Assembly: GCA_013368375.1 (NCBI GenBank)
Contig: JAACJP010000019.1
Coordinates: 558,001-622,000 of the forward strand
Length of the DNA stretch: 64,000 nucleotides
Source: Tricholomella constricta
Lineage: Eukaryota; Basidiomycota; Agaricomycetes; Agaricales; Lyophyllaceae
Direction of reading: 5' to 3'
Below are positions 1-64,000 of this stretch, piece by piece. The notes below the pieces were generated by a model, which did not search any database, was not told where the DNA came from, and saw only the letters and a program-made list of their open reading frames with translations. The position numbers and the translations under genes were made by a program. Position 1 is the first letter of the stretch. Each line of letters begins with the position of its first letter.

Positions 1-1136
1 TGCAAGGCTTGGGTTGCAAGCGCTCAACGCTACCTTCTATCCGACATCCTCATCGGCGATTTTGATTCCGAGGAGACGCTCGTGCCTGCTCTCGCTGCGT
101 ATGCCCGGAGATTGATGATTGGCAATGGGGGCACAATCTCGAAAGAAAACCTCCAACACTTCTCACTGATTACTTCGCTGTACATTTATGATTCTGCTCC
201 CAAAGCTGAGACGCGGCTTGGCCTACCCTCCATGTTTCCTTTCGTCACCTACCTTGAATTGATGGATGTCTTCTTCACAACATTCGATGACATGGCCCAA
301 CTCTTTTGTTCCATATCACAGTTGCAGGTATTGACGCTATCTTGCAACTGGCTCAACGACTGTGAACCCCCGTCCGATGTATGTCCGCCTTCATCCCTAC
401 ACACTTTAAACATTCGATCTACCGGTCTGAATGTGATCCTCCGCTGGTTTATCCACCTTCACACGATCCCTCCGTTGTCGACGCTTAGACTTTTCGTGGT
501 CTTCAATCAAGAGCTCCCGGCCGTAGGAGCTACTTTACAAGCCTTAAGCAATTCTCTTCGATGCGTTGAACTTCAAAGCATAGAAAACTCCCACGAAGGT
601 GAGGCGTATTCGCAGCACTTGGTAAAACGCATCCTTATGAATTCATAGGTGAAAATGCAAACTTAGTATTGCACGGCAATGTTGCCCTTCGGTGTCTTAT
701 CCTTCGTCCTAGGCCGCCCACCGTCTTCCTCTCACTGCTGCAATCCGCTATGGGGAATCCCAAACTTGAAGAAATTATGATAACAGTAAATCAAGAAGAT
801 GTTCAAAACCCTTGGATCATAGACTGGCTAGTCTTAGACCGCATCATAACGGGTCGCGCTGCAACACACCATCCTCTCGCGGTTACCTTTCGCCTCATCG
901 TAGACGACGATCAATTTAGCGAGCTTGTCAGTTTTGTGCAGTGTTCTTTGCCGCGGTCCTCTGCCAATCTACCAGGTGGTCTCAGGTTCGTAGCCGAGCG
1001 TAAAAGGCGTGTAGCCATGAAATCGAAGGCAACTTCTTCATTCGCCTCGCGGACGTGTGGAGATGAATGGACTGATGATTGTGTAAGTCATCAAAGCCGC
1101 GGTTCATTTTTCGTGGCGTCGATACTCAAATCATGA
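1..1136 (+). CDS. F-box/LRR-like protein, 5' end outside window
   Basis: The frame is already open at base 1 and its first residues (CKAWVASAQRYLLSDI) resemble the 'CKAW...' segment that follows the F-box in the large F-box-like families of mushroom fungi. Two open stretches in different frames join if a 68-nt GT-AG intron is removed at 599-666 (donor GTGAGG, acceptor CTTAG). Exons are then 1-598 and 667-1136, giving about 355 residues with a stop at 1134-1136. The body is leucine-rich with irregular LRR-like spacing and no catalytic motif. The likely role is substrate recognition in an SCF ubiquitin ligase, inferred from the family only. The F-box itself would lie left of the window. Confidence 0.6.
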
Positions 1137-1679
1137 GACAGAATTACGCCGATTCAATAAAGTAGACGTCACTCAGGACTCTTGAGATGGCAGAAGGTGG
1201 TCGGAGGGGCTTTGCACAGCCACCACTCTCATTTCCCAAAGCGGCAACCTCATACAATCGTCCATTTCTGGAGCGTCTCCGAATCACCCGTGTCCAGGCT
1301 TAGGCTTTGAATTTTCCAAATTTACCCTTCCCCTTGTCATGGCCTTCCTTTTTTTCATTCTTGCCCTGCTGCCCTTCATCCTCGGACCTCTCAGTGTGCT
1401 CATACCCCGCCACGACATCATCGCCTTGTTTTGAAACAGGCAGCCCATTTGTCCCGTTGTCCACCTGCCCAACTGCTTTACAATCTTCGCCACATCGGCT
1501 AAACGCACCTAATACTGCCTATCCTCATTTGACCAGAAAGACATCCTTGTTCTATTTTCTCTAATATGATGCTTCCGTTCTATGCTTGGATTCCACCCCT
1601 TCGTTCTATCCTTCCTCTAATACCGCAATCTGCCTCTGTTTAGCGCCTGACACGTCCTGACCAGGACGGCATAGTAGAC
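1137..1679. other. Intergenic stretch
   Basis: No convincing gene. The short open frames have no recognisable domain. It separates the F-box-like gene from the first receptor and presumably holds that receptor's promoter. Confidence 0.5.
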
Positions 1680-3687
1680 ATGCGCTCTGATCTGTCTGGC
1701 ATTTCCTTCACCTGCGCTGCCTTGTTGGCAATATTCATCCCCGTCGCCCGTGTCCGCTGCAACGTTGCGAACCTGGCCATCGTCGCGTGGCTCCTAGGGT
1801 GTAACCTTGTACATGGCATCAATGCTATTATCTGGGCTGACAATATCGATATTAGCGTCCCCGTCTGGTGCGATATTGGTATGTCCCGGGATGATTATTC
1901 CTCTGAAGATTGGTATGTTGATCAAATGCATACTAGTAACAAAACTCCTGCTAGGCGCCACGGTTGCGCTTCCAGGAGCATGCCTCTCTATTTCACGTCG
2001 CCTCGAGCTCGCATCATCCAATAGATCGATCTCCAACGATCCCAAAACCCAAACACGCCGCCTTTTGTTAGAATTTGTACTGTGCTATATTATCCCTTTG
2101 ATGTACATGGCCCTTCGTAAGTATTTCTTGCCTCCATCTCACATTCAAATTTTTTGACCATCCCATTCCCAGATTTTGTTACCCAGGATCACCGGTTTGA
2201 TCTCGTCAAGGATTACGGTTGCTCTGCATCCATCCACCCTTCTACACTAGGACTCACTGTCATGTGGTTACCACCCATGATCCTATGTCTCGCCTCCTTA
2301 ATTCTCTCGGGTATGCTAAAACCTCTCTAACCCCGCCAAACCTTCTCTAAGCCTAATTCGTCTCCATCCTTTTATTTTAGGCGTCGCGATACATCATTCC
2401 TTCAGGCGCCCCGCTGCGACGTTTGCGTCTCACATCGAATCACGCTCACCGCTCACCGCCTCCATCTTCGTTCGCCGTGTCGCCGTGTCGATCATTACGA
2501 CCTGTATGCTCTTCATAGCCACTTTGTTTTCTGTGTTTTCAGTCTCTGGGTTCCGCCCATGGACGTCGTGGGCTTCCGTCCATGCGAACATAACGGCTGT
2601 CGATGTCGTTCAGTCCCGAGACGATATAAAGAGCATCCAGTTGGTTTGGTGGGGCGTACCTGCGGTGTCCATCGTGTACATCCTCCTGTCTTTCACAGTC
2701 GGTGAGGAGACTCGCGATGCTTTCAGATGGATCCGTGGCAGGTTGTTGCAAGTTCCGATGTGGCGTCCTCGCCCGCTGGTTCTTCTACCAACTCAGTACG
2801 TCGCTTCATTTATCCGAAGTTTGCCAAATCCGTTACTGACGTCGTTCAACAGCGTCAACAGGGCAGAAACCGAGATGGTATCCCGATCACAATTGAGCAC
2901 TTCTAGGCCCAGGCCTGAGGCTCTTGATCTCAAATCAGGCTGGGACGACATGCTCGACTCCGATTCCAAGAGGTCGAAGCTCTGGTCTGCCGGACGCAAG
3001 TCCCCAAGCTCTCTTAGAACTACTTCTCCGAACCCCAGCCGTATGGGGACCCCGAGTCCCAGTCCCACAGTTGCTTCGCCTACTGTGTGTGGGGAAGACG
3101 AGGCATTCATCGCGTCCACGTTGGACTACTTGGGCTCTCCTGTAGCCAAGACCCTCGGGATCACCTCACCCGCCCTTCTTGTGTCCCCTCCTCCTGTGTA
3201 TGTATCACCACGCAAAGCTTCGCCCGATGTTACAGCTTTCCCCACCACTTCTCCCACTACCCCAGGAAGCATGCACAACATGCCGCATCCCCCTCGGCGT
3301 GTCCCGACTGATGCAGAATCTGTGATATCTTCCGTCTTTGATGCCGCCTGGCCGCAGCCGCCTCCATCGCCGCCGAAGCTCGTCGCTGCATCGAAGTATC
3401 ACTCGAGCTCCAGCTCCCGCTCCAGCTCACCTACGGACTCTGCCGACTTGACGTTTGGATACCCTTTATACCCAGCAATCACCCCGCCACACAAGCGGTC
3501 GAAGCCGTTCCAGGGCTCAAGCATCTCTTCGATCTCTGATATACATGTACCTGCACAATCTCAGGCGAGATCCAAACGCGGGCCGAGTGTCAAGAGCCTC
3601 AGAAGAACCTTCAGCAGCGAGAAGGTCGTGCAGGGCTATGCGCCCAGCGATGTCATTTACATGACGGTGGTCAAGGAAGTTGTTTGA
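1680..3687 (+). CDS. STE3-type pheromone receptor 1
   Basis: Seven-helix G-protein-coupled receptor for lipopeptide pheromones. Proposed exons are 1680-1878, 1937-2116, 2173-2310, 2381-2795 and 2853-3687, about 588 residues. Family landmarks appear in order: helices 1-2, the 'VWCDI' motif ending exon 1, 'LGATVALPGACLSISRRLE', and 'HRFDLVKDYGC' in the second outside loop. Helices 5-7 follow, then 'FTVGEETRDAFRWIRG' just after helix 7. The C-terminal tail is unusually long, Ser/Pro-rich and probably cytoplasmic. Introns 1-3 are GT-AG with phases that restore the frame. The last, 2796-2852, is 57 nt without a stop, so it can be missed. It sits where receptors 2 and 3 also have an intron. No frame lesion is seen. 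Confidence 0.9.
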
Positions 3688-4952
3688 CGTGCCTGGCATA
3701 TATCCCCTCTCTCTCTCACTATGGTACTTTAACTTCCTCAAGCTCTACATCGTTGAAAGGCTTGAGTCTTTTGTATATTTTCTAGTTCTGGTAGCACTTA
3801 CACATCCTCTTACACTGTATCCATTCGCTCGAGTTTCATCACCAACTGTAGCTATCTCCCCAACATGTATCATAGTATTCCTCCTCAGCATGATGATTTT
3901 ATCACTATCCTTTTTCGATTAGCCTCGTACCATCTCTGCGCCCCCGTCCGTCCTGATGAGATGGGCCCGTGCGCCACATCAGTTGTTATTGTGATTATGT
4001 AATTGATGAGCGGTCACGAGGGGAGTCGAAGACAATAAGGACAATAGGGTTCGGTTATCCAGCTCAGCATAAAGCTACATCGGTGGGCGGCAACCTTTAG
4101 TTCTCTCCTACTACCTCGCTATGTTGCTCTCGCCATATGCACGACTCGTTTTTCTTGGAAACTGGTGGCGGAGTCGCTGATCATAGTTTGGAGATTTGGA
4201 ATAGATGGGGAACAAGGTGCGTTTATCTTGATAGATTCGACGATTGTTGGACAGTTGAAACGAAAATTTTCGCCTGTAGACTCCACTATTCCACGTTGGC
4301 AAAGCTGCAGTCAGATCACCTTGTACCTCGAGTTGAACTATCAAGGGAACAATGTTCCCTCTGATGCCCCATGTTGACATGGAATTCAAACGGGATCTCA
4401 TTGTACTATTTCCTGTCTTCGCGCGGACTCCGATGACCTCCAATGCTAGCTGGCGTCGTCGCTCTGGAGACCTTGTTCTTTGCAGGTCTGCTGAACGCGT
4501 CGTGATCACGTGCTCTTCGTGTCTCCAGTTCCTCCTTGAGCCGCTAGCTTCTTCTTCCCTATGCGTTCTGATAGATCTTGGCCGTCATATCACACGATCT
4601 TTTTCGACCCTACGGCCCATGGGAGCTCGGGATACCGTAAAGAGTGCCACCTGACGCCTCCATTTTGGTCACCACAAGTGAACGTCCAAATGGGGAACCC
4701 TTGATGGGCGTCCCATTTTAGCGAACACAAACTGATGTCCATATCTGGGATGGCCGTTCAGATGGTCCTCGAGCGATTTTCCTGCCGGAGACAAGGGGAT
4801 CGCCTAAACTGTGTACAAGGAGGGAAAATCGGAGCAATGCTCTTAAACCTGGAGGAATGAGAACTCAATCACTGTTCCTCCAGCTGATTCCACCTTCGTG
4901 TACTCAAGGACTGCGCCCCGAATCTTGAGAGCTGCTCACAGTGTTGCCCGCC
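3688..4952. other. Intergenic stretch between receptors 1 and 2
   Basis: About 1.26 kb without a recognisable gene. Several short open frames overlap on both strands but none has domain-like composition or splice partners. No CaaX-ending small frame was found here by eye. Confidence 0.45.
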
Positions 4953-6673
4953 ATGACCGTTCCCAATGAAGTATTCTCCGCTTTCTCCTTCATCGGATTC
5001 CTCATGTGCTGCATTCCCTTCCCGTGGCACTTGGAAGGTGAATTGGCTTCCTTCCGTAACGTCCTGATTTAGTGACTCATTTCACCTCCCTTATCAGCTT
5101 GGAACACTGGGACATGTCTCTATATGGCGTGGACTGGCCTGGCCTGCCTCAACCAATTCATAAATTCTGTCATCTGGCATGGCAATGCCATAAATTGGGC
5201 CCCGGTATGGTGTGATATCTGTAAGTGACGCCGCTTCCCGCTCGATTTGTCCGCTGAACATTCCCTCAGCTGCGCGCATCTTAATTGGTGCTTCTGTCGC
5301 AATCCCCGCCGCCTCCCTTTGCATCAACCGCCGCCTCTATCACATCGCATCTGTGCGGTCAGTCACCGTTACTAAAGCCGAGAAGCGACGCGCAATCATG
5401 GTCGATCTCGCTATCGGCCTGGGTCTGCCAATCCTGGAGATGATTCTTCGTATGTCGAGTCCCCCTCTTCCTCTCGGAATTGAATCTTATGTTTTCTTCA
5501 GAGTACATCCCGCAAGGTCATCGGTTCGATATCTTCGAAGACATCGGTTGCTATCCCTTCACCTACATGACACCTGTGGGCATTGCGCTCGTTTCTGTTC
5601 CCCCTGTTGCCATCGGATGTGTTTCTGCTGTCTACTCAAGTATGCACCCATTTATGTACTCCACCTTCATATCGCTGACCTCGCAATTCCAGTCCTCAGC
5701 ATTCGTGCCTTCGCCAAACGCCAGGCCCAGTTCAAGGAGCTTCTGTCAAGCAACAACAACCTCAGCACCAATCGATACCTTCGTCTCATGATGCTCGCCG
5801 GTATCGAGACCGCCCTGACCGTTCCTCTTGGTATCTACGCCATCTACCAAAACTCTGTCGTTGGCCAAATCGCTCCATGGAAGGGATGGGCAGATACCCA
5901 TCTTGGCTTTTCCCGCGTCGACCAGGTCCCCGCTATCGTTTGGCGCAATCAGCCCGGATGGGAGCGGGCCCTCGAGATGACCAGGTTCTTCGTCATCCTC
6001 TGCGCATTCATCTTCTTCGCCTTCTTCGGCTTCGCAGAAGAGGCGCGCAAGAATTACCGCACTGCAGTCCAGTCCGTTGCCAAACGCGTCGGTGTCTCCA
6101 CTGGCTCTTCCGGCTTTGGGCTTTTCAGCTCGACTGGGTTAGTACTATCATTTGATGTTGTCCTTGTTCTCCTGGGCTAATCGCATCATCCTCTTTAGAT
6201 CGAAATCTAAAGGCGCCAACATGTCGTCGACTGGCCGGGCCACCCTCCCCGTCTACGTCGAGCGTCACACCATGCGCAAGCGCGACTCCCTCGACTCCTT
6301 CTCCGACATGTCTGCGTCTTTCGCTGACGTCGGCGGCATCCTTGACGAGAAGAACGAGAAATCCCAGACCTTGACACCTCAGATCACTTTCGACGGCCTT
6401 GTGCTGTCAGACGTCGGCGGTACTCTCGCGGACTATAAAGAAGGCCCTTACTCTCCCACCCCCTCATCTGGTGCCTCCTCCGCTTCCAGCTATGCCGATC
6501 TCTCTCCCACCACCCCCGAGGCCGCAGTCACACGACCTGATTCGACCTGCATCGAGATCTCATCCGTGCGACACCTCCAGGTGGGCGAGTGCCCTGATGC
6601 ACTCACCATCCCCGAGCCCAGCCTCGACATTTCCATCGTGCCCCGTCATACCTCTGACAGTTCGCCTGTCTGA
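4953..6673 (+). CDS. STE3-type pheromone receptor 2
   Basis: Second seven-helix pheromone receptor. Exons are 4953-5037, 5098-5220, 5270-5449, 5502-5639, 5693-6137 and 6199-6673, about 481 residues, all phases consistent. The start gives 'MTVPNEVFSAFSFIGFL' as helix 1. 'PVWCDI' ends exon 2, 'ILIGASVAIPAASLCINRRL' opens exon 3 and 'GHRFDIFEDIGCYP' is in exon 4. 'FFGFAEEARKNYR' follows helix 7. The tail has many Ser/Thr/Pro residues. Intron positions match those of receptor 3 almost one for one, except that the first intron, in 'WHLE^AWNTG', is absent from receptor 3. It probably couples to a heterotrimeric G protein at the plasma membrane. No lesions. Confidence 0.93.
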
Positions 6674-7167
6674 TCACTTTATTCACCCCATCAGCCACCC
6701 GATACCCGTTTAATCATTTCCGGGATTTTGTTCCATGACCGACATACCACTGTAGCATTAGCCGTTTCTTCACCCCTTTACCCTATAGCCTCTCCTTATT
6801 AACTTGTTCAGCGTATACCTGTTCCGAGGTGCCACCATTACTTCACTGTAACCACTGTAGCCTGCTTTAGAGCCGTTCGTCATAGGATGACGGCCCATGA
6901 CCAAAATGAAAACTGTTCATAGTACCATTATATTCTGTGTGATGGTCAGTGCTCTCGATTCAAGAACTTGGAAGAACGGAGGCCAACATGACAACATGAC
7001 AAATTCCGATCAAGGGTCTTGATGAATCTCCTGTCGGACTCGTAACCAACAGTTGGCGCCTTCACACCTTTGGCTACTTGTGCGCCGAGAAGGCTGTACG
7101 CGGGACCCAATGTGCTATATACAGTAACCCTCTTGTCATTCGTCTGAATGCTCGACTGAGTGCAGTT
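6674..7167. other. Intergenic stretch
   Basis: No gene seen. It holds the 3' flank of receptor 2 and the presumed promoter of the F-box gene. Confidence 0.5.
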
Positions 7168-8894
7168 ATGGCGAATTCGAAGTCTCCCAATAGCGGTCCA
7201 GGGCCGAACGTTACCAACGGCCCGTCATCTCGAGCAGGGCCTTGGTCGACTGACATACCTGCTGATATATGGCTGTACATCGCACAGTTCATTCCTTCGA
7301 TAACGTTGCGCAATCTGTACAGTCTCAACTCGCTCTTCTTGGATCTTGCGTTGAACGAACGGTACAAGGAAGTCAATTTCCTGCAGATTAACCAAAAGAC
7401 GATCGCATTTCTGGAGCATCTCAAGTAAGTCTGCCGAATTGATTACATTTCCGTCTTCGTGTGATTGAAAGCGCGTGGTAGGGACAAGAACCTTTCTTCT
7501 CGAGTCCGGCGCCTGCGCGTCAATCCCGTCTGGTTCGATTTGGATCTCGGATTACCCAAAGTAACCCTCCGCTCGATCGTTGTGCGCGCCCTATCTTTCG
7601 ACCTGGGGCGTTCAGTGGATGTGATGCTCCGAGGCTCTCACCAACAGAAAAAACGAAAACAAATTGACGCGTTAACGACAGACCTCGTCGTCCATTTCTC
7701 CAACGTTACTACCTTCATTCTCGTCACACGATACTGGCCGCACCCTCAAAGTCTGCCTGTGTTCCTATCCAATTCATGGCAGGCCTTCGGTTCGAACCTG
7801 CGACGTCTCACGATAAATGCACCGTTGGGCGGATTTGCTGCTCTTCTACCATCCCCACCTGGACTTCTATCCCTCGAAGAGCTTACGCTCCGGTTCTCCA
7901 CCGACTTATCTTCCGACGACCAGGGCGCCGACACACGATTCCTGACATATGTTATTGCGCCTTTCCTCCAACAGGTCGCGCCTAGAATCAAAACACTGAA
8001 CCTCATGTCCAGTGCACTCGGGGACCACTCCGTCCTCTTCCACGCGCTCGATCATATGCCACGGCTCACCTCTCTTTCTCTCAACATCGGCTTCTACCCG
8101 CCTCTCCTCCAAGACCCGTCCAGCCTCACGCTTTTCCTGAACAAAAACACAGATACGCTCAAGCACATTAAGCTTCAGCCACTGGAGACATTCCGCTCGC
8201 CCTCAGCTACGGGGCCTGCATATGACCACTTCGTGCAGTGGATGATGGAGAACGCGTCCAACGAGCATCTTCTCAACAACCTCCAGACGCTCATCGTCCT
8301 GCCGTCCACCGACATATTATCCATGTCGAGGCTCAACGCCGCCACACCTTACTTACCCCGCTCCAGAGATACCCTCCGGAACCTCGTCCTGGGCGAACGC
8401 TGCATCAACTTCGCAGAGCTTACCGCTCTTGTCGATACCTTCGCCCACCGGTCTGCGGATTGTGGGCTGAAGGTTCTTCATGTGAAGCTCATATCGTTGA
8501 ACCCGCAAGTCTTCGATCTGCTCGCTGAGAAGCTCGTCGGACTTGAGGATTTGGATGTGAAGTTTAACATGCTCCTTCCCAATGTCGAAGAGGAAAGTTC
8601 GCAGCCGCTGGACGACGAAGAGCCGACAAGCCAGGTACTTGATCTTCTGTTCTGAATCACTCCCGCCTTTACTGAAAGGATGTACTTGCGCAGGTTATCT
8701 CTGAATTTCTTGACGAGATGGCGAAGCGTGTATACCCGAAGTGGAGGCTTTATTCTTTATGGATCTGGCAGCGCTCTCATATGACGACCAAGACTGCGCA
8801 CGATATATTGACAGCGTTGAGACCGACCATTCCTTCTGTTAGGGTAATATACCGGATGGACCATACGCACCATCTACACACTCTCTTTAATTGA
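7168..8894 (+). CDS. F-box-like protein
   Basis: Exons 7168-7424, 7482-8634 and 8694-8894 give about 536 residues. The start ATG at 7168 puts an F-box-like segment near residues 28-60, beginning 'DIPADIWLYIAQFIPSITLR'. It is followed by a long leucine-rich region of irregular repeats. Intron 7425-7481 has a GTAAGT donor and GTAG acceptor. Intron 8635-8693 has a GTACTT donor and CGCAG acceptor; skipping it would end the protein early, while splicing adds a C-terminal stretch with 'KRVYPKWRLYSLWIWQ'. Such F-box genes are very numerous in agarics and are presumed substrate adaptors of SCF ubiquitin ligases. It lies inside the mating-locus cluster with no obvious mating role. Confidence 0.78.
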
Positions 8895-10279
8895 CGGGCA
8901 ACCATTGTTTACTCCCATGCCATGGTAAAAGTGTCCAGCCAAGGACATTTAGTAGTTCTTTTCAATTGTTGTGAACCTCGTGCCTGTACCTTCGGATTGC
9001 TGGAGATGCCTGCTGTAATACTGACAAACCGCCTAGGACACGCTGCGCTCCCCCGCATAGTAGGAAATTAGAACAGATACACACATTCAACGAATGTGTA
9101 TGACCATCAACTGGTGGCGGAAAGGCGAGACACGCGATGTAAACTATACAATGCTCGTTTGTATATACAGGGCGTCACCGTCCGTGTTACGGGCACGGTC
9201 GTACATTGGACGGTAATACACGGTATACCGACCAATGAAATTCGTTACGGTGTTCCATTGATACGGACTCACAGTGACGGACATGTCGTGTACGAGGCGG
9301 TGGATACGGCGGAGAGTAGCGTGCGCATCATCCTCCCGCAGCGCGTGTGCATAATCATGCATGATTTCGCCACAGGGACATCGAACCCCGACATAATTGC
9401 CCGCCCATTTTGCATTGGGTGCCACTTTCCCAATTCCTCGCATCAAGTCTACCCGGATAGCAGGTGCTTCTGATAGCGGGGAGCCTAGTAGAGGCGCCCA
9501 AATCATTGTCGCGGTCTTCAAGCCATGACGGCGCAAATGAGCTGCTTGACTCGCATATGAGCAATGTCCATCGAGCCTGTCACGATGCGAAGGCCTGTAT
9601 GTACGCGCGCACCGTGCGGGCAATTCATCCATCCACCTGTCAGCATTATCAAATTCTCCTGGACCGTTCCTAATGATCGATTTAATTACCTTTCCTTTAG
9701 GACCGTTTGATAATTAGTTGAGTCCCAGAGTCAAAGAGAATGATGAGAGAACACGAGTGGTCACATTTCCAAGCAGTGACGAATGTGATTGTAGACCGGT
9801 AAACGAGAGTTGAAACAAAGGTCTCTTTAACCCATTGACTTTCCATGTACTTACATAAGATGATTGTTCTTATGCTGACGACTGTTCAAACTGTGCAACC
9901 TGACTAGGCCTGACTAGGACTCCCGACCTGGACTATCATGCTGTTATTTTGCATAATGGTAGCATGCGTGTGGCGTGCACGCTGTCGTGCCAAGTCCGAC
10001 CGGTGCCTGGTGGGAACGCGGAGTTTAAATTCGCTGCTCAGGCACGCACACAAACACCATTATAGTTCCCAAAACAGAGCAATGGCCCCTCCTACCGCGA
10101 ACAATGTAGAATTGCCATTGTGTGCATTTTCCGCTCTGTAAGCAATCTGCAAGTATAAAATGCACCTGAAAAAAAATGTCGTTCTCTTCACTCAACGCCT
10201 GTCGACCAGTTCACTGTCCACCTTGCACACCATTTCAGTCAACGCCACCCTCAGTAACTCACGCTTTCCCACCGTCACG
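8895..10279. other. Gene-poor stretch left of the first pheromone gene
   Basis: About 1.4 kb with no gene I can support. A minus-strand open frame at 9144-9632 (162 codons) has no family I can name with confidence. The last 130 bases hold the likely promoter of the pheromone gene. Confidence 0.4.
10154..10160 (+). promoter_or_regulatory. TATA-like box before pheromone gene 1
   Basis: TATAAAA lies about 120 bases before the ATG of the first pheromone precursor, a reasonable distance for a TATA element with a short leader. Confidence 0.4.
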
Positions 10280-10432
10280 ATGGACACTTTCGACACTTTT
10301 GAGGAGATTATCATTATGGGTGCTCCCGCGATATCAAGCGCTGTCGACTTGTCGACTCAGTCAGATTCGACGCCAATAGACTTCGAGCGCAGTGACGGAT
10401 CCCAGCTGTATGGCTTCTGCGTCATTGCATGA
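10280..10432 (+). CDS. Mating pheromone precursor 1 (CaaX type, 50 aa)
   Basis: Intronless frame of 50 residues starting 'MDTFDTFEEI' and ending in the CaaX box CVIA directly before the stop. Basidiomycete pheromone precursors are 40-70 residues and often begin MDxF. They are farnesylated on the CaaX cysteine and cut at a charged pair about 10-15 residues upstream. Here that pair would be the E-R of 'DFERSDGSQLYGFC', giving a short lipopeptide. The product should be a secreted ligand for STE3-type receptors such as those in this cluster. An upstream in-frame non-ATG extension is possible, but this ATG gives the typical length. Confidence 0.92.
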   Translation: MDTFDTFEEIIIMGAPAISSAVDLSTQSDSTPIDFERSDGSQLYGFCVIA

Positions 10433-11291
10433 ACCTTCTCCTCCTTGCCCTTCCGGCTCTGCCGGTATACCCGTGCGTATGTGTCATTCGTCTTTGCTGA
10501 ATCATTAGTTCTAATATGTACCTGCATTCTAGCCTGAGCTTGAGAGCTCCAATGACCCTTTCTCATCCCTCTCTCCCGCAAAAAACCCAACTTCCTCACC
10601 ATCCTTTAAACCTTTTTCATCTATTGTTATTCCTTTACTCTTTTCGAACGAGCCCACATATTCTGCACAAATTCTCCCGCCATAAATCTCATAACATCGT
10701 CGTGTAGTAGTCCCTGTATATTGCAGTCCTTTTCAACAACGAAACTCGTATGCATAATTTTCAAAGCCAATCCTATGAAAGAATGTGTAGCTTATTACTA
10801 TTTGAATATGACTGATAACGAAGACATGAAAAGGTTTTGCGTTGACATTACTTTGCTTCTCAGTTTGGGATAAAAATAAGTGCACAAGAGGTCAATCGTA
10901 CGTGGTCTGAGAGGCAGCGGTTGATCGTTATAAGTCGGTACATAATGTTGTCTCGATACTAAAACACAACGTTATTCGAAGACTATCTTCATAATTTGGG
11001 ACTTCTTGCGCCATAAGGATACATGAGAATAGATTACGATAGAATGAGGAAAGTACAAGGAGTGGATAGCCTAAGGCTGGCGTAACAATCAAGTGGAATG
11101 GATGCGGTAAGGGAGCGTCGTGGATATGCCATAAAATGTATCCGTCGGAGAGGGGAAAAACAGCGAAACTGGCTCCAGGCCAATAAATTATGGGTGGGAT
11201 GGTTGGAGATATTTAGCCTAGAAATCCCGATGAGCGTTTGCTTCACGTGCGGTAGTGTGCATTCATACGTACTTGTATGAGGTGCATACGC
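10433..11291. other. Intergenic stretch between pheromone genes
   Basis: AT-richer DNA without a recognisable gene. Both strands were scanned by eye for further CaaX-ending frames and none was convincing. Confidence 0.45.
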
Positions 11292-11468
11292 TTATGCAAT
11301 GGTGCAGAAGCTACCATAGTCATTGCTGGGACGGTCGCTATCGACGGGCGCGTCCAACGGGATACCATCGTGCCTTACAGGCAACGAATAAAGAGACTGG
11401 GTGGGGTGGATCGACATGAGATCATCATCTCGAAATGACGAGAGTGAAATAGTGGTAAAGGAGTCCAT
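11292..11468 (-). CDS. Mating pheromone precursor 3 (CaaX type, 58 aa)
   Basis: A short minus-strand frame of 58 residues, easily lost to a 60-codon cutoff. It starts 'MDSFTTISLSSFRDDD' and ends '...SNDYGSFCTIA' followed by TAA. The CTIA CaaX box is the same as in precursor 2, and the MDxF start is shared by all three. A D-R pair in 'VDSDRPSNDYGSFC' about 9 residues before the cysteine is a plausible cleavage site. An internal in-frame ATG (11415-11417) would give 41 residues, but the upstream one fits the family better. It lies between the two plus-strand pheromone genes in opposite orientation. No intron is needed. Confidence 0.85.
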   Translation of the reverse strand: MDSFTTISLSSFRDDDLMSIHPTQSLYSLPVRHDGIPLDAPVDSDRPSNDYGSFCTIA

Positions 11469-12140
11469 TGCAATTCTGTGGTGGGAGGACGTGATTTCTG
11501 GGCGATAACGAGGCGATGCTGAGGTGGGACGCCTGAAGCTGAAGAGTCACGATTCAAAGGACCGCGCGCGAACAAAGTTCAAGGATGAGGCTGAGGTCGA
11601 GTAACGAATAAGAGATTGGGGCTTGCGACCTTTTATACAAATCATCTTCCTGGAGGTCATTGTTCACTTGGCTATCCATTGTTGTGAAATTGTAACGCAG
11701 CAGCCCGGCAGTTGCCATTGTTGCACCAATTCGATTCAAGAAGCGCATGGCAGCGAGGCGAGGGATCCGGAATCCGGAAAACCTGTCTGCCCCCCCGAAA
11801 GGGTTCCTGAAGCAGCTTTGGCCTACCGTGTCATTGTAGGTATCAAAGCGCCGGGGACTCCAAGCGTGGAGTTTCAAGCTCCGAATGCCTCATTTTGATC
11901 GCTGAGTTACAATAAAGTTTATCACCTACTCATACGCGATCCTAAAACGCAAGACAATGGACGGCAACATTGCGGTCAGCTGCATGCGGGCCAGGACCGT
12001 CCATCTCATTGTTCGCCCCGCTCCCTCATAAGGCGCTCTGAAAATGCAGCCATCGTACAAACTATCAACTCAGCCCACCATCTGCTCCTACAGCACCACT
12101 GCAGTCCCCAGTCCACCGCTTGAACCCTCGCTCAGCCTCT
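11469..12140. other. Intergenic stretch between pheromone genes
   Basis: No supported gene. A 20-residue minus-strand frame ending CLAF (11942-12004) was judged coincidental. Confidence 0.45.
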
Positions 12141-12305
12141 ATGGATACCTTCGCATCTCTCTTCGATATCTTCGTCATTGACGAGGCTGACACTCTATCT
12201 GCCGGTCAAACCTCCCACCATTCGGACTCTGTTATGGATGACCTGCCGAGAGATGAAGAGCGTATTGGCTCAGGGAAAGCAGTCGCATTCTGCACGATTG
12301 CGTAA
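12141..12305 (+). CDS. Mating pheromone precursor 2 (CaaX type, 54 aa)
   Basis: Intronless 54-residue frame beginning 'MDTFASLFDIFVIDEADT' and ending 'GKAVAFCTIA' plus TAA. The CTIA box is a farnesylation signal. The E-R pair in 'RDEERIGSGKAVAFC' is a typical N-terminal processing site. The first seven codons of the longer open frame lack an ATG, so this ATG is chosen; it also matches the MDTF start of precursor 1. Expected role: secreted lipopeptide pheromone in mate recognition. Confidence 0.92.
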   Translation: MDTFASLFDIFVIDEADTLSAGQTSHHSDSVMDDLPRDEERIGSGKAVAFCTIA

Positions 12306-13454
12306 AGGTACGTTTTGAAGCCATTTGTCATAACTTGCCATACTGACTTACCACAGGCTTCCTGTCTCTTAGCCAAAAACATTTATCCCTGAAATTCATG
12401 CCACACCCCCCAAGGTAAGGAAATTCCGTCGCCTTCAACGGACTTGGACTGACAACTATCGGTATTAGATCGACCATCCATCTCGCGTCTGCGATAACCT
12501 CCCACTCACTCCCTGTACCCTTCGAAGCTTTGACAGCTTGCTCACATCGAACATTATACGTCGTCTACCATGAGGCGCAACGTTCCCCCGCTCATTTACT
12601 TTCTATATCTTTATTACCTTACTCTTTCCTTATGCTCCCAATTCAAGCAATCTCTCCGTTCCAAGGAACGCCGTATACATACATATAGCATAGTATAGCC
12701 ATACATCATGTATCTCAGACACCAAATCAGCCGTCATTTCACTCTCCCACGCAATGCTCAATCCCGCGGCGCTGTCTTGTGCGCAAGTAATTGGGTATCC
12801 TGTGCGGTCTGCAAAGCAGCACGGGTTCTCCGGGAATTTAGGTAACGAATACCATTCAGGAGACAAAGAATTTGTACATATGATAATCACAGAGCTGAGG
12901 GAATGCAAGTGCTAAGTGGCGGAAGCGGCGCGTTTTTAGTCTCTCCTAGGCAGACACTACCAGTCGTTCCTCCGTCCTTAGCGCGTCTTGCGAATTGAAC
13001 GAAGTGTGTATGGTATGTTACCTTCATGTGGTAATAAAGTTTACCCACACATTCGGCGTCGTTCATTCTGTCTAGCATTGCGAAAAAGTACTTAGATTTG
13101 CGTGTTTCCTCGAATTTCAGACGGCGGTCATTCGATGGCGGTCATTCGTTAAATGAGAAGAGTAAAAGACTCGGTATTTAAGGTGTTACTTGAAGCATGA
13201 ATTGACGGAATGCGATTGAAAATAATCAGGGTTTAGCGAAGTGTGCATGCGTGAAATACGCCGTTTGAACGGAGATCGACGCTCAATCCAGAAATCTCCT
13301 TCATGGTTGTGGATCATACTTAATGAACGTTTCACCATATGACTGGAGGTAGACACCACGGACCAAAGCAACGATACAATAGATGATTATTAAGAGCTAA
13401 TGATACAAAACTTATGAACGACCCTGCCTAACATTCGAAAAGGAGAAGGAAAGG
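12306..13454. other. Intergenic stretch
   Basis: About 1.15 kb without a recognisable gene. Its right end is the 3' flank of the minus-strand receptor 3. Confidence 0.45.
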
Positions 13455-14975
13455 TCAGGGGCTCGAGATTTTTGCGAATTGGTATCGATCGTCGTAAGGG
13501 TCGTGAGATGAAGGCGCAAGCGTATCGATAGAGTGTCGTGTAAAAGTGGTAGTGCTAGCACTTTGTGGTGAGGGCGCTTCCGTGAAAGTCGTTTCAGGAA
13601 AGGAAGGTGTAAAAGAATTATGTCGCTTGAGGTCAGTTGCGAATATAGAAGCGAAATGTGGCGGAGAGTAGCTCGGCAACGAGGAGGACTGAGACTTGAG
13701 TGGAATGACTTTCGGTGTATACCTAGGATAGATAAGATGAGCATGTTTTATCTGGGCAACATCAAAGGGACCTACCGATTGTCAGAAGGTTTGTCGGCAT
13801 GTTGAGAGAAAAGTCCCAAAGGCTTTACAACCGTCCAGAAAAGCGCACGATAGTTCCGTTTAGCCTCTTCGGCAAACCCGAAGAAACCGAAAAACACAAG
13901 TGCACAGAGGGGAATGACCCAGCGTGATAGCTCTAGGCCGATCACTGTCGATCGACTACTGCTTCTCCAAATGATAGCAGGGAATTGTCCTACACGGAAG
14001 TAATCGAAATGCGTGTCTTCCCAGCTAATCCAAGGGCTAATAGGATTGGCCGTTATGTTGAGCCACATGGAGAAGATGGCGAGCGGCGTCGTGAACATGA
14101 TTTCCGTCGTCGCCAATGCCATGAGACGGAAATATCGGCTGATGGTAAGAGACTTGTTTGAAGCCAAAAACTGCCCAAACTCTACACGTCGACGAAAAAA
14201 TGAACGTAGTGAAAGAACTGCAGAGGATGAGCGGAATTTTAGCTAGCGCATGTTATCTGTTGCGAGATTACATACCACAGTATATCGCAGAGATGAGCCC
14301 AATCAAAATGGGCCACATTCCCGAGAGAAAGTAGGAAGGAAGGGTATTAAAGATGGCGGGATAACATCCTATTCCTTCATATATATTGAATCGATGCCCT
14401 TGGACCACATATTCTTCATATGCCATCAGATGCCAGAACGTCATTCCAACAAAAAGCCACTCACGAATAGCGACGAATATGACAGGGAAAAGAACACAGA
14501 TTAGGGTGTCAATCAGGATCGCCCGGCGTTTCTTCGGAGGCGGAGGGTAAGCAAAGACTTTTCGTGATAAGATATAAACATCAACTCACCTCTGCACGGC
14601 TGATTGCTACTGCCTGGACGCTCGCAATGTGATACAGGCGTCTATTGATGCACAGGGAGGCTGCAGGCAGACCCACAGATGCCCCAAGCATAATACGAAT
14701 GGCTAGGAAGTTGAAAGACAGAAATGAGTCAACCGCATCAGAATGATGAATGTGAACGCCGTACAAATATCACACCATATCGGCGCAGAGTTTATGGCGT
14801 TGTCGGCCCATACGACAGAGTTGACGAATTGGTTGAGACAGGCAATTGAAGCCCACATCATATAAAAGCAGGTTCCAGAATTCCAGGCCTGGAGGTGCCA
14901 TGGTAGAGGGATTAATGCAGCAACGAAACCAATGAAGGCGAAGATAGGAAAGAGAGGGTAAGTCGGGTCAAACAT
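13455..14975 (-). CDS. STE3-type pheromone receptor 3
   Basis: Minus-strand receptor with exons, 5' to 3', 14975-14765, 14702-14590, 14531-14465, 14413-14276, 14217-13776 and 13722-13455, about 412 residues with consistent phases. Starts 'MFDPTYPLFPIFAFIGF'. Landmarks are 'PIWCDI', 'IMLGASVGLPAASLCINRRL', 'KRRAILIDT', 'GHRFNIYEGIGCYP', 'ISRYFRLMALATTE' and 'FFGFAEEAKRNYR'. It is closest to receptor 2 in sequence and intron layout, but lacks the intron in 'WHLQAWNSG'. Its tail is shorter than those of receptors 1 and 2, still Ser/Thr/Pro-rich, ending 'FAKISSP'. It lies next to the pheromone genes and reads towards them. No lesions seen. Confidence 0.92.
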
Positions 14976-15488
14976 CGTCAGTAATCGTGGCAAGCGGGTG
15001 GGGATGGCGAAGGCAAATGATCTAGTATGTGACCATATCTTGCTTTAACGCCATAAAAGCCTTTGTCCATCGACCTCTTCGGGATGACAATGGTCAGGAG
15101 AATGAGGCAATGTCACAGCTGTGACACATTGTCATTTTCTAATGACCAGTAAACATGACTTGCGCTCCCAAGGACAGAGCGAAACGTTCATGAGCGCCCT
15201 TGGCTTCAAAGGCAACACCCTTCTACCATGATGCCTGGGTCGTAAGCACTTATGAGCGTTTGAATGCTGTCTGAGCTCGTCTAAGTACACGTCCGACGCG
15301 TCGTGAACTCGCACGTGATCGTGTTTTTCCCATTGTACGGCCGCAAGGGGAAAACTTTCGCGTCTTCCGCGAACTTCTCATTGTTCTCCCCATTGTCGTT
15401 CAACGCATTGATATCGACGAGAGATGCCTCATATATTGGAAGTAAGGGAATCTCCCAGGTGCCTTCTGTATATTTCCTCTCCACCATA
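14976..15488. other. Divergent spacer between receptor 3 and the receptor pseudogene
   Basis: About 510 bases between two divergently read receptor copies. No gene seen; probably promoter DNA. Contains an inverted repeat around GTCACAGCTGTGAC near 15110-15130. Confidence 0.4.
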
Positions 15489-16943
15489 ATGCATCCCGAA
15501 TTCGTGCCCATCGCCCTCATTTCAGCTTTCTCGGTGCTCATCGTCCTCCCGTGGCATTGGCGAGCAGGCAACGTCGCCACTCTAGCTCTCGCATTCTGGC
15601 TCTTTACTTCCAATATCATATACGGGGTCGGCGCAGCCATATGGGGGGACAATGCTGATATTGTCATTCCAGTCTGGTGTGATATCAGTACGTTGATTGG
15701 GCAAGTTCACTTGACGCTCTCACTCACATAAAACTCTCTAGCATCAAAATTGATTATCGGTCCAACTTTGGTCTTCCAGCGGCTTGCCTTTGCATTTGCA
15801 TCCATCTGGAGCGCGTAGCGTCTGTGCGTAACTCACAGACCACCATCTCTGACAAGCGACGCCGACAACTCTTCGAGACTATGATATGTGTTGGTCTTCC
15901 TCTCTTCTTTATGGGCCTGCGTACGTTCAAATTATTCCAACTCCTCCAATTCTTCGCTCACTTGTCACCACACAAATTTCGTCGTTCAAGGCTATCGATT
16001 TGACATCATTGAAGAATACGGCTGTCGTCCACCGACATACTTTTCTATCGCGGCGATCTTCATCGTATGGCTCTCTCCCTTGTTGGTTTCAATCACTGCT
16101 CTGGTCTGCGCAGGTATGTCAAACTCTATTTCTTCCTTTTCATTCCACTGACCTGGATTTTATAGGCCTGGCCTTGAAGCACTTCATGGTCCGCCGAGTT
16201 TCCTCTGTCAGTTAAATGTCTCCCAGTCTACTTTGATGAACATCTCGCTTCTTGCGTCTCATTCTCATGGCCGAGCTTCAGATGGTCTGGGGTGTCACCA
16301 CAACCGCCGACGCACTATGGTTTACCGTCATGGCTGTTCCCATTCGCCCCTGGACAACTTGTGATGATGTCCACTCCGCCGCTCTTGCCCCAATCTAGCC
16401 ATGGAAGAGCTAGGCTGACATTCACTTTGACTGGTAACCATCGATACGTACCCCGCGATCTTGTGGCAATCCAGGCGCTCAGAGGTTTCAACCTAGAGCT
16501 GAGTCGCTGGTCTTTCGTATGTTGTGCCTTCGTGTTCTTTGCATTTTTCGATTCGCCGATGAGTCAAGAAAACAGCGTAGACTCGCATACTGGGCTGTTG
16601 CGAAGCGGTTTGGTGTTTTGCCACCATCACCAACGCCTTCAGGTGACTTCGCCGGGATTACTAATTATCGCCTTCTAACCTTTCTTACTTGAGGGTGTTT
16701 GTCAGATCCCCATCCGCTGAAATAATACTGTAGGGCGTCTACCTGTCTTTAGTTCTCGTCCCCGACCATCGCCAACCCGCACCTCCGTCGCTTCGTCTGT
16801 TCTTCGACAAGAGCGATTATACCGCTTCTATGTGTCACTCACTACCCGAGTACGAGATCAATGTCAGCTTTCCCCCATTGCCTTCTTCTTTGGCCTCTTA
16901 TAATTATCTGAAAGGCCCCGCCAAGATGCATGGGCAACGCTAG
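15489..16943 (+). pseudogene. Broken STE3-type receptor (copy 4)
   Basis: All parts of a STE3 receptor can be followed in order. Helices 1-2 and 'VIPVWCDI' are at 15489-15687, then 'GLPAACLCICIHLERVAS', 'GYRFDIIEEYGCRP', 'LMNISLL', 'AELQMVWGVTTTADALWFTV', and 'LELSRWSFVCCAFVFFAFF' with an FAEEx-like stretch. They lie in changing frames. One base is missing near 15770, in a TTGG run where TTGGG would continue into GLPAA. The third-intron acceptor seems lost (AA before the expected exon start near 15980). Further frame changes follow near 16205 and 16550, with stops around 16398 and 16432. A Ser-rich tail frame ends at 16941-16943. A non-functional relic of the receptor family. Confidence 0.85.
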
Positions 16944-17777
16944 TTTTATATCACGCATTTACAATAGGTATCGTACAATATCTTCGATCTCATGATAGCA
17001 CGACCTACCTAGCCTTCTCGGCGGCCAATAATTTTCTTCCGTCGCTTTGTACTTGACAATGACAATATATCATTCCATGTTGGCGAGGCCAACAACAAAC
17101 TACGACCAACGCACTCCGATATGACTTTGTGTCGAAATTCAAAAGCTTCAGTTGCAATGGCTGTGGTTGGAAACATCCCTTGTAATCCCCGATTGTGTGA
17201 CAATCTGTTGGTGTGCAGGTGTGTGGGCCTGGCTTCGGAGTTGCGCTAATGTGACTCTACCGTTGTGACATGTCTATCCACCGGTGCAAGAGGGATGACG
17301 ACAAGACCCCTCGCATGGCGCGAGGAGGTCTAATTGTTCTTTCGCCCTGATTGGTAACGAAGAAGCCGTTTTCGACGACCTCTATTCGCGTGTTTGCATC
17401 TTATATTCATTCAAGTATACAGGTAGTAAGTAAATTATCGAGCTTTCAACGGCCCCTTGACACAACGTGACAAGTAGTACAAGTGTCTTAAATCATGGAG
17501 AACCAGGCACGGCGATGCACAGAATGAAACGAATAAGGGTATCAAGCACCGTTTGTCGAAAAAGGGAAGAAAAAGATTATAGGTATAGGTATAAACATGC
17601 ATTTCCTACATGTGAGGTGCTGATTCCTTGATGCAAGGCATCGCACGAGGGATACGCATATGGTCGTAGTGAGGTTGGTATCTGCTGACGTGTTAAGATC
17701 TCTAGGACGCGCGGATGACATGGGGGCGGACTGAGGGGGATGGTGGTGAGAGGGATTTCAGGAGGATGTCGTTTATG
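16944..17777. other. Intergenic stretch between mating locus and transposon block
   Basis: About 830 bases with no recognisable gene or repeat; the transition from the receptor cluster to the retrotransposon stack. Confidence 0.4.
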
Positions 17778-18233
17778 TCTGTTGGAATATCAAGCGGCCC
17801 GAGTCTCCCGCGACCCTGACGCGCATCACTCGCGCGCGCCGCCGACTCGCGGAACCTTTGGCGCCACAAGTATGAACGGTACTTTTGCCCCTCAAGTGTT
17901 TCACAATTACTGTACTAGTATTTAACGAGCACTAGGCTCGTTATTCCATGCTATTCCCTTTACCTACAGTTCTCCTCCAGAACTTCCCTTTTGTTCACCT
18001 ATTTGTAGTTTAGATTATCTACCTACTTCACATATATATACGGATACATGCTCGTCGTCTCCCCTCAGTCGTTTGACCGCCGTTTAGCATGCAAACACTG
18101 AGGTGAGCCAATACTTATTTTCCCTTTCGTTGCTTTTGCTTACCGAATCTCTAGTATATTACTACAGGTGAATAATAGTCGTTTGACCGCCGTTTAGCGT
18201 GCAAACACTGAGTATATTACTACAGGAATTATA
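17778..18233 (+). repeat. Putative left LTR of the copia element
   Basis: Starts TGTTGGAATATC, a common fungal copia LTR start, and probably ends ...ATAACA before 'GGTTATTAGG', which may be the primer-binding site. No second LTR is in the window, so the boundaries are estimates. Confidence 0.5.
18067..18226 (+). repeat. 50-nt direct repeat whose second copy lacks a 52-nt intron-like segment
   Basis: Copy one is 18067-18102 plus 18155-18168, separated by a GT-AG segment at 18103-18154 (GTGAGC...CTCTAG). Copy two, 18177-18226, has the same two blocks fused without a gap and with one base change (A to G). The pattern is what a spliced and re-copied leader would give. Confidence 0.7.
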
Positions 18234-18277
18234 ACAGGTTATTAGGCCCCCGCCTTTCAACTCGCTTGCTGCCGTCT

Positions 18278-21200
18278 ATGTCCACCAACGCCAGCACTCT
18301 CGCTGACACTCTGCCGTCGTCGATTCCGAAGCTGGATGCTTCGGGTATTAACTGGGCGATATTTTCTATCCGCTTTAAGGATGCGGTCCAGGCCAAGGGT
18401 TTCTGGGGCCACTACAGCGGCGCCTCTGCGCGCATCGTAATCCCCGATGGGTCGACCGCCACAGCTACTCAGGAGATCGAGATAGTGAAGTGGGAGAAGG
18501 ACGAGTGTTCGGCGAAGTCCTTGCTGACGCAGAAGATCCCTGACTCCGCGCTCATGCGCATCCATAAGAAGCCGACTGTAAAAGAACGCTGGGATGCCAT
18601 TGTAGCGGAGTATACGGACAAGGGAGCTTACGCGCAGACCGAGCTCCGTACCAAGTTTTTGGAGTCCAAATGCCCCGACAAGGGCGACGTCCGCGAGTTT
18701 CTCGATGCTCTTGCCATGCAGTACGAAAAACTAGCGACTGTCAGCGTCGAAATAAGCGACACCGACTACCGTTCCACAATCCTATCATCCCTCCCCGTTT
18801 CCCTCTCTAACTTCGCCTCTGGGCAACTCGCTGGCGCTAGGCAGTACGCCGCTTCCAAGACGATCGCACCCGACGCCTTGATCTCGATGATCTGTGAGGA
18901 GTCCGATCGCCAGCGCGCGCAACGAACGCGTCGCGCACCCGCGAAGTCCAAGGACGGCAAACGCGACGGGGCGATGGCGTTTGCGCCTGGGAAGGCGAAC
19001 CCCAAATGGAAGGGGAAGGAACGCGAGCGCAAGCCGCGCGGCGTGTGCTGGGACTGTGGAAGCCCCGACCATTTCAGAGATAAATGCCCCAAGTCCTCGA
19101 AGTCGTCGACTAAGGACAAGGGGAGAGGCGGCGCAGCGAACGCCGCAATCGAATCGGATTACGAGAGCGAGGGAGCATTTGCGGCGCACAGCGTCGATGG
19201 CTATACCTCCGATGAAAGCAGTCTGCCCGCGCTGCAGACCGTTTCGGACTCGTCCAGCGGATCCGATCATGGAGACGATACCGACAGCGACAGAGACTGG
19301 TTCTCCGAGGTCTCAGAGAACGATCTCGGGGACCCCTGGTCGGATGAGGCGGAACCGGAGGGACTTGATCGGTGGGAGCTCCACGACTATGTCGTCCTGG
19401 ACTCAGAGGGCGAAGAGAACGACCGAGACCTCAATGAGTTCGTCGAGGCCTGGCGCGCCCACACCTCCCAGAACGTCACTGCACTAGTTAGTGCGAGCAC
19501 CGAAGTCTCGTCCAACCGTTCCCCACGCAGCGAAGTCTTCGACTCCGGCTGCACTCGCCATATCTCTCCGTATCGCGACGACCTCGAGAACTTTGTGGAA
19601 ATCGCGCCCAAGTCCTTTAGAGCTGCGAACAAACAGGAGTTTAAAGCCGTCGGAAAGGGGGAGCTCACAATCGACGTACCTAATGGCATCGACGTCACCC
19701 AGCTCAAGCTCATGGAGGTCCTGTACGCTCCTGAGGTCGGATACACTCTTGTGTCCATCGGTTGTCTCGACAATCTTGGTTTCACTGCCACCTTCGGCGA
19801 TGGGAAGTGCGTTATTCGTAGCGCGGAGGGCGAGACCGTCGGATCAGTACCTAAGACAGGCGCTGGACTATACCGTGTGGCGCATGAGATGAACTCTGCG
19901 AACGCGGCTGTGGAGAGTCTCACCCTGGACCAATTCCATCGTCGGATGGGTCACATCTCCCCAGCCATAGCTAGGAAGCTCGTCACCGACGGCTTCGTGA
20001 CTGGAGTGAGGATCGACACATCCTCCGGTGACCCCTTCTTCTGTGAGTCTTGCGTTTACGCGAAGGCCACCAGAAAGCCCGTCTTGAAAGCTCGAGCGGG
20101 CGAGCGCGCCACAGCTTTCGGTGGCGAAATCCATAGCGACCTCTGGGGGCCCGCGCCGGTCCCAACTAAGGCTGGAAGGCGATACTATATCACCTTCACC
20201 GATGATCATACCCGATTCACGTACCTTCAACTCCTCCGCACGAAGGACGAAGCCTCCACCGCCTACAAGAACTATGAGGCGTGGTGTGGCGTTCAGCACG
20301 GCGCCAAGATCAAAGTCTTGCACTCCGATCGCGGTGGGGAGTATTTGGGAAAGGAGTTCATCGCGTATTTAAAGACGCAGGGAACGGAACAGAAACTCAC
20401 CGTCCACGACACCCCCCAACACAACGGCGTCGCTGAACGTCGCAACTGCGTCATCGTCGAGCGCATCCGCGCTCTCCTCCACGCCAGCGGTCTCCCCAAG
20501 ATGTTATGGGGTGAATGCGCGCGCCATGTCGTGTTCTTAATGAACCGGACGTCAACCAAGGCCGTCGAAGACAAGACGCCGTACGAGGCACTCTACGGCA
20601 AGAAGCCCGACTTGAGGGATGTCCAGGAATGGGGAGAGAAGGTTTGGGTGAGGATAGAGGGCGGAGATAAACTGGGAGGACGAGTACGTGAGGGGCGATG
20701 GCTCGGAATGGTCGAAGGGAGCAACGGATGCCGGGTATACTGGCCGGATAAATGAAGCGTCACCACGGAGCGCAACGTCTATTTCGACAAGACAAGCGCA
20801 TCGGCTTCTCGTCTCGAGGGGGAGGATTGGGAGTTTATCGAAACGAAAACCGATGCACCTCCCGCAGCCGTTCCCGGCCCACTCCCCCCACAGTAAATCC
20901 CATTATCCCCACCGTTCCCAACACTCCGGCACCCCCACCTCCAACTCCAGAGATCCCTGAATCCAGCGACGACGAGCCCGAAGAAGCCCCCATCAGAAGT
21001 CGTCGCGATCGCAAACCTAGTCAGCGCATCCAAGATATTATTGACGGAAAGGGCGTCAACTCGACGCACCCCTCCGATCCCAAGCTAGCCCGAGGTATCC
21101 AGGTCCCACCTCCCGTTGAGGAAGAACCGATTGAAGTACTTGAGGGGGAGGGACTGGCGGATTACATCATGTCCGCCAAAGACCTCGAAGAGTACGCGCT

Positions 21201-22421
21201 GCTGGCCGCGATTAGCAAGGCGGAGGCTTTGGAGCCGCGATCCCTGGCTGAGGCAATGAGACGCCCAGATTGGCCGCTTTGGGAGAAGGCAATTCAGGAG
21301 GAGTTAGCAGTTCTACGGGAGGCCGAAACTTGAGAACTCACCACGGCGCCGACCAACGCAAATATCGTTGGTTCAAAGTGGGTCTTCCGAGCGAAGAAGG
21401 ACGCGGCAGGGAACGTCATCCGCTACAAAGCGCGCCTCGTCGCGCAGGGATTTTCCCAGGTACCCGGAGTCGATTATTTCGATACTTACGCACCTGTCGC
21501 CAAACTCGCCTCCATTCGACTTGTCCTCGCCATGGCCGCCGCCGCCGACATGGAACTCCACCAAATCGACATCAAAGGAGTGTATCTGAATGGAGTACTC
21601 ACCTCAAACGAGGTCATCTACATGAAGCAACCTCCAGGCTACGCCGATCGTAATTCATCTAACCAAGTGTGCCGACTCCGGAAGACCTTGTACGGGCTCA
21701 AACAGTCCGGATGGCGCTGGTACCAACGACTTGTCGAGATCATGATGATCAAGCTTGGATTCTCGAGATGCGAGGTCGACACATCGGTGTTCTATCGGCG
21801 CACTAGGTCTGGACTGATCATCGTGCTGGTGCACGTCGACGACTGCACAATTGCAGCCACAACGATCGCACTGATTATGGAGTTTAAGGTTTTGATCGTC
21901 GAGCATGTGGAGATTACCGATCTCGGTGAATTACACTGGCTCCTTGGCATCGAGATCAAGCGCGATCGGGACCGACGCACCATATCACTCTCCCAACGCT
22001 CGTATCTTGACTCTATTCTCCGACGCTATGGCTTCCAGGATCTGAAGTCTGTATCTATACCTATGGACACTAATGCTCGCCTATCATCCGCTCAATCCCC
22101 TGCGACCACAGCGGAGTTCGCTCAAATGCGCGACGTCCCTTATCTCGAAGCCGTCGGATCACTCATGTACGCTGCACTCGGAACCCGTCCCGACATAGCC
22201 TTTGCCGTCCAGACAGTCTCTCGCTTCTCCAAGAAACCCGGTCCGGCGCATTGGGAAGCCGTCAAGCGCATTTTTCGCTACCTGAAGGGCTCAACAGAGT
22301 TATGGTTAGTCTATGGGGGAAATCAGAAGGAGTTAGTGGGATATGCGGATGCAGATGGGAGCATGGCCGAGGATCGGCATGCTATATCAGGGTACGCATT
22401 TATTATCTATGGCGGCGCCGT
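18278..22421 (+). pseudogene. Copia gag-pol polyprotein, degraded and truncated
   Basis: The first frame, 18278-20755 (about 825 residues), encodes gag, a CX2CX4HX4C knuckle ('CWDCGSPDHFRDKC') and the protease motif 'VFDSGCTRHIS'. It then encodes the integrase zinc region and core ('IHSDLW', 'LHSDRGGEYLG', 'QHNGVAERRN'). TGA at 20753 replaces an expected Arg codon ('DK*SVTTERNV'), a CGA to TGA change. A frame change follows in a C-run near 20870. The next frame (to 21333) ends in TGA where Trp is expected ('EAET*ELTT'). Reverse transcriptase continues in the same frame from 21334 with 'RLVAQGF' and 'VHVDDC' in place of the usual YVDD. RNase H is cut at 'GYAFIIYGGAV' by element A. It cannot make a full polyprotein. 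Confidence 0.88.
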
Positions 22422-23488
22422 TGATGAGCACCGTCCCGCGCTGTACACAGAACCTGCCCATAATACGGACATCAACCGCTGCGCCACAACGAACACGGTC
22501 CCGGATGCGACCAAAGCGCTGAACCGACCGACCGACAATGCGACCGACCGACCAACAATACGACCAAACGACCGACGCACCGATCAAGAAACAGAGTAAC
22601 TTGAAACGCCAGTTCTCCACTCTGGGCACACGGAGCACGGAACACCGTATAACCTGTCAACGACCGCGCACGTTTGTATGCCAAGGTCTCAACCCGGCGA
22701 CAACCAAACCCGATTTGAAATTATCATCGGAAACACCTTTGCCCAGCCATTCGCGGAGAGGATCCGGCCGTACCACGGAGTTCCGCACCCAAGAGCCACT
22801 ACCGATCGCAAATCCACCACCGATCATACATCCGACCCGACACCGCGAGCCGATCAAAAGCCCCTTTGCCGAGCCAAAGAGCGCCACACTCTCTAAAAAA
22901 AGCGTCGCGCGGTACCAAGCTTGGCGGCACTTCTCACAATAAACCAGTAAAAACACCTGCCTCACCGGCTCGCGAGAGGCGAGTCGGTCGCATAGTATAA
23001 AAACATACCCATGTACTACCTACCTCCTCCAGTGAATTACAGCCCGTATTTTCCCTCACACTCAGAGTGAATAGCTCGAAACCGTCGTCTCTGTCATCTC
23101 TGCACCGTCCTCATCGTATAAACCGTCGCCCCTGTCGTACACCTCGTAACTGTCGTCTCTGTCGCCTCGTACTCGTCGCCCGAACCCGTGAGTTCTCCGT
23201 ATTAACCTCGTTCGTCTCGTTGTCGCACGACTGACACCCAAAGTCGCGTCGCCGACCCGTTCCACTTGGGAACGTTGCGTTCCATCGCCCCCGTCGCATT
23301 CCATCGCCCCCGTCGCTTTCTTGTCGGTTCGACTAGCTACGAGTCGGATCGTCTCTTACCTTCGTCAAACAAACCCTTACAAGCCCTGCACACTCGCGTG
23401 TTTGGGAACTTTTAACATTTCTCGCCCCCCATAGTTGTTAGTTGTTTTGTTGTTGTGTACAGCACCTACAGGCCTTCTAGCACTATCA
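22422..23488 (+). repeat. Left LTR of element A
   Basis: About 1067 bp, TGATGAGC...CACTATCA, matching the 1044-bp LTRs of B in reverse orientation. It contains ACCG/GACC-rich microsatellite-like DNA near 22520-22600. Open frames inside it are not genes. Confidence 0.85.
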
Positions 23489-23510
23489 TTCTGGAGCCCA
23501 CCGCGAGGGT
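23489..23510 (+). promoter_or_regulatory. Putative primer-binding site of element A
   Basis: Three bases after the LTR comes TGGAGCCCACCGCGAGGG, which would pair with a tRNA 3' end reading ...GTGGGCTCCA. The same sequence follows the LTR of B (about 48871-48892, minus). I cannot name the tRNA. Confidence 0.45.
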
Positions 23511-23974
23511 TTTTAAAAGCCACCGCCGAACACGCAACCTCATTCCTCTTGTTCATAAAAACCTACGACTCGTCGACCATTCCACCCGCAACCCGACAAG
23601 AAGCTAAAGCCCGAACCCTCCGTGCCGAAATTCACGCTGCTCTCGGACAAGCCGACACCGACTCAGAATCGCTCTCCCCGTTCTTCCGCTCAGTAACCCC
23701 ACACCGCGCGATCCATAACAACCTCAGCCCGCTCTTCTATAGCCCTTCGTCGACACTACCGTCGCCTACCCCGACCGATCAAACACCACCCCCCGAACCA
23801 ACCGTGCAACCCGACCTAGCTTTCGACCCCTTTGCGTCGGAACCTCCTACCACCGATCAAGGAGTTGAATTTAGACTCCCCTATCTATCGCCCGCGACCC
23901 CAGAAATCTCAGATTCTTCTTCACCGTCGTATTCCCCCTCCCCGTCCCCTATCCCGAAACCAATACCACCTATC

Positions 23975-25328
23975 ATGGCACAACCACCAATCATTACAAA
24001 GCCGATGCCCGCCTGCGGACAAAGCGCGGCGCCGACGTTCGTGCCCGAACGCGCGCGTGAACTGCGCCGATATTTCTCGGACTTAAATCATCTCTTCATC
24101 GAGTGTAACGTCGTAGATGAACAAGAGAAGAAAACGCACACTACACGATACACCGACATCGATACCGCGGATCTGTGGGAGCAACTTGATGAGTTCGCAG
24201 TCGGTACCACATACGACGATTGGTGAAAAGCGATAATGGCGCTTTACCCAGGCGCAAGCGAAGAAAGAAAGTATTCAATGGCCGACCTCGACTACCTGAT
24301 CAGAGAACGACACCGACTCGGGATCCAGTCGAATAGTGACCTCGGGGAATATTACCGACAGTTCCTTTCTGTTACCCAGTTCCTTGTCAGCAAAAACCGA
24401 CTTTCGATAAACGAACGCGACCACCAATTCCGTCGCGCGTTCCAGTCCGATCTATGGTCAAAGATCCATCGCAGGCTCGAGATCCTAAACCCGAACCACC
24501 ATCCCGACGACCCCTACGCCACGGAAACCGTTCGCGCTGCGGCTGAACATATCCTCCACGGAACAAACGCCGGCCAACGACAGGAAGCGCCACCGGGCGC
24601 GCCCCCACAAATTACGATCGCGCCAAGCGGGTCGTTAACGGGCGCGACCAAGTCGCCTAACACGGGACAGCCCCTCAAATTGGAAGAGCTCTACGAAAGA
24701 ATCAACCTGTTGGAACAACATATCCAACGCTTAGGACAAGACAAAGGAGGCGACGGCGGCCGACCGAATCAGTCACCTAATGACAACTGCCACTTCTGCG
24801 GTGGTGAAGGACATTATATTCCTAACTGTCCCATACATCAAACATACACAACCGAAGGACGCTGCCGACGAACCGACGACAACAAGATAGGCCTACCAAG
24901 CGGCGCGCGCATACTGGCGGGAACTCCAGGTCGATACATAAAAGACAAGTTAGACGAGTGGCACAGGCGCAACCCCGGCCAAATGGCGACAGGACAGCTA
25001 TCAGCGAACGCGAACCCGACCGAAAGCATGATGTTGGAAATACTACAGTTTAACGACGTCACCAACCATGACCTGAAAATCGAGGATCGCATGATCGTGT
25101 TAGAACGAGAACTCAACACCCTGTGCGCAAGGAAAGAGGTGTTCGACGGCGTAGAACTTATTAGCCGCGCACCGCAAAAGCGACCCGTCACGGTCGAAAC
25201 CGTTCAAGACGCCGACCAACCAAGGATCGCACCAGTCAACAAGTCAGCGCCCGCGTCGCAGCCCGTTTCGGACGCGACGAAAGGCCAAGCCAAGGCTCCC
25301 CCGCCACCGTCCAACATACCTCTGATCC
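23975..25328 (+). pseudogene. Element A gag, 5' part
   Basis: Starts 'MAQPPIITKPMP', as in intact copy B. TGA at 24224-24226 replaces the Arg codon of B ('YDDW*KAIMALY'), a CGA to TGA change. Downstream are the capsid-like region, a coiled-coil-like 'LYERINLLEQHIQRL' and the knuckle 'CHFCGGEGHYIPNC'. The frame is then broken at 25328 by G1a. It resumes at 35824 once one copy of the GATCC duplication is ignored. Confidence 0.85.
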
Positions 25329-25675
25329 TGTTAGGACCTGTGTAGCACGCCGGTTACAGAGTTATTCTGGAACCACCGAAGCGGACAGGCCTGACGTCCG
25401 TCAAGGAAGACGGCCTACGAAGGAGTATTCGGAGGTCGTGAGCGTTGACGGAGGTGTTCACCGGGGCTAATTCGAACGAACGAGCTCAAGTGATACGGGT
25501 GTGAAGCCAAATAGATTGAGAGAGAGAGAGAGAAACGAGAACGAGAATCGAGAACTAGTCTTAACAATAGGTAATATCGAGGTAAGGAGTCTGAAAAGAA
25601 GTGGTGCCATCATATATACGGTGGACGTGCGTGGGAAAGCGTAAGTGATTGCGAATTTTAGGGGCGGTCGTGACA
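25329..25675 (-). repeat. G1a LTR (3' LTR with respect to gag-pol)
   Basis: 347 bp, TGTTAGG...GTGACA in plus orientation. Differs from the other LTR at 25655 (A versus G at 35798). Contains an (AG)n run near 25520. Confidence 0.93.
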
Positions 25676-25710
25676 TTACCCCCTTCTCAAGCGTCGAGCC
25701 ACTGAGACGC
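25676..25710 (-). promoter_or_regulatory. Polypurine tract plus short inverted repeat next to the G1a 3' LTR
   Basis: Read on the minus strand, GAGAAGGGGGTAA directly precedes the LTR, as expected for the plus-strand primer. Just inside is GCGTC-N10-GACGC (25691-25710). The same block is conserved in G1b (56859-56893). It also lies upstream of the antisense gene. Confidence 0.7.
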
Positions 25711-25774
25711 GGAAAAGGAAATGTTCGAATACGGGGAGTGTGGCGGTTATTCTCCTTTCTGGGTCGCGCGCGGT

Positions 25775-25791
25775 CACGTGAGGGGCACGTG
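25775..25791. promoter_or_regulatory. Paired CACGTG (E-box) sites upstream of the antisense gene
   Basis: Two perfect CACGTG palindromes separated by AGGGG, about 110 bases before the antisense ATG. The identical pair is kept in G1b (56962-56978). bHLH factors commonly bind this motif in fungi; use here is inferred. Confidence 0.5.
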
Positions 25792-25897
25792 TCGGTCTCG
25801 GTTGTAGGTCCTTGTGGGTGTTTTTGAGGATCTCGGAGATCGAAAGAGAAAAAACTTAGGTTGTTTGTTCCTCCTCCATCTTCTCTTCGTCCTGCTC

Positions 25898-27877
25898 ATG
25901 TCGTCCTTCAATCTCGATATCGCGGCCCCCGCCTCCGTTGACCCTAGCACGATTTTGCGCGATTCCGAGTTGGCGCAGCTGTCCGTCGAAGATCGGGCGC
26001 GTGTGGCGTTCCTTGGCGTACCCCGACCCGTTTCCCCGACGTCCTCTCTTCCTGGGATCGTCACACTTGTCGATGGGAGTGTCGGGGCGGTCCCCGAATC
26101 TTCTCCCGCACCTCCCTCAATTCCCGATCATTGGCTGGTCATCCGTCTGCCGGTTCGATCTCGACAGATCCGGCGTCCTCGTTCCTCCACTCCAGAGGTT
26201 GAGTTCGAACCGGCCAGCGATCCTGTGTCACGTCCGGCGGCGACTTCGTTGTCCTGGGGGTCCCTTTTGACGGATGAGCTGTTGGCGGAGATCCTGCGTA
26301 CCGCTGTGCGGGTTCCCCCTTCCTTGGCGTGGTGTGAGACGCATGCACCGGTAAGTGTTGCCCTTTTTCTGCGATCGATTGTTGATTCCATTTTGGGGTC
26401 TTCGTTAGTGTGATCGTTGTCGGGAGCGTCGGCTGTCCTGTCGATTTCAGGAGGTCCGTCTTCGCGGGACCCTGCCCTGTGTCGACTGCCGTGCGGCACA
26501 CTCCCTGTGTTCGCTTTCGTTGGAGCATGGCCTAGAAGTGGCCGCTAGGCAGTTGGGGATTCCCTTGGCGTGGTTGCGCTCTCGTGCGGAAGGCTTTGCT
26601 TTCTCTCGCACTGGCGTCGCGATGTCCTTTACCAGTATCCGTCGCGCCTTGCGTTTACCGCTCCCCCCTCCTCTTCCTGTTGTTTCCCCATCCCCTGAAG
26701 GGTCCGGTGCTGTTCCTCCTCCTCGTGCTCCCCCGCCTCGCGCCTTTTTTCGCGGTACGCGAGGCCAGGGTCGAAAGTCTGTGCCTGTTGGCCGTAGGGG
26801 TGCGCGCTTGTCCGTTCAGGAGGTGCGCTCTTCGCCTATCCCTGGCCCTTCTCCCTCCTCCTCCCGCGATAGTTCGGTTTCGCTTGTCCCCGTTCGTCGT
26901 TCTGGGCCCATTGTGCGCACCGAGTCTCCGGATTCCCCCATCGCCGGCCCTTCGGAGCCTCTCTTTTTAAAAGGGTCATCCTCCTCAGGCTCTTCTTCAC
27001 CCGTTTTGCCCTCTTCCCCCCCCGCCATGTTGATTTCGACCCCCCCTGCTGCTCCGGTTCCCTCCCCTCCCTCGTCTGAGGAGTACCTCCGTCTTCAACG
27101 TCTCTATGACCAGGAGGTCGCGCGCGCGCAGGCCCTCTCTGTTCAAGTCGAGCTTCTCCGGGTCGAGGGTCAACGTGCCAAGTCCCATCTTCGTGGCGTA
27201 TTGGCCGACTTCACCGATGAACGTGAGCGTTTCCTTCATCTGCAGGCGCAGACTTCGGAGGTCGTAGACGTCGATCGTGACGCGGAGGTTGAGGATCTTC
27301 GGATGGAGGTGTCGGTTCTTCAGGATGAGGTTGCTGGTTTGCAGGGGCACGTTGTCCACCTTCAGGAGGTTAGGGATCATTGGCGTGGTCACGCCTTGGA
27401 CCTCCGTACTCGCGTTGACGGTGAGTTTCGATTCCCTTCATTTTCTCCTTCTTGTTTCTAAGACTTTTCGTAGCCCTCGACCTTGCGCGTACCGCCTTCG
27501 CGTCCGATATGTATATCGCGGATGGTGCTTTGCGTCGCGCCCTCGTCGAGTTGGAGGCGTCGCCAGTCCGAAGTATCATCGATGGCGCCCACAAGATTCT
27601 TGAGCGGCACTCGCTCCTGGAGCTGTTCCGCCCCCCCGTCGATCCCGAGTCGCCGTTCCCCGCGTTCGAGCATTTCCTTGCTCTTCATCGCCCTTCTCTT
27701 ACTCGCGAAGGTGCCTTGGCGGAGTTCGTATCTCAGTCTCAGTTGATCGCCGACGACGAGCAGGACATTGCGTCGATGCGTCCCCTGGAGATAGGGTTGG
27801 TTGGGGAGGTGGGGGGTGATCGTGAGGGCGGTTCTTCTTCCAGTGCGGGTCCCTCTAAGCGTCGTCGCATCGAGTAG
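25898..27877 (+). CDS. Antisense gene of G1a: Zn2Cys6-like, coiled-coil protein (about 622 aa)
   Basis: Exons 25898-26350, 26409-27420 and 27474-27877, with GTAAGT and GTGAGT donors and TTAG and GTAG acceptors. The second exon opens exactly with the Cys motif CDRC-x6-C-x12-C-x2-C-x6-C, which fits Zn2Cys6 binuclear-cluster spacing. A Ser/Pro-rich region follows, then coiled coil ('LYDQEVARAQALSVQVELL', 'EDLRMEVSVLQDEVAGLQ'). The C-terminal domain contains 'MYIADGALRRALVELEASPV' and ends 'GPSKRRRIE', a possible nuclear signal. It reads opposite to pol and converges on it. It is conserved in G1b, including introns. It is probably nuclear and nucleic-acid binding; the role in the element's life is unknown. 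I recognise no named family beyond the Cys pattern. Confidence 0.82.
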
Positions 27878-28111
27878 TCGGTCCCTTCTGCAGCGTCTTG
27901 GCCTGCGTTTATTTTTTTTGCTGAATATTTACAGTCCGGAGTTCGTTCGTTTGTTTTTTTTTTTTTTTTTTTTTTCTTTTTTCTTGATATTTTTTCTTTG
28001 TGTGATATTGTTGCGCTGGTGGTTGAATACGTATAGTAGAGTTTAGTCTTGGGAAAATTTGCATAATTTTCATGATGTGTTGGTGTGCGTGAGTGTTCGT
28101 CGAGTGTCTTT
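27878..28111. terminator. Convergent 3' region with a 22-T run (G1a)
   Basis: Lies between the stop of the plus-strand antisense gene and the stop of minus-strand pol. T22 at 27954-27975. G1b has a T39 run at the same place (59197-59235). Probably a shared 3'-end/polyadenylation zone. Confidence 0.45.
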
Positions 28112-31100
28112 TTAGATTGTGGGGTCCCGTGGTTTTCTTGGGAATAGTCGGTGGAATTTAAGGGCCATGTCCTTTGCTCCTTCTATATTCTCCGCTGGTT
28201 CCCAGGTATCGTCTTCGGGGCCGTACCCTTCCCATCGTACCAAGTAGAGGACGTGTTTCCCTCGTGTTCGGGAATCCAGGATCTGTCCCACTTCGTAGTG
28301 TTCTTCGCCCTCGACTTCGATCGTCTGCGGAGGTGGTTTTGATCGTCCGGGGAAATTCTCGTGCTCGTGCTTCTCGAGCAACTTGACGTGGAAGACATTG
28401 TGAATCCCTTTCAGTGTCGGAGGTAGTTCCAGTCGATACGCGTGGCTGGAGATCTTCTGCAGGATTTTGAAGGGGCCCAGTCTCCGGTGGTCCAGCTTTT
28501 TGGAGGGGCGTTTCGTTTTGATGTTCCGGCAGTCGAGCCATACTTCCGTTCCTACGGCCCAGTCTGGTGTAGGGTCCCGTTTCTTATCTGCAAATCGTTT
28601 GTAAGCTTCATTTGCGATCTCTATTTCTTTGCGGAGGTAGTCCTGGAGGGTCCGGAGGTCTACGGCTACCTCCTGGGCTTCTTTCGCCGGTATATCTTTT
28701 ATAGAGATTGTCAAGCGGGGGTGATAGCCCTTGTTCGCGAAGAAAGGGGAAACTCCCGTGGTCGAATGGGTCGTATTGTTGTACGTGAATTCCGCCAGAG
28801 GGAGCTGAATTCGCCAGTTGGTCTGGAGATAGTTCACGTACATCCGGAGGTATTGTTCCAGTGTCTGATTTACTCGTTCCGTCTGGCCGTCGGTCTCCGG
28901 GTGATACGCGGTCGAGAGATTTGATTTGATGTCCAGGGCTTTACATAGCGAGCTCCAGAAACGGGAGACGAAGAGGGTGCCTCTGTCCGATATGATGTCG
29001 TCGGGCAGTCCGTGCTTGGAGAAGACATGTTCCAAGAATAATTGAGCGAGTTCCTTTGCTGTGTCCGTTGTGTGACAGGGTATGAAGATGCCCTGCTTGG
29101 TGAGGCGGCATACTACGACTAGTATGGCGTCGTACCCATCCGATTCCGGTAATTCTACAATGTGGTCCATGGATATGGAGGCCCACGCCCTTCGTCCAAT
29201 CTGGAGTGGTTTCAATAGTCCGTATGGGCTATGGCGTGGGACCTTCGCTCTTTTACAGGTATAACAGCTTCGGACGTATCGAGTGACCTCCTTCCTTAAT
29301 CCGGGCCAGAAATAAGTCCTCATGATGAGTTGTGTGGTCTTTCTGATCCCTGGATGTCCGCGCAGTTTGTGGTCGTGATGTTGCTGTAGGATGTCGAGGC
29401 GTAATCTGTAATGGTCCGGTACGTAGATTCTTCCGTCGCGAAAGAGTAGTTTGCCATCCTCGGATAGGGAGAACGCGGAGGTCTCATCTCCGGGTTTGGG
29501 TGCGTGTCTCTCGAAGAATTCGTCTCGGGGTGTGTTCCGGATGTTGTTTAGTAGGAGCTCCTCGTTCAGTATTAGGGCCGCGTTCAATCGTTCGGGAGGT
29601 ATGATGATGCGGTTGTTGAACGAATTATGATCCTGTTCGAACCCTTTCTTGGGATACACGTCTGGCCGTCGCGTGAGGGCATCTGGTTTCGCTCCTAATC
29701 TTCCGGGTCTGTAGTTTATTTGGAAGTCGAAGTTCGCCAGGCATTCCGACCATCGTGCTTGTCTGCGACTGAGTTGCTTGGTCGTAGAGAAATACTGTAG
29801 GTTATTGTGGTCGGAGTACACTTGAATGCGGTGGGGAGATCCCTCTAGGTAGGCCCTCCATTGCTTAAACGCTTCCACGATTGCTAGGAGCTCCTTATCA
29901 TAGATGTCGTAGTTGAGCTCCGCGTCTATCATAGTTCTCGCGTAGAAGGCGACAGGACGTAAGTCTTGTGATGTCTCGTCAAATTGGGAGATGATCCCCG
30001 CTATGGCGAAGTCGGAAGCGTCGCACTCTAATATCACCGGTAGTTGAGGATCGAAGTGTCGTAGGATGGGTGCGGAGGAGAATGCTTTCTTCAATAGTTC
30101 GAAGACTCCTTCGCATTCGGAATCCCATTTCCAGGTTGTGTCCTTTTGCGTGAGTTTGTTTAACCTCTTCGTTATGCCCGAGTAATTGTCGATAAACCGC
30201 CGATAGAAGTTTGCAAAGCCTAGGAAAGATTGGAGTTCCTTGACCTTCGTCGGTCTAGACCACTTCCGGATCGCGTCGACTTTTCCTGGATCCATTTTTA
30301 CTCCGCCGGGGGATACGATGACGCCTAGGTATTCGATCTCCGTAGTGTGAAACGTGCATTTCTCCGGTTTTGCATGAAGGTTGTGTTTCCGGAGCCTCTC
30401 GAGGACCTTCCGAACGTGTCCGTGATGTTCCTCTAAGGTCTCCGAGAAAACCAGAATGTCGTCGAGGTAGATCACTACGAACACGTCGTTCATGTCGTGG
30501 AAGATGTCGTTCATGAAGTGTTGGAATGTCGCGGGTGAGTTTGTCATGCCGAAAGGCATTACCAGGTATTCAAAAAGTCCATAACGAGTGCGGAAGGCTG
30601 TCTTCCATTCGTGTCCCGGAGCTATGCGGACGTTGTTGTAGCCCACTCGGAGGTCGATCTTCGAGTATACTTTCGCTTTTTGAAGTCGGTCTATGAGGTC
30701 TCCGATCAGAGGTAGAGGGTAACGGTTCTTCTTGGTGATCCGATTTAATCCTCTATAGTCCACGCATAGCCGGAGTGATCCGTCCTTCTTCTTTGCGAAT
30801 AGTACCGGAGCTCCCGCTGACGAACTCGAAGGTCGGATGAACCCTTTTCCGAGCATCTCGTCGATGTAATCCTTCAATGCTTTCAACTCCAGTTTGGACA
30901 TGTTGTATATCTTTCCGAAGGGAGGGGTAGTGTTTTCGTCGAGTTCCACTGTGTGATCGTAGGGTCGGTGTGGGGGGATGGTTTTCGCTTCGCCCGCTGA
31001 GAATACGTCTTCGAAGTCCCTGTACTCCGGAGGTACGACTTCCTCGAAGATTTCCCTTTCTGTCTTTGGTTGCTTGGGTTCATCGTCGGAGGTGTTATTG

Positions 31101-32616
31101 GCATGGAGGTGTTCTTCCTTTTCGGTGGGGGAGATGTGTAGTTGGAACGCTGTGGCTCCGTCCCTGATGAGGTTCGCGAATGGCGCCGCTCCGATCAGGC
31201 GGATGTTTTGTGTTTCGACATCCTCTTCTCCCTCTCCGGTTTTGTCTTCGGCCTCCGTTTCCGGGTTGGTTTCCTCTTCTTCCTGTGTTTCTGTCGTTGG
31301 GGACGTTGCGGATTTCCGTTTGGGGTGGGGTTTGAATTTGGACCTCGGAACGTTTGGAGGGAAGTAGTTCGGTGGGGGTGGTTTTCGGGTGCGTTTCCGT
31401 CCCGTTATCTCCTCTGGTGACTCGGTTGTCGGTGTTGGTACTTCCTCTTGGGGTTCATTGGTGTTTGGGCGAGTGTCTTCCTCCTTCATGTTATCGCTGG
31501 AGGTGTCGTTCTGATCGTTGTCGTCGTCCAGGAGGTCCCTGAGGAGGGGTTGTTTTTCCGAAAGGGGGTTGGCTGGTTTCGGAGCTTCGACGTCTTCCTC
31601 CTCCTCAAGGGTCACGGTTCTCCATTGCGTCTTCTGGGAAAGCGATATCGCGGCTAGTCCTGCCCCTTGTTCCATGGTCATGGACATTTCCCGCCAGTCG
31701 ATGTCCGGATTTGCTTCCCGTAACCAAGGTAATCCAAGCACTAGTGGCGTGGCCGGGTGTAACTGTGTTATGAGGAGGTCGACCTTATACTCTAGTCCGT
31801 TCTCAAGTTTGATTGTTTCGGGACTATGGTGTGAAATGGCTCCACCTCCGCTGGGGTTTCCGTCGAACAGTTGTAGGGTCATGGGGCTGGCGAGAGGTTC
31901 CGGTTTCGTACACGAGGATTGTGCTATGAAATTTCCCGCCGCTCCACTATCGATAAGTGCCCGTAGTCGCGTTGAGGATCCTTCTAACTGTACTTCGATC
32001 GTGAAGGAGCGAGCTGACCGCGAGGGTAAGCGTTGATCTCCTGTGCCTGTTGTCGTTGGGACGACTTCCTTTTTCCTTCGGAGGTCCGGTAGTGATCCTT
32101 CAATTTTGCCGTTTGACCCCCTTCGTAGCGTGATGCAGAGGTCTTTCCAGTTTATTCGGGGGTTGACCTCCTTCAACCAGGATAGTCCCAACACTATCGC
32201 AGCTGTCTCGTGGAGTTTCGTAAGGAGGAACCTTATCCTCTGCGTGGTGCCGTCACTGAATTTGACGTCGTTGGTGGTATAGTGTGTGATTTTGCCCGAT
32301 GCGGAGAGTTCTCCATCAAATAGGCAAAGGTTTATTGGGGGTTTGAGCTCCTCAAGGTGGAGCCCGCGTGATGTCGCCATGTCGGAGTCCATGAAGTTGT
32401 CGGTAGCTCCGCTGTCGATAAGCGTATTTTCGGGTTTTTCTCCTCCTCCGTTTGGCGTGAGGTGTATTAAGAATGCCAGGGACGAGTGGGAGGAGAGTGT
32501 TACAGTGCGGGTGTCCGTTGTCGATAGTGCCGTTGCGCGTAGTTTAGTGTCAAGGCCCGGTTTCAGCTCTTCGCGATTCAGAGCCCGGGTAAGTCCTGAA
32601 TCGCCCCCGCGTTTCC
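28112..32616 (-). CDS. pol: G1a Pol: double protease, reverse transcriptase, RNase H, integrase, chromodomain
   Basis: Continuous minus-strand frame reached from gag by -1 shift at G GGA AAC (32611-32617); the first ATG is only at 32392. Order: a first retropepsin-like domain ('LIDSGATDNF' ... 'VLGLSWLKEVNPRINW') and a second ('LIDSGAAGNF' ... 'VLGLPWLREANPDIDW'). Reverse transcriptase follows with YLDD at 30458-30469, then RNase H ('LECDASDFAIAGIISQ') and the HHCC zinc region ('HPGIRKTTQ', 'CYTCKRAK'). The integrase core has 'SMDHI', 'ISDRGTLF' and 'DGQTERVNQ'. The chromodomain is at the C-terminus ('LVRWEGYGPEDDTWEPAENI'). Over 1,426 residues from the first ATG. It copies RNA into DNA and inserts it; the chromodomain may guide integration. 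No lesion is seen, and the duplicated protease is unusual. Confidence 0.95.
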
Positions 32617-35442
32617 CTCTTCTGTCTTGTGATGGAATTCGAAGATGTCGTCGCCGATGAGGTAGGTGGCTCTGCCCATGGCGTTTGCTGTTGGGCAGTC
32701 GCGCATCCAGTGTTCCAGGTCACCGCATAGGATGCAGGCCTTGTCTCGAATTCGTTGTTGCTTTACGTCTTCATCGATCTTCACCCAGGGGCGCGTTGAC
32801 TTCTTGAATCCGAAGTTGTTGGCTTGTAGTGCCTCTTCGTCATCCCATGCGATTTCTTGGTCTTGCGCCTTACCTTCCTTACCTGAGTCCGGGTCCTGAT
32901 CGTGACTTTCGGTGTTCAAGCGTGCGTTCCTGTTCCCCTGAGCCGTTTGCGGCGTCGTGCGGCTTGCGGGTCCGGCCGAAGGTCCCATCGGAGGTCGTGC
33001 GGAGGTGTTGGAGGTGTTCGCATTATTCGCCCAGAGGGGTTTGTAGGACTCTGGATTTTCTATGCGATGTTCCCAGTACCTCCGGTCGATTTGGGTGACC
33101 AGATCTCGGTAACCTTCGTAGGTTTCGGGGCTTGGTGCGATGGCCAGGACGTTAAGGATTCGTTGGGGGAGCGCTTTCCGGAGTGTGAACTGTAGTGCTA
33201 CCCAGTTCCAGCCTGTTTCGTACGCTTCTTGTTCGAACTTGATGATGAATGCTGTGAACTTTTCCCATTCCTTCATTTTCAGTCGCAAAATGTTGTTCTC
33301 GGCTTCCACTCTCGAGTTCGGTATTCCGAAGCGTGATCCTAATTCGTGTACGAATCCTTCCCAATTCGTGAACATTGGGTGTTGGGGGTTGTACGTGAGT
33401 TGCAGCCGAAAGTAGTCCATAGCTCCGTCCTTTAAGTAGGAGCTCGCGAATGACACCTTCAGGTGATCCTGTTCGTAGGTGATCGCCTTGGCTTGAAACG
33501 TTACTAGGCATTCCGTGACGAAGGTTTTCCATCTCCTCGGTTCTTTTCCAGTGAAGGGGTCCGGTTTCCTGATGTCGATTTTCGATTCCAGGTTTAGGAG
33601 GTGTCGGTACTGTTCCGGGGTCAGGTTTTGGTTTGGGCCTAAGAGCTGTTGCGGTGGAGGTGGGGGTCGTTGAGGGTTTGCGAATTGGCCTCCTCCCGGA
33701 TTTCCGGGTGGGCCTCCTCCTCCTCCTCCTCCGTGGCCTCCTCCTCCCCCTCCGGGACCTCCGGGGCCTCCCGGGCCTCCTGGTCCTTGTGGTGGTCCGT
33801 ATCCTCCGTGACCTCCCCCTCCTCCAGGACCTCCTGTTCCTCCGGGGCTGTTTCCCCAATAACCTCCTCCTCCCCCTCCTGGTCCTCCGGGGCCGTTTCC
33901 CCATTGAGTTCCTCTCGGGGTAGGTGGTCCCGAAGATCCCGGAGGTGGTTGGGGCTGTGGAGGTGGTCCGTTGTACTGGGGGTTCGGTCGTCCGCCGGGT
34001 ATGGGTGGGGCTGGTCCGGGGTTGTATCCAGTTCTGTATTGTTCGAACTGGGGGAATTGTTGTTGGGTCCCTTGCCTTCCGTCGAGGATGTTTACGTTTT
34101 GACCGGGGCCGGGGTCCGCTCCGATTCCACGTCGTTCTCTTGGGGAGATTGGGCGTGGGCCTTGTGGTGACCTCCTGTTCTGACTTGCCAGATGAGGTGG
34201 TGTTTGGCGCCAGTCTTCTCGTGCCCTAGGGGGTGCTCCCTCTCTTCTTTCCGAGTTTTCTTCGCGTAGTTCGTAGCTGTGGGCGTACGACAGTGGCGTT
34301 GGGATTCCCCGTTCCGACGGAGGTAGGGGGATGTTCTCAGGTTCCCTCGGAGGTACTCCTTCTTGGTTTGCGAAGGTCCCCTGTGGGCCCTGAAAACCCG
34401 AATTTGGCCTGGAAAACGGTCCTTCGACAGGGGGGTTCTCTTCGGGGATTCTTTGTAAGTTGTGGGCTCCCCAGAACCCGAACGTCGGAGCTCTTCGAGC
34501 GTCTGCCCCTGGTGTGACGGTGGGTTCGAACCCTTCTTGGCTGGGGGGAGCGTTCCCTTGGTTCATCCTCCTGAGTAGAGCCGAAGCTGTCTGCGTATTG
34601 ACCGTGCTTGTCGCTCGTGGAGGTTCTTCGAATCTAGTTTCGATTCTGGAGGGAACGGGCTCCTGAATTGGCATGTGGAAGGAACGTCCCGCGCTTTGGG
34701 GGTCGGAGAATCTTCTTCCCTCGTTGGACGTCTGGATTTCTCCAGCCAGAGCGCGTAACCTTCTTTCGTTTCCCCCCATTTGTAGCAACACCGTCAGTTG
34801 TGGGGGTAATCGATGGGCTTCGTGCAGTTGCATGGTCGACAACACGAGGTTGGCCCATTGTTCCGGTGTTCGGGGTTGATGATCCATCCCCATGGTTTCG
34901 ACTAGGAGCTCGTGCGCTTGTCGTGAAAACTCTTCTCGCATCATGCGGAGTTCGTAGAGTATCCTTTCGTGGTCTGAACCGTGTAGAAAGGGGTTTTGTT
35001 GACGAGCGAACTGTCCCTGTCCCTCCTCTCGTGCCCTATCCCTCCTCTGGAACATCTCCGGGTGCCTCAACCTTTCGTAGTACGATCCGGGAGTCTGGTT
35101 ACTTGAAAGCGGAGGTCCGGAGGTCGTTGCGGATGGTGGTAAGGGGGGATAGTTGGGGGTGGCGAGTTGGTAAGAGGGGTTGAATACGTTTGAGGGGGTT
35201 CGGGGTAGGGGTCGTCGTGGGTCCTGACTGACTGAGGAAAAATCCCCCTCATGTTGGCCAGGTTGGAAGATCTGGTGTTCCAACCTGGACCTGTTGGATC
35301 CGAAAGTCCCTTGCATCGGAGGTCCTCTTGAGGCAGGGGAGGTTTCGAAGGGTGGTGGTGAAGGTCTCCTTTGAGTGAAGGAGGGACCTTCGAAGTTTTG
35401 ATAGCGGATGGTTGTGTTAGGCTCCACTATCGTCGAGGACAT
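32578..35442 (-). CDS. gag: G1a Gag (954 aa)
   Basis: Structural protein forming the virus-like particle. Long N-terminal region rich in Pro, Arg, Gln and Glu, then a Gly/Pro-rich low-complexity block around 33670-33910. The capsid-like domain follows ('DHLKVSFASSYLKDGAMDYF', 'WEGFVHELGSRFG'). A zinc knuckle 'CILCGDLEHWMRDC' (CX2CX4HX4C) lies near the C-terminus. It ends 'IQDLPGL' 33 bases after the frameshift heptamer. The first codon used here is 35442; a shorter product from a later ATG cannot be excluded. Downstream pol overlaps in the -1 frame. Confidence 0.9.
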   Translation of the reverse strand: MSSTIVEPNTTIRYQNFEGPSFTQRRPSPPPFETSPASRGPPMQGTFGSNRSRLEHQIFQPGQHEGDFSSVSQDPRRPLPRTPSNVFNPSYQLATPNYPPLPPSATTSGPPLSSNQTPGSYYERLRHPEMFQRRDRAREEGQGQFARQQNPFLHGSDHERILYELRMMREEFSRQAHELLVETMGMDHQPRTPEQWANLVLSTMQLHEAHRLPPQLTVLLQMGGNERRLRALAGEIQTSNEGRRFSDPQSAGRSFHMPIQEPVPSRIETRFEEPPRATSTVNTQTASALLRRMNQGNAPPSQEGFEPTVTPGADARRAPTFGFWGAHNLQRIPEENPPVEGPFSRPNSGFQGPQGTFANQEGVPPREPENIPLPPSERGIPTPLSYAHSYELREENSERREGAPPRAREDWRQTPPHLASQNRRSPQGPRPISPRERRGIGADPGPGQNVNILDGRQGTQQQFPQFEQYRTGYNPGPAPPIPGGRPNPQYNGPPPQPQPPPGSSGPPTPRGTQWGNGPGGPGGGGGGYWGNSPGGTGGPGGGGGHGGYGPPQGPGGPGGPGGPGGGGGGHGGGGGGGPPGNPGGGQFANPQRPPPPPQQLLGPNQNLTPEQYRHLLNLESKIDIRKPDPFTGKEPRRWKTFVTECLVTFQAKAITYEQDHLKVSFASSYLKDGAMDYFRLQLTYNPQHPMFTNWEGFVHELGSRFGIPNSRVEAENNILRLKMKEWEKFTAFIIKFEQEAYETGWNWVALQFTLRKALPQRILNVLAIAPSPETYEGYRDLVTQIDRRYWEHRIENPESYKPLWANNANTSNTSARPPMGPSAGPASRTTPQTAQGNRNARLNTESHDQDPDSGKEGKAQDQEIAWDDEEALQANNFGFKKSTRPWVKIDEDVKQQRIRDKACILCGDLEHWMRDCPTANAMGRATYLIGDDIFEFHHKTEEGNAGAIQDLPGL
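32611..32617 (-). promoter_or_regulatory. -1 frameshift heptamer G GGA AAC (G1a)
   Basis: In gag phase the sequence reads G GGA AAC, a classical X XXY YYZ slippery site, about 11 codons before the gag stop. The -1 frame from here is open into pol and includes the first protease motif. Conserved at 63835-63841 in G1b. Confidence 0.75.
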
Positions 35443-35459
35443 GTCCGGTGGGTGGGAGG

Positions 35460-35471
35460 ACCTCGATATTA
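35460..35471 (-). promoter_or_regulatory. Self-priming type primer-binding site (G1a)
   Basis: The 12 bases just inside the 5' LTR (minus-strand TAATATCGAGGT) are the exact reverse complement of 12 bases in the LTR (35715-35726). A TATA-like ATATATA sits 29 bases upstream of that segment (35755-35761). If transcription starts there, the RNA 5' end can fold onto the primer-binding site, as in Tf1. Confidence 0.75.
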
Positions 35472-35818
35472 TGTTAGGACCTGTGTAGCACGCCGGTTAC
35501 AGAGTTATTCTGGAACCACCGAAGCGGACAGGCCTGACGTCCGTCAAGGAAGACGGCCTACGAAGGAGTATTCGGAGGTCGTGAGCGTTGACGGAGGTGT
35601 TCACCGGGGCTAATTCGAACGAACGAGCTCAAGTGATACGGGTGTGAAGCCAAATAGATTGAGAGAGAGAGAGAGAAACGAGAACGAGAATCGAGAACTA
35701 GTCTTAACAATAGGTAATATCGAGGTAAGGAGTCTGAAAAGAAGTGGTGCCATCATATATACGGTGGACGTGCGTGGGAAAGCGTAAGTGATTGCGAGTT
35801 TTAGGGGCGGTCGTGACA
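35472..35818 (-). repeat. G1a LTR (5' LTR with respect to gag-pol)
   Basis: 347 bp, TG...CA ends. Contains the TATA-like box at 35755-35761 and the segment complementary to the primer-binding site at 35715-35726. Followed by the second GATCC copy (35819-35823). Confidence 0.93.
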
Positions 35819-35823
35819 GATCC

Positions 35824-36773
35824 CCAGTACCAAGACCGACGCCACAGGCAATGCCCGCGACCAGAATCCAGTACACCCTTTCTCTAACATTCCTGAGAAC
35901 CGATACATCCCCCCTACCACGCGAAACTTAGCCGCCACGGAGAAGGCGAAAGCCGACAGTGCATACCGCACACAGGCGCCCATTACAGATCCAACCAAAT
36001 CAACGACTCTATTCGAACGCGCACTCGACGCCACCATACCGGTCACAGTTCGGGAACTCTGCGGGGTAGCGCCAGAGGTTCGCGGAAAGTTTAGGGAAGC
36101 TAATACACCGAAGCGTATCGTCGCCGGCAACCTCACAACGGTATACCAAGAAGTCCCCATGTCGGCGTTCATTGAGGAACTCGACGCACTACCTTGCGAA
36201 TCCAACAGCGACAACGCGACGCCACCGCCCGGAGCGCTAGTCACCGGCGACATCTACGACACGTATTACCAGACACTACTACCTGGCGAGCATCCGGACC
36301 GACTGATCGTCGCAATGGAATTGCATGCACTCAGATCGATCATGATAATGGTCGACGCGAGAGAACAGATAGAAAGCATCGTCGACAGCGGGTGCCAGAT
36401 CATAGCCATGTCGGAAGAAGTTTGCCATGGACTAGGGGTCAAATACGACCCAACTATAGTGCTGCAGATGCAATCAGCGAACGGAACAACTGACCCGTCG
36501 CTCGGTCTAGCACGAAACGTACCTTGTACGATAGGAGAGGTCACGCTCTACCTCCAAATGCACGTCATTCGCAATCCTGCATACGATATACTCCTCGGCC
36601 GCCCGTTCGACGTACTTACTTGCTCTAACGTGAAAACGAGATCCGCCGACGATACGATCATAACCATCACCGACCCGAACACTCGAGAGGTCATCGCGAT
36701 ACCGACCTTCGCGCGCGGACAACGTCGCCGCCCCAAGACCGACGTAAATTTTCGTATACTCTCGAGGAAATAA
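35824..36773 (+). pseudogene. Element A gag, 3' part with aspartic protease
   Basis: Continues the A gag frame after G1a. Contains the retropepsin motif 'IVDSGCQI' and the flap-distal 'DILLGRPF', so in family 1 the protease lies in the gag frame rather than in pol. It ends 'RILSRK' plus TAA. AAATTTT at 36746-36752 is in the correct phase for -1 shifting into pol. It is nearly the same as the corresponding part of copy B. The segment itself is intact but is cut off from its start by G1a and by the TGA at 24224. Confidence 0.87.
36746..36752 (+). promoter_or_regulatory. -1 frameshift heptamer A AAU UUU (element A)
   Basis: Gag phase A AAT TTT, seven codons before the gag stop. The -1 frame is open from here into pol. 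Same site in B at 46124-46130 (minus). Confidence 0.65.
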
Positions 36774-37320
36774 GTCGAGATCACGGCGATCTTGCACTCC
36801 TCCTCGAGTACGACCCACTAAGCTATACCCCGACTATCCTTTCTTTCTGCGAACTACCGACCGAATTTAATAGCGACGCCACCTACGACGCGCAACTAGC
36901 CTCACTCTACGTCGCGGCATCCGAACTAACCACACCAGCAATCGCCGACCAATCCGTTAATACCAGCTCTACCCCTCTTGAACGAACGACCCTCTGCACT
37001 ATTTTACCGAACAGCGAGCACCATAGTGGACGCCACACCCAATCCCTGACCAACGCCGCCACCGACGCCTTCGTTGTGAAAATTAAAGGCGTACAAACCA
37101 AAAAGAAGTACAAACCAGTAGCGCAAAAAGTGCGATCAATCATAGCAAGCTGTCCCGACCACTTCTGAATCGAACGCAAAATATTAGGCGATCCTCTCGT
37201 CAACATGCCGACCTTGGTTCCCAACCCGCCACCTTTTCAACCCACAGGCCGCTACACCCTAGAACCAAAGGAAGACCTAGACCGCGAACACCCGGACTTC
37301 CTAACACCCGCCGAACGCGC
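36753..37320 (+). pseudogene. Element A pol, 5' part
   Basis: Minus-one frame open after the gag heptamer; it reaches 'RSIIASCPDHF*IERKILG', where TGA (about 37168-37170) stands for the CGA (Arg) of copy B. It ends at 'LTPAERA' where B inserted. It resumes at 49941 after one copy of the GCGC duplication. Confidence 0.82.
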
Positions 37321-38364
37321 TGATAGAGCTAGAAGGCCTGTAGGTGCTGCGCACAACAACAAAACAACTAACAACTATGGGGGGCGAGAAATGTTAAAAG
37401 TTCCCAAACACGCGAGTGTGCAGGGCTTGTAAGGGTTGTTTGACGAAGGTAAGAGACGATCCGACTCGTAGCCAGTCGAACCGACAACAACGCGACGGGG
37501 GTGATGGTACGCGACGTTCCCGAGTGGAACGGGTCGGCGACGCGACTTTGGATGTCGGCCGTGCGACAACGAGACGAACGAGGTTAATATGGAGAACTCA
37601 CGGGTTCGGGCGACGAGTACGAGGCGACAGAGACGGCAGTTACGAGATTTACGACAGTGGCGATGATTTATACGACGAGGACGGTGCAGAGACGACAGAG
37701 ACGACGGTTTCGAGCTATTCACTCTGAGTGTGAGGGAAAATACGGGCTGTAATTCACTGGGGGAGCAGGTAATACATGGGTACGTTTTTATACTATACGA
37801 CCGACTCGCCTCGCGCGAGCCGGCGAAGCAGGTGTTTTACTGGTTTATTGGGAGAAGCGCCGCCAAGCTTGGTACCGCGCGACGCTTTTTAGAGAGTGTG
37901 GCGCTCTTTGGCTCGGCAAAGGGGGCTTTTGATCGGCTCGAGGCGTCGGGTCGGATGTATGATCGGTGGTGGCTTTGCGATCGGTAGTGGCTCTTGGGTG
38001 CGGAACTCCGTAGTACGGCCGGATCCTTCCTGCGACTGGCTGGGCAACGGCGTTTCCTAGGGTCATTTCAAATCGGGTTTGGTTGTCGCCGGGTGGAGAC
38101 CTTGGCATCCGAACGTGCGCGGTCGTTGACAGGTTATACGGTGTTCCGTGCTCCGTGCGCCCAGAGAGGAGAACTGGCGTTTCAAGTTACTTTGTTTCTT
38201 GGTCGGTGCGTCGGTCGTTTGGTCGTATTGCCGGTCGGTCGGTCGTATTGTCAGTCGGTCGGTTTAGCGCTTTGGTCGCATTCGGGACCGCGTTCGTCGT
38301 GGCGCAGCGGTTGATGTCCGTATTATGGGCAGGTTCGGTGTACAGCGCGGGACGGTGCTCATCA
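37321..38364 (-). repeat. Element B LTR (3' with respect to gag-pol)
   Basis: 1044 bp, TGATAGAGC...GGTGCTCATCA. Holds GTCGGTCG-rich microsatellite-like sequence near 38190-38270. Confidence 0.95.
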
Positions 38365-38365
38365 T

Positions 38366-38402
38366 CTCCTCCTTACTTGAAATACCGACTGTCCCCAGTC
38401 GG
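38366..38402. promoter_or_regulatory. Polypurine tract and CCG...CGG palindrome (module 1)
   Basis: CTCCTCCTTACTTG (38366-38379; minus strand CAAGTAAGGAGGAG) abuts the LTR and fits the polypurine tract. CCGACTG-TCCC-CAGTCGG follows at 38385-38402, a perfect 7-bp-arm hairpin that is also CCG-N12-CGG. The same module recurs before the other family-1 antisense genes. Confidence 0.75.
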
Positions 38403-38525
38403 TCCCGTGCATCGGTCAGGGGGTGTACGTCTTGGAAAAGGAGGGCAGGGATAGGAGGAGGTGGCGGTGCCGACGTGCTGGCGATATATATATATCTAGG
38501 TTCTTTGTTTGGTTTACCCATCTTT

Positions 38526-39767
38526 ATGTCGAGACCTCCTGCCGATCTTCAGCGTACTCTCCGCTTCTTGGGACGAGACTGGGACGAATGGCAATCGCTG
38601 TCGGCCGACTCGCCTCGTTACGCGCGTACCCGCGTGCTGCAGTACTTGTCAAACAGCGTCGGAGTGCTTAGGTCGCCGGCAGCTAGCCCCTGGCGTTGGA
38701 TGTGGCGCGACGAGGAAGAGGCATTGTCCAACATATGGTCTGCGATCGGGCCCGACCCCGAATGGTCCGAGCGGTTCGCGGATCTTCAACCGAGTGTACG
38801 TTCGCTCTTTGCTTATCGGGTCGTTTCTGCAGGGTACTAACGCGCTAGTTGGTAGCCTGATTACCCCCAACGAGAGACGGTCGCTCGAGAGCGTATGCGC
38901 GCCGCCTCTGCTGGAGAAGAGGCAGAGTCTGTCGTCGAGATCTCCGGGGAGTCGGTCCTGGCGGCACAGGGGAGGCGACATGGTTTATGGCTGGAGCGTC
39001 TTGAGGAATTTAAGAAGGAGTACCCTGAGCATTACACTCGTAGCGAAGCGGTAAGTCGTCGGTCCTTGCGTAGCCTTGTTTTCTGCTCATTCGTTGGCTA
39101 GTGCGATCGTTGCGTGAGCTACGCTTTGGACTGCGTTCAGCGTATCGATATCGATGCTTGCGCGGTCTGCGAGATTCGATCCAGGCGATGCGAGACAAAC
39201 AAGGTGGGGTCGTTTCGGCCGGCTCCACACCAGTTTGTGTCGTGCTCAGCCGAGGAACACTCTTGCGATGCGTGCACGCCACCGTTGGGTGACGGCGTTC
39301 GTTCGCCCGATCTGGCGAGGGTCGCTCGGCGCCTTGTCGTGACTCGTTCCGCAGGTTCGGCGGACCGGGACGCGGGTTTCTTTTATCAGGGTCCGTTGCT
39401 TCGCCTCGACGATCTCCTCCATAACGAAGATTTGCGTGGCCTAGGCTCCACCCAGCCGTTGTCGGTTATTTCGCGGTTCGGTCTTGCGGATGTAGATCGG
39501 GCGCTGTCGGCGCGCACCGTTTTCTTGCGCACTTTGGTCCAGGAAGCTCAAGTTCTCGAATCGCGCCAAGAGATTATGCGTTCGTCGGCTCGTCAGCTTT
39601 ACCAGCAGGTCGCGTCTACGTCGACGGCTCTTGACTTGCTCCAGGCCCGGCGCGCAGAGTTAGTGGGAGCGTCTGCGATGGATAATTCGAGAAGTGGGGG
39701 TAGCGGCAGTGGAAGCGGTGCCGTTGGTGGCGTACGCGACGATGGTGGCGAAGGTTCGTCCTCCTGA
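38526..39767 (+). CDS. Antisense gene 1 of element B: Zn2Cys6-like protein (376 aa)
   Basis: Exons 38526-38795, 38856-39050 and 39102-39767. Intron 1 (60 nt) has GTACGT, a TACTAAC branch site and TAG; intron 2 has GTAAGT and TAG; all junctions are phase 0. The N-terminal domain (about residues 1-90) starts 'MSRPPADLQRTL' with 'WDEWQSL' and 'DPEWSERFADLQ', shared with the other family-1 antisense genes. Exon 3 opens with CDRC-x6-C-x8-C-x2-C-x6-C, exact Zn2Cys6 spacing. The C-terminal domain has 'FGLADVDRAL' and 'LVQEAQVLESRQEI', then a Gly/Ser tail. Probably a nuclear DNA-binding protein; function in the element unknown. Intact. Confidence 0.83.
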
Positions 39768-40164
39768 CTTCCGGTCTGGCGTGTTGTCCGGTCGGGTTGC
39801 GCTCGTTGTCGGTCGCGTATTCTGTATATACCCGGTTTTGTCGTGCGGGCCCTAAAATTGGGTCGTTCTTTATAATCTGGGCTTTTCGTTTTAAGTGGCG
39901 CATGTCAGTTCGCCGTGTTGGTCGGTTTTATCATCGGCGGTGTCGGTTACTGGCGTCGGCCGCCGCTCGACCCGCAGGTCATGTCTCCTCCTTACTTGAA
40001 AAGCCGACTGCCCTCAGTCGGTCCGGGGTCCGGTTGAGGAAATTCTAGAACCCGGCGCGTGTGTGGCGTGAGATGGCGGTGGCGGTGCCACCGAATTTGA
40101 CGGCGCGTCCTGGCTTGTTTAAAGTGACGGCTTCCTGTTCGGTTCCTGTTGCCTTTCAACCACC
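39768..40164. promoter_or_regulatory. Spacer with second polypurine/palindrome module
   Basis: About 400 bases between the two antisense genes. Carries CTCCTCCTTACTTG at 39983-39996 and CCGACTG-CCCT-CAGTCGG at 40002-40019, a repeat of module 1 although no LTR is adjacent. Probably the promoter of antisense gene 2. Confidence 0.65.
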
Positions 40165-41993
40165 ATGGCTGCTGTCGCTGTCTCCGACTTCAAGCGCGTC
40201 CTGCGATACCTGACCACGGACTACGTCCGGTGGTGCCAACTTCCCACTGACGCCACTCGCGAAGAGCGCCTCGAGGCGCTGGAGGACATCCGGGACGGCC
40301 TGGCCGCGCTGCGCACCCAACCGGCAGGCCCTGGGCGGTTGGAATGGCGGGAGGAGCAGGACGCGCTGACCTTCTTGTGGTCGCGCATTAAGGACGATGA
40401 AGAGTGGAGAGAAAAATTTGCGGCTCTGGAACCTGAGGTGCGTCCGGTCGTGTTCGTTGGCGTACAGGTAGCTCGACTGGGTTCGGCCTTTTTGCAGGAC
40501 GAGTACACCCGCCGACGTCGCGAGCGACGTTTACTGTCTGAAATTTCGCGAGGCGCCGACACTGCGCCACTGCCCGTTCCTGAGAGGCCTGGAGGCGGAC
40601 CGCCAGTCGAGACGGTGTCTGCGGCGGCAACGGAGGCGGAGCAGGCGCACAGTAGTGGGGAGGCGACCATACCGCCGGTCGTGGGGGAGGCGTCAGGTAG
40701 CGGTCTCGCGGCGCCTCCGCTCAAAGGGAAAGGCAAGCCGCCTCACTTCACCGCTCGTATGTCTGTCGGTGGTGGGCCCCGGGCCGCTAGCGACGCCGGT
40801 GTCGAGGTACGTTCGTCTAGCCGTGTTTTCGCGTCAGGTTGCTAATGCCAGACAGGCTGTTCGGCCATCGCCGCGGGCTCGTCGTGTGCGTGAGTCCTCC
40901 TGGCGCCTGGGGCTTGTCTTTAGTCCCGTCAATGGTATGCCACTGACGAGCTTGGTAGGTACGACGCCCGCGGCTGCTGGACAGGGTGAGGCGACTTCGT
41001 CGGGTCGTAAGCGCAAACGCGACGTCGCCGACGACGGGGAAGGATCGGTAGTGGAGGTCCCCGAGGAGGAACTAGGGAAGGGTAAGAGGAAGCGGCGCAC
41101 GACCGACAAGTGGCTCGGGCGCCTCGAGGACTTTAAAAAGGAGTGCCCTCACCACGTGGTGCGCGAGGTGGCGGTAGGTTACCGGTATGGTCGATGTTGT
41201 CTTCGGGTACTGACTTCGACTAGTGTGACCGTTGCGTGGACTCTGGCGTCGACTGCCTCCAGAAGCCTGGTGTCAGTCCCTGCGCTCTTTGCAAGATCCA
41301 CGCCAAGAAGTGCGAGACGACGCGCGACGGCGTCCCCATCGACGTTCCCAGGGCCTCTGGTTCGCGATTGCGGCGCAGAAATATATCGCGCCCTACCGTC
41401 GAGGATGTCGAGGAGGGAAGCCCCCCGTAGCGCCCGCGGCCGTGGCGCGCCGCTCCCCTCAGCCGTTTTTGGTGGATCCCCTGGAGCGCGAGCGGGAACT
41501 AGCGGCGACCGCTCATCGCCTTGCGATGCTGCAGGCCGCTGGCTCTGCCGGAATGGGAGCGGGCTTCTTGACGCAGGGACCGTTTCCTCAAGCGGAGGCC
41601 TTGCTTCGCAATGAGGACCTGGATGGCCTGGGCTACATGGCCTCGACAGCGATGATAGACGATTTCAGTCTGGCCGACGTCGATCGTGCTCTGTTTTCGC
41701 GCCACGCTTTCCTTCGGGTCCTGGTACAGGAAGCGCAAGTTCTGCAGTCCCAGCAAAAGGTAACGAGGTGGTCGCTCCGACAAATCTACCTGCAAGTCGA
41801 AGGTACGGCGGACGCGTTGAGGTTGTTGAGGGAGCGGCGCGCGGCGCTGCTTGAGGACGCGGCGGGTGAGTCCGACTCCAGTGAAGGGAGCGCGGTGAGC
41901 ACCGACGACGAGGATGCCGAGGGCGATGGCGAGAGCAACGGAGCCGGGGAGGGCGGCGACGGGATTGAGGGCGGTGACGTCGTGATGGGGTGA
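40165..41993 (+). CDS. Antisense gene 2 of element B: Zn2Cys6-like protein
   Basis: Paralogue of antisense gene 1 in tandem. Proposed exons are 40165-40437, 40498-40806, 40856-41173 and 41224-41993. Introns 1 (60 nt) and 3 are placed by homology. A further 69-nt stop-free GTGAGT...GTAG segment inside exon 3 may also be an intron. Domains: N-terminal region with 'DYVRWCQLP' and 'DEEWREKFAALEPE'; 'RRRRERR'; 'KGKRKRRTTDKW' (basic, nuclear-signal-like) with 'LGRLEDFKKECP'. Exon 4 opens with CDRC-x6-C-x8-C-x2-C-x6-C. The C-terminal 'FSLADVDRAL' region lies in a different frame from the Cys motif (change between about 41300 and 41430). A missed intron or one indel must be assumed. The acidic tail ends 'GGDVVMG'. 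Confidence 0.68.
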
Positions 41994-42359
41994 GCGAGCT
42001 TCGCGGGGTGTCGGTTGGCTTTGAGCGCGCTTGGTATCTTGGTCGTGCGCTCAGCCGCGTTTTATATTTTGTTGTGGTTCTGTGCTGGGGTGGTCCTAAT
42101 GGACCACCATGTAATATATACTGGCGTTCGGCAATGTTTTTCTTTGGTGTGCTAAGTGGCGACAGAGTCGGAAAGAGTGATTGAGTGGAGTTTTGTTAAG
42201 TCTGAACATAGTGAATCGTAAACCCGATCGGTGGTCGGTAATAGGTCGGCACTGAAAAAAAAGGCATAGGTCGTCGGTATATTCGGTCGGTCGAACGGTG
42301 TGTGTCGGTGAGAAGGGTGCTGATTAAAAGGGAGGGTATATGGTTTCGCGGGATGGCGA
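41994..42359. terminator. Convergent 3' region between antisense gene 2 and pol (B)
   Basis: About 365 bases with an A8 run at 42255-42262. No gene. Equivalent to the T-run regions of family 2 and the A18 region of element A (53398-53415). Confidence 0.4.
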
Positions 42360-45300
42360 TTAGTTCTGCTCTTCTTCCGACTCCGAGTCGTCGCTTACGA
42401 CTTCGGGTCGGTCTTCATCGTCGGTGATCGTCGTCGCCTCTAGTTCTCGGAGTCGTTTGGTGTCTATGTCTAGCGCGCTATCGGGTAGGAGGATATTATT
42501 TCGCGCGAAGTAGGGGGTGAGTCGGAACGCTGCTACAGGCCGGTGTAAGACGGTGCCATCCAATTCGCAGAGGATGTAGGCGCCTCCACGGTTGCGTGAG
42601 ATCACAACGAGCGGACCTAGGTATCTAGGTCGCATTTTGCGGTTGAGCGACTTCTCGATTTTCGTGTTGCGCATGAGGATGAGGTCTCCGCGTTTAAAGT
42701 TATGGTCGCGCAAGGTTCTGGCGTGTTGAAGCTCAAAGCGAATCGCCGCTTGTCGTCGCGCCGCGTATACGTCTGAATGCAGTCGCTCTAGGTCGGTCGT
42801 TCGTTTTTGTAGGGCGATCGCGCGACGTGTCAAGAGGTCGGTGGAGGACAGGATTGAGTCGGGTGGCGGTTGGAGGTACGTGGCTTCGACGATATCGAGT
42901 GGCAGGAGGGGCTGCGTGCCTGTCGCAGCGTAGTAGGGGGAACATCCCATTCGTTTGCGGATTGTGACGCGTTCCGCCCAGAAAACGGAGTAGGCGGCTT
43001 GCGACCATTTATTTTCGATTCCGTCGGCGGCTTTGAAAAGAGATTGCCGGACGTCGAAGTGGGATCGCTCGACTAGCCCGTTGGCTCTAGAGTTGTAACC
43101 TGAGATCCGAATGTTGTGTATGTGGTATTTCTTTGTGAGGTGTTCGGCGGCTTTGATGAAGGCTGGGCCGTTGTCGGTTACGATTTCGCGCAGTCCGCCC
43201 CACCGGCAGATGACATCCTCGTACATCCAGTCACCAATGGTGCGACTGTTTTCTTTTCGGAGCGCGCGCCATTCCGGAAAGTGGATTAAGGAGCAGCGCC
43301 CTTGTACGATGTATTTAAAACCGTTCGACGCCGGTAGGTGCATAGTGTCGATGTACATTTTCGCGAATAGTGGCGCAGGTGTCGCAACGACCGGGGGGAC
43401 CAGGACCTTGGTCGTTTGTTGGATCTGGCATATGTGACATGTCTTTACGAACCACACGACGTCGGCCTGCACATTAGGCCACCAGAAGCGTTCGAGCAAG
43501 GTTGCGCGTGTCGCGTAGAAGCGTTTGTGTCCGAGGTTGTCGTGGACCGATCGTAGAATCTCTAATCGCGCGCTGGGGCGGGCGACTAGTTTATGTGCGC
43601 CTTGGCTGTCTCTTCTCCAGAGTCGTGTTCCGTCTAGGAAGAATCCGGTGGCGTATCGAATGAAAGTGGCGTATTGATCGTCGGACATGCCTTCTGGTCG
43701 TTCTAGGTTGGTCAACCATTGTCTAACAGCGTCTATGCGTTGGTCTTGGGCTTTAGCGACGTCGGTTCTGGGCACGTCGTCGTATGACAAGTCAGTCGAA
43801 TTCGCATTTGGGTCGGTTATTCCTGTATCGTCGTCGGTACGGATTCTGGGTTGTCGTGGGGGGTCGGCTGCGAGTTCGTGAGTCGTTGAGTCTGGTGGTA
43901 CCGCGTCCGTGTATACTGCCACCATCTCCTCCTTACTTGAGATCTGAGCCATAGCGAAGATCTGGCACACATGTAATGGCGACGGCGGCTGTGGCAGCGG
44001 TTGAATAATGTGCATGAGTCCTTGCATCCGGTCAACCCAATCTTCGAAGTCGGCTTCTTCTGCGTCATAGTTGTCGGCTGGATCGTCGGGTTGTCGTGGG
44101 CGCCGGGACAAACCGTCGGGTCCATGGAACGTGCCTTTAACATGGACAAGTTCGAAGTGGAACATGAGGACAGATACGATCCACCTGTTTATGGAAGCTG
44201 ACGGCTGGATGTCGGGGTTGGAGAGCATTCCTTTAATGTAGCGCGCGTCGACTTCGACGACCAAGTTGCGGACGCCTATAACGTACAGTCGTAACGCGCC
44301 AAGCGCCCGAAATAGGCCGTAAAATTCGAGTTTTGGTTGAGAGAACCGTGATTCGCGGTCGTTCAGTGTAATGGAACCGAACCGATTGTATCTGCGTCGT
44401 TTCCGATCGACGGGGTTGGCTTGACAGAGGTAGAATCCGACTGCTATGTGGGAAGTGTCGACGGCCAGGATGACGGGGTCGTCCGAGGCGTAGTCGATGG
44501 GCACGAGGGGTTTCGCTTCTGCGATCGCCTCGACGATGTCGCGCTGCGCTGCGATCTGGTCGGGGCCGAACTCGAAGACTGCATCCTTGCGGGTTAGTTT
44601 TACGAGGTGGTGTGCGCGATGAGCAAAGTTTTTGACGAATATCCTTAGTACTCCGACCGTTCCTAAAAACGCGCGTAACTCTGATAGGGTGGCGCACGAC
44701 TTCCAATTACGTAGTAAAGCGAGTCGGTCCGCGTCGGGTATGCGACCATTGGGCGTGCAGACGTGTCCGAGGACTTTAAATTGTGGGGCGCATAAAGTCA
44801 GCTTCTTGCCGGAGAAGGTGCCGCCGCAGTACTTCATGCGCTGGAGGATTCGGTTAACGTTGTTGAAAAACTCCCAGATCGCGAATCGCACATCGGCATT
44901 GTCGGGGTGTGTTTTCGGCAATCCTGTGTCCGGGTCGGGGTACCAAGTTGCTGGTCCCTTTATAGCAGCGTCGTCGATATAAGGCAGTGTATAGTCCGGG
45001 ATCTCCGGTTGCAGGATGTGAGTGACGTCGTCGTGGAAGATTGGGACGGAGTTGGTCCAGCCCATAGGTAAGGTGACTAGGCGTAACGCGCCGAAAGGTG
45101 TTTGGAAAGTGGTAAGGTCGCGCGACGATGGTGCGATTAGCCGTTCGTCGTAGCCGACAAACAGGTCTAACATTGCGCCACAAATGCGACCGGCGAATTG
45201 TTCAGCGACATGGTCTGGTATCGGAGTGACACCCGAGTGTCGGATGGTTACTCGGTTGAGCGGTTCGAGGCTGTGGACGAGGCGGAATTTGCCATTTTTC

Positions 45301-46123
45301 TTTAGAGTGCAAAACCAACGCGATCGGTAGCTGGAGTTGGACGGTTCGTAAACGCCGGCGGCGAGTTTAGTTTTGATAATGTCGCAAACTTCATCGTAGA
45401 TGCCAGGCGGTATGGGGATATTTCGTTCGATCCAGGGTGTATGTGCAACGACCGGGATATCGATAGGGGGAAAGAAATCCGATCGAAAACTACCGCGTTC
45501 GGAATCGTCCCATGCGAAAGCGAGATTCTGCTTACACATGAGGTCGTGCATAATTGCTCGTTCGGAGGGCGTTAAGAAGTCTGGGTGTTCACGGTCTAAG
45601 TCGTTTTTTCGCTCTAGAGTGTAGCGGCCGGTGGGTTGGAAAGGTGGCGGGTTGGGGAGCAGAGTCGGCATGTCGGCGAGAGGGTCGCCCAATATTTTGC
45701 GCTCGATGCGGAAGTGGTCGGGACAACTTGCTATGATCGATCGCACTTTTTGCGCTACTGGTTTGTACTTCTTTTTGGTTTGTACGCCTTTGATTTTCAC
45801 AACGAAGGCGTCGGTGGCGGCGTTGGTCAGGGATTGGGTGTGGCGTCCACTATGGCGCTCGTTGTTCGGTAAAATAGTGCAGAGGGTCGTTCGTTCCAGA
45901 GGGGCAGAGTTGGTATTAACGGATTGGTCGGCGATTGCTGGTGTGGTTAGTTCGGATGCCGCGACGTAGAGTGAGGCTAGTTGCGCGTCGTAGGTGGCGT
46001 CGCTATTAAATTCGGTTGGTAGTTCGCAGAAAGAAAGGACAGTCGGGGTATAGCTTAGTGGGTCGTACTCGAGGAGGAGTGCAAGATCGCCGTGATCTCG
46101 ACTTATTTCCTCGAGAGTATACG
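42360..46123 (-). CDS. pol: Element B Pol: reverse transcriptase, RNase H, integrase
   Basis: Minus-strand frame open from the gag heptamer to the stop at 42360; ATG-less at its start, so it is expressed most likely by -1 shift. Reverse transcriptase has 'FRLVHSLEPLNRVT' and YIDD at 44970-44981. The palm segment reads 'LDLFVGYDERLIAPSSRDLT' rather than the usual LDLxxGYHQI. RNase H is 'VILAVDTSHIAVGFYL'. The integrase zinc region is 'HDNLGHKRFYATRATLLERF' and 'CHICQIQQ'; core residues are in 'MYIDTMHLP', 'IVTDNGPAF' and 'NGLVERSH'. The C-terminus is acidic, with no chromodomain seen. The protease is in gag. About 1,146 residues from the first alternative start (45800) plus about 108 before it. 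No lesion. Confidence 0.93.
43926..43939 (-). promoter_or_regulatory. Internal polypurine-tract copy within pol (B)
   Basis: Minus strand CAAGTAAGGAGGAG is identical to the tract beside the 3' LTR and sits in the pol coding sequence at 'AQISSKEEMVAV'. Element A keeps it with one change at 51557-51570. Resembles a central polypurine tract. Confidence 0.5.
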
Positions 46124-48406
46124 AAAATTTACGTCGGTTTTGGGGCGGCGACGTTGTCCGCGCGCGAAGGTCGGTATCGCGATGACCTCTCGAGTGTTCG
46201 GGTCGGTGATGGTTATGATCGTATCGTCGGCGGATCTCGTTTTCACGTTAGAGCAAGTAAGTACGTCGAACGGGCGGCCGAGGAGTATATCGTATGCGGG
46301 GTTGCGAATGACGTGCATTTGGAGGTAGAGTGTGACCTCTCCTATCGTACAAGGTACGTTTCGTGCTAGACCGAGCGACGGGTCGGTTGTTCCGTTCGCT
46401 GATTGCATCTGTAGCACTATAGTTGGGTCGTATTTGACCCCTAGTCCATGGCAAACTTCTTCCGACATGGCTATGATCTGGCACCCGCTGTCGACGATGC
46501 TTTCTATCTGTTCTCTTGCGTCGACCATTATCATGATCGATCTGAGTGCATGCGATTCCATTGCGACGATCAGTCGGTCCGGATGCTCGCCAGGTAGTAG
46601 TGTCTGGTAATACGTGTCGTAGATGTCGCCGGTGACTAGCGCTCCGGGCGGTGGCGTCGCGTTGTCGCTGTTGGATTCGCAAGGTAGTGCGTCGAGTTCC
46701 TCAATGAACGCCGACGTGGGGACTTCTTGGTATACCGTTGTGAGGTTGCCGGCGACGATGCGCTTCGGGGTATTAGCTTCCCTAAACTTTCCGCGAACCT
46801 CTGGCGCTACCCCGCAGAGTTCTCGAACTGTGACCGGTATGGTGGCGTCGAGTGCGCGTTCGAATAGAGTCGTTGATTTGGTCGGATCTGTAATGGGCGC
46901 TTGTGTGCGATACGCGCTGTCGGCTTTCGCCTTCTCCGTGGCGGCTAAGTTTCGCGTGGTAGGAGGGATGTATCGGTTCTCGGGAATGTTAGAAAAAGGG
47001 TGTACTGGAGTCTGGTCGCGGGCAGTGCCTGTGGCGTCGGTCTTGCTACTGGGGGTCAGAGGTATGTTGGACGGTGGCGGGGGAGCCTTGGCTTGGCCTT
47101 TCGTCGCGCCCGAGACGGGCTGCGACGCGGGCGCTGACTTGTTGACTGGTGCGATCCTTGGTTGGTCGGCGTCTTGAACGGTTTCGACCGTGACGGGTCG
47201 CTTTTGCGGTGCGCGGCTAATAAGTTCTACGCCGTCGAACACCTCTTTCCTTGCGCGCAGGGTGTTGAGTTCTCGTTCTAACACGATCATGCGATCCTCG
47301 ATTTTTAGGTCATGGTCGGTGACGTCGTTAAACTGTAGTATTTCCAACATCATGCTTTCGGTCGGGTTCGCGTTCGCTGATAGCTGTCCTGTCGCCATTT
47401 GGCCGGGGTTGCGTCTGTGCCACTCGTCTAACTTGTCTTTTATGTATCGACCTGGGGTTCCCGCCGGTATGCGCGCGCCGCTTGGCAGACCTATTTTGTT
47501 GTCGTCGGTTCGTCGGCAGCGTCCTTCGGTCGCGTATGTTTGATGTATGGGACAGTTAGGAATATAATGTCCTTCACCACCGCAGAAGTGGCAGTTGTCA
47601 TTAGGTGACTGATTCGGTCGGCCGCCGTCGCTTCCTTTGTCTTGTCCTAAGCGTTGGATATGTTGTTCCAACAGGTTTATTCTTTCGTAGAGCTCTTCCA
47701 ACTTGAGGGGCTGTCCCGTGCTAGGCGACTTGGTCGCGCCCGTTAACGACCCGCTTGGCGCGATCGTAATTTGTGGGGGCGCGCCCGATGGCGCTTCCTG
47801 TCGTTGGCCGGCGTTTGTTCCGTGGAGGATATGTTCAGCTGCAGCGCGAACGGTTTCTGTGGCGTAGGGGTCGTCGGGATGGTGGTTCGGATTTAGGATC
47901 TCGAGCCTGCGATGGATCTTTGACCATAGATCTGACTGGAACGCGCGACGGAATTGGCGGTCGCGTTCGTTTATCGAAAGTCGGTTTTTGCTGACAAGGA
48001 ACTGGGTAACAGAAAGGAACTGTCGGTAATATTCCCCGAGGTCGCTATTCGACTGGATCCCGAGTCGGTGTCGTTCCCTGATCAGGTAGTCGAGGTCGGC
48101 CATTGAATACTTTCTTTCTTCGCTTGCGCCTCGGTAAAGCGCCATTATCGCTTTTCGCCAATCGTCGTATGTGGTGCCGACCGCGAACTCGTCAAGTTGC
48201 TCCCACAGATCCGCGGTATCGATGTCGGTGTATCGCGTAGTGTGCGTTTTCTGCTCTTGTTCATCTACGACGTTACACTCGATGAAGAGATGATTTAAGT
48301 CCGAGAAATATCGGCGCAGTTCACGCGCACGTTCGGGCACGAACGTCGGTGCCGAGCTTTGTCCGCGTGCGGGCATCGGCTTTATAATGATTGGTGGTTG
48401 TGCCAT
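46103..48406 (-). CDS. gag: Element B Gag-protease (767 aa)
   Basis: Starts 'MAQPPIIIKPMP', the first possible start after an upstream in-frame TAA. Capsid-like region ('WRKAIMALY', 'YYRQFLSVTQFLVSKNRLS'), coiled-coil-like 'LYERINLLEQHIQRL', knuckle 'CHFCGGEGHYIPNC', then an aspartic protease ('IVDSGCQI', 'DILLGRPF'). It ends 'RILSRK'. The heptamer A AAU UUU (46124-46130) lies just before the stop, and pol overlaps in the -1 frame. A protease in the gag frame followed by a frameshift to reverse transcriptase is less common in Ty3 elements than protease in pol. Intact, unlike the same gene in element A. Confidence 0.92.
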   Translation of the reverse strand: MAQPPIIIKPMPARGQSSAPTFVPERARELRRYFSDLNHLFIECNVVDEQEQKTHTTRYTDIDTADLWEQLDEFAVGTTYDDWRKAIMALYRGASEERKYSMADLDYLIRERHRLGIQSNSDLGEYYRQFLSVTQFLVSKNRLSINERDRQFRRAFQSDLWSKIHRRLEILNPNHHPDDPYATETVRAAAEHILHGTNAGQRQEAPSGAPPQITIAPSGSLTGATKSPSTGQPLKLEELYERINLLEQHIQRLGQDKGSDGGRPNQSPNDNCHFCGGEGHYIPNCPIHQTYATEGRCRRTDDNKIGLPSGARIPAGTPGRYIKDKLDEWHRRNPGQMATGQLSANANPTESMMLEILQFNDVTDHDLKIEDRMIVLERELNTLRARKEVFDGVELISRAPQKRPVTVETVQDADQPRIAPVNKSAPASQPVSGATKGQAKAPPPPSNIPLTPSSKTDATGTARDQTPVHPFSNIPENRYIPPTTRNLAATEKAKADSAYRTQAPITDPTKSTTLFERALDATIPVTVRELCGVAPEVRGKFREANTPKRIVAGNLTTVYQEVPTSAFIEELDALPCESNSDNATPPPGALVTGDIYDTYYQTLLPGEHPDRLIVAMESHALRSIMIMVDAREQIESIVDSGCQIIAMSEEVCHGLGVKYDPTIVLQMQSANGTTDPSLGLARNVPCTIGEVTLYLQMHVIRNPAYDILLGRPFDVLTCSNVKTRSADDTIITITDPNTREVIAIPTFARGQRRRPKTDVNFRILSRK
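46124..46130 (-). promoter_or_regulatory. -1 frameshift heptamer A AAU UUU (B)
   Basis: In gag codon phase on the minus strand. The -1 frame has no stop from here through the start of pol. Confidence 0.7.
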
Positions 48407-48892
48407 GATAGATGGTATTGGCTTCGGGATAGGGGACGGGGAGGGGGAATACGACGGTGAAGAAGAATCTGAGATTTCTGGGGTCGCGGGCGATAGATAG
48501 GGGAGTCTAAATTCAACTCCTTGATCAGTGGTAGGAGGTTCCGACGCAAAGGGGTCGAAAGCTAGGTCGGGTTGCGCGGTTGGTTCGGGGAGCGGTGTTT
48601 GATCGGTCGGGGTAGGCGACGGTAGTGTCGACGAAGGGCTATAGAAGAGCGGGCTGAGGTTGTTATGGATCGCGCGGTGTGGGGTTACTGAGCGGAAGAA
48701 CGGGGAGAGCGATTCTGAGTCGGTGTCGGCTTGTCCGAGAGCAGCGCGAATTTCGGCACGGAGGGTTCGGGCTTTAGCTTCTTGTCGGGTTGCGGGCGGA
48801 ATGGTCGACGAGTCGTAGGTTTTTTATGAACAAGAGGAATGAGGTTGCGTGTCCGGCGGTGGCTTTTAAAACCCTCGCGGTGGGCTCCAGAA
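48407..48892 (-). other. Leader of element B between 5' LTR and gag
   Basis: About 485 bases including the TGGAGCCCACCGCGAGGG primer-binding-like site next to the LTR. A stop-free Pro-rich stretch precedes the gag ATG, but no usable start lies in it. Confidence 0.5.
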
Positions 48893-49936
48893 TGATAGAG
48901 CTAGAAGGCCTGTAGGTGCTGCGCACAACAACAAAACAACTAACAACTATGGGGGGCGAGAAATGTTAAAAGTTCCCAAACACGCGAGTGTGCAGGGCTT
49001 GTAAGGGTTGTTTGACGAAGGTAAGAGACGATCCGACTCGTAGCCAGTCGAACCGACAACAACGCGACGGGGGTGATGGTACGCGACGTTCCCGAGTGGA
49101 ACGGGTCGGCGACGCGACTTTGGATGTCGGCCGTGCGACAACGAGACGAACGAGGTTAATATGGAGAACTCACGGGTTCGGGCGACGAGTACGAGGCGAC
49201 AGAGACGGCAGTTACGAGATTTACGACAGTGGCGATGATTTATACGACGAGGACGGTGCAGAGACGACAGAGACGACGGTTTCGAGCTATTCACTCTGAG
49301 TGTGAGGGAAAATACGGGCTGTAATTCACTGGGGGAGCAGGTAATACATGGGTACGTTTTTATACTATACGACCGACTCGCCTCGCGCGAGCCGGCGAAG
49401 CAGGTGTTTTACTGGTTTATTGGGAGAAGCGCCGCCAAGCTTGGTACCGCGCGACGCTTTTTAGAGAGTGTGGCGCTCTTTGGCTCGGCAAAGGGGGCTT
49501 TTGATCGGCTCGAGGCGTCGGGTCGGATGTATGATCGGTGGTGGCTTTGCGATCGGTAGTGGCTCTTGGGTGCGGAACTCCGTGGTACGGCCGGATCCTT
49601 CCTGCGACTGGCTGGGCAACGGCGTTTCCTAGGGTCATTTCAAATCGGGTTTGGTTGTCGCCGGGTGGAGACCTTGGCATCCGAACGTGCGCGGTCGTTG
49701 ACAGGTTATACGGCGTTCCGTGCTCCGTGCGCCCAGAGAGGAGAACTGGCGTTTCAAGTTACTTTGTTTCTTGGTCGGTGCGTCGGTCGTTTGGTCGTAT
49801 TGCCGGTCGGTCGGTCGTATTGTCAGTCGGTCGGTTTAGCGCTTTGGTCGCATTCGGGACCGCGTTCGTCGTGGCGCAGCGGTTGATGTCCGTATTATGG
49901 GCAGGTTCGGTGTACAGCGCGGGACGGTGCTCATCA
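48893..49936 (-). repeat. Element B LTR (5' with respect to gag-pol)
   Basis: 1044 bp, direct repeat of 37321-38364 with two differences noticed. Followed by the second GCGC copy. Confidence 0.95.
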
Positions 49937-49940
49937 GCGC

Positions 49941-52900
49941 CATTATGCACGACCTCATGTGTAAACAGAACCTCGCGTTCGCATGGGACGATTCCGAGCG
50001 CGGTAGTTTTCGGTCGGATTTCTTTCCCCCCATCGACATACCGGTTGTGGCGCACACGCCTTGGATCGAGCGCAATATCCCCATACCACCTGGCATCTAC
50101 GAAGAAGTTTGCGACATTATCAAAACTAAGCTCGCCGCTGGCGTTTACGAACCGTCCAACTCCAGCTACCGGTCGCGTTGGTTTTGCACTCTGAAAAAGA
50201 ATGGCAAGTTCCGCCTCGTCCACAGCCTGGAACCACTCAACCGTGTAACAATCCGACACTCGGGTGTCACTCCGATACCAGACCATGTCGCTGAGCAATT
50301 CACCGGTCGCATTTGTGGCGCAATGTTAGACCTGTTTGTCGGCTACGACGAACGGCTAATAGCACCGTCGTCACGCGACCTTACCACTTTCCAAACACCT
50401 TTCGGCGCGTTACGCCTAGTCACCTTACCCATGGGCTGGACCAACTCCGTCCCAATCTTCCACGACGACGTCACGCACATCCTACAACCGGAGATCCCGG
50501 ACTATACGCTGCCTTATATCGATGACGCTGCTATAAAGGGACCTGCAACTTGGTATCCCGACCCAGACACAGGATTACCAAAAACACACCCCGACAATGC
50601 CGACGTGCGATTCGCGATCTGGGAATTCTTCAACGACGTCAATCGAATCCTTCAGCGCATGAAGTACTGCGGAGGCACCTTCTCTGGCAAGAAGCTGGTT
50701 TTATGCGCCCTGCAATTTAAAGTCCTCGGACACGTCTGCACGCCCGACGGACGCATACCCGACGTGGACCGACTCGCTTTGCTGCGTAATTGGAAGTCGT
50801 GCGCCACCCTATCGGAATTGCGCGCGTTCTTAGGAACAGTCGGCGTGCTCAGGATATTCGTCAAGAACTTTGCTCATCGTGCACACCACCTCGTAAAACT
50901 GACTCGCAAGGATGCCGTCTTCGAGTTCGGACCCGACCAAATCGCGGCACAGCGCGACATAGTCGAAGCGATCGCAGAAGCTAAACCCCTCGTACCCATC
51001 GACTACACCTCGGACGACCCAGTTATCCTGGCCGTCGACACTTCACACATCGCAGTCGGATTGTACCTCTGTCAAGCCGACCCCGTCGATCGGAAACGAC
51101 GCAGATACAATCGGTTCGGTTCCATCACACTGAATGACCGCGAATCACGATTCTCCCAACCCAAACTCAAATTTTATGGTCTATTCCGGGTGCTTGGCGC
51201 GCTACAACTGTACGTTATAGGCGTCCGCAACCTGGTCATCGAAGTCGACGCGTGCTACATTAAAGGCATGCTCTCCAACCCCGACATCCAACCGTCAGCT
51301 TCCATAAACCGGTGGATCGTATCTGTCCTCATGTTCCACTTCGAGCTGGTCCACGTTAAAGGCACGTTCCACGGGCCAGACGGTTTATCCCGTCGCCCGC
51401 GACAACCCGACGACCCGGCCGACAGCTACGACGCAGAAGAAGCCGACTTCGAGGATTGGGTCGACCGGATGCAAGGCCTCATGCACATTATCCAACCACT
51501 GCCGCAACCGCCGTCGCCCTTGCATGTTTGACAGATCTTCGCCATGGCACAGATCTCAAGTAGGGAGGAGATGGTGGCCGTATACACCGACGTGGTGCCA
51601 CCAGACTCAACGACTCACGAACTCGCAACCAACTCCCCGCGACAACCCAGAATCCGTACCGACGACGATACAGGAATAACCGACCCAAATGCGAATTCGG
51701 CCGACATGTCATATAATGATGTGCCCAGAACTGACGCCGCTAAAGCTCAAGACCAACGCGTAGATGCCGTTAGACAATGGCTGACCGACCTAGAACGACC
51801 AGAAGGCATGTCCGACGATCAATACACCACTTTCATTCGATACGCCACCGGATTCTTCCTAGACGGAACACGACTCTGGAGAAGAGACAGCCAAGGCGCA
51901 CATAAACTAGTCGCCCGCCCCAGCGCGCGATTAGAGATTCTACGATCGGTCCACGACAACCTCGGACACAAACGCTTCTACGCGACACGCGCAACCTTGC
52001 TCGAACGCTTCTGGTGGCCTAATGTTCAGGCCGATGTCGTGTGGTTCGTAAAGACATGTCACATATGCCAGATCCAGCAAACGACCAAGGTCCTGATCCC
52101 CCCGGTCGTTGCGACACCTGCGCCACTATTCGCGAAAATGTACATCGACACTATGCACCTACCGGCGTCGAACGGTTTTAAATACATCGTACAAGGGCGC
52201 TGCTCCTTAATCCACTTTCCGGAATGGCGCGCGCTCCGAAAAGAAAACAGTCACACCCTTGGCGACTGGATGTACGAGGATGTCATCTGCCGGTGGGGCG
52301 GACTGCGCGAAATCGTAACCGACAACGGCCCAGCCTTCATCAAAGCCGCCGAACACCTCACAAAGAAATACCACATACACAACATTCGGATCTCAGGTTA
52401 CAACTCTAGAGCCAACGGGCTAGCCGAGCGATCCCACTTCGACGTCCGGCAATCTCTTTTCAAAGCCGCCGACGGAATCGAAAATAAATGGTCGCAAACC
52501 GCCTACTCCGTTTTCTGGGCGGAACGCGTCACAATCCGCAAACGAATGGGATGTTCCCCCTACTACGCCGCGACAGGCACGCAGCCCCTCCCGCCACTCG
52601 ATATCGTCGAAGCCACGTACCTCCAACCGCCACCCGACTCAATCCTGTCCTCCACCGACCTCTTGACACGTCGCGCGATCGCCCTACAAAAACGAACGAC
52701 CGACCTAGAGCGACTGCATTCAGACGTATACGCAGCGCGACGACAAGCGGCGATTCGCTTCGAGCTCCAACACGCCAGAACCTTGCGCGACCATAACTTT
52801 AAACGCGGAGACCTCATCCTCATGCGCAACACGAAAATCGAGAAGTTGCTCAACCGCAAAATGCGATCTAGATACCTAGGTCCGCTCATTGTGATCTCAC

Positions 52901-53136
52901 GCAACCGTGGAGGCGCCTACATCCTCTGCGAATTGGATGGCACCGTCTTACACCGGCCTGTAGCAGCGTTCCGACTTACCCCCTACTTCGCGCGAAATAA
53001 TATCCTCCTACCCGATAGCGCGCTAGACATAGACACCAAACGACTCCGAGAACTAGAGGCGACGACGATCACCGACGATGAAGACCGACCCAAAGTCGTA
53101 AGCGACGACTCGGAGTCGGAAGATGAACAAAACTAA
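49941..53136 (+). pseudogene. Element A pol, 3' part
   Basis: Resumes at the codons for 'IMHDLMCKQNLAFAWDD' right after B. Reverse transcriptase with YIDD (50515-50526) and RNase H run to 'SPLHV', where TGA (about 51529-51531) replaces the Cys codon of B. The frame continues with the internal purine tract (51557-51570), integrase ('HDNLGHKRFYATRATLLERF', 'IVTDNGPAF', 'NGLAERSH') and an acidic end 'DDSESEDEQN'. Otherwise it is almost the same protein as B pol. Broken by B, by this stop and by the stop near 37168. Confidence 0.88.
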
Positions 53137-53502
53137 CCGCCCAACTCCCGACTACACATATACCCCTCTTTAATATCATTTCGCCATCTATCCCCCTCTG
53201 GTTCCTACCCAACGTCCTATGACCTGACTGTTCGCGAAATTCGGCGCCCCGAATGACAGTTTCTTCCTTTCGTCCTTTTAACCTCCACTCAATTTTCAAA
53301 TAATATCGGACACCGCAAGAGAACCACATGACACGTATTACATTTTAGCCCATTTTACGGGCATCGACAAGTCCAAAACACAAAATAGTAAAGAAAGAAA
53401 AAAAAAAAAAAAAACAAAAGAGAAAAAACGCGACGCCTCTAGCGGAGGAACGACGCGGCCACGACACCAAGAAACCTGAACACAACCGACAACCACCGGC
53501 AT
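53137..53502. terminator. Convergent 3' region of element A with an A18 run
   Basis: Non-coding stretch between pol and the antisense exon. A-run at 53398-53415. Confidence 0.4.
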
Positions 53503-53779
53503 CTACCCTTCAACCCCCGAGTCGCCTCTCCACTCCTCGTCATCGCCCTCTTCGTCGGTCTCTTCTGCCTCCTCTTCCGAATCCGCGTCGTCGTCGCTCT
53601 CCGAAAAATTGACCCCGTCCGCTCGCATCAACTCAGCGCGTTGCCGACGGAGCGCAGTGATCGCGCTTGCCGTTCCGGCGAATTGTTCGCGCACCCGAAT
53701 GAGGCTCCAGCGGGCGATCTCCTGCCGCGATTCCCAGAGATGCAGCTCTTGGATTAACGACCGCAACAGTGCGTTGCGC
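53503..53779 (-). pseudogene. Last exon of element A antisense gene, cut by element C
   Basis: Minus-strand stretch encoding the family-1 antisense C-terminus ('RNALLRSLIQELHL', 'SRQEIARWSLIRVREQ') and an acidic tail ending 'GDSGVEG'. It aligns with the ends of both antisense genes of B. The upstream part is displaced by the LTR of C at 53780 and lies outside the window. Confidence 0.8.
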
Positions 53780-54755
53780 TGATAGTGCTAGAAGGCCTGT
53801 AGATGCTGTACGCAACAACAAAATAACTAACAACTATAGGGGCGAGAAGTGTTAAAAGTTCCCAAACACGCAAGTGTGCAGGGCTTAAAAGGATGGTTTG
53901 GACAAAGATAAAGACGACCCGATTCGATATTAGTCGAACCGACGACGACGCGACGAGCGCGATAGTATGCGATAGTTCCCAGCTGGAACTGGTCGGCGAC
54001 GCGACTTTCGGTGTCGGTCGTGCGACAACGAGACGAACGAGGTTAATACGGAGAACTCACGGGTTCGGGCGACGAATACGAGGTAACAGAGACGGCGGTT
54101 ACGAGCTTTACGATGGCGGCGGCGGTTTATACGGTGGTAACGGGGCAGAGACGACGGGGTCGACGGTTTTTGAGCTATTAACTCTGAACGTGAGGGAAAA
54201 TACGGGCTATAATTCACTGGGGGGGGGCTCTAGGTACTACATGGGATTGTTTTAAGTAGTAAGGTCAAATCACCGTCTCTTTAGTGCAACCATGCGGACG
54301 TTTCGCGTTAGGTTGTCGCCAAGCCTGGTACCGCGCGGTGCGTTTCTGAGGACAAGTCGGGTGTGGCGCGTTTCGGAGCGGATACCAGTGTCGGATTGGA
54401 TACGTCGTCAGGGAAGTCGGTGATTACGGGACTCCGTGAGTTAGTCGGACCTGTGCCGTGAATAGGAGACGGAATGGCTTTGTCGTTAAATGCGTCATGG
54501 GTAAGACGCCAAGTCGGGTGTTTGACGTTTGTAGGCGAACGTGCGTAGTCGCTTGGCGACTACACGGTTACTCCGATCCCCGGCGCCCGAGAGCGAGGTC
54601 GGCCGAATTGAATGGGTCACGTTCGGTCAGGAGTCGGTCGGTGAGTGGGTTGGCGAGTCGGTCGGCGAGTCAGTCGGTGTTGTCGTGTGCGTTCGTGGGT
54701 GGTTTACTGTGGTCGGAACTTCGAATCGGTGGCCGGCCGAAGAGGGTGCATATCA
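53780..54755 (-). repeat. LTR of element C
   Basis: About 976 bp, TGATAGTGCTAG...GTGCATATCA. Recognisably homologous to the B LTR over most of its length but with many substitutions and gaps. Confidence 0.85.
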
Positions 54756-54756
54756 T

Positions 54757-54793
54757 CTCCTCCTTACTTGAATTACCGACTGTCCCCAGTCGG
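54757..54793. promoter_or_regulatory. Polypurine tract and CCG...CGG palindrome (element C, module 1)
   Basis: CTCCTCCTTACTTG at 54757-54770 and CCGACTG-TCCC-CAGTCGG at 54776-54793, identical to B module 1 though the adjoining LTR has diverged. Confidence 0.7.
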
Positions 54794-54924
54794 CTTCCGG
54801 TACCGGATCGGCGTCTTAGTTGGCATGGTGTTGTACGGAGCGGTGGAGAGGGGGTGGCGGTGCGTGCGGCCCTGCAGTACGATTCGGTTTTATACGTCGT
54901 CCGTTCGTGGTCGTCTTTATTACA

Positions 54925-55938
54925 ATGTCTCGCCCTCCTACCGATTTTGGGAAGGTCGTCTGGAACCTCGACGATGACTGGGTCGCCTGGCGTTCGCTCC
55001 CTATCGACACTGGTCGTGAAGAGTGTACTGCTCTCATCGAGAACATCCTGGATGGTATCGAAGCGTTACGTAGCCAGGACGCGGCGTCTGAGCGGTGGGA
55101 GTGGCCCAATGAGGACGCTGCGTTTACCGACCTATGGGCGATCATTTCGCACGACGCTGAGTGGTCCGCTCGCTTTAGAGATTGGAGTCCCGAAGTACGT
55201 CTAGGCGCTTGTTTCGCTGTTCCATCGTGGTCCGATCGACGTCCTTATTTCGTTCTTTTTTAGGACGATTATACGCGCCGCCGTCGTGAGCGGCGACTCC
55301 GTTTGGCGGATGCTGCAGATAAGGCGGTACACGAGGAAACTGTCCGCGTTGCGACTTCACCTATTGTTCGTAAGCGTAGGCGAAGCCTCGTTGATGACGA
55401 GAGCCAGGAGTCGGGGGTTCCAGAGGGTTTGTGTGATGGGTATGCGGAGGCCGAGGCACTCTCTGGAGAGGTATCCTCGGTCCGGCGTCGCGACCTGGTG
55501 GCTATCGCTCGCCGTCTAGCAGTGGAACAAGTCGCCGATTTCCCGTCGGCGGTCTCCGACATCCCTAGTGCTGAAGACTCGCATGAGTCTAATTCTGTGC
55601 AACCCTTGTCGGCTGTGTCGCGCTTCGGTCTCTCCGACGTCGATCGTGCCCTGTCCACCCGTCGGTTCCTTCTACAGTCTTTGATTCGGGAATCCCATGT
55701 CCTTGAGTCGCGGCGAGAGGTCCTACGATTGTCCGTCCGACAGCTCTATCAGCAGGTTGTGGCGACGTCGACCGCCTTAGACGTACTCCGAGCGCGCCAT
55801 ATCGAGTTAGTCGGTGAAGGTTTAGGGGACGGCCTGGAGAGCGGGTTTGAAGATCGTGGTCGGGATGGTAGACTCGGAGACGATGGTGACGAAGGCGACA
55901 GTGTCGCAGAGGGTGGGGACGTTGGCGACAGTGTCTGA
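54925..55938 (+). CDS. Antisense gene 1 of element C (about 314 aa, no Cys motif)
   Basis: Exons 54925-55194 and 55264-55938 (intron GTACGT...TTTTTTAG, 69 nt). The N-terminal domain begins 'MSRPPTDFGKVVWNLDDDW' and ends 'AEWSARFRDWSPE'. Exon 2 starts 'DDYTRRRRERRLRLADAADK' with a basic 'RKRRRS'. It then goes directly to the C-terminal 'FGLSDVDRAL' and 'SRREVLRLSVRQLYQQVVA'. The exon with the Zn2Cys6-like motif present in both B genes is missing. The C-terminus ends in a Gly/Asp-rich stretch inside a 110-bp tandem duplication. Possibly a dominant-negative or regulatory variant, or simply a deletion derivative. Confidence 0.72.
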
Positions 55939-56068
55939 TGCCCTGGGGCGTCGACTCTGAAGATCGTGGTCGGGATGGTAGACTCGGAGACGATGGTGAT
56001 GAAGGCGACAGTGTCGCAGAGGGTGGGGACGTTGGCGACAGTGTCTGATGCCCTGGGGCGTCGACTCT
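55849..56068 (+). repeat. 110-bp tandem duplication at the 3' end of antisense gene 1 (C)
   Basis: 55849-55958 and 55959-56068 differ at one noticed base (GTGACG versus GTGATG). The first unit contains the stop codon, so the second is untranslated. Confidence 0.88.
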
Positions 56069-56237
56069 TCTTAGTTGAGTCGCCAATACCTACGTATCTT
56101 GTGTGTGTCGGTCTCGAAGTTGCGTCCGACTGTTATTGTCGGTCGGTTGGTGTCGCGCTCTCTACCTTTGGGGATAATGTGTGATCGGTGCACGTGGCTT
56201 TGATGGTCCATGTGGGCGCCATGTGGGCGCCACGTCT

Positions 56238-56274
56238 CTCCTCCTTACTTGGCATGCTGACTGTCCCCAGTCGG
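56238..56274. promoter_or_regulatory. Polypurine/palindrome module 2 (element C)
   Basis: CTCCTCCTTACTTG at 56238-56251, then CTGACTG-TCCC-CAGTCGG at 56257-56274 (one arm base changed). It precedes antisense gene 2 with no LTR nearby. Confidence 0.65.
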
Positions 56275-56379
56275 CCCGTGGTCTGGGCTGGACGCGTGTG
56301 TGGCGTGGGTGCGTGGCAGTGCCAAAGATTTGGCGTCGCGTCTGTTGGTTCGACTTCTCCCTTTTGTTATTTGCACTCT

Positions 56380-56499
56380 ATGTCGCGCCCTCTGGAGACT
56401 CTGGCGGCCTTGAAGGAGGACTGGCTACGCTGGTTAGCGCTTCCCGACGACCTCCACCCGGACGAACGCGTCCCCGTTCTGGAGGACTTGCAAACCGGT
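56380..56499 (+). pseudogene. Antisense gene 2 of element C, cut by G1b
   Basis: Starts 'MSRPLETLAALKEDWLRW', homologous to the N-terminal domain of the other family-1 antisense genes. Interrupted after 'VLEDLQTG' by the LTR of G1b. The rest must lie beyond the window. Confidence 0.8.
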
Positions 56500-56858
56500 T
56501 GTTAGGACTCTGTGTAGCACGCCGGTTACAGAAGTGTTCTGGAACCACCGAAGCGGACAGGCCTGACGTTCGTTGAGGAAGACGGCCTTCGAATAGGATA
56601 TCCGGAGGTCGTGAGCGTCGACGAAGGCGTTCACGAGAGCGTTTACGAGAACGTGTGAAGCTCAAGAGATACGAGTGAAAGAAACAGAATAGATTGAGAG
56701 TGGAAAAGAAACCGAGAACAGAGACTAGTCGTAACAATAAGCAATATCGAGGTAAGGTGTCAAAGAAGAAAGTGGTGTCATATATGTACCGCGGACGTGC
56801 GTGGGAAAGCGTAGAAGGTGGGTAGTTTAGGGGTGGTCGATTAGGGACGGTCATGACA
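56500..56858 (-). repeat. G1b LTR
   Basis: TGTTAGGACTC...CATGACA. Homologous to the 347-bp LTR of G1a with small indels. The self-priming segment reads CAATATCGAGGT (one mismatch to G1a), with a TATATA about 30 bases away. Confidence 0.9.
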
Positions 56859-56978
56859 TTACCCCCTCTTCAAGCGTCGAGCCACTGAGACGCGGGGCAG
56901 CTTTTCGAATGCAAGGAGAGTAAAGTTTTTTTTTGTGTTTTTGTTCTCGCGTGTGCGCGGTCACGTGAGGGGCACGTG
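56859..56978. promoter_or_regulatory. Polypurine tract, inverted repeat and E-box pair of G1b
   Basis: TTACCCCCTCTTCAAG (purine-rich on minus), GCGTC-N10-GACGC at 56874-56893, and CACGTG-AGGGG-CACGTG at 56962-56978, as in G1a. DNA between these blocks is less conserved. Confidence 0.65.
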
Positions 56979-57082
56979 CGGTCTAGATTGTTTGTGGGTC
57001 CTTGTGGGTGTTTTGAGGATCTCGGAGACCGAATAGAGAAAATTCCAGTTGTTTTTTCCTCTTCCAATCCTCACTTCTCTTC

Positions 57083-59118
57083 ATGTCGAGGTCCCACCAA
57101 GATTCCGCGTCCTCTGCCTCCGCTGCCCGAATTTTACACGATGAGGAATTGGCGCGCTTGTCCGCTGAAGATCGAGCGCGCGTCGCGTTCTTGGGCGTGC
57201 CCCAACCTGCTTCTCCCACCTCCTCTCTGCCTGAGATCGTCACTCTTATCGATGGGGGCGTTTCGACGATCCCTGACTCTTCCCCTGCTCCCTCTACGCC
57301 CCCCGTCCCTCGTCTCACCATCCGTCTTCCTAACCGATCTCGACAAATCCGGCGTCCTTGTTCCGTCACTCCTGAGGCCGAGTTTGAACTGGCTAGTGAT
57401 CCTGTATCGCGTCCGGCGGCCACCTCCTTATCCTGGGGGTCGTTGTTGACGGATGCGATTTTGGCGGAGGTGTTGCGTACCGCTGTGCGGGTTCCTCCCT
57501 CCTTGGCATGGTGTGAGGCGCATGCGCCGGTAAGTGTCGCCCTCCTTCTGTGATCGAGTCGATCGCTTTAGCTGATTCCGTTTTGGGTTCTTCGTTAGTG
57601 CGATCGTTGTCGGGGGCGTCAGCAGCCTTGTCAATTTCAGGAGGTCCGTCTTCGCGGGACCCTGCCTTGTGTTGATTGTCGTGCGGCGCACTCCTTGTGC
57701 TCGCTTTCGCTCGATCATGGCCTAGAAGTGGCGGCTAGGCAGTTGGGCATCCCCTTGGCGTGGCTTCAATCCCGTGTCGAAGGGTTCACTTTTTCTCGTA
57801 CTGGTGTCGCGATGTCCTTCGACGCCATCCGTCGCGTCTTGCGTGTGGCGCCGCCTTCTTTTCGAAACTCCCTTGTCTCCGTGCCCTCTGCGGAGGTCCT
57901 TTCCCTGACTTCGTCTTCTGGTGATGAGGCCGCCATGAGCGTTAGCCGTGTTTCGCCTCCACGCGCCATTTTTCGAGGTACCCGAGGGCAGGGTCGAAAA
58001 TTAGTGTCTGTTAGTCGTGGGGGTGGGCGATCTGGTCTGCAGGGGCTGGGGAGGCGGCCTTCGTCCGTGTCTCGTTCCCCTTCCCTTTCTCCCGCGGCGC
58101 CGACTTCTCCTCTTTTGGCCCCTCCTTTGTCGGGCGCTACGCGCGCGGTGTCCCCCGATACTCCCCCTGTCGAGCCTCTCTTTTTAAAGGGCTCGTCTGT
58201 TTCGAATTCTCCAACGCCAGCTCTTCCAGCTCTACAGTCTTGCCCTCCCTCCATGTTGTTGTCGTCCCCCCTCGCTACCCCTGCTCCTTCTGTTCCTTCA
58301 CCGGAGGCGTTCCTCCGTCTCCAGCGTCTCTACGACCAGGAGGTCGCGCGTGCTCAGGCCCTTTCATCCCAGGTCGAGCGTCTCGAGGCCGAGGGTGAAC
58401 GCCACAAAGGTCGTTTTCACGGAGTCCTATCCCAACTCGCCGACGAGCGTGAACGTCTTCTTCATCTGCAGGCGCAGACATCGCGTGCCGTGGAGGTCGT
58501 CGATGTCGATCGTGACATTGAGGTCGAGGATCTGCGGATGCAGGTTGCGGGTTTTGAGGATGAGGTCGCTGGTTTACAGGGGCACGTTGTCCATTTGCAG
58601 GAGGTCCGGGACTTTTGGCGTGGTCATGCTTTGGACCTTCGCCTTCGCGTCGATGGTGAGTTCTCTTCCATTCCCTTTGTTTTTCTCTTTCCCTCTTTCT
58701 GAAAACTGTCCTAGCCCTTGACCTCACGCATACCGCCTTCGCGTCCGACATGTTCATCGCGGATGGTGCTCTGCGTCGCGCCCTCGTCGAGCTGGATGTG
58801 TCGCCAGTTCGAAGTATCATCGATGGCGCCCACAAGATTCTGGAGCGGCACTCGCTCCTTGAGCTTTTCCGTCCTCCTGTCGATCCCGAGGTTCCTTTCC
58901 CTGCGTTTGAGCACCTCCTTGCTCTTCACCGCGCCTCACTCACTCGTGAAGACGCTCTCGCCGAGTTCGTATCCCGGTCGCAGTTGATTGCCGATGACGA
59001 GCGGGATATCGCATCGATGCGTCCTCTGGAGGTAGGGTTGATTGGGGAGGTGGGGGTTGTGGGCGGGGAGGGTTCTTCTGCTAGTGCAGGTCCCTCTAAG
59101 CGTCGGCGCATTGAGTAG
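57083..59118 (+). CDS. Antisense gene of G1b: Zn2Cys6-like, coiled-coil protein (about 635 aa)
   Basis: Exons 57083-57529, 57599-58655 and 58715-59118, at the same intron positions and phases as in G1a. Exon 2 opens with CDRC-x6-C-x12-C-x2-C-x6-C. Ser/Pro-rich middle with 'EPLFLKGSS', then coiled coil ('LYDQEVARAQALSSQVERLE', 'EDLRMQVAGFEDEVAGLQ'). The conserved C-terminal domain has 'MFIADGALRRALVELDVSPV' and ends 'GPSKRRRIE'. Substitutions and small length changes occur mostly in the Ser/Pro linker. The two ends and the Cys block are well kept, suggesting selection on the protein. Confidence 0.82.
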
Positions 59119-59194
59119 TCTGTTCCTTCGGCGGTGTCTTGGTCTCGTGCATTTTATTTTGCTCAATATTTACAGTTTGAAGTTCGTTAGTTTT

Positions 59195-59235
<41 letters not shown>

Positions 59236-59335
59236 CTTCTTGTGATGTTGTTGTCTTGGTGGTCGGTGTACATATAGAACAGAGTTCGTCTCCTTGGGAG
59301 ATTTGCATGATTTTCGTGATGTGCGTGAGTGTTCG
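59119..59335. terminator. Convergent 3' region with a 39-T run (G1b)
   Basis: T39 at 59197-59235 between the two convergent stops; matches the T22 region of G1a. Confidence 0.45.
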
Positions 59336-62300
59336 TTAAATCGTGGGGTCCCGTGGCTTTCTTGGGAAAAGTCGGTGGAACTCGAGGGCCATGTCTTTTG
59401 CTCCTTCTATATTCTCTGCTGGTTCCCATGTGTCGTCTTCGGGGCCGTACCCTTCCCATCGTACCAAGTAAAAGACGCGCCTCCCTCGTGTCCTGGAGTC
59501 TAGGATTTGTCCTACTTCATAGTGCTCTTCGCCCTCGACTTCGATCGTCTGCGGAGGTGGCTTTGACCTTCCTGGGAAGTTCTCGTGTTTGTGTTCTTCG
59601 AGTAATTTGACGTGGAAAACATTGTGAATTCCCTTCAATGCCGGAGGTAGTTCCAGACGGTACGCGTGGCTGGAGATCTTCTGTAGGATTTTGAAGGGGC
59701 CCAGTCTCCGGTGGTCCAGCTTTTTGGAGGGGCGTTTCGTTTTGATATTCCGGCAGTCAAGCCATACCTCCGTTCCTACGGCCCAGTCTGGTGTAGGGTC
59801 CCGTTTCTTGTCCGCGAATCGTTTGTAGGCTTCGTTTGCGATCTCTATCTCTTGGCGGAGGTAGTCCTGGAGGGTCCGGAGGTCGACGGCTACCTCCTGG
59901 GCTTCCCTTGCCGGTATGTCTTTTATAGAGATTGTCAGGCGGGGGTGATAGCCTTTGTTCGCAAAGAAAGGAGAGACTCCCGTGGTTGAATGGGTCGTAT
60001 TGTTATACGTGAATTCCGCCAGTGGGAGCTGTGTTCGCCAGTTGGTCTGGAGGTAGTTCACGTACATCCGGAGGTACTGTTCCAGTGTCTGATTTACTCG
60101 TTCCGTCTGGCCGTCGGTCTCCGGGTGATACGCGGTCGAAAGGTTCGATTTGATGTCCAGGGCTTTGCACAGCGAGCTCCAAAAACGGGAGACGAAGAGA
60201 GTGCCTCTGTCGGAGATGATGTCATCGGGTAATCCGTGCTTGGAGAAGACGTGTTCTAGGAACAGTTGTGCGAGCTCCTTCGCTGTGTCCGTTGTGTGAC
60301 AGGGTATGAAGATGCCTTGTTTTGTGAGGCGGCATACTACGACCAAGATGGCGTCGTACCCATCCGATTCCGGTAATTCCACGATGTGGTCCATAGATAT
60401 GGAGGCCCACGCCCGTCGTCCGATCTGAAGCGGTTTCAGCAATCCATATGGGCTGTGGCGCGGGACCTTCGCTCTTTTGCAAGTGTGGCAACTTCGGATG
60501 TATCGGGTGACCTCCTTCCGTAATCCGGGCCAGAAATAAGTCCTCATGATGAGTTGTGTGGTCTTTCTGATTCCTGGATGTCCACGTAGTTTGTGATCGT
60601 GATGTTGTTGCAGGATGTCGAGGCGTAACCTGGAATGGTTCGGTACGTAGATTCTTCCGTCGCGAAGGAGTAGTTTGTGGTCGTCGGATAGTGAGAACGC
60701 GGAGGACTCGTCTCCAGGTTTGGGTGCGTATTTCTCGAAGAAGTCATCTCGGGGTGCATTACGAACGTTGTTCAACAGGAGTTGTTCGTTTAGAATTAGG
60801 GATGCGTTCAACCGTTCGGGGGGTATGATGATGCGGTTATTGAACGAATTATGATCCTGTTCGAAACCCTTCTTAGGATATACGTCCGCTCGTCGTGTGA
60901 GGGCATCTGGCTTCGCTCCTAGTCTTCCCGGTCTGTAGTTTATTTGGAAGTCGAAGTTCGCCAGGCATTCCGACCATCGTGCTTGTCTGCGACTGAGTTG
61001 CTTGGTCGTGGAGAAGTACTGTAGGTTGTTGTGGTCGGAGTACACTTGAATGCGGTGGGGGGATCCCTCGAGGTAGGCTCTCCATTGTTTAAACGCTTCA
61101 ACGATCGCTAGGAGCTCCTTATCGTAGATGTCATAGTTGAGCTCCGCGTCTATCATGGTTCTCGCATAGAAGGCGACGGGACGTAGGTCTTGCGATGTCT
61201 CGTCGAATTGGGAGATGATTCCTGCTATGGCAAAGTCGGAAGCATCGCACTCTAGTATCACCGGTAGTTGAGGATCGAAGTGTCGTAGGATGGGTGCGGA
61301 GGAGAATGCTTTCTTCAATAGCTCGAAAACTCCTTCGCATTCGGAATCCCATTTCCAGATTGTGTCCTTTTGCGTGAGTTTGTTTAGTCTCTTCGTTATG
61401 CCCGAGTAATTGTCGATAAACCGCCGATAGAAGTTTGCAAAACCTAGGAAAGATTGGAGTTCCTTGACCTTCGTCGGTCTAGGCCACTTCCGGATCGCGT
61501 CGACTTTTCCTGGATCCATCTTTACTCCGCCAGGGGATACAATGACGCCTAGATACTCGATCTCCGTAGTGTGAAACGTGCATTTCTCCGGTTTCGCATG
61601 AAGGTTGTGTTTCCGGAGCCTCTCGAGGACCTTCCGAACATGTCCGTGATGTTCCTCTAAGGTCTCCGAGAAAACCAGAATGTCGTCGAGATAGATCACT
61701 ACGAACACGTCGTTCATGTCGTGGAAGATGTCGTTCATGAAGTGTTGGAACGTCGCGGGTGAGTTTGTCATGCCGAAGGGCATTACCAGGTATTCGAAAA
61801 GTCCATAACGAGTGCGGAAGGCTGTCTTCCATTCGTGTCCCGGAGCTATGCGGACGTTGTTGTAGCCCACTCGGAGGTCGATCTTCGAGTATACTTTTGC
61901 TTTTTGAAGTCGGTCTATGAGGTCTCCGATCAGAGGTAGAGGGTAACGGTTCTTCTTGGTGATCCGATTTAATCCTCTATAGTCCACGCATAACCGGAGT
62001 GATCCGTCCTTCTTCTTTGCGAACAGTACCGGAGCTCCCGCTGATGAACTCGAAGGTCGGATGAACCCTTTACCGAGCATCTCGTCGATGTAATCCTTCA
62101 ATGCTTTCAACTCCAGTTCGGACATGTTGTATATCTTTCCGAAGGGAGGGGTAGTGTTTTCGTCGAGTTCCACTGTGTGATCGTAAGGTCGGTGTGGGGG
62201 GATGGTTTTCGCTTCGCCCGCTGAGAATACGTCTTCGAAGTCCCTGTACTCCGGAGGTACGACTTCCTCAAAGATTTCCTTTTCTGTCTTTGGTTGTTTG

Positions 62301-63840
62301 GGTTCGTCGTCGGAGGTGTTATTGGCATGGAGGTGTTCTTCCTTTTCGGTGGGGGAGATGTGTAGTTGGAACGCTGTGGCTCCGTCCCTGATGAGGTTCG
62401 CGAATGGCGCCGCTCCGATCAGGCGGATGTTTTGTGTTTCGACATCCTCTTCTCCCTCTCCGGTTTCATCTTCGACCTCCGTTTCCGGGTTGGTTTCCTC
62501 TTCTTCCTGTGTTTCTGTCGTTGGGGACGTTGCGGATTTCCGTTTGGGGTGAGGTTTGAATTTGGACCTCGGAACGTTTGGAGGGAAGTAGTTCGGTGGG
62601 GGTGGTTTTCGGGTGCGTTTCCGTCCCGTTACCTCCTCTGGCGACTCGGTTGTCGGTGTTGGTACTTCCTCTTGGGGTTCGTTGGTGTTTGGGTGGGTGT
62701 CTTCCTCCTTCTTGATGTCGTTGGAGGTGTCGTTCTGGTCGTTATCGTTGTCCAGGATGTCCCTAAGGAGGGGTTGTTTTTCCGAAAGGGGGTTGGCTGG
62801 TTTCGGAGCTTCGACGTCTTCCTCCTCCTCAAGGGTCACGGTTCCCCATTGCGTCTTCTGGGAAAGCGATATCGCGGCTAGTCCTGCCCCTTGTTCCATG
62901 GTCATGGACATTTCCCGCCAGTCGATGTCCGGATTTGCTTCCCGTAACCAAGGTAATCCAAGCACTACTGGTGTGGCTGGATGTAACTGTGTTATGAGGA
63001 GGTCGACCTTATACTCTAGTCCGTTCTCGAGTTTGATCGTTTCGGGACTATGGTGTGAAATGGCTCCGCCTCCGCTGGGGTTTCCGTCGAACAGTTGTAG
63101 GGTCATGGGGTTGGCGAGAGGTTCCGGCTTCGTACACGAGGATTTTGTTATGAAGTTGCCCGCCGCCCCACTATCAATAAGTGCCCGTAGACGCGTTGCA
63201 GATCCCTCCAACTGTACTTCGATCGTGAAGGAGCGAGCCGACCGCGAGGGTAAGCGTTGAGCTCCTGTACCTGTTGTTGTTGGAGCGACTTCCTTTTTTC
63301 TTCGGAGGTCCGGTAGTGATCCTTCGATTTTGCCGTTTGACCCCCGTCGTAGCGTGATGCAGAGGTCTTTCCAATTTATGCGGGGGTTGACCTCCTTCAG
63401 CCATGATAGTCCCAGTACTATCGTCGCTGTCTCGTGGAGTTTCGTTATGAGGAATCTTATCCTCTGAGTGGTGCCGTCACTGAATTTGACGTCGTTGGTG
63501 GTATAGTGTGTGATTTTGCCTGATGCGGAGGGTTCTCCGTCGAATAGGCAGAGGTTTATTTGGGGGTTGAGCTCCTCGAGGTGGAGCCCACGTGATGTCG
63601 CCATGACGGAGTCCATGAAGTTGTCGGTAGCTCCGCTGTCGATGAGCGTGTTTTCGGGGTCTTCTCCTCCTCCGTTTGGCGTGAGGTGTATTAGAAATGC
63701 CAGTGACGAATGGGAGGAGAGGGTTACTGTGCGGGTGTCCGTTGTCGATAATGCCGTTGCGCGTAGTTTAGTGTTAAGGTCCGGTTTTAGGTCTTCGCGA
63801 TTCAGAGCCCGGGCAAGTCCTGAATCGCCCCCGCGTTTCC
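59336..63840 (-). CDS. pol: G1b Pol: double protease, reverse transcriptase, RNase H, integrase, chromodomain
   Basis: Same layout as G1a pol and 1,426 residues from the equivalent ATG at 63616, open upstream to the heptamer at 63835-63841. Two retropepsin-like domains ('LIDSGAAGNFITKSSC' marks the second), reverse transcriptase with YLDD, RNase H 'LECDASDFAIAGIISQ', integrase zinc region 'CHTCKRAK' and core 'DGQTERVNQ', and chromodomain 'LVRWEGYGPEDDTWEPAENI'. No premature stop. Differences from G1a are scattered substitutions, many in the Glu/Thr/Pro-rich linker between protease and reverse transcriptase. Confidence 0.94.
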
Positions 63841-64000
63841 CTCTTCTGTCTTGTGATGGAATTCGAAGATGTCGTCGCCGATGAGGTAGGTGGCTCTGCC
63901 CATGGCGTTTGCTGTTGGGCAGTCGCGCATCCAGTGTTCCAGGTCACCGCATAGGATGCAGGCCTTGTCTCGAATTCGTTGTTGCTTTACGTCTTCATCG
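63802..64000 (-). CDS. gag: G1b Gag, C-terminal end only
   Basis: Minus-strand frame running in from the right edge. Contains the CX2CX4HX4C knuckle region, as in G1a, and the stop at 63802-63804. G GGA AAC heptamer at 63835-63841 in gag phase. The rest of gag and the 5' LTR are beyond the window. Confidence 0.85.
   Translation of the reverse strand, partial: DEDVKQQRIRDKACILCGDLEHWMRDCPTANAMGRATYLIGDDIFEFHHKTEEGNAGAIQDLPGL
63835..63841 (-). promoter_or_regulatory. -1 frameshift heptamer G GGA AAC (G1b)
   Basis: Same phase and distance to the gag stop as in G1a. Confidence 0.72.

Follow-up and report, generated by a model that had tools for sequence, protein, structure and literature searches.

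What are the genes that lie antisense to gag-pol in the Ty3 retrotransposons of this locus, and what might their products do? The window, a stretch of 64,000 nt from contig JAACJP010000019.1 of Tricholomella constricta (all coordinates are positions in it), holds elements of two families, each with dozens of copies in the genome: family 2 (G1a and G1b) and family 1 (B, AC and D) (Table 1). As judged from the sequence, the antisense genes are part of the elements, lie tail to tail with pol and are readable only after splicing.

Table 1. Features of the retrotransposons and their antisense genes in the window.
Feature	Positions	Strand	Remarks
G1a 3' LTR (element sense)	25329-25675		G1a reads on - strand; 347 bp, 1 mismatch against 35472-35818
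Leader box CACGTGAGGGGCACGTG before G1a gene	25775-25791	+	family 2
G1a antisense gene	25898-27877	+	exons 25898-26350, 26409-27420, 27474-27877; 622 aa
G1a Cys cluster	26409-26510	+	opening codons of exon 2
G1a pol	28112-32392	-	Pfam: protease, RT, RNase H, integrase, chromodomain
G1a gag ORF	32578-35442	-	gag and zinc-knuckle matches weak, each under its Pfam cut-off
G1a 5' LTR (element sense)	35472-35818
B 3' LTR (element sense)	37321-38364		1044 bp, 2 mismatches against 48893-49936
B 3' polypurine tract, complement	38366-38382	+	abuts LTR
Palindrome CCGACTG-N4-CAGTCGG before B gene 1	38385-38402	+
B antisense gene 1	38526-39767	+	exons 38526-38795, 38856-39050, 39102-39767; 376 aa
B gene 1 Cys cluster	39102-39191	+	opening codons of exon 3
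Polypurine tract (second copy) and palindrome ahead of B gene 2	39985-40021	+
B antisense gene 2	40165-41993	+	exons 40165-40437, 40498-40806, 40856-41173, 41224 onward; broken copy
B gene 2 Cys cluster	41224-41313	+
B pol	42360-45800	-	RNase H, integrase zinc domain; YIDD motif
B gag with protease	46103-48406	-
B 5' LTR (element sense)	48893-49936
D polypurine-tract complement and palindrome	54757-54793	+
D antisense gene 1	54925-55938	+	exon 1 from 54925, exon 2 to 55938; open, without Cys cluster
D gene 2 start	56257-56499	+	palindrome 56257-56274 (one change), ATG 56380; interrupted by G1b LTR at 56500
G1b 3' LTR (element sense)	56500-56858
Leader box before G1b gene	56962-56978	+	family 2
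G1b antisense gene	57083-59118	+	exons 57083-57529, 57599-58655, 58715-59118; 635 aa
G1b Cys cluster	57599-57700	+	opening codons of exon 2
G1b pol	59336-63616	-	1426 aa

The initial annotation had placed the antisense genes opposite gag-pol, in the interval between pol and the 3' LTR, and the LTR limits of G1a and B agree with this placement. It is the layout of the class of antisense genes termed aORF-3R, as given by the coordinates of the LTRs, pol and genes. The LTRs of G1a are flanked by the duplication GATCC and those of B by GCGC. The order protease-RT-RNase H-integrase-chromodomain in family-2 pol is that of a Ty3 chromovirus, with the protease matches below the Pfam cut-off, and the pol genes of G1b and G1a are identical at 1374 of 1427 positions (stop included). 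RNase H and integrase zinc domains were found in family 1, the RT of which has the YIDD motif but no RVT_1 match. The remnants A and C, previously regarded as separate elements, proved to be two parts of a single older element, AC, interrupted by the insertions of G1a and B; its joined flanks align with B without gaps (200 bases at 95.5% and 199 at 88.4%). The antisense remnant assigned to C belongs instead to element D, which has the same orientation as B, is interrupted by G1b and owns the antisense genes at 54925-56500; its gene 1 lacks the Cys cluster.

Complete spliced models were obtained for G1a, G1b and B gene 1, as had been claimed, and that of B gene 2 contains the cluster, downstream of which the frame is lost; the L082 copy of this gene is open throughout. 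Intron 1 of B gene 2, which is in frame, was positioned by comparison with the L082 copy. The nine introns of the four genes are all GT-AG and 49-69 nt in length. The cluster is spaced C-x2-C-x6-C-x12-C-x2-C-x6-C in G1a and G1b and C-x2-C-x6-C-x8-C-x2-C-x6-C in both B genes, and in each of the four genes a phase-0 intron ends exactly ahead of the first Cys, so that the proposed intron position before the CDRC codons is indeed shared. Matches to the family-1 query respect this limit: 136 of the 138 listed that span its cluster start one or two residues ahead of the first Cys. When residues were shuffled, the Cys pattern appeared in 0 of 20000 trials for each of G1a, G1b and B1.

The initial description of the proteins as transcription-factor-like is fair with respect to Cys spacing but is not matched by profile scores. 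The antisense proteins have the Zn2Cys6 spacing C-x2-C-x6-C-x5/12-C-x2-C-x6/8-C, in common with known Zn2Cys6 proteins (PF00172; Leu3, Lac9, Ppr1, Pho7), to which their profile matches are weak; a wider PROSITE-style pattern fits G1a and G1b but not B1. None of the antisense proteins tested reached the PF00172 gathering cut-off of 21 bits (P0002 15.5, the best; G1a 11.1; G1b 8.4; L082 gene 2 7.0), and the Pfam search listed no PF00172 match for B1. A profile search of solved structures gave weak Zn2Cys6 matches (E 0.03 to 1.5), in which the order of the halves was partly swapped. Unlike fungal Zn2Cys6 proteins, which these scores and the partly swapped halves also set apart, the antisense proteins carry the cluster in the middle of the protein, and a Fungal_trans domain was absent among their Pfam matches. 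The AlphaFold2 (AF2) models are poor over the cluster in both proteins; they predict long C-terminal helices, with pLDDT of about 90 in B gene 1 and of about 67-75 in the family-2 protein.

The genes were then followed across the genome. A first look gave 1555 pol candidates, and the 33 best family-2 pol copies were scored. An antisense gene was shown in 25 of them and the leader box stood at equal distance in 7 more, C108 being left out. The 25 comprise 22 copies with a tail-to-tail antisense match among the matches listed, C34 and C55 without the cluster, and one C35 copy, in which exon 1 and the cluster exon were read. Presence in most copies together with coding constraint, as seen here in 25 of 33 pol copies and in dN/dS, is also a feature of the aORF-3R class. 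Among 41 distinct family-2 copies, the spliced ORF is intact in 31 (one of these, L078, has an intron 2 ending in AT), and GT-AG limits are kept at intron 1 in 41/41 and at intron 2 in 39/41. All six Cys are present in 38/38 modellable copies, the loci having been picked by matches to a cluster-containing query. Intron-2 lengths fall into all three classes modulo 3, and the exon frames are still joined. Splice sites thus persist although the introns vary in length by amounts that break the frame, so the protein needs antisense splicing. In family 1, the cluster of gene 1 is present in 28/28 modellable copies (of 30 distinct). The Cys residues, the conservation of which the initial annotation had named as a check, are kept in every copy modelled, but clusterless variants occur in both families.

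A dN/dS near 1, which would have spoken against the genes, was not seen. Values were 0.20-0.33 in family 2 (25 of 28 representative pairs, dS above 0.4) and 0.17-0.41 with a median of 0.26 in family-1 gene 1 (64 pairs). By segment, nine family-2 pairs with dS above 0.4 gave 0.12-0.17 for exon 3 and 0.10-0.28 for the Cys region, and a third-position excess was found in 20/20 pairs counted. By these substitution patterns, both antisense gene sets are under purifying selection. Constraint is stronger on pol, with a dN/dS of 0.06 between G1a and G1b, than on the antisense gene.

In B and many family-1 copies there are two paralogous antisense genes with an identical palindrome ahead of each; in D-type elements gene 1 lacks the zinc cluster and gene 2 has it. 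Seven near-identical and nine more distant copies match D gene 1 across the unbroken clusterless stretch. In family 2, two copies, C34 and C55, lack the cluster, the antisense gene being one open frame (read at L083).

The leader box CACGTGAGGGGCACGTG has 93 exact copies in the genome against 0 for its reversed control and is kept between subfamilies. The family-1 palindrome has 109 exact copies (reversed control 0), and 83 of the 100 palindromes listed precede a listed antisense start at a distance of 111-199 nt, except two at 441. It adjoins the polypurine tract and could form a hairpin in genomic RNA (z -2.0 and -1.8), which may have a role in reverse transcription. The idea that the palindrome is a promoter site only is weakened, as the neighbouring CTCCTCCTTACTTG is the polypurine-tract complement.

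As to origin, the proteins of the two families align with an hhalign E of 0.08 over the cluster only and are not significantly alike beyond it, and no family-2 place occurs among the best 150 of 167 matches to the family-1 cluster query. The exon limit shared at the first Cys suggests a common ancestry of the two families' genes. The earlier proposal of a single captured host gene found no support: none of the 22 PF00172 places listed in the T. constricta genome lies within 10 kb of the 140 antisense places, which speaks against host Zn2Cys6 genes as direct relatives. Protein searches of limited reach found no relative outside T. constricta among 7990 candidates, nor among all 933 of another search; the only homologues among candidates scored were two T. 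constricta proteins, one of them named 'Zn(2)-C6 domain'. One scan of viral contigs gave no relative. The accessory gene initially proposed is thus retained as a spliced, protein-coding and Zn2Cys6-spaced gene, present in many copies under purifying selection.

We consider it slightly more probable than not that the antisense genes are element-encoded accessory genes, spliced by the host, whose predicted product is a DNA-binding regulator of the element. Transcription of the antisense strand would start at a promoter within the 3' LTR or immediately internal to it, and the host would splice the transcript; the introns would survive retrotransposition because the copied genomic RNA contains them in complementary form, and the spliceosome does not recognise this as introns. 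The product would be nuclear, form coiled coils and hold a binuclear zinc cluster, and it might bind DNA and regulate the element, by analogy with the spliced antisense HBZ in HTLV-1. Candidate targets are the palindrome ahead of each family-1 antisense gene, the CGG repeats of the family-1 LTR and, in family 2, the CACGTG box. The clusterless variants of both families may act as partners or modulators and not themselves bind DNA. The clusterless proteins (D gene 1, C34 and C55), the sub-threshold Zn_clus scores, the weak structure matches, the poor AF2 models of the cluster, the possible role of the palindrome in reverse transcription and the weaker constraint than on pol count against a regulator; the family-2 copies C34 and C55 lower our confidence slightly. 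More tentatively, and with less than even confidence, we propose that two distant Ty3 lineages possess their own switches, in which the antisense Zn2Cys6-type protein binds the CGG repeats and the palindrome and controls both antisense and sense promoters. The family-1 switch would have been duplicated with its polypurine tract and palindrome, two family-2 copies would have lost the cluster in frame, and binding and non-binding forms may interact. If this is true, a fungus-type regulator motif has been turned into a switch of a mobile element.

The zinc cluster could instead make RNA or protein contacts, the accessory factor serving for example in export, packaging or chaperoning of unspliced genomic RNA, like retroviral accessory proteins. 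Several observations are consistent with such contacts: Zn2Cys6 domains of known structure are matched weakly and partly with swapped halves, the first half of the B-gene clusters is poor in basic residues, the models predict long coiled coils, clusterless variants persist and the hairpin beside the polypurine tract is kept. The six-Cys spacing, however, is that of the Zn2Cys6 class, and in family 2 the segment between Cys 2 and 3 contains basic residues and the C-terminus is basic, SKRRRI(E/D) in 7 of 8 representatives and SKRCRID in the eighth. We regard this explanation as rather unlikely.

It is improbable that the antisense transcript itself is functional, controlling the sense RNA by dsRNA or by interference, with the ORF being secondary. 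Non-coding antisense control is an alternative proposed for plant elements (PMC7264820), but a dN/dS well below 1, frames kept across variable introns and the retained Cys residues speak for the protein. Slightly more improbable still is a recently captured host gene, carried as a passenger of no use to the element. Introns within the gene and the gene transduction described for plant elements (PMC7264820) would fit a passenger; against it, no host counterpart appeared among the matches listed, and the gene accompanies most of the pol copies examined, extends to diverged subfamilies and is under purifying selection. The general caution that applies to antisense ORFs is all that speaks for chance open frames on the complementary strand, and these are ruled out for practical purposes by the shuffles of all three proteins, dN/dS and splice-site conservation.

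The antisense genes of LTR elements form an established class whose function is unexplained. The T. constricta case brings together a regulator-type motif, strong evidence from sequence for splicing and selection, many copies from several subfamilies in a single genome, natural clusterless variants and candidate targets nearby, and makes the role of such genes directly testable in mushroom genetics. It would also imply that some mushroom proteins annotated as 'Zn(2)-C6 domain', as is one homologue here, could be transposon genes. In the open-access literature we found nothing on T. constricta retrotransposons and no earlier Zn2Cys6-like, multi-intron antisense retrotransposon gene.

An antisense gene at the site between pol and the 3' LTR is already known from plants and from Boty of Botrytis; its Zn2Cys6-like, multi-intron form may be new. 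The antisense ORFs known from Ty3 elements of plants (gene23 of Grande, RIRE2, and Retand with the TRP28 domain) occupy this interval (PMC7264820, PMC11963269) and resemble the present genes in place, orientation, presence in most copies and a suspected role as nuclear DNA-binding regulators. Unlike them, the present genes combine a Zn2Cys6-like cluster with two to three introns and reside in a fungal host, and those of family 1 include two paralogous genes in tandem; Pfam found no TRP28 (PF04195) match in the antisense proteins up to E 10. The gene brtn of the Boty-like elements of Botrytis and Sclerotinia is likewise encoded antisense in a fungal LTR element with a chromodomain, and its available descriptions, on which the comparison is based, mention neither zinc cluster nor introns (PMC7264820, PMC8365987, PMC4227169, PMC5987419). 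HBZ of HTLV-1, as described in PMC10186651, is antisense and spliced, is expressed from the 3' LTR and has a nuclear product that regulates the provirus, and its relatives APH-2 to -4 are without the bZIP domain. No bZIP domain was matched by Pfam in the antisense proteins; where HBZ has bZIP, they have a zinc cluster, and the likeness is proposed without a claim of homology.

The antisense genes of these Ty3 elements are a real accessory gene class, spliced and under selection. The four genes, one each in G1a and G1b (family 2) and genes 1 and 2 of B (family 1), were spliced at their GT-AG introns. As the initial annotation had claimed, three of them (G1a, G1b and B gene 1) were complete, giving stop-free products of 622, 635 and 376 aa, respectively, and in the spliced models of all four a phase-0 intron lay directly before the first Cys codon. 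B gene 2 was readable through four exons into the Cys cluster, and its frame was lost thereafter; the L082 copy of gene 2 was open end to end, with 308 aa ahead of the cluster and 251 positions from the cluster, including the stop. The cysteines are spaced as in the Zn2Cys6 class, C-x2-C-x6-C-x8/12-C-x2-C-x6-C, a pattern that occurred in none of 20,000 residue shuffles each for G1a, G1b and B gene 1.

Copies were sought in the genome (44.09 Mb, 118 contigs), in which the window occupies C19:558001-622000. The family-2 gene, with loci picked by match to a cluster-containing query, was modelled in 44 records representing 41 distinct copies, since three loci repeat the same places. The gene was intact in 31 of the 41, including L078; of the other ten, seven were broken and in three the scan turned up no start codon. 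Intron 1 was GT-AG in 41/41 and intron 2 in 39/41, the exceptions being L035, which is cut short, and L078, whose intron ends in AT. The intron-2 lengths spanned all three classes modulo 3, and the exons still formed one joined frame. Conservation of the Cys residues held in 38/38 modelled copies, which have all six (L029 nonetheless has them with a stop inside the cluster), but the cluster was absent from copies on contigs C34 and C55. The dN/dS ratio, for which a value near 1 had been named as adverse, was instead 0.20-0.33 (25 of 28 pairs, eight representatives, dS > 0.4). By segment (nine pairs), the proline-rich middle was the looser part at 0.32-0.57, compared with 0.10-0.28 for the Cys region and 0.12-0.17 for exon 3. 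The pol genes of G1a and G1b differed by dN 0.017 and dS 0.29; pol is therefore more constrained than the antisense gene. The dS between these two elements was uneven, being 0.19 in RT-RNase H, 0.53 in integrase and 0.69 in the antisense gene, a pattern which suggests recombination between subfamilies.

In family 1, gene 1 was found at 30 loci, and the cluster was present in all 28 modelled by script; for L060 and L062 no intron-1 acceptor was obtained, so they stand outside the models. Three modelled loci were flawed (L063 mis-anchored, L061 short, L064 without a start). From 26 usable records, 25 of them distinct, 12 representatives were taken, and here too dN/dS was well away from 1 (0.17-0.41, median 0.26; 64 pairs, dS > 0.1). 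A gene-2 cluster query of 73 aa gave 167 matches; among the 150 listed, 138 covered the cluster, 136 of which started one or two residues ahead of the first Cys. The D-type gene 2 in L084 has a variant, CKRC...C, also right behind an intron.

Among the best 33 of 1555 candidate family-2 pol copies, at least 22 had an antisense match tail to tail among the matches listed. Two others of the 33, on C34 and C55, carry the gene in a clusterless form. One copy on C35, found first through the leader box (a family-2 motif before the gene), had exon 1 and the cluster exon on reading. In seven more pol copies, C108 being left out, the leader box alone was seen, 2.34-2.35 kb from pol.

Clusterless variants were also observed. 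The family-2 genes on C34 and C55 lack the cluster and intron 1 and form one open frame (437 codons as read in L083), 98% like P0002, a T. constricta homologue, on both sides of the gap. Their two separate places may mean that the variant moved or was duplicated. D-type gene 1 had eight copies at 98-100%, including D, and nine at 59-66%, each in one stretch with no room for a cluster; D itself was read, and the others are known by the extent of the match. Because of the clusterless family-2 copies, the explanation that the elements encode a spliced antisense regulator is held slightly less confidently.

The likeness to Zn2Cys6 proteins was not borne out at the level of the Pfam profile Zn_clus (PF00172), which fell under the cut-off of 21 bits in every protein scored (G1a 11.1, G1b 8.4, P0002 15.5, L082 gene 2 7.0) and gave no match in B gene 1. 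The first half of the family-2 clusters fell on profile positions 13-34; L082 gene 2 aligned in direct order. Against solved structures, the cluster profile matched seven distinct chains up to E 10, namely six fungal regulators at E 0.03-1.5 (Leu3 twice, Lac9, Pho7, C27B12.11c and Ppr1) and a pheromone at E 3.7. The half-order was read from two alignments: the second half of Leu3 aligned to the first half of the antisense clusters and its first half to the second, and the second half of Lac9 likewise aligned to the first half, with a weaker direct-order match too. AF2 models showed long helices, spanning residues 128-195 of the last exon in B gene 1 (confidence about 90 mid-helix) and residues 372-430 and 439-499 in P0002 (about 67-75); confidence was poor over the cluster in both. 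Zinc binding by the cluster is likely, and the antisense proteins may bind DNA and act in regulation. The genes of the two families may share an ancestor.

The first reading had taken A and C as separate elements. Joined-flank alignment showed both to be one element, AC: once the sequences on the two sides of G1a, and those on the two sides of B, were joined, they aligned gap-free to B over 200 bases at 95.5% and 199 at 88.4%. AC is the older element, and G1a and B were inserted into it, which gives the window a nested history of insertions. The antisense genes right of 54700 were indeed present but belong to element D, not to C; D has the orientation of B and is interrupted by G1b at 56500. 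The G1 pol contains protease, RT, RNase H, integrase and chromodomain. In B, the protease sits with gag, and pol has RNase H and the integrase zinc domain; the family-1 RT region (44541-45503) contains YIDD, and no Pfam RVT_1 match was found for it.

Features of the elements and antisense genes (window numbering unless a contig is given)
Feature	Position or length	Remarks
G1a LTRs	347 bp	one mismatch between them; GATCC duplication
B LTRs	1044 bp	two mismatches between them; GCGC at flanks
AC, parts	22422-25328, 35819-37320, 49937-53136	split by G1a and B insertions
AC 5' LTR	22422-23488	
G1a pol	28112-32392	compared for dS, with antisense gene
G1b pol	59336-63616	compared for dS, with antisense gene
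D antisense gene 1	54925-55938	open; without Cys cluster and its intron
Tandem duplication	55848-56067	110 bp, 99% identical; across end of D gene 1
CGG direct repeats	38232-38242, 49804-49814, 22524-22534	family-1 LTRs
Polypurine tract copy, pol of B	43926-43942	one mismatch
Polypurine tract copy, pol of AC	51554-51570	two mismatches
Clusterless family-2 gene, L083	C34:455500-457900	
Clusterless family-2 gene	C55:187548-188735	

Candidate control DNA was found in both families. The family-1 palindrome CCGACTG-N4-CAGTCGG, whose four central bases include C at two positions, had 109 exact genome copies, and its reversed control had none. Of 100 listed, 67 lay before a gene start among the matches listed (gene 1, 43; gene 2, 24); D-type and further gene-2 starts add 16, so that 83 were placed and 17 unplaced. 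The distance to the start was 111-199 nt, with two exceptions at 441. Beside the palindrome lies CTCCTCCTTACTTG, repeated ahead of gene 2 and within pol. Because CTCCTCCTTACTTG reads as the polypurine tract on the other strand, a function in reverse transcription is a serious alternative to gene control as the explanation of the palindrome. The computed hairpin fold of the palindrome gave z of -2.0 and -1.8. The tract copy inside family-1 pol is a candidate central polypurine tract. The CGG direct repeats, CGGTCGGTCGG, with a 4-base period, occurred three times in the window (expected 0.11), in family-1 LTRs only. The family-2 box CACGTGAGGGGCACGTG had 93 exact genome copies, 64 of them with an antisense gene 0.3-1.4 kb downstream among the genes listed.

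In the public annotation, the homologue P0001 (T. constricta D9615_009035) is a gene model in which a Ty1/copia RT piece is fused to an antisense gene, and its UniRef name derives from the copia piece. No zinc-cluster antisense retrotransposon gene was found in the open-access literature searched. Antisense genes are described from plant Ty3 elements (PMC11963269) and from Boty, as brtn (PMC8365987), and HBZ of HTLV-1 is a nuclear regulator from a spliced antisense gene (PMC10186651).
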